NCBI GenBank assembly: GCA_000415505.1
Contig: KE354420.1
Location: 1-33,975 of the forward strand
Direction: 5' to 3'
Origin: Streptomyces afghaniensis 772
GTDB lineage: Bacteria; Actinomycetota; Actinomycetes; Streptomycetales; Streptomycetaceae
Length of the DNA stretch: 33,975 nt
Below, piece after piece: positions 1 through 33,975 of this stretch (position 1 is its first letter; each line of letters opens with the position of its first letter). Under the pieces are notes generated by a model. The model did not search any database. It was not told the DNA's origin and worked only from the letters and a program-made list of their open reading frames with translations. The translations under genes and the position numbers were made by a program.

Positions 1-324
1 CTGCCGCACATTGACCGTGAACGAGTACGTGGCGACGGCACCGGCCGCCGTCTTCGTCGCCGGCAGCATCAGGCGCCGGGCCTCCACCCACATCTCGGTC
101 TGCCCGGCGGAAGCGGCGCCGCCGAGGGAGACCGTCACGTCGTAGTTGCCGGGCGAGACCGCGTAGTGACACTTGATCGGCGCAGTGCCGGAACAACCGG
201 CCGGCAGGGCCCGCGGAGCGGCGTCGGCCTGCGCCGTGCCGGTGCCGACCAGTGCCGCAAGGGTCAGGAGACCCGCTGCGCCCAGCCTGACCCCGTGCCC
301 TTGACGTATGAGTGTCATGCTCAT
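1..324 (-). CDS. Rhamnogalacturonan acetylesterase, N-terminal part (cut by window edge)
   Basis: The 108 codons present run off the left edge. They start at an ATG at 324; a second in-frame ATG lies two codons later. Residues 1-35 form a Sec signal peptide with a basic start, a Leu/Ala core and a likely cut after AQA, so the product is secreted. The mature part (CSGTAPIKCHYAVSPGNYDVTV and on to FTVNVRQ) resembles the beta-sandwich module that precedes the SGNH esterase domain in Streptomyces rhamnogalacturonan acetylesterases (CE12 type). Those enzymes remove acetyl groups from rhamnogalacturonan I. The catalytic Ser/His domain is outside the window, so the call rests on this module and on the adjacent GH53 and PL11 genes, which act on the same polymer. 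Confidence 0.62.
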   Translation of the reverse strand, partial: MSMTLIRQGHGVRLGAAGLLTLAALVGTGTAQADAAPRALPAGCSGTAPIKCHYAVSPGNYDVTVSLGGAASAGQTEMWVEARRLMLPATKTAAGAVATYSFTVNVRQ

Positions 325-386
325 TTCAATCACGAGTTCCAATCCTTGACCGGAGGGATGCCCGGGCTGCGGTCCACAGCCGTCGT

Positions 387-1442
387 TCAGGCCTGGGTGA
401 AGCCGTTCATGATGACGGTGGGGCGCTGCGTGGCGGAGTCCCAGGCGCCCATGGCGTAGCCGGTGAACGGGGACATGCACTCCGGCTCCCAGTAGAAGAT
501 GCCCTGTCCCCCGTTGGCCTTCAGTGCCTTGATGTAGGCGACCAGCGAGGCTTGGGTCGAGGAAGCCCGGTCCACCCGGCCGCCGAACTCGCTCTGCAGG
601 AACGGCTTGCCGTAGGCGTCGGAGATCTTCCTCATGTTCGCCACGATGCCGGGGGCGACGTCGGCGCTGCCGTAGGAGGAGAACACCGACATGTCCCACT
701 TGCCGCCGTTGGCGGCGTAACGGCTGAAGAACGTCGTCATCGCATCGTACTTCTGCGGCTGGGCCAGGTGGATGCACACGATCGAGTTCGGTGACACGGC
801 TTTGACCTGGGTGTAGGCGGCGTTGAGCAGGCCGGTCAGCTGCGCCGGGCTGGAGACGCTGCCGACCGGGCGGCAGATCCCGCTGTTGATCTCGTTGCCG
901 ATCTGCACCCAGGTGGGGAGCACGTCGTTGTTCCTCATGACCGTCATGGTCTGGTTCACGTACGTGCCCATCGCGGTGCGCATCTGGCTGTAGGTCATGT
1001 TCCGCCAGGCGGCGGGCGGGTTCTGCACGCCGACGGAGTTCCAGGTGTCGCCGAACATGTAGTCGAGCATGATCGACATTCCGGCGGCCTTGACCCGCTT
1101 GGCGAAGGCCGCGACCTCGTTGATGCCGCAGTGCCCGTCGGTGGGGCTGCTGGAGGGATTGACGAACGTGCGCAACCGCACCGCGCTGATGCCGTACCCC
1201 TTGAGAATGGTCAGCAGGTCCTGCTTCTGACCGCTCGCGTTCTTCCAGGAGAAGCCGCGCGCCTCCATCTGCGGAACCCAGCTGATGTCGACGCCCTTGA
1301 CGAAGCCCGCGGCGGCGCTGGCCGGCGTCTCGAGTTCGGCGAGCACGGCGGCGGTGGCGATCGCCCCGGCGGTGGCGGTGGTGGCCTTCAGCAGGGTCCT
1401 GCGGTTGATCCGCCCGGAACCGCTTGCATCGGTGGGGTGCAT
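387..1442 (-). CDS. Secreted arabinogalactan endo-beta-1,4-galactanase (GH53)
   Basis: A 351-residue enzyme that cuts beta-1,4-galactan side chains of pectin outside the cell. Residues 11-45 are a twin-arginine signal (NRRTLLK, then an Ala-rich core ending ASA). The mature domain shows GH53 marks: GVDISWVPQMEARG at about 50-63, the acid/base Glu in QIGNEIN (E184) and the nucleophile Glu in LQSEFGG (E285). I chose the ATG at 1442 because GGAAGGAG lies just upstream and the Tat signal follows directly; the longer open frame upstream is low-complexity Arg/Pro translation. It lies 103 bp downstream of the PL11 lyase on the same strand, with a hairpin between. The family call is secure; fine specificity is inferred. 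Confidence 0.88.
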   Translation of the reverse strand: MHPTDASGSGRINRRTLLKATTATAGAIATAAVLAELETPASAAAGFVKGVDISWVPQMEARGFSWKNASGQKQDLLTILKGYGISAVRLRTFVNPSSSPTDGHCGINEVAAFAKRVKAAGMSIMLDYMFGDTWNSVGVQNPPAAWRNMTYSQMRTAMGTYVNQTMTVMRNNDVLPTWVQIGNEINSGICRPVGSVSSPAQLTGLLNAAYTQVKAVSPNSIVCIHLAQPQKYDAMTTFFSRYAANGGKWDMSVFSSYGSADVAPGIVANMRKISDAYGKPFLQSEFGGRVDRASSTQASLVAYIKALKANGGQGIFYWEPECMSPFTGYAMGAWDSATQRPTVIMNGFTQA

Positions 1443-1504
1443 GGTCGCTCCTTCCTGCGTTCCGGCCGCACTTGAGTCAGGCGGCCGGCGGGCGGTTGGC
1501 CGTG

Positions 1505-1533
1505 GGCCGCCCATGCGTGGGGCACGGGCGGCC
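1505..1533 (-). terminator. GC-rich hairpin between the PL11 and GH53 genes
   Basis: GGCCGCCC at 1505-1512 pairs with GGGCGGCC at 1526-1533 across a 13-nt loop. It sits between two minus-strand genes, just after the PL11 stop. There is no clear U tract, so it may be a weak terminator or a processing site that sets different transcript levels for the two enzymes. Confidence 0.4.
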
Positions 1534-1545
1534 ACGCGGCGGGGT

Positions 1546-3450
1546 TCAGGGCGTGTGGACGGTGGGCCGTGGAGCCGTCGGCATCCCGTTGCCGATGAAG
1601 AAGCTCGGGTGCGGGGGCTGGTTGTAGGCCGTGTTCTGCCAGGCCAGGGCCGTGCGGTACTGCGTGTCGTGCAGCAGGGTCGTGATCTTCGTGTTCGTCT
1701 GGTGCGGGGTCGAGTAGATCCGCAGGGCCCTGTTGTTCGACGTCGGCCAGATGACCTCTTCACGCCAGTCGCCGAGGATGTCCCCGGAGAGCGACGGCGT
1801 GGACTTCGTGCCGTTGTTGGAGTGGACCCCGGATCCGGTCAGCAGGCGGGTGTCGCCCGAGGTGCCGTACTTGTCGATGCGGGTGCCGTCGAGGAGTTCA
1901 CGGACCGGGTCGCCGTCCCACCAGGACAGGAAGTTCATGCTGGACGGCTCCCGGCCGAGCGAGGCGCCGGTCGCCGAACGCAAGGTGGTGTCGGTGGCGG
2001 ACCAGGCCTCGGCGCCCGGGCTGCCGGCGTAGATGTCGGCGGCGACACCGCGGCCGTTGTCCGAGCCCGAGGCCGTCCGCCAGAGGATCTGGCCGGTGCG
2101 GGCGTCGGCCATCCACGAGCCGGGTGAGCCGGAGTTCTCGGAGACCTTGAAGTACTCAAGGCCCGCGCGGGAGGGGTTGAGGTCCCCGACGTGGCCGGCG
2201 TCGCCGTGGCCCAGCCTCGTCGTCCACAACCCGTTGCCGTTGTCGTCGACCGTCATCGCGCCGTAGACGATCTCGTCCTTGCCGTCGGCGTCGACGTCCG
2301 CGACGGACAGGCTGTGGTTGCCCTGACCGTCGTAGCCCTTGCCGCTGTTGGCGGAGGAGCTGGTGTCGAAGGTCCAGCGGCGGGTGAAGGCACCGTTTCG
2401 CCAGTCCCAGGCGGCGATCACGGTGCGGGTGTAATAGCCGCGCGCCATGATCAGGGAGGGGCGGGAGCCGTCGAGGTAGGCCGTGCCGGCCAGGAAGCGG
2501 TCGACGCGGTTGCCGTAGTTGTCGCCCCAGGAGGAGACGTTGCCGCGGCCCGGGACGTAGTCGACGGTCCCCATCGCCTTGCCGGTCTGGCCGTTGAACA
2601 TCGTCAGGAACTCGGGACCGGACAGCACATAGCCGCTGGAGTTGCGGTGGTCGGCCGACGCGTTGCCGATGACCGCGCCGGTGCCGTCGCGGGTGCCGTC
2701 GGCGGTCTTCATGGCGACCTCGGCCTTGCCGTCACCGTCGTAGTCGTACACCTGGAACTGCGTGTAGTGAGCGCCCGAGCGGATGTTGCGGCCCAGGTCG
2801 ACGCGCCACAGCCGGGTCCCGTCGAGCTTGATCGCGTCGATGATGGTGTTGCCGGTGTAGCCCGACTGGGCGTTGTCCTTGGCGTTGGTGGGATACCACT
2901 TCAGGACCAGGTCGAGCCTGCCGTCGCCGTCCAGGTCGCCGAGACTGGCGTCGTTGGCCTCGTAGGTGTACGCCGAGTTGCCCGGAGCGGTGCCGCCTGC
3001 GGGCGGGGTGATCGGGACGTCCAGGTATCCCGACCGGAACTGCAAGGCTCGCTCCGAGGGGGCCTGTTCGGTTCCGTTCACCACCGGGCGCACCGTGTAC
3101 TCGGCGGAGTCCTGGGCGCCGGAGTCGAAGTAGTTCGTGGAGCCGGTGATCGGCGAGGAGTTGACCTTGGTGGCGCCGCGGTAGACGTTGAACGACACGT
3201 CATTCGGGTCGGTGGCCAGCCAGCGCCACGACACCAGGTTCCCGCTGCTGGTGTGGACACTGGTGAGTCCCCGGTCGAGGCGCTCCACCTGTCGCGCGGT
3301 CGCGGCCTCCGCGGTCTGGGGCAGCACGGTGAGCGCGGAGGCCGCCAGCGCGAAGGCGGCGGCGAGGACGCCTGCCACACGGCCACCCGGGGCTCGGCGG
3401 ATTCTTCGTGGACGCGGCGCCGTACGGGGGCGCCGGTGAGAGTCGGTCAC
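1546..3450 (-). CDS. Secreted rhamnogalacturonan lyase (PL11)
   Basis: A 634-residue protein resembling the Bacillus YesW/YesX rhamnogalacturonan lyases, which split the rhamnose-galacturonate backbone by beta-elimination. A long basic N terminus leads to a Sec signal (about residues 23-49, ending AEA). A small fibronectin-like module follows (about 50-140), then the beta-propeller with repeated acidic calcium-binding motifs such as LGDLDGDGRLDLVLKW, YDYDGDGKAEVAMKTADG and VADVDADGKDEIVYG. The start is a GTG at 3450 with GGAGGT five bases upstream. No carbohydrate-binding module is seen at the C terminus, which ends soon after the last propeller blade. Its place among a galactanase and an acetylesterase fits joint attack on rhamnogalacturonan I. 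Confidence 0.9.
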   Translation of the reverse strand: MTDSHRRPRTAPRPRRIRRAPGGRVAGVLAAAFALAASALTVLPQTAEAATARQVERLDRGLTSVHTSSGNLVSWRWLATDPNDVSFNVYRGATKVNSSPITGSTNYFDSGAQDSAEYTVRPVVNGTEQAPSERALQFRSGYLDVPITPPAGGTAPGNSAYTYEANDASLGDLDGDGRLDLVLKWYPTNAKDNAQSGYTGNTIIDAIKLDGTRLWRVDLGRNIRSGAHYTQFQVYDYDGDGKAEVAMKTADGTRDGTGAVIGNASADHRNSSGYVLSGPEFLTMFNGQTGKAMGTVDYVPGRGNVSSWGDNYGNRVDRFLAGTAYLDGSRPSLIMARGYYTRTVIAAWDWRNGAFTRRWTFDTSSSANSGKGYDGQGNHSLSVADVDADGKDEIVYGAMTVDDNGNGLWTTRLGHGDAGHVGDLNPSRAGLEYFKVSENSGSPGSWMADARTGQILWRTASGSDNGRGVAADIYAGSPGAEAWSATDTTLRSATGASLGREPSSMNFLSWWDGDPVRELLDGTRIDKYGTSGDTRLLTGSGVHSNNGTKSTPSLSGDILGDWREEVIWPTSNNRALRIYSTPHQTNTKITTLLHDTQYRTALAWQNTAYNQPPHPSFFIGNGMPTAPRPTVHTP

Positions 3451-3496
3451 AGTGACCTCCGGTGTGGGGGAATGCCCCGCCGCGTGACGCGATCAT

Positions 3497-3508
3497 GACA
3501 AAGTTGTC
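3497..3508. promoter_or_regulatory. Small inverted repeat upstream of the PL11 lyase
   Basis: GACAA-AG-TTGTC is a perfect short inverted repeat in the 109-bp gap upstream of the lyase start. It could be an operator for substrate-dependent control. I do not see the same motif before the other pectin genes here, so the assignment is weak. Confidence 0.25.
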
Positions 3509-3559
3509 TGACGAGCCTCACGTGCGGGAACGTCGGGCCGGGCGTGGAGCGGCTGCTCC

Positions 3560-4441
3560 TCAGCGCAGGACGGATTCCCACCTGGTGTTGGACCCGGCCG
3601 CGTCGGCAGGGAGGCGGTCCCGTGCGGCGGTGTCGCCGTACATGGTCCAGCGGGCCCAGTCGACGACGGTCCTCGGGAAGCGCTGGTCGCTCCAGAAGCT
3701 GGTGTGGCTGCCGCCGACGAAGGTGAGGAACGCCTTCGGCCAGGTCATCTCGTTGTACGCCTGCCGGGCAGAGGAGTACTGCGTGGTCGAGTCCCGGTCG
3801 CCGTGGACGAACAGGACCTTCGCGGAGACCGAGCTGGACGGGTTGCCCATGTCGGTGCAGGACTGCGGGTTGGCGGAGATGATCCTGCGGTCGGGCCAGG
3901 AGGTCAGCAGGCCATGGGTGATCATGCCGCCCAGGGAGTGGCCCGAGACGCCGACGCCGATCCCGGTGTTGATGTGCCCGGCCAGCGGACCGCTCGCGTT
4001 GAGCGCGAGGGTGTTGGTGATGACCTGCGAGACGTCCTTGGAGGAGTTGCCGTTGTTGACGTCGCCGAAGTTGTGGTTGAAGTGCGGGGCGGGGACGACG
4101 AAGCCCGCCGAGGCCAGGGCCCGGATGATGAACAGGGAGTTCTGCGGGCTGCTTCCGTACCCGTGGGTGAAGTTGTAGACGGGGAAGACACCGCCCGCGA
4201 CCGGGGCGTTCGTCACCGGGTTGCCGCCGGGGGTGCCGGTGGCGGGGTAGTAGACGTAGGTGGTGCACCGGCGGCTGCCGCGCGTCCAGTCATACCGGCG
4301 CACGCCGACCGCGAACGGCGTGGTCGGTGCGCTCTGCGGCCTGGCGATGGCGCCTGCCTGCCCGGTGCCGAGCAGGGACGCGCCCATGCCCGCCGCTCCG
4401 GCCGCGCTCAGGGCCAGGAAGGTGCGCCGTTGCATGCTCAT
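3560..4441 (-). CDS. Tat-exported alpha/beta hydrolase (esterase/lipase-like)
   Basis: A 293-residue exported serine hydrolase. The N terminus MSMQRRTFLALSAAG is a classic twin-arginine signal (RRTFL), ending near AGA at about residue 31. The body has an alpha/beta-hydrolase core: HGYG oxyanion region at about 93-96, nucleophile elbow GHSLGG (Ser169), acid Asp217 in FVHGDRD and His246 in GGSHTSF. The ATG at 4441 follows CAGGAG at good distance, so longer in-frame starts are unlikely. It resembles dienelactone-hydrolase or PET-hydrolase-like exported enzymes of Streptomyces. The substrate is unknown; beside pectin genes, an ester of a plant polymer is plausible but not shown. Confidence 0.75.
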   Translation of the reverse strand: MSMQRRTFLALSAAGAAGMGASLLGTGQAGAIARPQSAPTTPFAVGVRRYDWTRGSRRCTTYVYYPATGTPGGNPVTNAPVAGGVFPVYNFTHGYGSSPQNSLFIIRALASAGFVVPAPHFNHNFGDVNNGNSSKDVSQVITNTLALNASGPLAGHINTGIGVGVSGHSLGGMITHGLLTSWPDRRIISANPQSCTDMGNPSSSVSAKVLFVHGDRDSTTQYSSARQAYNEMTWPKAFLTFVGGSHTSFWSDQRFPRTVVDWARWTMYGDTAARDRLPADAAGSNTRWESVLR

Positions 4442-4639
4442 GGATGACTCCTGTGTGAGTGGGGGGTTGCACGTGTGGAGCCCGATGCGGCGAGGAGCGA
4501 CTATGCCACCTGCTCTCTGAGGCACATGACTGTGAACGCTCCCACACCAGGTCGAATAACAGAAAGAGTCACCATCGGGCTCTCATCTGTCAATCGCTGG
4601 GACTCAATCCATCTGAACTCAAAGTCAAACCACCGGTGT
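4442..4639. other. 198-bp gap between the hydrolase and the PaaX-like gene
   Basis: Relatively A+T-rich for this genome. It includes the hydrolase ribosome binding site next to 4441 and must hold its promoter, but I see no convincing -35/-10 pair. A TTGACA-like hexamer reads on the minus strand near 4590 without a good -10 at normal spacing. No small gene is supported. Confidence 0.4.
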
Positions 4640-5551
4640 TCAGTCGGGACTGTGATCGATTCCAGCGCTCATGCCGGCGATCGTGTGGGCGCTGATGCCG
4701 AGGTGCGGACCGGCCGCGGACCGGGCCGCCACCGAACGGACGTGTTCCTGGGCCGGGTGGGCCAGACCGTCGTACACCGCGACGCACACCTCCCGCGCCC
4801 GGGACCGGGGCCAGTCGGCCGGCAGCAGCTCGATGGGCAACAGGGGGTCCAGCACCGGGAAGTGACGGTAGGTGTTCATCACCTCGGTGCGGGCACGCAC
4901 CGCCGCGGCGCCCGTGACCTCACCAGCGCTGATACGCGGCAGCAGGCCGCTCCACCGCCGGATGAACACCTCGTACTGCTCGGCGATGCCGGACAGGTCC
5001 CACGCCTCGACCGGGTTGCGGTTGGCCTCCGTCTCGAGATCCACCTGCCGCGCGCGGAACACACTCACCGACCCCGGCGCCAACTCGGCCAGCTCGACAC
5101 GCCCCTTCGGGGTGAGCGGGTGCGGCGACGCCCAGACCGCGTCGTACAACGGCGCGAACCCCCGCCACCGCAGCGCGGTGCGCAGCGCACGCCGACGGGT
5201 ACTCTCCCGCTCCGGCACGGAGAAGGCGACCAGCGTCCACCATCCGTCCCACGCGTCGGGCTGCGTGGTGAACGTGGCGATCGACGCACCGCCGCTCCAC
5301 AGATCGACGGCGGCCTCCCGCGTCAGCCGGTACGAGCTGAACCGCCCCTGACGACTGTTCTCCAGCACCCCTCGACGCGCCAGCCTGCTGATCGTCGTAC
5401 GGGCCGCGCCCGCGGCCACGTCGAACTCCCCCAGCAGCGCCACGATCGCCGCCGCCGGCAACCAGGCCCGAGCCGGAAACGTGTAGTCAGCGACCAAGGT
5501 GACCGCCAAACCCGCAGGCGAAACCTCACCCTGCCAACGCGGCAACCGCAT
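4640..5551 (-). CDS. PaaX-family transcriptional regulator
   Basis: About 303 residues from the ATG at 5551 (MRLPRWQG). The N-terminal winged helix includes AARTTISRLARRGVLENSRQGRFSSYRLT, typical of PaaX proteins. It is followed by the middle domain (WDGWWTLVAFSVPERESTRRRALRTAL, then LRWRGFAPLYDAVWASP) and the C-terminal domain with EAWDLSGIAEQYEVFIRRW and RARTEVMNTYRHFPVLDPLLP. PaaX proteins repress phenylacetyl-CoA degradation genes, but many Streptomyces paralogs control other things and no paa gene is nearby. The start is uncertain: a GTG at 5641 in the same frame is an alternative, and neither has a strong ribosome binding site. It is divergent from the serine hydrolase gene and may control it. 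Confidence 0.8.
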   Translation of the reverse strand: MRLPRWQGEVSPAGLAVTLVADYTFPARAWLPAAAIVALLGEFDVAAGAARTTISRLARRGVLENSRQGRFSSYRLTREAAVDLWSGGASIATFTTQPDAWDGWWTLVAFSVPERESTRRRALRTALRWRGFAPLYDAVWASPHPLTPKGRVELAELAPGSVSVFRARQVDLETEANRNPVEAWDLSGIAEQYEVFIRRWSGLLPRISAGEVTGAAAVRARTEVMNTYRHFPVLDPLLPIELLPADWPRSRAREVCVAVYDGLAHPAQEHVRSVAARSAAGPHLGISAHTIAGMSAGIDHSPD

Positions 5552-5954
5552 CGGCCCAGTGCCGTCACCGGAGAAGATCTCCTCATGGTGGGACAGATTC
5601 GCCAAGTGTTGCTCCGACGCGTCGAATACGGCGGCACCCACTCTAACGGCCCGTGCCAACGCCCGGACGCAACCCGGGCGTTGAGCTGCCGTCACCTGTC
5701 CGCCGGCGCCTTGACGGCCACCTCCCGCAGGGGGACGTCGGGGGAGGCACACTCGTGCGCCCCCTGCGCCCCTCATCGTGAACTGACAGTTTCGAGCCCG
5801 ATCGGACATCTGGATGAAGCATGTCGGGTCTGGCGTGGGTGGGTACAGGGGGTTAACCCCACCACCGATCCGGTTGATCGCCCCATCGCTCCGGTGCACC
5901 CGGTGCGGGCATCGTGGAATGACACCGCAAGCCCGGACGATCAAGGAAAACCAC
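5552..5954. other. 403-bp divergent intergenic region with two small palindromes
   Basis: It lies between the PaaX-like regulator (minus) and the serine hydrolase (plus). AACTG-A-CAGTT at 5782-5792 and GGGGTTAACCCC at 5849-5860 are perfect short inverted repeats. The rest shows no credible coding sequence. These sites are the best candidates for regulator binding here. Confidence 0.4.
5849..5860. promoter_or_regulatory. Palindrome GGGGTTAACCCC, candidate operator
   Basis: A perfect 12-bp palindrome 94 bp upstream of the serine hydrolase ATG. Symmetry and position suggest an operator. The binding protein is unknown; the adjacent PaaX-like regulator is a candidate by location only. Confidence 0.3.
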
Positions 5955-7124
5955 ATGCTCAAGCACAAGCGCGCGCTGGGTGGCGCTCTCACACTGGCCG
6001 TGGCGATGGGTGTCGTGGGGGGCGTGCTGCCGGCCACCGCCACCGCGGCCACCGCCGCGGAATCCGCCGTCGGGGAGTCCAAGCGTCACGCCGACTACGC
6101 GCGGCTGCGCACCCTGCTGCACAGACTGACCACGGTCGACGGCGCGCCCGGAGCGCTGGCCGAGGTGCGGGACCGGCACCGCAGCACGGTGCTGACCAGT
6201 GGTGTCGCGGACGTCGAGAGCCGCGCGCCGGTGCACCGCGACAGCAGGTTCCGGATCGGCAGCATGACCAAGACGTTCACCGCGACGATGATGCTGCAGC
6301 TGGTGGGAGAGCGGCGCGTTGATCTGGACGCGCCGGTGGAGCGCTACCTGCCCGGCGTCGTGCGCGGCCACGGCAACGACGGGCGCAGGATCACTGTCCG
6401 GCAGATGCTCCAGCACACCAGCGGGCTGCCCGACTTGCTCTCCTACCTCAAGCCGCAGGATGTCATCCAGGACCCGATGGCCCACCACGACCCCCGTGAT
6501 CTGGTGAAGCTGGCGCTCGCCCACCCGCCGACGTTCAAGCCGGGCACCGGCTGGAAGTACTCCAACACCGGCTACGTACTGGCCGGGATGATCATCGAGA
6601 AGGTGACCGGCCGCTCGTACGGCGAGGAGCTGCAGCGGCGCATCGTCGAGCCGTTGCGGCTACGAGGGACGTCCTTCCCGGGCGACGACCCGGCGATCCC
6701 CGGACCGCACGCGCGCGGATACGTGCAGCCGGGCCCGGACGCACCGCTCCTGGACATCACCGCGATCAACCCCACGGTCGGCGGCACGGCGGGCGGGATC
6801 ATCTCCAGCGGCGCCGACGTCAACCGGTTCATGGGCGCGCTGCTGGGTGGCAAGCTGCTGCCCCCGGCCCAGCTCGAGGAGATGATGACGACCCGCCCGA
6901 CCGGCAGCTCCGACGGCCGCGCGTACGGCCTCGGCCTGGAGAGCAAGCCGCTGCCCGGCGGCGGCCTCTACTGGGGACACACCGGCGACTTCCTCGGCTA
7001 CGAGACGGCCGCCGGCGCCAGAGTCGACGGCAGGCAGGCCACGGTCATGGTGAACCTCGGTCCGGGCAGCTCGGACGCCCAGAGCGACGACATCCAGGCC
7101 GCCATCGAAGCGGCGCTCTCCTAG
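5955..7124 (+). CDS. Exported serine hydrolase, class C beta-lactamase / DD-peptidase fold
   Basis: A 389-residue protein starting at the ATG at 5955, where AAGGAAAA lies upstream. Residues 1-33 form a Sec signal (MLKHKRALGGALTLAVAMGVV, then ATATAA). The three motifs of the penicillin-recognising fold are intact: Ser103-Met-Thr-Lys106, Tyr202-Ser-Asn204 and His342-Thr-Gly344. These fit the D-alanyl-D-alanine carboxypeptidase / esterase EstB group. HTG in place of KTG is common in non-lactamase members. It probably hydrolyses a peptide or ester outside the cell; whether it acts on cell wall, beta-lactam or ester cannot be told from sequence. It is divergent from the PaaX-like gene and convergent with the SDR gene. 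Confidence 0.82.
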   Translation: MLKHKRALGGALTLAVAMGVVGGVLPATATAATAAESAVGESKRHADYARLRTLLHRLTTVDGAPGALAEVRDRHRSTVLTSGVADVESRAPVHRDSRFRIGSMTKTFTATMMLQLVGERRVDLDAPVERYLPGVVRGHGNDGRRITVRQMLQHTSGLPDLLSYLKPQDVIQDPMAHHDPRDLVKLALAHPPTFKPGTGWKYSNTGYVLAGMIIEKVTGRSYGEELQRRIVEPLRLRGTSFPGDDPAIPGPHARGYVQPGPDAPLLDITAINPTVGGTAGGIISSGADVNRFMGALLGGKLLPPAQLEEMMTTRPTGSSDGRAYGLGLESKPLPGGGLYWGHTGDFLGYETAAGARVDGRQATVMVNLGPGSSDAQSDDIQAAIEAALS

Positions 7125-7232
7125 CGCCTCATGGAGTGGCTGGATTGGTCGCCGCCGCCCCCGGCGAGACCTCTGCACGGCACCATCCACCCACGCCACC
7201 CCTGTGATCTGCACGTTCAGGATGAACGCAAC

Positions 7233-8000
7233 TCAGTGGATGTGGGACCCGCCGTTGACGTCGTACGTCGCGCCCGTGAGGTAGCCCGACTCGGGCCGGG
7301 CCAGGAAGGCGATGACGTCGGCCACGTCCTCGACATCGCCGATGCGGCGTACCGGGACGTCCGCGACCATGGCGGCCTTGCGCTCCTCGTCCAGCTTCCC
7401 TTGTGTGATGTCGGTGTTGATCAGGCCGGGGGCCACGGAGTTGACCGTGACTCCGGACGGGCCGAGCTCGCGGGCGAGGGCCCGGGCGAAGCCCAGGAGG
7501 GCGGCCTTGGCCGCCGAATACGCCACTCCCCCGAACACCCCGCCACCGCGCTCGGCGGAGACGGACGACAGGAAGACGATGCGGCCGAACCCCCGCTCGG
7601 CCATCCCGCCGGCCACGCGGTGAGTGACGAGGAAGCTCCCGCGGACGTTCACCTCGAAGATCCGGTCCCACTCGGTGGGCGATACGTCGAGGAAGCGGGT
7701 CGGGGACGTGATCCCCGCGTTGTTGACGAGGGCTCCGATCGGCGGGAGTGCCGCTTCGATCTCCCCGATCGCGGCGTCGACGGCGTCGGCGTCGGTGACA
7801 TCCGCCGCTAGCCCCAGCGCTTGCACCCCGTGGCGGTCGGCGACCTCCCGGGCGGTGTCCTCGGCGGCCTCCTTGTCCAGGTCGAGGACGGCTGTGTGGT
7901 AGCCGGCGGCGGCCAGGGCGTGCGTGGTGGCGCGCCCGATGCCTCGGAGGGATCCCGCGCCGGTGACGACTGCGGTGCGGGGAGTGTGTTCGGTGACCAT
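7233..8000 (-). CDS. SDR-family oxidoreductase of the transketolase operon
   Basis: A 255-residue classical short-chain dehydrogenase. It shows the Rossmann motif TGAGSLRGIG (13-22), acidic residues after strand 2 (LDLD, favouring NAD), NNAG (93-96), the active-site Ser near 145 and Tyr161-x3-Lys165 in AYSAAKAAL. The C terminus is GYLTGATYDVNGG. The ATG at 8000 follows AGGAGA. It is last in the minus-strand operon MFS, transketolase N, transketolase C, SDR, 56 bp after the transketolase C gene. It probably oxidises or reduces a sugar-derived alcohol that feeds the transketolase. The substrate cannot be named; the overall look is FabG-like. Confidence 0.82.
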   Translation of the reverse strand: MVTEHTPRTAVVTGAGSLRGIGRATTHALAAAGYHTAVLDLDKEAAEDTAREVADRHGVQALGLAADVTDADAVDAAIGEIEAALPPIGALVNNAGITSPTRFLDVSPTEWDRIFEVNVRGSFLVTHRVAGGMAERGFGRIVFLSSVSAERGGGVFGGVAYSAAKAALLGFARALARELGPSGVTVNSVAPGLINTDITQGKLDEERKAAMVADVPVRRIGDVEDVADVIAFLARPESGYLTGATYDVNGGSHIH

Positions 8001-8056
8001 GGGTTCTCCTGAAGGAGTGGCGAAAGGGCGGTGAGTCCGGATGTCCTGCGCGGGGC

Positions 8057-9061
8057 TCAGAGCTCGCGGCGGACGCGTTCCTTGATCGCTGCGACGGAGA
8101 GGCCGTAACGGTCGTGGAGGGTGGGCAGCGCACCCGCGGCGAGGAACTCGTCCGGCAGTCCGATGGGTACGATGCGGGCTGTTTGCCGGGCGAAGGCCAG
8201 GCAGGACGCCACGGACTCGGCAAGGCCTCCGACGACGCTGTGGTTCTCGAGGGTGACCACGAGGCGTCCCCTGGCGCACTCCCGCAGCACGGTCTCGCGG
8301 TCGAACGGTTTGATCGTCGGCACGTGGAGGACGGCGACGTCCACGTGGTCGTCCGCGAGTTCCTGAGCCGCTGTCAGGGCACGGACCGTCATCAGGCCGG
8401 TCGAGATGAACAGCACGTCGCGGCCGCCGCGCAGCTCCGCCGCCTTGCCGAGTTCGAACCGGTAGTCGTACTCGTCCAGGACGGTGGGTACCGCTCCGCG
8501 CAGCAGCCTCATGTACGTGGGACCCGGATGGGCCGCCAGCGCCGGCACGGCCTGCTCGATGTCCACCGAGTCCGCCGGGTCCACGACCGTCAGGCCGGGC
8601 ATGCCGCGCAGGATCGCCAGGTCCTCGGTCGCCTGGTGGCTGGGGCCGTAGCCCGTGGTCAGGCCGGGCAGGGCACCCACGACGTTGACGCCCAGCTGCG
8701 GCTCGGCGATGTCGAGGCACAGGAAGTCGTAGGCGCGGCGGGTGGCGAAGACGGAGTAGGTGGAGGCGAACGGCGTCAGGCCCACCTCGGCCAGCCCCGC
8801 GGCAGCGCCCAGCATCACCTGTTCCGCCATGCCCATCTGGAAGAAGCGGTCGGGGTGGGCTTCACGGAAGACGTGCATGTCGGTGTACTTGGCCAGGTCC
8901 GCGGAGAGTCCGACCACGTCGGGGCGTTCGTCGGCGAGCCGGGCCAGTGCGTGTCCGAAGGGGGCCTTGGTGGTGCGCTGCCCTTCTTCGGCGATCGAGG
9001 CGATCATCGCGGAGGTGGTGAGCTTGGGCCGGGCGGCCTGGGTCGGTACCGGGGTGTTCAT
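8057..9061 (-). CDS. Transketolase, C-terminal subunit (split type)
   Basis: A 334-residue protein with the pyrimidine-binding and C-terminal domains of transketolase. FFQMGMAEQVMLGAAAGLA carries the Glu (E80) that activates thiamine diphosphate. GLTTGYGPSHQATEDLAILRGMPG and the later VTLENHSVVGGLAESV are typical of the half-length subunits. Its ATG at 9061 overlaps the stop of the N-terminal subunit by four bases (ATGA), implying translational coupling and an equal ratio. GGAAGGAGGG precedes it. Together the two subunits move two-carbon ketol units between sugar phosphates or related ketoses and aldoses. Split transketolases outside the pentose-phosphate operon usually serve a dedicated catabolic route, which fits this operon. 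Confidence 0.88.
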   Translation of the reverse strand: MNTPVPTQAARPKLTTSAMIASIAEEGQRTTKAPFGHALARLADERPDVVGLSADLAKYTDMHVFREAHPDRFFQMGMAEQVMLGAAAGLAEVGLTPFASTYSVFATRRAYDFLCLDIAEPQLGVNVVGALPGLTTGYGPSHQATEDLAILRGMPGLTVVDPADSVDIEQAVPALAAHPGPTYMRLLRGAVPTVLDEYDYRFELGKAAELRGGRDVLFISTGLMTVRALTAAQELADDHVDVAVLHVPTIKPFDRETVLRECARGRLVVTLENHSVVGGLAESVASCLAFARQTARIVPIGLPDEFLAAGALPTLHDRYGLSVAAIKERVRREL

Positions 9062-9948
9062 CGAACGGTTCCCTCCTTCCGGGCGGTGGTGCGGTGACGT
9101 TCCGTCAACTGTTCGCGCGCCAACTGCCATTCGTGCTCCTCGACCCGCATGAAGTGCGCCTTCTCCCGGGCCTCCAGCATCGGTACGCCGCATCCGATGC
9201 GGGTGTCGCAGACGAGCACGGCCGGTGACCCCCGGTGCTCGCGCAGACTGTCGAAGGCGGCGAGGAGTGCCTCGATGTCGTTGCCGTCCACGCGGACGGC
9301 GTGCCAGCCGAACGCCTCCCACTTGGCCGTGACCGGCTCGGTGCGCAGCACGCCCTCGGTCGGGCCGTCCGCCTGGAGGGCGTTGACGTCGACGATGGCG
9401 GTGACGTTGTCGAGACCGTGGTGGGCGCAGGCGAGCGCCGCCTCCCAGGTGGATCCCTCGTCCAGTTCACCGTCCGACAGCAGGTTGTAGACGTGCGCGT
9501 CGCTGCCCTGGTGGCGCAGACCGAGCGCCATGCCGGTGGCGACGCCCAGACCGTGGCCGAGGGAGCCGCCGGAGATCTCCATGCCGGGTGTGTAGGACGC
9601 CATGCCCGACATGGGCAGACGCGAGTCGTCGCTGCCGTAGGTGGCGAGTTCGCCGACGTCCAGCACACCGGCCTCGGCGAGCGCCGCGTACAGGGCGATG
9701 GCGTAGTGGCCGATCGACAGCAGGAACCTGTCGCGCTGCGGCCAGTCCGGCTCGTCGGCACGGTGGTTGAGGACGTCCTGGTAGACGACGGCCAGGATGT
9801 CGGCCACGCCCAGTGCCTGTCCGATGTAGCCCTGGCCCTGGGTCTCCCCCATGTCCAGCGCGTGCATACGGATGCGGTGGGCGGAGTCCTTCAGGGCGGC
9901 GGCGCGCCGGGTGGACGGCACCCCTGTTGCGGGTGCCCGAGTGGACAT
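9058..9948 (-). CDS. Transketolase, N-terminal subunit (split type)
   Basis: A 296-residue subunit carrying the diphosphate-binding domain: GGSLGHGLGVATGMALG at about 127-143 and SDGELDEGSTWEAALACAHH, in which Asp159-Gly-Glu161 and the downstream Asn bind magnesium and thiamine diphosphate. It begins at the ATG at 9948, with GAGGATC upstream, 20 bp after the transporter stop. It is coupled to the C-terminal subunit by a four-base overlap. No transaldolase or glucose-6-phosphate dehydrogenase lies nearby, so this is not the housekeeping pentose-phosphate transketolase. Confidence 0.88.
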   Translation of the reverse strand: MSTRAPATGVPSTRRAAALKDSAHRIRMHALDMGETQGQGYIGQALGVADILAVVYQDVLNHRADEPDWPQRDRFLLSIGHYAIALYAALAEAGVLDVGELATYGSDDSRLPMSGMASYTPGMEISGGSLGHGLGVATGMALGLRHQGSDAHVYNLLSDGELDEGSTWEAALACAHHGLDNVTAIVDVNALQADGPTEGVLRTEPVTAKWEAFGWHAVRVDGNDIEALLAAFDSLREHRGSPAVLVCDTRIGCGVPMLEAREKAHFMRVEEHEWQLAREQLTERHRTTARKEGTVR

Positions 9949-9968
9949 CACGTTGATCCTCGTCTCTG

Positions 9969-11321
9969 TCAGTGGGCAGCGGGAAGAGCGGTTTCGGTGG
10001 ACGCGGTCACGGCGCGGTCGGCTTCCCGGCGCTCGTCGACGCCCCACGTCTCACGCGTCAGCAACGTCGCCAGGAGGCCCAACAGCCCGTAGCAGGTGAA
10101 GAGAACCGCGGGCCCGGTCCATCCGGTAGCGGAGTACAGCGCGGTGGCGATCATGGGAGTGAAGCCGGAGACGACCGCGGAGAGCTGGTAGGCCAGGGAC
10201 GTTCCGGCGGTGCGGGTCCCGGTGGCGAACAGCTCGCAAAACCAGGCGCCTTGGACACCGGCCAGCGAGTTCTGGCAGACGGCATAGCTGATCACGAAGG
10301 CGATCAGGATGAGTGCCGCGGCTTCGGTGTTGACGAGCAGGAAGAGCGGGATGCCCCATACGACGCTCACCGCGCAGCCGAACAGGTAGACCGGGCGGCG
10401 GCCGACCCGGTCCGACAGGCCGCCCCAGAGCGTGGTGGCGGCGATGCCGAGGGCGGCGGCCGTGACCAGGGCGGTGAGGCTGGTGGTGCCGGAGACGTCG
10501 GGGGCGTCGCCGTCGTCCAGGTAGGACAGGACGAAGGTGATCGAGACGGCGTATCCCGCCGTCTCGGTGATGCGCAGGCAGAAGGCCCGCAGGACGTTGC
10601 GCCAGTCGTCCCGGATCACCGCGAACAGCGGGTTCTTGACGACCTCGCCGGACTCCTTGAGGGCCTCGAACTGGGGCGATTCGTCGATCTTGAGCCGGAT
10701 GAAGATCCCCACGGCGATGAGGACGGCACTGAGCAGGAACGGCACGCGCCAGGCCCAGTTGTCGTCCAGGGTGTGCCGGCTCAGGAGGAAGGCGAGGTTG
10801 GCGAGCAGCAGACCCACCGGGAAACCGGCCTGCGTGATGCCCGTGTAGAGGCCGCGCCGTCGCCATGGGGCGTGCTCGAAGGTCATCAGGATGGCGCCGC
10901 CCCACTCGGCGCCGAACGCGAGCCCTTGGATCACGCGGACGACCACCAGCAGGATCGGCGCCCAGACTCCGACCATCTGGTAGGTGGGCAGACAGCCGAT
11001 CAGCACGGTCGCGATGCCCATCAGCAGCAGCGATCCGACCAGTACGGGTTTGCGGCCGACGCGGTCGCCGAGGTGCCCTGCGACGATGCCGCCCAGCGGC
11101 CGTGCGGCGAAGCCGATGCCGAGCGTCGCGAAGGACAGCAAGGTGGCCGACAGCGGGTCGGAGTCGGGGAAGAACACGTCACCGAAGTAGAGGGCCGCGG
11201 CCGTTCCGAAGCCGATGAAGTCGTACGTCTCGATGGTCGCGCCGACTCCGCATCCGATGGCGACTCTCAGTCGCTCCGGCGAACCCTGCGCCGCCTGCTG
11301 TGGCGCTGTGAACTCAGCCAT
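9969..11321 (-). CDS. MFS transporter, metabolite:H+ symporter (MHS) family
   Basis: A 450-residue membrane protein with about 12 predicted transmembrane segments. Typical MHS signatures are present: ETYDFIGFGTAAALYFGDVFFP in the first helix region, GHLGDRVGRKPVL between helices 2 and 3, RVIQGLAFGAEWGGAILMTFEHAPWRRRG, and GGLSDRVGRRPVYLFG in the second half. The family imports carboxylates (shikimate, citrate, alpha-ketoglutarate) and, in ProP, proline and betaine. The gene is first in the operon with the split transketolase and SDR, so it probably imports their substrate, perhaps a sugar acid. AAGGAGGATC precedes the ATG at 11321. Confidence 0.85.
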   Translation of the reverse strand: MAEFTAPQQAAQGSPERLRVAIGCGVGATIETYDFIGFGTAAALYFGDVFFPDSDPLSATLLSFATLGIGFAARPLGGIVAGHLGDRVGRKPVLVGSLLLMGIATVLIGCLPTYQMVGVWAPILLVVVRVIQGLAFGAEWGGAILMTFEHAPWRRRGLYTGITQAGFPVGLLLANLAFLLSRHTLDDNWAWRVPFLLSAVLIAVGIFIRLKIDESPQFEALKESGEVVKNPLFAVIRDDWRNVLRAFCLRITETAGYAVSITFVLSYLDDGDAPDVSGTTSLTALVTAAALGIAATTLWGGLSDRVGRRPVYLFGCAVSVVWGIPLFLLVNTEAAALILIAFVISYAVCQNSLAGVQGAWFCELFATGTRTAGTSLAYQLSAVVSGFTPMIATALYSATGWTGPAVLFTCYGLLGLLATLLTRETWGVDERREADRAVTASTETALPAAH

Positions 11322-11371
11322 GCCGATCCTCCTTGATCGTAGGCGGGCGTCCCAGGTCGGACTGTTGGCTG

Positions 11372-11389
11372 TCGACTGTTAACAGTCGA
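11372..11389. promoter_or_regulatory. Perfect 18-bp palindrome, operator site 1 of the GntR regulator
   Basis: TCGACTGTTAACAGTCGA is perfectly symmetrical, with core CTGTTAACAG. It lies 51 bp upstream of the transporter start and about 133 bp upstream of the GntR start, in the divergent promoter region. GntR/FCD proteins usually bind short palindromes beside their own genes. Confidence 0.65.
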
Positions 11390-11454
11390 GGGTCGATGCT
11401 GATCCCGGTGGCGGGACGTGTCAACCCACTCGACAGGGATTGGCCCGGAACTGC

Positions 11455-11470
11455 CGACTGTCAACAGATG
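11455..11470. promoter_or_regulatory. Degenerate second operator copy, site 2
   Basis: CGACTGTCAACAGATG matches 13 of 16 bases of site 1, keeping the CTGTyAACAG core. Its centre is 82 bp from that of site 1, close to eight DNA turns. It overlaps a possible -35 of the GntR gene, so it probably mediates autoregulation, perhaps by looping with site 1. Confidence 0.5.
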
Positions 11471-11490
11471 ACAGCATCGCGGGCTACTAT
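11461..11490 (+). promoter_or_regulatory. Candidate promoter of the GntR gene
   Basis: TCAACA at 11461-11466 (four of six matches to TTGACA) and TACTAT at 11485-11490 (TAnnnT) are separated by 18 bp. Transcription would start near 11497, giving a short leader before the GTG at 11522. The -35 lies inside operator site 2. Confidence 0.4.
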
Positions 11491-11521
11491 GATCACTCGC
11501 GGAGTTGAAGGGGGTTCGACC

Positions 11522-12208
11522 GTGTCCGGTCAGGCGCTTTCCAGTCTCACCCGCTCGACGACCCTCCGGGAGCAGGCGCTCGCGGCCTTGCGGACGGCCA
11601 TCACGACCGGCCGGTACCGCCCCGGCGACCACCTCGGCGAGGTGGAGATCGCCGAGCACCTGTCGGTGAGCCGCGGCACGGTACGGGAGGCCCTGCGCCA
11701 TCTCCAGCAGGAGGGGCTCGTCACGGCGGGAGCCCGCGGCATGCTGCGCGTGTCCCAGCTGACCCCGACCGAGGTGCGGGAGCTCTTCCAGGTCCGGGAA
11801 GCGCTGGAGGGACTCGCGGTGGCACAGATCATCGCGTCACCGCGCAGGCAGGAAGCGGCCGCAGCCCTGGGCGAGGCCCTGGAGAAGCTCCGTGACGCCT
11901 TCGAATCAGGCGCGGATCTGGCCGCGAAGGTCGAAGCCGATCTCGGCTTCCATCTCCTGTTGTGTGAACTCTCCGGCAACTCGATACTCCTGAAGACCTG
12001 GCGGCAACTCGAGGGACCGATGCGCGTGGTGATCATGAGCGCTGCCGGCGAACGCCGTGATCTGGCCATGTCCGCGACGTCCCACACGCCCATCGCCGAC
12101 GCGATCGCGCGAGGAGACGCGGCAGCGGCCCAGGAGATCCTGCACGCGCACATGGCCTCGGCGATCGAGCAGCTGGGCATCGAGCGCGAAGACCCCAGCG
12201 AAACCTGA
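11522..12208 (+). CDS. GntR-family regulator, FCD (FadR-like) subfamily
   Basis: About 228 residues from a GTG at 11522, preceded by AAGGGGG. The N-terminal winged helix is clear (REQALAALRTAITTGRYRPGDHL, then VSRGTVREALRHLQQEGLV at about 45-65). The C-terminal all-helical FCD effector domain follows, with VRELFQVREALEGLAV, a metal-ligand-like DLGFHLLLCELSGNS, SATSHTPIADAIARGD and AHMASAIEQL. Longer in-frame starts (ATG at 11489 or further upstream) would translate the operator region and are less likely. It is divergent from the transporter-transketolase-SDR operon and very likely controls it through the two CTGTyAACAG sites. Ligands of this class are small organic acids, matching an MHS importer. 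Confidence 0.87.
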   Translation: MSGQALSSLTRSTTLREQALAALRTAITTGRYRPGDHLGEVEIAEHLSVSRGTVREALRHLQQEGLVTAGARGMLRVSQLTPTEVRELFQVREALEGLAVAQIIASPRRQEAAAALGEALEKLRDAFESGADLAAKVEADLGFHLLLCELSGNSILLKTWRQLEGPMRVVIMSAAGERRDLAMSATSHTPIADAIARGDAAAAQEILHAHMASAIEQLGIEREDPSET

Positions 12209-12302
12209 GCGGTCGGGGCGCGATGGGCGCTCGTCTCGTTCAGTGACGGACAGCGCGTTTGATGCTGTCATGCACGCGTCACATCGGCCCGCGGCAGGCG
12301 CC

Positions 12303-12355
12303 TTGACAACACGGAACACAGCAGAAAGGCTGTTGCGTATAGAGATGCCGGTTGC
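12303..12355 (+). promoter_or_regulatory. sdaA promoter -35 and GTTGCGTA operator
   Basis: TTGACA at 12303-12308 is followed 23 nt later by GTTGCGTA at 12332-12339, with a further GTTGC half-site at 12351-12355. The same TTGAC / GTTGCGYA pairing precedes purU, the Rieske gene and the dimethylglycine oxidase operon. I see no good -10 at 17 bp, so the promoter may need an activator or use a weak -10. Confidence 0.55.
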
Positions 12356-12385
12356 TTCATCAGAAACCCAGGCAGGAGCCCGCTC

Positions 12386-13768
12386 GTGGCCATCTCCGTC
12401 TTCGATCTCTTCTCCATCGGCATAGGCCCGTCCAGTTCGCACACGGTCGGTCCCATGCGGGCCGCCCGCATGTTCACCAGCCGGCTGGAGAAGGAGGATC
12501 TGCTCGCGCGGACGGCGTCGGTACGAGCCGAGCTCTTCGGCTCCCTGGGGGCCACCGGCCACGGTCACGGCACCCCCAAGGCCGTCCTGCTCGGCCTCGA
12601 GGGCAACGAGCCGCACACGGTGGACGTCGGCGCGGCCGAACGGGACGTCGAGCGGATCAGGGCGACGGGACGGCTGCGCCTGCTGGGCCGCGAGCTCGGC
12701 GACACCCACGAGATCCGTTTCGACGCGGAGCGGCAGTTGGTCCTGCACCGCCGCCGTTCCCTGCCGTACCACGCCAACGGCATGAGGCTGTTCGCGTACG
12801 ACGCCGAGGGGCTGTCCCTGCTGGAGGCCACCTACTACTCGGTCGGCGGCGGGTTCGTCGTCGACGAGGCCGCGGCCGGTGCGGACCGGGTCAAGGTCGA
12901 CGACACGGTGGTCAAGTACCCGTTCGGCAGCGGCGACGAGCTGCTGCGCCTGACCCGGGAGACGGGTCTGTCGATCTCGGCGCTGATGCTGGAGAACGAG
13001 CTGGCGTGGCGCACCGAGGAGGAGATCCGGGCGGAACTGCTGGAGATCTGGCGGGTGATGCGGCAGTGCGTGGCGCGCGGGCTGTCCTCTGAGGGGATCC
13101 TGCCCGGCGGGCTCAAGGTCCGCCGCCGGGCCCCCGCCGTGGCCAAGGCGCTGCGGACCGACGGCGAACCGGCGGCGCGGTCGTTGGAGTGGGTGACCCT
13201 CTACGCCATGGCGGTCAACGAGGAGAACGCGGCCGGCGGCCGGGTGGTCACCGCCCCGACGAACGGCGCGGCCGGCATCATCCCGGCCGTCCTGCACTAC
13301 TACGTCGACTTCGTCCACGGAGCCGACGACGACGCGGTGGTCCGGTTCCTGCTGGCGGCCGGCGCCGTCGGCCTGCTGTTCAAGGAGAACGCCTCGATCT
13401 CGGGCGCCGAGGTCGGCTGCCAGGGCGAGGTCGGCGCCGCCTGTTCCATGGCCGCGGGCGGCCTCGCGGAGGTGCTCGGCGGCTCGCCCGAACAAGTGGA
13501 GAACGCCGCCGAGATCGGCATGGAGCACAACCTGGGCCTGACCTGCGACCCGGTCGGCGGCCTGGTGCAGATCCCGTGCATCGAGCGCAACGGCATGGCG
13601 GCGGTCAAAGCCGTCACCGCGGCCCGGATGGCCCTGCGAGGCGACGGCCGCCACCACGTCTCCCTGGACAAGGTCATCAAGACCATGAAGGAGACGGGCG
13701 CCGACATGAAGGTCAAGTACAAGGAGACGGCCCGCGGCGGGCTCGCGGTCAACGTCATCGAGTGCTGA
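12386..13768 (+). CDS. sdaA: L-serine dehydratase, iron-sulfur type, single chain
   Basis: A 460-residue cytoplasmic enzyme that deaminates L-serine to pyruvate and ammonia with a [4Fe-4S] cluster, here the last step from betaine-derived glycine and serine. The N-terminal beta domain starts with [22 protein letters not shown]. The catalytic domain has [19 protein letters not shown] and cluster cysteines Cys345, Cys387 (LTCDPVGG) and Cys398 (QIPCIERN). The chain ends in Cys460 (NVIEC); in the characterised Legionella enzyme the C-terminal Cys is a fourth, displaceable ligand, so this feature is kept. The GTG at 12386 follows AGGAG with a seven-base spacer. It has its own promoter with the GTTGCG motif, placing it in the betaine regulon. 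Confidence 0.93.
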
Positions 13769-13785
13769 CGACACGGCAGGCGAGA

Positions 13786-13860
13786 TCAGTCCGGCAGGTT
13801 GTTGGTGCCGAGGAGCCGGACGAACAGCCGGTAAGAACTCGGCAGGGTGCCGGTGCTTCG
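13786..13860 (-). pseudogene. Short remnant resembling an FdhF/YdeP-like formate dehydrogenase
   Basis: In the 164-bp gap between sdaA and the Rieske gene, the minus strand encodes SSYRLFVRLLGTNNLPD followed at once by TGA. From memory, molybdopterin oxidoreductases of the FdhF/YdeP type carry a very similar stretch, YQLFVR..GTNNLPDCSNMCHE. The stop replaces the expected Cys codon (TGC to TGA would do it), and similarity fades on both sides. It is best read as a decayed fragment. Since PurU makes formate in this pathway, a former formate dehydrogenase here would make sense. The match is short and could be chance. Confidence 0.35.
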
Positions 13861-13932
13861 GCTCGGGCCGGGCGCGTCCCGGACAGTCGAATCCGCCTGG
13901 AGGGTCCGCACAGTCCCGCCTGCCCCACGACG

Positions 13933-15075
13933 CTAGCGCTCCGCGAGGTTCGCGCGGGTGCCGAGGCGGTCCTGGACCCAGTCGTGGAACTCGCCGATGT
14001 GGTGCTCGCTGGGCACCAGGACACCGCCCTTGGCGTACAGCCGGGAGCTCATCGCGGGCTGGCAGCGCTCACAGGCGTCGAAGTCCTGCCGGTTGACGCG
14101 GTCGAACAGCTCGACCGACCGGCTGACGTCCCTACCGCTCTCCACCACACCCTTCAGGTACAGCCAGTCGCACTCCACGATCGTGCGGTCGACCGACACC
14201 GGGAACATCCGGTGGAAGATCACGTGGTCGGGGACCAGGTTGATGAACACCTGCGGACGCACCGTGATCGCGTAGTACCGGCGGTCCTGTTCCTCGGAGA
14301 CCGTGGGGATACGGTCCAGGCCCTGCGAGCCGTCCACGGTGAAGCCCTGGACGTCCGAGCCGAACTCGGCGCCGTGCCCCACGTAGAACTGCGCCGCGTA
14401 GCCGTCGGCGAACTCCGGGAGGACCTCGGTCAGCTCGGGGTGGATCGTCGCGCAGTGGTAGCACTCCATGAAGTTCTCGATGATGAGCTTCCAGTTGGCC
14501 TTGACGTCGTAGACGATCCGCCGGCCGACCTCCAGGCTCTCGACGTCGTACCGCTCGATGGACTCCACGTCGCCCAGGCGCGCGACCACGTCCGCGATCA
14601 CCGACTGCTCGAACGAGGGCGGATTCTCGGCCAGGCACACCCACACATAGCCGAGCCACTCGCGTACCGCCACTGGTGCCAGGCCGTACTCGGTACGGCC
14701 GACGTCCGGCATCCTGGTCAGGTTCGGTGCCGCGACCAGCTTGCCGTTGAAGTCGTACGTCCAGGCGTGGTACGGGCACTGGAAGGCCCGCTTCACTTCG
14801 CCGGACTCCTGTGTGCACAGCTTCGCGCCCCGGTGCCGGCACACGTTGAAGAAGGCCCGCACGGAGCCGTCCCGCGACCGGGTCAGCAGGATGCTCTCCC
14901 GCCCGACGTCCACGGTCCGGAAGGCGCCCGGCTTGGACAGTTCCGACGCGCGTGCCGCGCAGAACCACATGGATTCAAATATGTGTTCCTGCTCCAGGCG
15001 GAAGATCTCCGGGTCCGTGTAGTGGTCACCGGGGAGGGTCGCGATCAGGCTCTCCGGCAGGCCGGTCGTCGTCAT
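13933..15075 (-). CDS. gbcA: Rieske non-heme iron oxygenase, glycine betaine demethylase-like
   Basis: A 380-residue oxygenase subunit, probably converting glycine betaine to dimethylglycine and formaldehyde. The Rieske [2Fe-2S] motif is Cys79-Arg-His81 (NVCRHRGAKLC) and Cys100-x2-His103 (QCPYHAWTYD). The mononuclear iron site is IIENFMECYHCATIHPEL, with His207 and His212, plus an Asp near 331-333 (RQDFDACERC). The C-terminal layout matches GbcA/stachydrine-demethylase-like enzymes. GAGGTG precedes the ATG at 15075. It is divergent from purU with back-to-back promoters. No ferredoxin reductase partner (GbcB) lies in the window, so the electron donor must be encoded elsewhere. Stachydrine or carnitine as substrate is possible, but the neighbouring dimethylglycine and sarcosine enzymes favour betaine. 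Confidence 0.85.
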   Translation of the reverse strand: MTTTGLPESLIATLPGDHYTDPEIFRLEQEHIFESMWFCAARASELSKPGAFRTVDVGRESILLTRSRDGSVRAFFNVCRHRGAKLCTQESGEVKRAFQCPYHAWTYDFNGKLVAAPNLTRMPDVGRTEYGLAPVAVREWLGYVWVCLAENPPSFEQSVIADVVARLGDVESIERYDVESLEVGRRIVYDVKANWKLIIENFMECYHCATIHPELTEVLPEFADGYAAQFYVGHGAEFGSDVQGFTVDGSQGLDRIPTVSEEQDRRYYAITVRPQVFINLVPDHVIFHRMFPVSVDRTIVECDWLYLKGVVESGRDVSRSVELFDRVNRQDFDACERCQPAMSSRLYAKGGVLVPSEHHIGEFHDWVQDRLGTRANLAER

Positions 15076-15113
15076 GGTTCACCTCGGAGTGAAGCGCCTC
15101 GGGCGGGCGAGTG

Positions 15114-15130
15114 GTTGCCTCATGTGCAAC
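15114..15130. promoter_or_regulatory. Inverted repeat GTTGC-N7-GCAAC upstream of the Rieske gene
   Basis: A perfect five-base inverted repeat with a 7-bp spacer, 39 bp upstream of the Rieske ATG. The same element with the same spacer occurs at 26982-26998 before the dimethylglycine oxidase operon. It is probably a downstream operator for the same regulator. Confidence 0.55.
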
Positions 15131-15140
15131 ATGCTTCTTG

Positions 15141-15180
15141 CTACGCAACTCACGGTGCAGTCCGGCCGAAGCGGTGTCAA
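15141..15180 (-). promoter_or_regulatory. Rieske gene promoter with GTTGCGTA operator
   Basis: On the minus strand, TTGACA (15180-15175) is followed by 17 bp and CACCGT (15157-15152), then GA and GTTGCGTAG (15149-15141). TTGCTACGCAA at 15138-15148 is itself symmetrical. The layout is nearly identical to that before the dimethylglycine oxidase operon, down to the GA before GTTGCG. Confidence 0.6.
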
Positions 15181-15184
15181 GCCC

Positions 15185-15248
15185 TTGACCGCAGGCCGTC
15201 ACAGCCAGGACCATGTTGCGTATCAGTCAGCTCGTTGCGTAATACGCA
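15185..15248 (+). promoter_or_regulatory. purU promoter with two GTTGCGTA operators
   Basis: TTGACC at 15185-15190 is followed 24 nt later by GTTGCGTA at 15215-15222. A second site, GTTGCGTAATACGCA at 15234-15248, contains the perfect palindrome TGCGTA-A-TACGCA. The -35 is four bases from the -35 of the divergent Rieske promoter (TGTCAA-gccc-TTGACC). Confidence 0.6.
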
Positions 15249-15268
15249 CTTCCCTCTGGGAGGGCTCC

Positions 15269-16141
15269 GTGTCTCTTGGACCCACAACCGGCCGCGAGTT
15301 CGTCCTCACCCTGTCGTGCCCCGACCGCTCGGGCCTCGTCCACGCCGTGACCGGCTTCCTGGTCCGGCACTCCGGGAACATCCAGGAGAGCCAGCAGTTC
15401 GACGACCGGCTGCAGGACCGCTTCTTCATGCGGGTGCACTTCGACGTAGCGGACCCGGGCACTTCACTGGAGGACCTGAAGTCCGGCTTCGCGCAGGTGG
15501 CGGAGGCGTACCGCATCTCCTGGCAGCTGTACGAGGCGTCGACGCCGACGCGCACGCTGATCATGGTCTCGAAGTTCGGGCACTGCCTGAACGACCTGCT
15601 CTTCCGCTGGCGCGCCGGCGCGCTGAACATCGAGGTGCCGGCGATCGTCTCCAACCACCGGGACTTCGAGCCGCTCGCCGAGAGCTACGGGATCCCCTTC
15701 CACCACGTGCCCGTCACCCGGGAGACGAAGCCGGAGGCGGAGGCGCGGCTGCTGGAGCTCGTCGACGAGCTGGACATCGATCTGGTGGTCCTCGCCCGCT
15801 ACATGCAGATCCTGTCGAACGACCTGTGCAAGCAGCTCGAGGGCCGGGCGATCAACATCCACCACTCGTTCCTGCCGAGCTTCAAGGGCGCGCGTCCCTA
15901 TGTCCAGGCGTACGAGCGCGGCGTCAAGCTCGTCGGAGCGACGGCCCACTACGTCACCCCGGACCTCGACGAGGGCCCCATCATCGAGCAGGACGTCATC
16001 CGCGTGAACCACTCGCAGGGGCCCGACAGCATGGTGGCCCTGGGGCGCGACGTCGAGGCGCAGGTCCTGGCGCGGGCGGTGGAATGGCACACTCAGAGCC
16101 GCGTCATGGTCAACGGCAACCGTACGGTCGTCTTCCGTTGA
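15269..16141 (+). CDS. purU: Formyltetrahydrofolate deformylase
   Basis: A 290-residue enzyme that hydrolyses 10-formyltetrahydrofolate to formate and tetrahydrofolate. The N-terminal ACT domain is LTLSCPDRSGLVHAVTGFLVRHSGN. The formyltransferase-like domain starts near residue 97 (LIMVSKFGHCLNDLLFRW). It has the catalytic Asn196/His198 in INIHHSFLPSFKG and Asp234 in TPDLDEGPIIEQ. I chose the GTG at 15269, which has GGGAGGG five bases upstream; the longer open frame would read through the operators. In betaine catabolism it regenerates tetrahydrofolate when demethylation loads the folate pool, rather than supplying purines. Its regulated promoter shared with the Rieske gene supports that role. 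Confidence 0.92.
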   Translation: MSLGPTTGREFVLTLSCPDRSGLVHAVTGFLVRHSGNIQESQQFDDRLQDRFFMRVHFDVADPGTSLEDLKSGFAQVAEAYRISWQLYEASTPTRTLIMVSKFGHCLNDLLFRWRAGALNIEVPAIVSNHRDFEPLAESYGIPFHHVPVTRETKPEAEARLLELVDELDIDLVVLARYMQILSNDLCKQLEGRAINIHHSFLPSFKGARPYVQAYERGVKLVGATAHYVTPDLDEGPIIEQDVIRVNHSQGPDSMVALGRDVEAQVLARAVEWHTQSRVMVNGNRTVVFR

Positions 16142-16150
16142 GAGATCTGT

Positions 16151-16196
16151 TTGAGGAAAATGAGCCCCACCCCCTCACACCCGTTGCCCATTGCAC
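16151..16196 (+). promoter_or_regulatory. Possible iclR promoter and weak operator
   Basis: TTGAGG at 16151-16156 is followed 26 nt later by GTTGCCCATTGCAC at 16183-16196, a degenerate form of the motif before the pathway operons. This suggests autoregulation of the IclR gene. Both elements are weak. Confidence 0.35.
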
Positions 16197-16209
16197 CTAG
16201 AGTTTCGCC

Positions 16210-17001
16210 ATGAGCAACCACGGCGCTGAGACCGCAGGCGCTCCCAGTGGCGGAGTGCAATCCGTTGACCGTGCCGTCGCCGTGCTGGAGATCCTCGCCC
16301 AGCACGGCGAGGCGGGCGTGAGTGAGGTGGCCGCGGCGATCGACGTCCACAAGTCCACCGCTTTCCGTCTGCTCGGCGCGCTGGAAGCGCATGGGATGGT
16401 CGAGCAGGAGAACGAACGGGGAAAGTACCGTCTCGGCTTCGGGGTCGTGCGCCTGGCCGGCGCCGTGACGGGCCGTATCGCCGTCACCAGACACGGGCGC
16501 GGGATCTGTGAGCGTCTCGTCGACGACGTGGGCGAGACGATGAACATCGCCGTGCTCGAGTCCCACCACGCGATCAACCTCTACCAGGTGCGCGGCTCGG
16601 CGGCCATCGCCGCGCAGAACTGGGTGGGACGGCTGACGCCGCTGCACTGCACGTCGAGCGGCAAGGTCCTCCTGGCCCACCTCGCCCGCGAGGAACGCGA
16701 CGCGCTCCTCGCCGAGGCCGGCCTCCCCCGGCTGACACCGCGCACGGTGACCTCCAGGAAGAAACTGGAGGCGGACCTGTCCGCAGCCCGTGAGCAGGGC
16801 TATGCCATCACGCTGGAGGAATACGAGGAGGGCCTCAACGCCCTGTCCGCCCCCGTGCGTTCGGGCGACGGCGAGGTCGTCGCCGCCCTCAGCGCGTCGG
16901 GGCCGGCCTTCCGGCTCACCGTGGAGCGGATGCACGAACTCGCGCCCCTGCTGGTCGCGGGAGCGGACGAGCTCAGTCAACGTCTCGTCCACGCGGACTG
17001 A
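16210..17001 (+). CDS. IclR-family regulator, probable controller of betaine catabolism
   Basis: A 263-residue regulator. The winged helix (about 16-70) includes SVDRAVAVLEILAQHGEAGVSEVAAAIDVHKSTAFRLLGALEAHG, read here in two stretches, with recognition helix HKSTAFRLLGALE. The IclR effector domain (about 85-255) includes LHCTSSGKVLLAHL and ALSAPVRSGDGEVVAALSASGP. It sits 68 bp downstream of purU on the same strand and faces the sarcosine oxidase operon. Within the region it is the only regulator next to the GTTGCGYA sites, so I infer that it binds them; IclR proteins commonly bind symmetrical sites at such promoters. The ribosome binding site is weak. The 3' end lies inside a 28-bp tandem repeat that supplies the stop codon. 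Confidence 0.88.
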   Translation: MSNHGAETAGAPSGGVQSVDRAVAVLEILAQHGEAGVSEVAAAIDVHKSTAFRLLGALEAHGMVEQENERGKYRLGFGVVRLAGAVTGRIAVTRHGRGICERLVDDVGETMNIAVLESHHAINLYQVRGSAAIAAQNWVGRLTPLHCTSSGKVLLAHLAREERDALLAEAGLPRLTPRTVTSRKKLEADLSAAREQGYAITLEEYEEGLNALSAPVRSGDGEVVAALSASGPAFRLTVERMHELAPLLVAGADELSQRLVHAD

Positions 17002-17064
17002 GAGCCAACGTCTTGCCCACGCGGACTGAGAGCCACCGTCTCGCCCACGCGGACCGAGGTTCAC
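16981..17064. repeat. 28-bp tandem repeat, three copies, spanning the iclR stop codon
   Basis: Copies at 16981-17008, 17009-17036 and 17037-17064 share the core CCACGCGGACTGAGAGCCA. The first two differ at only three or so positions; the third is more degenerate at its end. The first copy encodes the C terminus VHAD and the stop. Because 28 is not a multiple of three, each following copy is read in another frame and copy two brings a stop there too, so slippage would change the C terminus only slightly. Confidence 0.85.
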
Positions 17065-17092
17065 GCCAAGCGCGGAACAGGCCCCTCATGCC

Positions 17093-17137
17093 AAGCGGCG
17101 GTCGGTGATCCGGTGTCCGGATCACCGACCGCCGCTT
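17093..17137. terminator. Strong bidirectional terminator between iclR and soxG
   Basis: A perfect 21-bp stem (17093-17113 with 17117-17137) with a 3-nt loop TGT. It lies between two convergent genes, 13 bp before the soxG stop, and can end transcription from both sides. Such long GC-rich stems without a U tract are normal in Streptomyces. Confidence 0.9.
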
Positions 17138-17150
17138 CACGCTGCCCGCG

Positions 17151-17756
17151 TCAGCCCGTCCACTCCACGGCCGCGTCCAGCAGCCAGTCCGTCAGGTGGC
17201 CGGCGAAGGACGCACGGACCAGCACCCAGAACCCGGCCCTGGGGTCGTCACGGGCGACCAGGACGACCTGGGTGCGGGCCAGGTTGGTCTGGGCGCAGCG
17301 CCCCGGGCCGAAGACCCGCGGGTGAAGATCGAGCGAGCAGCCGTGGGCCAGCAGGTCGCGGGCCCGGGGGCCGGCGACGAGGAGCGTGGTGCGCTGGGCC
17401 GACACATCGATGACGGACACGGGTTCGTCGCCCGCGGCCTCACGGATCCGGCTCTCCAGGTCCCGCCGACCGCCAGGCGGTCCCACCACGAGCCATTCGT
17501 CGGGGCCGAGCCACAGCGCGGTCAGCTCCCCGGCGCGGACCACGGCGCCGGGTTCGACGGGGAGTTGGAGCCCCAGCGCCAGTCCCACGGCGTCCGCCGC
17601 CGCTCCCTTGGGGTCGAGACGCACATTGAGCTGGGTCAGGAAGGGCAGTTCCGCCAGCCGGACCGCGCCCCCGGAGGCGCGGGTCGCGGCGGCCAGCCGG
17701 CCGGCGGCAGGCGACAGCGGGCTGCGGAGCGGGGTGGTAACGGCGGTGTCAGCCAT
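17151..17756 (-). CDS. soxG: Sarcosine oxidase gamma subunit
   Basis: A 201-residue subunit of heterotetrameric sarcosine oxidase, which converts sarcosine and tetrahydrofolate to glycine and 5,10-methylenetetrahydrofolate with hydrogen peroxide. It is related to the GcvT fold and has no known catalytic residues. Typical stretches are LTALWLGPDEWLVVGP, VSVIDVSAQRTTLLVAGPRARDLLAHGCSLDLHP and FGPGRCAQTNLARTQVVL. The ATG at 17756 overlaps the end of soxA by eight bases, implying coupling. It is last in the operon DMGO-folD-glyA-soxB-soxDA-soxG and is followed by the strong terminator at 17093-17137. Confidence 0.9.
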   Translation of the reverse strand: MADTAVTTPLRSPLSPAAGRLAAATRASGGAVRLAELPFLTQLNVRLDPKGAAADAVGLALGLQLPVEPGAVVRAGELTALWLGPDEWLVVGPPGGRRDLESRIREAAGDEPVSVIDVSAQRTTLLVAGPRARDLLAHGCSLDLHPRVFGPGRCAQTNLARTQVVLVARDDPRAGFWVLVRASFAGHLTDWLLDAAVEWTG

Positions 17757-20700
17757 CGCGGCGGGCTCCCTCAGGGTCGTAGAGGACGGGGCTCGCGACG
17801 GTCACCGGGACCAGCCGGTCGCCCACGGGGGCGTAGAGGCGCTCACCGATGCGGTCCCGGCCGCCCTTGACGAGCGCGAGGGCGAAGGTCCGGCCGAGGG
17901 CCGCGCTGCGGTAGCTGGAGGTGACGTGACCGAGCATCGGGACGGGCGGCGCGGGCAGCACACTGCCGGCGACCAGGTGCGTGCCTTCGGGGAGGAACGT
18001 TCCCGGGTCCTCCGGAAGCAGCCCGACCAGGTGCTTGCGGTCGGGGCGGGCGGTGTCGGCGCGGGCGTGGGACCGCTTGCCGATGAAGTCCCGCTTCTTC
18101 TTCGACACCACCCAGCTCATGCCGAGGTCCTGCGGCGTCACGGTGCCGTCGGTGTCCTGGCCGACGATCGGATAGCCCTTCTCCGCGCGCAGGACGTGCA
18201 TGGTCTCCGTGCCGTACGGGGTGATGCCGTACGGGGCGCCGGCCTCGTACAGCGCCTCCCACAGGGCGAGGGCCTCCCACGGTGACACGTTGATCTCGTA
18301 GGCGAGTTCACCGGAGAAGCTGATCCGGCACACGCGCGCCTCGATGCCGGCGACGGTCGTCTCGCGCCACGCCATGAACGGGAAGTCCTCGTTGGCGACG
18401 GCGAGTCGGGGCGCGAGCGAGCCGAGGACCTCGCGGGAGCGCGGGCCGACCAGGGCGACGGTGGCCCACTGCTCGGTCACCGACGTGCAGTGGACGCGCA
18501 GTTCGGGCCACTCCGTCTGCAGCCACTCCTCCATCCAGTCCAGCACGGCGGCTGCGTTGCCCGTCGTGGTGGTGACCAGGTAGCGGTCCTGGTCGAGGCG
18601 GATCACCGTGCCGTCGTCGAAGACCATGCCGTCCGGGCGGCACATCACGCCGTAGCGGATCATGCCGACCTTCAGGGTGCTCATCATGTTGGTGTAGAGC
18701 AGGTCGAGGAAGACGCCGGCGTCCGGGCCCTGAACGTCGATCTTGCCGAGGGTGGAGGCGTCCATGAAGGCGACGCCCTCGCGGGCGGCGGCACACTCGC
18801 GCAGTACGGCCGTCTCCATGTCCTCGCCGTCCTGCGGGTAGTACCAGGGCCGCTTCCACTGGCCGACGTTCTCGAACAGGGCGCCGTGCGCGACATGCCA
18901 TTCGTGCAGGGCGGTGGTGCGGATCGGGTCGAGCAGCGCACCACGGTCGCGGCCGGCGAGGGCGGCGAAGGAGACGGGGGTGTACGGCGGCCGGAAGGTG
19001 GTGGTGCCGAGCGCGGAGACGTCCACGCCGAGCAGTTCGGCGACGACGCCACTGGCCAGGACGCCGGAGGTCTTGCCCTGGTCGTTCGCCGTGCCGGCCG
19101 TGGTGTACCGCTTGGTGTGCTCCACGGAGCGCATGCCCGCACCGGTCGCCCGGGCCAGGTCGTCGACGGTGACGTCGCGTTGCAGGTCGACGAAGCGCGG
19201 GGCGCCTTCCCGGCTAGGGATGGTGAACACGCGCATGGGCGGCGTCTGCGGTGGCGTGGCCACCTGGGGCAGGCGCGGGGATTCACAGGTGTAGCCCTCG
19301 GCCTGAAGCGCGCGGGCACCGGCCGCCGCTCCCTGCGCTAGGACCCGGGCCAGCTCGAATGCGCCGCTCGCGCCGCCCGCGACCTCGACCGCCTGACGGC
19401 AGGTGTCGGGGACGAAGGTGCCGAGCTCCTCGTCGTGGCGGAGCTTGCCTCCCGCCTGGCTGAACAGGTGCGCGACCGGGTTCCAGCCGCCGGAGACCAG
19501 GAGCAGGTCGGCGGCGAACTCCCGTCGGCCTGTTGTCTCTCCGTACGGGGCGACGGTCACGGAAGTGAGCCGGGGGGCGCCTTCCGTGCCGGTGACGGCG
19601 TGGCCCGTCAGCACCTCGATGCCGGCCTGCCGGGCACGCTCCGCCCACTCCCCCGGCTCGGCGCGGGTGTCGACGACGGCCTCGACCGCCACGCCCGCCG
19701 CGGCGAGGTCCAGTGCTGCCGCATAGGCGCTGTCGTTGGTGGTGAAGACGACCGCGTGACGGCCGGGCAGGACGCCGTGGCGGTTGACGTAGGCGCGGGC
19801 CGAGGCGGCCAGCATCACGCCGGGGCGGTCGTTGTCCGCGAAGGCCAGCGAGCGTTCGTGCGCGCCGGTGGCGAGGACGACCCGGCGGGCGCGGATGCGC
19901 CAGACGCGTTCGCGGGAGACGTGCTCCGGGGCCTCGGCGCCGAGGTGGTTGGTGCGGCGCTCCACGGCGAGGAGGTGGTTGTCGTCGTAGTAGCCGAAGA
20001 CAGTGGTGCGGCGCAGTACGCGTACGTCGGGGGCCGCGTCGAGTCGGGCGGTGGTGTCGTCCACCCAGTCCAGGAGTTCGCCGGTGCCGAGGAGGCTGCC
20101 GCCGGGTTCCGGCTGGTCGTCGGCGAGGATGACGCGGGCACCTGAGCGGGCGGCGGCTGCCGCTGCGGCGAGGCCGGCCGGGCCCGCGCCGACGACCAAG
20201 AGGTCGCAGTGGGCGTGTACGGCGTCGTAGCGGGCCGGGTCCGGGGCGGTGGCGAGGCGGCCCTGGCCGGGGAGGCCGGTCGCGACCAGGCCGTCGTAGA
20301 GCTCGACGGTGGTGGCGGGGAGCATGGGCTCGGGGAACGGGGCCTCGATCTGGACGACCGCGTTGGGCTCCTCGACGCCGGCCGAGAAGATGCCGCGGGG
20401 GCGGCCCAGCTTGATGCTGGTGCCGGTCTGGATGACGCCGTTGGCGAGGAGGGCGGAGGCGAGGGTGTCGCCCTTGTAGCCCTGGTACGCGGTGCCGTCG
20501 AAGGTGAAGGTGAGCGGGGTGTCGCGGTGGATTCGGCCGCGGGTGGGGTGGCGGAACGGCTGGGTTTCCTCGCCCCCGCCGCCCCTACCCGTCCGATCCT
20601 CCAGGGGCTCCGCCCCTTCGACCCCGCTGGGGGCTGCGCCCCCGGACCCCCGCGGGGGCTGCGCCCCCTGCACCCCCACCGGGGCTGCCGCCCCAGGTCC

Positions 20701-21096
20701 AGACCCCAGCGGTGGCTGCGCCCCCCGCACCTCCACCGGGGCTGCCGCCCCGGACCCCGCTTCGGCCTGAACGGCCTCGTCCTCAAGCGCCGGACGGGCT
20801 GGATGCACCTGGCGTGACTCGAAGGTGGCAGGGCGCTCCTCCCCCGCCCGGTACACCGTCAGGATCTCGTTCGTCGACGTGTCCCGCACCGCGTTGAACC
20901 AGCGGCGGCAGCCCGACGCGTGGGTCCAGCGTTCGGCGAAGGGGCCCCTGGGGTTGTCGCGGAAGAAGAGGTAGCGGGCCCAGTCCTCGTCGGTGAGGGA
21001 GGACGGGTCCTGCGGGTACGGCACGTGGGCCTGGCCGCCGTAGTGGAACTCGGCCTCGTCGCGGGGCCCGCACCACGGGCAGGGGATCAGCAGCAT
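17749..21096 (-). CDS. soxA: Sarcosine oxidase delta and alpha subunits in one continuous frame
   Basis: One open frame of 1115 codons. Residues 1-90 are a full SoxD, the zinc-binding delta subunit: MLLIPCPWCGPRDEAEFHYGG with the Cys pair, then GCRRWFNAVRDT. The ATG at 21096 has GGGAG upstream. Residues about 98-176 are a Gly/Ala/Pro-rich linker translated from a dispersed GC-rich repeat. From about 185 the alpha subunit begins: GRIHRDTPLTFTFDG and KGDTLASALLANG, the dinucleotide fold DLLVVGAGPAGLAAAAAAA, and a C-terminal GcvT-like folate domain (EGVAFMDASTLGKIDVQGPDAG). No stop separates them, and no ATG, and no GTG with a ribosome binding site, lies just before the alpha domain. The product is therefore probably a SoxD-SoxA fusion; initiation at a GTG within the repeat is the alternative. 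Alpha binds NAD and folate, beta binds FAD/FMN. Confidence 0.85.
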   Translation of the reverse strand: MLLIPCPWCGPRDEAEFHYGGQAHVPYPQDPSSLTDEDWARYLFFRDNPRGPFAERWTHASGCRRWFNAVRDTSTNEILTVYRAGEERPATFESRQVHPARPALEDEAVQAEAGSGAAAPVEVRGAQPPLGSGPGAAAPVGVQGAQPPRGSGGAAPSGVEGAEPLEDRTGRGGGGEETQPFRHPTRGRIHRDTPLTFTFDGTAYQGYKGDTLASALLANGVIQTGTSIKLGRPRGIFSAGVEEPNAVVQIEAPFPEPMLPATTVELYDGLVATGLPGQGRLATAPDPARYDAVHAHCDLLVVGAGPAGLAAAAAAARSGARVILADDQPEPGGSLLGTGELLDWVDDTTARLDAAPDVRVLRRTTVFGYYDDNHLLAVERRTNHLGAEAPEHVSRERVWRIRARRVVLATGAHERSLAFADNDRPGVMLAASARAYVNRHGVLPGRHAVVFTTNDSAYAAALDLAAAGVAVEAVVDTRAEPGEWAERARQAGIEVLTGHAVTGTEGAPRLTSVTVAPYGETTGRREFAADLLLVSGGWNPVAHLFSQAGGKLRHDEELGTFVPDTCRQAVEVAGGASGAFELARVLAQGAAAGARALQAEGYTCESPRLPQVATPPQTPPMRVFTIPSREGAPRFVDLQRDVTVDDLARATGAGMRSVEHTKRYTTAGTANDQGKTSGVLASGVVAELLGVDVSALGTTTFRPPYTPVSFAALAGRDRGALLDPIRTTALHEWHVAHGALFENVGQWKRPWYYPQDGEDMETAVLRECAAAREGVAFMDASTLGKIDVQGPDAGVFLDLLYTNMMSTLKVGMIRYGVMCRPDGMVFDDGTVIRLDQDRYLVTTTTGNAAAVLDWMEEWLQTEWPELRVHCTSVTEQWATVALVGPRSREVLGSLAPRLAVANEDFPFMAWRETTVAGIEARVCRISFSGELAYEINVSPWEALALWEALYEAGAPYGITPYGTETMHVLRAEKGYPIVGQDTDGTVTPQDLGMSWVVSKKKRDFIGKRSHARADTARPDRKHLVGLLPEDPGTFLPEGTHLVAGSVLPAPPVPMLGHVTSSYRSAALGRTFALALVKGGRDRIGERLYAPVGDRLVPVTVASPVLYDPEGARRDG
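20565..20804. repeat. Dispersed GC-rich Streptomyces-type repeat between soxD and soxA
   Basis: About 240 bp that, from memory, match the GC-rich elements found between genes in many Streptomyces genomes. One end reads GCCGGACGGGCTGG (after CTCGTCCTCAAGC) and the other CCCCGCCGCCCCTACCCG. Inside, units with GGGGCTGCCGCCCC and GGGGGCTGCGCCCCC recur, two of them as a near-perfect repeat of about 57 bp. Unlike most copies it is translated, giving residues about 98-176 of the fused SoxD-SoxA protein with the repeated segment GAAAPVxVxGAQPPxGSG. Confidence 0.8.
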
Positions 21097-21116
21097 GGGT
21101 CGGCTCCCTGATGGTC

Positions 21117-22349
21117 CTAGTGGGCCACCGCGGCCGCGCCGTGCTCGTCGACGAGCGCGCCGGTGGTGAAACGGTCGAGCGAGAAGGGGGCGTTCAGCGG
21201 ATGCGGGGTGTCGTGGGCGATGGTGTGGGCGTAGACCCAGCCGACCCCGGGAGTGGCCTTGAAACCGCCGGTTCCCCAGCCGCAGTTGAGGTAGAGGTTG
21301 TCGACCGGGCTGAGGCCGATGATCGGTGAGGCGTCGGGGCTGACGTCGACGATGCCGCCCCAGGTCCGCAGGACGTGGGCCCGGGCGAAGACCGGGAAGA
21401 GCTCCAGGGCCGCCGACATCTGCTGCTCGATGATGTGGAAGGCGCCGCGCTGGGTGTAGGAGTTGTACGCGTCGATGCCCGCGCCCATCACCAGCTCGCC
21501 CTTGTGCGCCTGGCTGACGTACACGTGGACGGCGTTGGACATGACGACCGTCGGATGGACGGGTTCCAGCAGCTCCGACACCAGTGCCTGCAAGGGGTGG
21601 CTCTGGACGGGGAGTTCGATGCCCGCCATGGCCGCGAGCACCGAGGTGTGGCCCGCCGAGCAGAGGGCGACCTTGCCCGCCGCGATCGGGCCGCGGGTGG
21701 TCCGGACTCCCACCACCCGGTTGTCGACGACGTCGAGGCCGGTCACCTCGCAGTTCTGGATGATGTCGATCCCGGCGACGTCGGCGGAGCGGGCGAGGCC
21801 CCAGGCCACGTGGTCGTGCTTGGCGATGCCCGCGCGCGGCTGGTAGGTCGCGCCCAGGACCGGATAGCGCACGTCCGGGGAGATGTTGACGATCGGGCAG
21901 ACGTCCTTGACACCGTCCGCGTCGAGCCACTCGGCGTCCACGCCGTTGAGGCGGTTGGCCTCGACGCGGCGCACGCTGTCGCGGACGTCCTGGAGGCTGT
22001 GGGCGAGGTTCAGCACGCCGCGCTGGGAGAAGAGGATCGGGTAGTCGAGTTCCTCGGCCAGGCCCTCCCACAGCCTGAGCGCGTGCTCGTAGATGCCGGC
22101 GCTCTCGTCCCAGAGGTAGTTGGAGCGGATGATCGTGGTGTTGCGGGCCATGTTGCCGCCCGCCAGCCAGCCCTTCTCCAGCACGGCGACGTTGGTGATG
22201 CCGTGGTTCTTCGCCAGGTAGTGGGCGGTGGCCAGGCCGTGGCCCCCGCCGCCCACGATGACGACGTCGTACGAGCGCTTCGGCTCGGGGTTGCGCCACA
22301 GCCAGTCGGGGTGTTCCGGGAGCTCGGCGCCGGGGGTGCGGGGGCTCAT
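21117..22349 (-). CDS. soxB: Sarcosine oxidase beta subunit
   Basis: A 410-residue flavin subunit carrying the sarcosine oxidation site and FAD, with covalent FMN at the interface with alpha. The FAD motif is [23 protein letters not shown] (about 28-50). His178 in [14 protein letters not shown] corresponds to the His that holds FMN covalently in characterised enzymes. [18 protein letters not shown] near the C terminus is also typical. The ATG at 22349 overlaps the glyA stop by four bases (ATGA), so longer upstream frames running into glyA are not real. SoxD follows 20 bp downstream. Confidence 0.93.
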
Positions 22350-23629
22350 CGGGCGTCTCCGTCTTCGGACAGGTGCGGGTAGAGCGGGTGCTTGGCGGCC
22401 AGGGCCTGAGTGCGGGCGCGCAAGGCGGGCACGTCCGGCTCCGGCTGGAGGGCGAGGGCGATCGCGTCCGCGACCTCGGCGAAGTCCGCCTCCGTGAAGC
22501 CGCGGGTGGCCAGGGCCGGGGTGCCGATGCGCAGGCCCGAGGTGACCATGGGCGGGCGCGGGTCGAAGGGCACGGCGTTGCGGTTGACGGTGATGCCGAT
22601 CTCGTGAAGCAGGTCCTCGGCCTGCCGGCCGTCGAGCTCCGAGTCGCGTAGGTCGACCAGGACCAGGTGGACATCCGTGCCGCCTGTCAGGACCTTCACG
22701 CCGGCCGCCGCCGCGTCCGCCCGGGTGAGGCGTTCGGCCAGGATGCGGGAACCGGAGAGCGTACGGGCCTGGCGTTCGGCGAACTCCGGTGACGCGGCGA
22801 CCTTGAACGACACCGCCTTCGCGGCGATGACGTGCTCCAGGGGGCCGCCCTGCATCCCGGGGAAGACCGCCGAGTTGATCTTCTTGGCGAGGTCGGCCTC
22901 GTTGGTGAGGATGACACCGCCGCGCGGGCCGCCGAGGGTCTTGTGGGTCGTGGTGGTCGTGACGTGGGCGTGCGGTACGGGGCTGGGGTGCAGTCCCGCC
23001 GCCACCAGTCCGGCGAAGTGCGCCATGTCGACCATCAGCAGGGCACCCACCTCGTCGGCGATCCGGCGGAAGGCCGCGAAGTCCAGCTGCCTCGGGTACG
23101 CCGACCAGCCCGCGATGATCATCTTGGGGCGGTGTTCCTTGGCGAGGTGCTCGACCTCGTCCATGTCGACGAGGTTGTCCCCCTCGGACACGTGGTACGG
23201 CACGACGTTCAGCATCTTGCCGCTGTAGTTGATGCGCATGCCGTGCGTGAGGTGCCCGCCGTGCGCGAGGTCGAGGCCGAGGACGGTGTCGCCGGGCTGG
23301 AGCAGGGCGAAGAAGACGGCGGTGTTCGCCTGGGCGCCCGAGTGGGGCTGCACGTTGGCGAAGCCCGCGCCGAAGAGGGACTTGACGCGCTCGATGGCCA
23401 GCCGCTCGGTGACGTCGACGTGTTCGCAGCCGCCGTAGTAGCGGCGGCCGGGGTAGCCCTCGGCGTACTTGTTGGTCGCGACCGAGCCCTGCGCCTCCAT
23501 GACGGCGGAGGGCGCGAAGTTCTCGGAGGCGATCATCTCCAGGGTGGACTGCTGGCGGTGCAGTTCGGCGCGGAGCGCCGCGTGGACCTCGGGGTCCAGC
23601 TCCGCCAGGGGGGTGTTCAGCGCGTTCAT
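22346..23629 (-). CDS. glyA: Serine hydroxymethyltransferase
   Basis: A 427-residue PLP enzyme joining glycine and 5,10-methylenetetrahydrofolate to serine, the reaction that links sarcosine oxidase to serine dehydratase. Seen: [57 protein letters not shown] and the PLP lysine Lys230 in [15 protein letters not shown]. It begins at the ATG at 23629, overlapping the folD stop by four bases; the ribosome binding site (AGGAA) is weak and rather distant, so translation is probably coupled to folD. Being inside the sox operon, it is probably a catabolic paralog beside a housekeeping glyA elsewhere. Confidence 0.94.
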
Positions 23630-24486
23630 ACGGGGTTCGCGTTCCTCTCGGCGGCCTCGACGACATTGGCGAGCAACATGGCCCGGGTCATGGGGCCCAC
23701 ACCCCCGGGCATCGGCGCCAGCCAGCCGGCGACCCGGGCGGCGTCCGGGTGGATGTCACCCACCAGGCCCTGGTCGGTGCGGGTGATGCCGACGTCCAGG
23801 ACGGCCGCGCCGGGGCGCAGCATGTCCTTGGTGATCAGTCCGGGCGAGCCGGCTGCGGCGACGACGATGTCCGCCTCGCGTACGTGCCAGGCCAGGCCCT
23901 TGGTTCCGGTGTGGCACAGGGTCACGGTGGCGTTCTCGGACCTGCGGGTGAGCAGCAGTCCGATGGGCCGTCCGACGGTGATGCCCCGGCCGATCACGCA
24001 CACCCGCGCTCCCGCGAGCGGCACGTCGTGGCGGCGGAGCAGTTCGACGATGCCGCGCGGGGTGCACGGCAGCGGGGCCTCGACGCCGAGGACGAGCCGG
24101 CCGAGGTTGACGGGGTGCAGTCCGTCGGCGTCCTTGGCCGGGTCCATGCGTTCCAGTACGGCGTTGGCGTCGAGGTGGCGCGGGAGCGGGAGCTGGACGA
24201 TGTACCCGGTGCAGGCCGGGTCGGCGTTGAGTTCGTCGATCGTCTCCTCGACCTGCCGCTGCGAGGCGTCGGCGGGCAGCTCCCGCCGGATGGAGGCGAT
24301 GCCCACCTGCGCGCAGTCCCGGTGCTTGCCGCCGACGTAGGCGCGGCTGCCGGGGTCGTCGCCGACCAGCACGGTACCGAGGCCCGGCGCACGGCCGGTG
24401 GTCGCGGTCAACTTGGCCACGCGCTCGGCCAGTTCGAGACGGATGGCGGCGGCGGTCGCCTTGCCGTCAAGGAGTTGTGCGGTCAC
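23626..24486 (-). CDS. folD: Bifunctional methylenetetrahydrofolate dehydrogenase / cyclohydrolase
   Basis: A 286-residue enzyme that oxidises 5,10-methylenetetrahydrofolate with NADP and hydrolyses the product to 10-formyltetrahydrofolate. The catalytic pair is Tyr50 and Lys54 in [12 protein letters not shown]. The signatures [28 protein letters not shown] and [13 protein letters not shown] (nucleotide binding) and the C-terminal [18 protein letters not shown] are intact. It starts with a GTG at 24486 behind AAGGAA, 26 bp after the dimethylglycine oxidase stop. It feeds PurU, so carbon from the two flavin demethylases can leave as formate. Confidence 0.94.
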
Positions 24487-24512
24487 CTGGAGTTCCTTCC
24501 AACGCCGAGGAC

Positions 24513-27048
<2,536 letters not shown>

Positions 27049-27108
27049 GGGGTCCGCGACGCCGGAAAAACCCTGGAAGCGGCGGGGAGGAATCACCGGA
27101 AAACGACG

Positions 27109-27144
27109 AGGCCCGGCAGGCTGAAGACACAGCCTGCCGGGCCT
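27109..27144. terminator. Terminator after the ABC transporter operon
   Basis: A perfect 14-bp stem, AGGCCCGGCAGGCT (27109-27122) with AGCCTGCCGGGCCT (27131-27144), and an 8-nt loop. It lies 33 bp downstream of the proX stop on the minus strand and upstream of the sox operon promoter, so it separates the two operons. Confidence 0.85.
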
Positions 27145-27177
27145 TTCCGGCGGGTTCACACAGACAATCGTGCGCCC

Positions 27178-28140
27178 CTACTTGATCCAGGCGTCGACCT
27201 TGCCGCGGTTGGCCTCGACCCACTTCTTCGCCGCGGCCTCCGGCGCCATCTTGTCCACCGCGATGTACTTGGCCACGGTGTTCTGGTCGTCGTTGGTCCA
27301 GTTGAACTTCTTCACCAGGTCATAGGCCGGGCTGCCCGACTTGGCGAACTTGGCGCTGACGATCTTGTCGAGCTTGTACACCGGGTAGTCGCAGGCGACC
27401 TTCTCGGCGTCGGCGTCGCAGCCCGTCTTGTACTCGGGCAGGCTGACCTTCTTGAGCGGCACCTCGGACATGAACCACTGCGGCTCGTAGAAGTAGCCGA
27501 TCACCCATTCCTTGTTCTTCTCGGCGTTGCGGTACGCCTGGATGAGCGCGGTCTCGCTGCCCGCGTACACCACCTTGAAGTCCAGCTTGAGGTTCTTCAC
27601 GAGCGCCTCGTCGTTGGTGACGAACGACGGATCGCCGTCGAGGAGCTGGCCCTTGCCACCCGACTCGGAGGTCTTGAACTTCGACGCGTACTTGTTGAGG
27701 TTCTTCCAGTCGAGGATGTCCGGGTGCGCCTTCGCCAGCCACGGCGGCACGTACCAGCCGATGAGGCCCTTGTTGCCGGTCGGGCCCGCGTCGACGGCGG
27801 TCTTCTGCTGGGTGATGTACTTCTTCTTCAGATCGTCGTGGCCCCAGTTCTCGACGACGGCGTCGACCTCGCCCGTCCCGAAGCCCTGCCAGGCGATCTC
27901 CTCCTTCAGGTTCTTCTGTTCGACCTTGCAGCCGAGGTCGTGCTCGGCGACGTAGGCGAGGACCGCCGCGTTCGCCTCATAGCCCACCCACGGGTTGATC
28001 GCGAGGTTGAAGGTGCCGCACTTGCCCGAGCTGCCCGAGCCGCCCGCGCTGTCGTCACCTACCTTCGCGCCCGAGCAGGCCGTGAGGGTGAGGCCGAGGA
28101 CGGCCAGGCCGGCCGCGCCGGCTCTGAAGTGTCGTGCCAT
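27178..28140 (-). CDS. proX: Glycine betaine/quaternary amine ABC transporter, substrate-binding lipoprotein
   Basis: A 320-residue lipoprotein. The signal ends in the lipobox LTLTAC (Cys22), so it is anchored to the outer face of the membrane. The mature domain is OpuAC-like: TFNLAINPWVGYEANAAVLAYVAEHDLGC, then VDAVVENWGHDDL, GLIGWYVPPWLAKAHPDI and EWVIGYFYEPQWFMSE, with many Trp and Tyr residues that may form the cation-binding cage. AAGGAG precedes the ATG at 28140, 13 bp after the permease. It presumably binds betaine or choline; which one is not clear. It is the last gene of the betB-proV-permease-proX operon. Confidence 0.87.
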   Translation of the reverse strand: MARHFRAGAAGLAVLGLTLTACSGAKVGDDSAGGSGSSGKCGTFNLAINPWVGYEANAAVLAYVAEHDLGCKVEQKNLKEEIAWQGFGTGEVDAVVENWGHDDLKKKYITQQKTAVDAGPTGNKGLIGWYVPPWLAKAHPDILDWKNLNKYASKFKTSESGGKGQLLDGDPSFVTNDEALVKNLKLDFKVVYAGSETALIQAYRNAEKNKEWVIGYFYEPQWFMSEVPLKKVSLPEYKTGCDADAEKVACDYPVYKLDKIVSAKFAKSGSPAYDLVKKFNWTNDDQNTVAKYIAVDKMAPEAAAKKWVEANRGKVDAWIK

Positions 28141-28153
28141 GGTGTGGTGCTCC

Positions 28154-28852
28154 TTAAGCGCCGGCGCGGCGAGCCGCTGCCTGAGTGATCCGGTCGAACA
28201 TGACTCCGAGCAGGACGATGGCGAGCCCTGCCGCGAGTCCCTTGCCGTACAGCTGGCCCTGTGAGAACCCGGCCACGACGTCGTAGCCGAGGGCACCCGC
28301 ACCCACCAGGCCGCCCACCACGACCATCGACAGCACGTAGATCAGGCCCTGGTTGGTCGCGAGGGTCAGGGCGCCCCGGGACATGGGCAGTTGGACCTTG
28401 GTGATGATCTGCCAGGTGTTGCACCCGGTGGACGTGGCCGCCTCGACGGTGGTCTCGGGCACGGCCCGCACGCCGTCCGCGATGATCTTGATGGCGACCG
28501 GCGCCGCGTAGACGACGGCGGCGACGATGGCTGTGAACCGTGTCGCGCCGAACAGCGCGAGGAACGGCACGAGGTAGACGAACGGCGGCATGACCTGGGC
28601 CGCGTCCAGGGTGGGCCGCAGCAGCCGGTCCACGAGCGCGCTGCGTCCCATCCACACCCCGAGGACGACGCCGAGCAGCATCACGAGCACCGTCGCCACC
28701 GCGGTGGACGCCAGCGTCGTCATGCCGTCCGACCAGACACCGGTACCGACCAGCAGGCCCACGCACACGGCCGTGGTGACCCCGGCGCGCCACCCGCCCA
28801 GCACCGTGCCGATGGCGACGAGGGCGGCGCCGACGAGCCCACCGACGGGGAG
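28154..28852 (-). pseudogene. proW: Second permease domain of the betaine ABC transporter, out of frame with the first
   Basis: This stretch encodes a second full permease domain: GGLVGAALVAIGTVLGGWRAGVTT, STAVATVLVMLLGVVLGVWMGRS, the coupling-loop region VPETTVEAATSTGCNTWQIITKVQLPMSRGAL, and a C terminus at RITQAAARRAGA. It continues the upstream permease but in the -1 frame. The break lies near the four G's at 28847-28850, where one extra base would restore a continuous D-S-P-V-G-G reading. There is no start or ribosome binding site of its own for the first membrane helices; a GTG within GTVLGG could only make a shortened domain. Cause: mutation, sequencing error, or less likely frameshifting. 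Confidence 0.72.
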
Positions 28853-30156
28853 TCGGTCAGCACGGTCTGGAACGGGTTGAGCAGGCCGTTGGTGAGGGTG
28901 TCGCGGAAGGCGTTGGTCAGGCCCGACAGGTTGTCCTGTGCCCAGGTGGTCACGTCGGCCGTCGTCTTGGCGATGCTGCTGCCGATGCCGCCGTCGCCGG
29001 GGAACTCGGCCGCCCACACGTACGTGTGCGACAGGTACGCCAGCACCAGCGCCACCACGGCGCCTGCCGCGAGCAGCTGCCGGCGCCACTTGAGGAAGGG
29101 GCTGTCAGAGCCCCGGGCCGTCTCCGCCCGCGCGCTCGCCGCGGTGGTGACCCGGTCCAGCACGATGGCCATGACGACGATGGCCAGACCGGCGTTGAAC
29201 GCCGTGCCGACGTCCAGTGACTGCAGGGCCTGGACGACGGTCTTGCCGAGGCCGGGCGCGTCGATCAGCGCGGCGATGGTCACCATGGCCAGAGCGGCCA
29301 TGATGGTCTGGTTGACGCCCATCACCACGGTCCGCTTGGACATCGGCAGCAGGACCTTGAGCAGCGCCTGCCGCCGCGTCGCGCCCATCGAGTCCGCCGC
29401 CTCCACCGTGGTTTCCGGTACGGAGCGGATGGCGTGCGCGGTGATGCGGATCGCCGGTGGTGCCGCGTAGATGGCGGTGGCGATCGTGGCCGAGGCGGGA
29501 CCGATCAGGAAGAACAGGGTCAGCGGCGCCAGATAGACGAAGGTCGGCATCGTCTGCATGAAGTCCAGGAACGGCGTGACGATCCGGTGGAACCGTTCCG
29601 ACAGTCCGGCCCACACGCCCAGGGGAATGGCGAACAGCAGCGCGACGAAGACCGCGGAGAGGGTCAGCGCCAGCGTGTCCATGCTCTCCTGCCAGAGCCC
29701 TTGCAGGCCGAGGAAGGTGAAGCCGGCCACGGCCAGCAGCGCCACCCGCCAGTTGCCCACGGCCCAGGAGACGTAGCCGGCGATGCCGACGACGCCGAGC
29801 CAGCCGATCTGCGGAACCGGGCGGTCCGCGGACGGCTGCGAGATCAGCTCCTGGACGAAGGTCACCAGGGTGTCGATGACCAGGCGGATCTCGTTGAAGA
29901 AGTAGAGGAAGAGGGGGTTGGAGTTGCGGTCGGCGCCGATCGAGTCGTTGACGTCGTTGAACCACCGGTGCAGATCGGTCAGGTCGGCCGCCGCGAGGGA
30001 CAGGGTCTGCTTGCCGCGCAGCACGGCGAAGAGCACCAGCCAGAGGAGCAGGATCGCGGCCACCACCACGGCGCGGTTGACCGTGCGCACGCGCCGGGCG
30101 GGAGCGGGTGGCTCCACGGTCCCGGTCTTCTCCGGTTTCTCCATCGCGACGGTCAT
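28720..30156 (-). CDS. proW: Betaine ABC transporter permease, first domain, with frameshifted tail
   Basis: As read, a 478-residue protein from the ATG at 30156, whose A is shared with the proV stop (TGATG). The N terminus has one membrane helix (RAVVVAAILLLWLVLFAV) and a large external loop. The permease domain follows (TLALTLSAVFVALLFAIPLGVWAG, then the coupling loop VPETTVEAADSMGATRRQALLKVLLPMSKR). It goes on through a helix LLAAGAVVALVLAYLSHTYV into the start of a second unit. After LTDSP, near 28850, the frame turns to low-complexity SSAPPSSPSARC and ends at 28720. The intended product is evidently one chain of about 670 residues with two tandem permease domains, so both halves of the channel come from one gene. 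Real coding in this frame stops near 28850. Confidence 0.8.
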   Translation of the reverse strand: MTVAMEKPEKTGTVEPPAPARRVRTVNRAVVVAAILLLWLVLFAVLRGKQTLSLAAADLTDLHRWFNDVNDSIGADRNSNPLFLYFFNEIRLVIDTLVTFVQELISQPSADRPVPQIGWLGVVGIAGYVSWAVGNWRVALLAVAGFTFLGLQGLWQESMDTLALTLSAVFVALLFAIPLGVWAGLSERFHRIVTPFLDFMQTMPTFVYLAPLTLFFLIGPASATIATAIYAAPPAIRITAHAIRSVPETTVEAADSMGATRRQALLKVLLPMSKRTVVMGVNQTIMAALAMVTIAALIDAPGLGKTVVQALQSLDVGTAFNAGLAIVVMAIVLDRVTTAASARAETARGSDSPFLKWRRQLLAAGAVVALVLAYLSHTYVWAAEFPGDGGIGSSIAKTTADVTTWAQDNLSGLTNAFRDTLTNGLLNPFQTVLTDSPSVGSSAPPSSPSARCWAGGAPGSPRPCAWACWSVPVSGRTA

Positions 30157-31244
30157 CACGCGTCGCCTTCCTGCCCGGCGACCACCGCGAGGATCTCCTC
30201 GTCGCCGACGATGCCGAGCAGCTTGCCGTCCTCCACGACCTTGACCGGCTTCTCGGCGGCGAGCACCGCACGCGTGGCCTCCTTCACCACGACGTCCGGG
30301 CCGAGCTCGGGGCCGTCCAGGGGGTCGTCGGGCTCGGCCGGGCGCATGATCCACCGCAGGGTCAGTACGTCACCGCGGGGCACGTCCCTGACGAAGTCGC
30401 GTACGTAGTCGTCGGCGGGGGCGCCGACCAGTTCGTCGCCGGTGCCGCACTGGACCGTCCTGCCGTCGCGCATGATGAGGATGCGGTCGCCCAGCTTGAG
30501 CGCCTCGGACAGGTCGTGGGTGATGAACACCATCGTCTTGCCGACCTCGTGGTGCAGACGGATGACCTCGTTCTGCATGTCGCGGCGGATCAGCGGGTCG
30601 AGCGCCGAGAACGGCTCGTCGAAGAGGAGCACGTCCGGGTCACCGGCCAGGGCGCGGGCGAGACCGACGCGCTGCTGCATACCGCCGGAGAGCTGGTCGG
30701 GATAGGAGCTCTCGTACCCCGAGAGGCCGACGAGCTCGACGACCTCCAGGGCCCGCTTGGTGCGCTCGGCCCGGCCCATGCCGCGTATCTCCAGCCCGAA
30801 CGCCACGTTGTCGACGACCCGCCGGTGCGGCAGCAGCCCGAAGTGCTGGAAGACCATGGAGAACTTGCTCCGGCGCAGTTCGCGCAGGCGGCCCGCGTCC
30901 GCGTCGCGGATGTTCTCGCCCTCGAAGAGGATCTCGCCGGCGGTGGGTTCGATGAGTCGGGTCAGACAGCGCGCCAGGGTGGACTTGCCGGAACCGGACA
31001 GGCCCATGACGACGAACACCTCGCCGGGCGCGACGTCGAAGCTCACGTCGCGCACGGCGGCGGTGCATCCGGTGCGGTCCATCAGTTCGCGGCGGGTGAG
31101 CCCGCGCAGTTCCTCGGAGCCCGGTACCTGGTCCGCCTTCGGTCCGAACACCTTCCACAGCTCGCGTACGGAGATGACCGGCGTGCCTGCCGCGTCCTGG
31201 GGTGTGCCGCGCCGCTGCGGCACCTCGGTCGTTGCTGGGGTCAT
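30156..31244 (-). CDS. proV: Glycine betaine/proline ABC transporter ATP-binding protein
   Basis: A 362-residue ATPase of the ProV/OpuAA type. Walker A is GLSGSGKST (81-89), the Q loop is in [13 protein letters not shown], the signature is LSGGMQQR (185-192), Walker B is [13 protein letters not shown], and the switch His is in [15 protein letters not shown]. The family-specific N-terminal extension [22 protein letters not shown] is present. The C-terminal third looks like a CBS-type domain ([19 protein letters not shown], then [16 protein letters not shown]), which in osmotic transporters senses ionic strength. AGAGGT precedes the ATG at 31244, 20 bp after the betB stop, and the stop overlaps the permease start by one base. 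Confidence 0.93.
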
Positions 31245-31264
31245 GTTCGACCTCTTTTCGGCGT

Positions 31265-32734
31265 TCAGCCGCGGAACCAGTGCTGCGGCCTGGGTTGGAT
31301 GTTCTGCCAGATGTGTTTGGGTTCGCGGTACTCGTCCAGGCCGGTCGGGCCCAGCTCCCGGCCCACGCCGGAGTGCCCGAACCCGCCCCATTCCGCCTGC
31401 GGCACATAGGGGTGGTAGTCGTTGATCCACACCGTTCCGTGGCGCAGCCGGCGGGCGACCCGCTGGGCCTTCCCGGCGTCCTGCGTCCAGACGGCGCCGG
31501 CGAGTCCGTACTCGGTGTCGTTGGCGATGCGTACGGCGTCGTCCTCGTCGGTGAAGCGCTCGACGGTGAGCACGGGCCCGAAGGACTCCTCGTGCACCAC
31601 CCGCATGTCCTGACCGCACTCGTCGAGCACGGTGGGCGGGTAGTAGTGGCCGCCGGCCAGGGCCGGGTCGTCGGGGCGTTCGCCGCCGCAGCGCAGGACG
31701 GCGCCCTCGGCGAGTCCGGCCGCGACGTACGCCTCGACCTTGGCCAGGTGCTGGGCGGAGATCAGCGGGCCGGTCTCGGCCCGCGGGTCGAAGGGGCCGC
31801 CGAGCCGGATCCGCCGGGCGCGGCGGACCACCTCGTCGACGAACCGGTCGTGCAGCGAGTCCTCGACGATCAGCCGGGCGCCGGCCGAGCAGACCTGGCC
31901 CGAATGCAGGAAGACGGCCGTGAGCGCGAAGTCCACGGCCGTCTCGAAGTCGGCGTCGGCGAAGACGACATTGGGGTTCTTGCCGCCGAGTTCCAGTGCG
32001 ACCTTCTTCACGGTCGCGGCGGCGGTGGCCATGATGCGTCTGCCGGTGTCCAGGCCGCCGGTGAAGGAGACCAGGTCGACGGCCGGGTCCTCGGCGAGGG
32101 GCGCCCCCACCTCGGGCCCGGTCCCCAGGACGAGGTTGGCGGCACCGGCCGGGAGCCCGGCCTCCGCCAGTGCCTTCATCAGCAGGACGGAAGTCGAGGG
32201 GGTGAGCTCACTGGGCTTGAGGACGATCGTGTTGCCCGCGAGGAGAGCGGGCGCGACCTTCCAACTCGCCTGGAGCAGCGGGTAGTTCCAGGGGGTGATC
32301 AGTGCGCACACGCCGATCGGCCCGTACTCGACGCGGCTGACGGCGTCGGCGCGGCCGGTGTCGATCACCCGGCCCGCATCGGTGCCGCCGAGCCCTCCGT
32401 AGTAGCGGAAGCAGGAGACGACGTCGGCGATGTCGTACTCGCTCTCCACCAGCCGTTTGCCGGTGTCCAGCGATTCCGCGCGGGCGAACGCGTCGGCGTC
32501 GCGTTCGAGGAGGTCGGCGGTGCGCAGCAGGAGGGCACCGCGCTCGCGCTCGGGGGTGCGCGGCCAGGGCCCTTCGTCGAAGGCCCGGCGGGCCGCGGCG
32601 ATGGCCGCCTCGGCGTCGGGGCGGGTGCCTTCGGACACCGTCACGGAGAGCGAGCCGTCGGCGGGGCAGCGGATGTCCCGGTGGCCGCCGGCCACGGGAT
32701 CCCGCCATTGTCCGTCCACGTACAGGTCTGCCAC
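31265..32734 (-). CDS. betB: Betaine aldehyde dehydrogenase
   Basis: A 489-residue NAD(P)-dependent aldehyde dehydrogenase, best placed as the second step from choline to glycine betaine. Key residues: Asn150 in [23 protein letters not shown], Glu248 in [12 protein letters not shown] and nucleophile Cys282 in [12 protein letters not shown]. The end includes [27 protein letters not shown]. The likely start is the GTG at 32734 with a weak AAGGG site; further upstream the frame runs through the operator sequences and is not convincing. It follows the choline dehydrogenase gene on the same strand but has its own promoter region, and it is the first gene of the operon continuing into the ABC transporter. 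Other aminoaldehydes are possible substrates; context favours betaine aldehyde. Confidence 0.88.
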
Positions 32735-32752
32735 GTCGAGGGCCCTTCGAGC

Positions 32753-32824
32753 GAATTGCGTTGCGCATCGTGCATCGAATTGCTTGTGGTGGAACACTCT
32801 GGAGAAGGCTGCAACCCACGTCAA
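32753..32824 (-). promoter_or_regulatory. betB promoter region with variant GTTGCGCA site
   Basis: On the minus strand TTGACG (32824-32819) is followed by 17 bp and CAGAGT (32801-32796). Downstream, 32760-32767 reads GTTGCGCA on the plus strand, inside a block with two CGAATTGC direct repeats (32752-32759 and 32776-32783). The operator is further from the -35 than at the other promoters, so control may differ. Confidence 0.45.
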
Positions 32825-32881
32825 GGGGTTGGCCGATGACGGTTTAGCCAAGGAGACAGCCACGAGGACGCAGCACCGGCA

Positions 32882-32907
32882 GGCCCGGAACGCCTCGCCT
32901 CCGGGCC
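32882..32907. terminator. Hairpin downstream of choline dehydrogenase
   Basis: GGCCCGGA (32882-32889) pairs with TCCGGGCC (32900-32907) across a 10-nt loop, 24 bp after the choline dehydrogenase stop. There is no U tract. It could end that transcript before the betB promoter. Confidence 0.5.
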
Positions 32908-32931
32908 GGTCGGCGGTCTGAAAAGTGCTGG

Positions 32932-33975
32932 TTACGGCAGGGGACGGTGCCGGTAATAGGCGGCGGCGGACGGCGGCAGCGGATCCTTCCCGAGGATGAG
33001 GTCGGCCGCCTTTTCCGCGATCATCATCACCGGTGCGTAGATGTTGCCGTTGGTAATGTACGGCATCACCGACGCGTCGACGACACGCAGTCCCTCCACC
33101 CCGTGCACCCGCATACTGCCCGGATCGACGACGGCCATCTCGTCGGTGCCCATCTTGCAGGTACATGACGGGTGCAGCGCGGTCTCGCCGTCCTTGGCGA
33201 CCCAGGCGAGGATCTCCTCGTCGGTCTCGACGGACGGTCCCGGCGAGATCTCCCCGGCGTTGTAGGGAGCCATGGCGGGCTGGTTGAGCAGTTCGCGGGC
33301 GACCCTGACGGCCTCGACCCACTCGCGGCGGTCCTGCTCGGTGGACAGGTAGTTGAAGCGCAGCGCCGGATGCTCGGCCGGGTCCCTGCTCTTGACCTTC
33401 ACCGAGCCGACGGCGTCGGAGTACATGGGCCCGACGTGCACCTGATACCCGTGTCCGCCGGCGGGCACGGAGCCGTCGTAGCGGACCGCGACGGGCAGGA
33501 AGTGGAACATCAGGTTGGGGTAGGGGACGTCCTCGTTGCTACGGACGAAGCCGCCCGCTTCGAAGTGGTTGGTGGCGGCGGGGCCCGTGCGGAAGAGCCA
33601 CTGCAGGCCGATGAAGGGGGCGCGCCACTTCGCGAGGTACGGCTGCATGGAGACCGGCTGCTTGCAGGCGTACTGGATGTACACCTCCAGGTGGTCCTGG
33701 AGGTTCTCGCCGACGCCCGGCAGATCGTGTACGACGTCGATGCCGAGGGCGCGCAGTTCCTCGGCGTTGCCGACGCCCGAGAGCTGGAGCAGTTGCGGGG
33801 AGTTGATCGCACCTCCGCACAGGATGATCTCGCGGGCACGCACCCGCTGGGGTCTGCCGCTCCCCCTCCGGTACTCGACGCCGACGGCCCGCTTGCCTTC
33901 GAAGAGGACGCGGGTGACCAGGGTGCGCGTCCTGACCGTGAGGTTGGGGCGCTTTCGCACGGGCTTGAGATAGGC
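32932..33975 (-). CDS. betA: Choline dehydrogenase (GMC oxidoreductase), C-terminal part, cut by window edge
   Basis: The 347 codons present run off the right edge in an open frame ([14 protein letters not shown] at the border), so the start lies outside; an apparent start at 33960 is internal. The sequence is the C-terminal two thirds of a GMC flavoenzyme: [41 protein letters not shown], the catalytic His in [11 protein letters not shown], and [33 protein letters not shown] near the end. It oxidises choline to betaine aldehyde. The position directly before betB and the BetA-like CTCKMG and NGN motifs support the name over other alcohol oxidases of the family. Confidence 0.88.

Follow-up and report, generated by a model that had tools for sequence, protein, structure and literature searches.

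The stretch of DNA analysed here (33,975 nt, hereafter the window) carries the genes listed in Table 1, which together with genes of the adjoining contig would lead from choline through glycine betaine, dimethylglycine, sarcosine, glycine and serine to pyruvate, with purU, folD and adh as probable outlets for one-carbon units and formaldehyde. Some of the assignments are approximate. The dimethylglycine oxidase (DMGO)-like protein scored above the cut-off of no curated model, its name resting on its domains, and the Rieske oxygenase, which did not reach the cut-off of the NCBIfam model for the GbcA glycine betaine monooxygenase, is tentatively designated GbcA-like from its best match and context only. 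The betA-like gene carries on in contig C764 (284-bp overlap, 99.3%). A second IclR-family gene, iclR2, starts about 0.8 kb past the window edge in the same contig, beside betA; its protein is 68% identical to the iclR1 product, shares its recognition helix and likewise has HTH_IclR and IclR_C domains above the Pfam cut-offs.

Table 1 Genes and tandem operators in the window (E-values of operators: own-genome search with the model built from relatives; -10 hexamers are putative)
Feature	Position	Strand	Evidence and remarks
GntR/FadR-type protein	11333-12208		beside sdaA
Tandem operator before sdaA	12332-12367	+	TTGACA 12303-12308, N17, poor -10 AAGGCT 12326-12331; E = 0.00142; 35.4 bits, fifth in window
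sdaA, L-serine ammonia-lyase	12386-13768	+	TIGR00720 688.7 bits, above cut-off
Rieske oxygenase, GbcA-like	13933-15075	-	Rieske and Ring_hydroxyl_A domains; NF058607 227.6 bits, cut-off 670
Tandem operator before gbcA-like gene	15114-15149	-	TTGACA 15180-15175, N17, -10 CACCGT; E = 2.6e-5
Tandem operator before purU	15215-15250	+	TTGACC 15185-15190, N18, -10 GACCAT 15209-15214; E = 5.1e-6
purU, formyltetrahydrofolate deformylase	15269-16141	+	TIGR00655 356.5 bits, above cut-off
Weaker tandem operator at iclR1	16183-16218	+	halves at 16183 and 16202, 19 apart; 22.0 bits, sixth in window
iclR1, IclR-family regulator, candidate binder	16210-17001	+	Pfam HTH_IclR 4.5e-16, IclR_C 2.1e-41
DMGO-like-folD-glyA-sox operon	17151-26951	-	
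soxG	17151-17756	-	
soxD and soxA	within 17749-22674	-	
glyA	22346-23629	-	
folD	23626-24486	-	
DMGO-like	24513-26951	-	DAO, FAO_M and GCV_T domains
Tandem operator before DMGO operon	26982-27017	-	TTGACA 27048-27043, N17, -10 CACATT; E = 8.7e-6
betB-like, ABC transporter ATPase, ChoW/ProW-like permease, OpuAC binding protein	27178-32734	-	
OpuAC binding protein	27178-28302	-	
betB-like	31265-32734	-	BADH model 582.3 bits, below cut-off 668.6
Tandem operator before betB (minus-strand gene)	32760-32795	+	inverted relative to transcription; TTGACG 32824-32819, N17, -10 CAGAGT 32801-32796; E = 1.4e-6, best in genome
betA-like GMC oxidoreductase	32932-33975	-	GMC_oxred N and C; runs off window

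Structure of the repeated promoter element

A preceding sequence-only reading of the window had described one promoter design, TTGACA/C followed by GTTGCG, and its coordinates and gaps proved exact, the gaps being 23 nt before sdaA, 24 before purU and 25 before both gbcA and the DMGO operon. GTTGCGYA is in excess, with nine copies in the window versus 1.58 expected (the largest of 100 shuffles gave 7), one of which (1169-1176, minus strand) lies outside any regulated promoter. The repeated element is a 36-bp tandem operator, GTTGCGYA-N11-RTTGC-N7-GNAAC-like, in which two IclR-type elements of 17 bp follow each other at a distance of 19 bp, roughly two turns of the helix. The right half of the first element is poor, so that it makes no clean palindrome. 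The second is a (pseudo)palindrome; it is perfect (GTTGC-N7-GCAAC) at gbcA and DMGO, departs from this by one base at sdaA and iclR, and by more at purU and betB. The symmetrical copies at 15114-15130, 15234-15248 and 26982-26998, formerly counted as extra, are present but represent this second element, 19 bp from the first. What had been taken for a variant before betB is likewise the full 36-bp operator, turned round and bordering directly on the likely -10 hexamer (TTGACG-N17-CAGAGT, minus strand). The site at 16183 before iclR1 is weak, as had been said, but not single, being a tandem whose second half covers the start codon.

Within the window, the pattern GTTGC-N14-RTTGC is confined to five places, ahead of sdaA, gbcA, purU, the DMGO operon and betB. 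The 26 other spacer lengths (4-13 and 15-30) gave six matches altogether, and 200 Markov controls of the N14 pattern gave a mean of 0.06 and a maximum of 1. All five operators lie 0-2 bp past the likely -10 hexamer. Since the copies are near the transcript start and partly palindromic, they could be thought to act in the leader RNA as a riboswitch or attenuator and not as a DNA operator, but the inversion at betB and the overlap with the presumed transcript start make this highly improbable; a search of the window against Rfam returned no match at gathering scores.

Occurrence in the genome and in related loci

An Infernal sequence model was built from relatives only, one of the 55 training sites (L082) having been dropped from the alignment because its second half was poor, and run on the 9.85-Mb genome, with 150 of the 2,557 candidates from the first look taken on to scoring. 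Among these, six matches had E ≤ 10: the five window promoters, at 1.4e-6 to 0.00142, were the only significant ones, and the sixth stood at 1.87; the weaker sites of contig C764 were not among the matches of the 150 candidates. A relatives-only matrix likewise ranked the five promoters as the top five in the window and the start of iclR1 itself as the sixth. TTGAC-gap-GTTGCGYA was found at seven places in the genome, four in the window, one before adh in the next contig of the same locus (assuming that adh starts at an inner ATG, as homologue length suggests) and two, in C722 and C787, which were rejected because they lie inside open reading frames. GTTGC-N14-RTTGC had 12 matches genome-wide versus 10 for the reversed control, and the seven outside the window look like chance. 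One match, at C420:30219, is repeated exactly in genome G009, without the second palindrome. Four of the nine exact genome-wide copies of GTTGC-N7-GCAAC belong to the betaine locus; a perfect single palindrome also stands at C785:6774, before a frame that reads as asparagine-synthase-like, judged from its first residues.

A matrix made solely of the five window sites was run on 78 named loci at a score of at least 15. Sites were present at the operon heads of purU (36/36 unique upstreams of named relatives), DMGO (46/48) and betB (41/42), where every site-bearing upstream has a site nearest to the mapped start of that gene, as well as before the reductase operon (49/50), adh (43/45), betA (40/43) and iclR2 (42/66). 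The latter two are transcribed away from a common upstream region, and most of the iclR2 count comes from sites that lie closer to betA, with a site nearest to iclR2 itself in only 17 of 66 upstreams. Less regular were gbcA-like genes (18/45), sdaA (3/8), gbcA2 (2/20) and iclR1 (3/12). Inner genes had no site in 106 upstreams (soxG 0/16, glyA 0/9, folD 0/15, OpuAC 0/32, mbl 0/34); a second betA query (0/46) was left out of these controls because it covers the C-terminal part, so that its upstream lies inside the gene. Single weak matches mean little, given that shuffled upstreams reached a score of 10 in 13 of 567 cases (top score 18.1) and that 64 of the 405 matches of at least 15 in the named loci had no mapped start within 300 bp. 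The TTGAC motif is absent from the upstream stretch in 17 of 43 anchored purU rows.

These counts bear on another explanation, chance or mere sequence relatedness among the promoters. GTTGCGYA alone is expected 1.6 times per such window; nevertheless, the genome-wide rarity, the conservation at operon heads, the absence before inner genes and the association with iclR contradict this explanation and leave it a negligible probability. The observation of the sequence-only reading, one promoter design repeated across the locus, is confirmed.

Association with IclR genes and the candidate regulators

Exact sites were compared with the presence of IclR genes across Streptomyces genomes. Where a close IclR was present, 68 of 71 genomes had two or more sites; where the IclR was remote, 14 of 83 did (64 of 83 had one or more), and without IclR 5 of 141. 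The reversed-pattern control gave 0.15-0.20 per genome in all these classes, and the IclR-less genomes had 33 exact sites versus 21 for the control. Of the 141 genomes that gave no IclR match at 1e-60, 47 were searched for the oxidase at 1e-100. A single one (G058) carried it, and the 19 kb around that gene held neither a palindrome, one mismatch being allowed, nor a matrix match above 12. Moreover, a palindrome with at most one mismatch covers the iclR start at the identical offset of -8 in 96 of 104 genes, and the recognition helix VHKSTAFRLLG is identical in 115 of 115 IclR proteins. At the level of the sequence, the operator, its register, its conservation and its association with iclR are established. 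A common IclR-family regulator is strongly supported by the operator type, the 19-bp tandem, the site over the iclR start codon and the site-gene association across genomes.

Ownership of the sites by another DNA-binding protein, such as the GntR/FadR-type protein encoded beside sdaA, is very unlikely. This gene was mapped in the window only among 41 loci: the 40 others, 36 of them with an exact site, contained no homologue (E ≤ 1e-20, identity at least 35%), a comparison in which distant copies would be missed since the loci were cut around the betaine genes. The palindrome, furthermore, goes with the start codons of iclR genes and is of the motif class of IclR proteins.

Another question is which IclR protein acts. 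The sequence-only reading had named the protein encoded at 16210; a common IclR-family regulator stands, whereas the attribution to this protein alone is not supported, in view of iclR2 and of some site-bearing genomes with a single close IclR. The iclR2 product appears an equally good candidate, and the operator sequence does not tell the paralogues apart. It is conceivable, but unlikely, that the sites are read only by the iclR2 protein, with the iclR1 protein reading another set or none: iclR2 has two perfect palindromes around its own start, and genomes such as G101 and G221, each with a single close IclR, still carry two exact sites, but the start of iclR1 is also covered by a tandem site, and the recognition helix of its product is identical. 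Both paralogues probably read the operator. In a quick IclR tree the purU-side and betA-side copies separated only in part (8 and 9 label changes against shuffled means of 25 and 38), which does not establish a single duplication.

As a tentative extension, two IclR sisters with the same recognition helix but diverged effector domains may both use the roughly ten operators of the locus, and each may also occupy its own start codon. The pathway would then integrate two different metabolites, one signal coming perhaps early, from choline/betaine, and the other late, from sarcosine/glycine/one-carbon metabolism; mixed tetramers might bind the two operator halves. Between the two copies of this genome, alike in the recognition helix and diverged in the effector domains, identity stands at 83% against 64%.

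Proposed mechanism and known systems

We consider it very likely that the element is an IclR-family operator at the heads of choline/betaine operons, bound without inducer and released by a metabolite, with two paralogous regulators. With the 19-bp register, a tetramer could place both of its dimers on one DNA face. Without inducer, the regulator would occupy the operators, which follow the -10 directly and occur in both orientations, as well as the site at the iclR start codon, blocking RNA polymerase and its own gene, until a pathway metabolite frees it. Binding, tetramer formation and repression are what we infer from these features; repression fits the position of the operators, which lie just after the likely -10 (0-2 bp) and on start codons.

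A mainly activating or dual regulator is improbable, somewhat more so than a regulon read by iclR2 only. The nearest curated NCBIfam model for iclR1 is that of BhcR of Paracoccus denitrificans (NF045644), matched at 188.8 bits with the cut-off of 350 bits not reached. A dual role is proposed for BhcR by its authors, and some IclR proteins are described as activating or doing both (PMC11323563); BhcR likewise belongs to glyoxylate-side metabolism but has different target genes. An activator site would be expected at or upstream of -35. The operators here follow the likely -10 by 0-2 bp at five promoters or, at iclR genes, cover the start codon, which speaks against activation.

A survey of IclR-family operators (Suvorova and Gelfand 2021, PMC8222616) describes a GTT-11-AAC motif, tandem centres 18-22 nt apart and a class of sites that peaks between -3 and +1 relative to the gene start. 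The second element has the GTT-N11-AAC palindrome, and the centres are 19 bp apart at all five promoters and at iclR; palindrome type, tandem and start-codon position therefore match the published rules, and an IclR-family regulon is well supported. The core differs, GTTGCG here versus GTTYCR there, and the main text of the survey contains no match for betaine, sarcosine, SoxA or PurU. The same source describes three-box operators of PcaU/PobR in Acinetobacter, in which a palindrome is accompanied by an outside direct half-site repeat. The three strong half-sites and the weak fourth at gbcA and DMGO may be read in this way or, with equal right, as two palindromes of which one is degenerate. 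PcaU/PobR regulate aromatic catabolism, and the third box here may belong to the weak 17-bp element in its fixed 19-bp register.

Betaine and choline metabolism is controlled in Pseudomonas by GbdR (AraC type) and elsewhere by BetI (TetR type), and SoxR with sigma54 reportedly controls the same kind of pathway in Bacillus thuringiensis; all belong to regulator families other than IclR. No paper on a betaine-demethylation regulator in Streptomyces was among the literature matches listed (one query was unspecific, 'betA' also matching 'beta'), and the sole match for IclR DAP-seq in Streptomyces concerned Burkholderia. For the demethylation of betaine in Streptomyces, the locus offers a concrete candidate for both the regulator and its operator. 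The regulon, if true, would link the breakdown of choline and betaine with the recycling of folate through purU and folD and with the removal of formaldehyde through adh. Outside Streptomyces, 17 of 24 remote IclR genes had no palindrome near the start and seven had one, versus 0.010 expected per 240 bp; as the palindrome follows related IclR genes there in part of the cases, it could help to find such loci.

Architecture and promoter context of the operator

The window makes up the entire contig C715 of the S. afghaniensis 772 genome (9.85 Mb in 1,724 contigs) and contains nine copies of GTTGCGYA, compared with 1.58 expected and a maximum of seven among 100 shuffles. At all five promoters (sdaA, gbcA, purU, betB and the dimethylglycine-oxidase-like gene, DMGO), a second GTTGC or ATTGC lies 19 bp after GTTGCGYA and opens a 17-bp element, GTTGC-N7-GCAAC. 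This palindrome is exact before gbcA and DMGO, has one mismatch before sdaA and is more degenerate before purU and betB; before betB, the entire 36-bp operator is inverted. In the window, GTTGC-N14-RTTGC was found only at the five promoters; 26 other spacers between GTTGC and RTTGC yielded six matches in total, and 200 Markov controls gave a mean of 0.06 and a maximum of 1 for the N14 form. A sequence-only reading had described TTGAC followed after 23-25 nt by GTTGCGYA, and its coordinates and gaps all proved exact upon re-reading of the window sequence. The "extra symmetrical copies" that it listed are present as well, but they are the second elements of the tandem rather than extras.

The operator begins 0 bp (sdaA, purU, betB) or 2 bp (gbcA, DMGO) after the likely -10 hexamer, in agreement with the earlier placement of the sites just downstream of the -10. 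These putative hexamers, poor at sdaA, are situated 17-18 bp from the -35 at the five promoters, so that a normal promoter spacer plus the -10 hexamer accounts for the constant 23-25-nt gap. Among relatives, the promoter is conserved along with the operator only in part. Counted from its fifth letter, TTGAC precedes GTTGCG by 26 or 27 bases in all 59 anchored rows of DMGO relatives (66 upstreams), in which CACATTGA is strongly kept, and stands at 36 or 37 in 52 of 55 anchored rows for betB (61 upstreams). For purU (50 upstreams), it stands at 24 or 25 in 26 of 43 rows, and 17 rows have no TTGAC within the upstream stretch.

Continuation of the locus on contig C764

Positions 1-284 of contig C764 (extracted as L065) overlap window 33693-33975 over 284 bp at 99.3% identity; therefore, the break inside betA is an assembly break. 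In the complete genome of the relative G009, one stretch matches both contigs. The palindrome at C764:1049 covers the iclR2 start codon. Elsewhere, at window 387-3450, there are genes of glycoside hydrolase family 53 and for rhamnogalacturonan lyase; nothing evident connects them with the betaine locus.

Features of the betaine locus on contig C764
Feature	Position	Remarks
betA, N-terminal part	C764	
iclR2, second IclR gene	L065:1057-1854	beside betA; GTG start codon
Second Rieske oxygenase gene	C764	
Ferredoxin reductase gene	C764	preceded by a Rieske-ferredoxin-like frame (sequence reading)
Metallo-beta-lactamase-fold protein gene	C764	
Zinc alcohol dehydrogenase gene (adh)	C764	
Weaker operator	C764, before adh	11.8 bits
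Two weaker operators	C764, before the ferredoxin-reductase operon	20.0 and 18.9 bits
Two weaker operators	C764, between betA and iclR2	15.3 and 8.7 bits; include perfect palindromes at 969 and 1049

Conservation at operon heads and genome-wide specificity

A matrix built from the five window sites was applied to the unique 250-bp upstreams of 78 named loci, some of which were judged to be the same strains as other genome handles. At a score of at least 15, a site preceded purU in 36/36, DMGO in 46/48, betB in 41/42, reductase in 49/50, adh in 43/45 and betA in 40/43 upstreams; the motif of the sequence-only reading is retained at these heads in relatives' loci. Inner genes carried none at this threshold (soxG 0/16, glyA 0/9, folD 0/15, OpuAC 0/32, mbl 0/34; total 0/106), and shuffled upstreams reached a score of 10 in 13 of 567 cases (top 18.1). 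Sites were also found before iclR2 (42 of 66; 58 at 10 or more), iclR1, the window's own IclR gene (3 of 12; 9 at 10 or more), sdaA (3/8), gbcA2 (2/20) and gbcA-like genes (18/45). Many of the gbcA-like genes are paralogues or do not head an operon, a possible reason for their low count. Divergent neighbours share upstream stretches, and 19 of the 36 purU upstreams face betB (second purU copy). When matches were recounted by nearest start, all 36 purU, 46 DMGO and 41 betB upstreams kept their own site, as did only 17 of the 66 for iclR2. Across the same loci (1.48 Mb, repeats kept in), 341 of 405 matches at 15 or more had a mapped start no more than 300 bp away, and the other 64 did not. In L069, L070, L072, L102 and similar loci, a second purU is divergent to betB, a place at which the window has no purU.

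A second matrix, derived from 55 relatives' sites and none from the window, gave its five highest window scores (35-49 bits) to the five promoters and the sixth (22 bits) to iclR1's own start. Because the 55 sites were chosen for matching the consensus, their own scores are no proof, and the window result and inner-gene controls count instead. An Infernal model made from 54 of them gave six matches at E<=10 in the own genome, namely the five promoters (1.4e-6 to 0.00142) and one other (1.87); 150 of 2,557 first-look candidates were scored and E-values are rough, which explains the absence of weaker sites such as those on C764. Scans of genome and relatives, as proposed earlier, placed the five promoters on top and the site at relatives' operon heads. 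The exact GTTGC-N7-GCAAC palindrome occurs at nine places in 9.85 Mb, four of them within the betaine locus. One site at C420:30219 (L001:4243, minus strand), GTTGCGTACGCGTACTTCTGTTGC, without a second palindrome, is repeated exactly in G009, away from the betaine locus. A lone perfect palindrome at C785:6774-6790 (L240:2275) lies shortly upstream of a frame that reads as asparagine-synthase-like.

Association with the IclR gene and candidate regulators

Across 295 Streptomyces genomes, the own one among them, the exact pattern of the site matched 324 times and its reversed control 48 times. At least two sites were present in 68 of the 71 genomes whose IclR is close (E<1e-97; G007, G022 and G061 are the exceptions), in 14 of the 83 with a remote IclR (about 55-60% identical) and in 5 of the 141 lacking one (Fisher p=2e-45 when close-IclR genomes are compared with IclR-less ones, kinship ignored). 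Remote-IclR genomes mostly have one site, and 64 of the 83 have at least one. In seven loci (L076-L082, from G016, G177, G237, G247, G093, G197 and G164), a similar tandem site lies directly 3' of the remote IclR gene; it precedes a zinc alcohol dehydrogenase in all except L082, and oxidase and Rieske homologues are also present in five. Among 47 IclR-less Streptomyces genomes tested, the oxidase was present only in G058 (L239), together with a GbcA-like gene; this genome has no IclR and no operator at the oxidase locus, which is likely under some other control.

Of the 104 close iclR genes whose alignments begin by residue 3, 96 have a start-codon palindrome (up to one mismatch) at a constant offset of -8. 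The left half of this palindrome precedes the gene, and the right half also encodes the Met-Ser-Asn start, so its conservation stems partly from protein conservation. Outside Streptomyces, 56 genomes have a related IclR; of 24 such genes examined (45-54% identity), seven have the palindrome (up to one mismatch) near the start, with 0.010 expected per 240 bp, and 17 do not. In locus L220, a tandem site in the same register (20.4 bits) lies between betB and DMGO homologues.

Which protein could bind these sites? Between the two own copies, iclR1 and iclR2, identity amounts to 83% over the DNA-binding domain and 64% over the effector domain; all 115 proteins compared carry the same recognition helix, VHKSTAFRLLG. 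Hence, the operator does not tell the two apart, and both are candidate binders at all sites. The earlier assignment of all units to the IclR protein at 16210 is partly supported, in that the IclR gene goes with the site, but IclR2 is an equal candidate. The operator's sequence, register, conservation and association with iclR are observed, and IclR binding, tetramer formation and repression are inferred. Most likely, an IclR-family repressor would bind just downstream of the -10, be released by a pathway metabolite and be autoregulated via the operator at its start codon.

A literature search on betaine or sarcosine with IclR, Streptomyces or actinobacteria yielded no such Streptomyces regulator among the matches listed, and the main text of Suvorova and Gelfand (PMC8222616), supplement apart, does not mention betaine, sarcosine, SoxA or PurU. 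That text describes IclR-family motifs of the GTT-11-AAC type and a site peak at -3 to +1 relative to the gene start; in 94 groups, it reports tandem sites whose centres are separated by 18-22 nt and interprets them as bound by tetramers. The betaine operator shows this motif type, tandem spacing and gene-start position.
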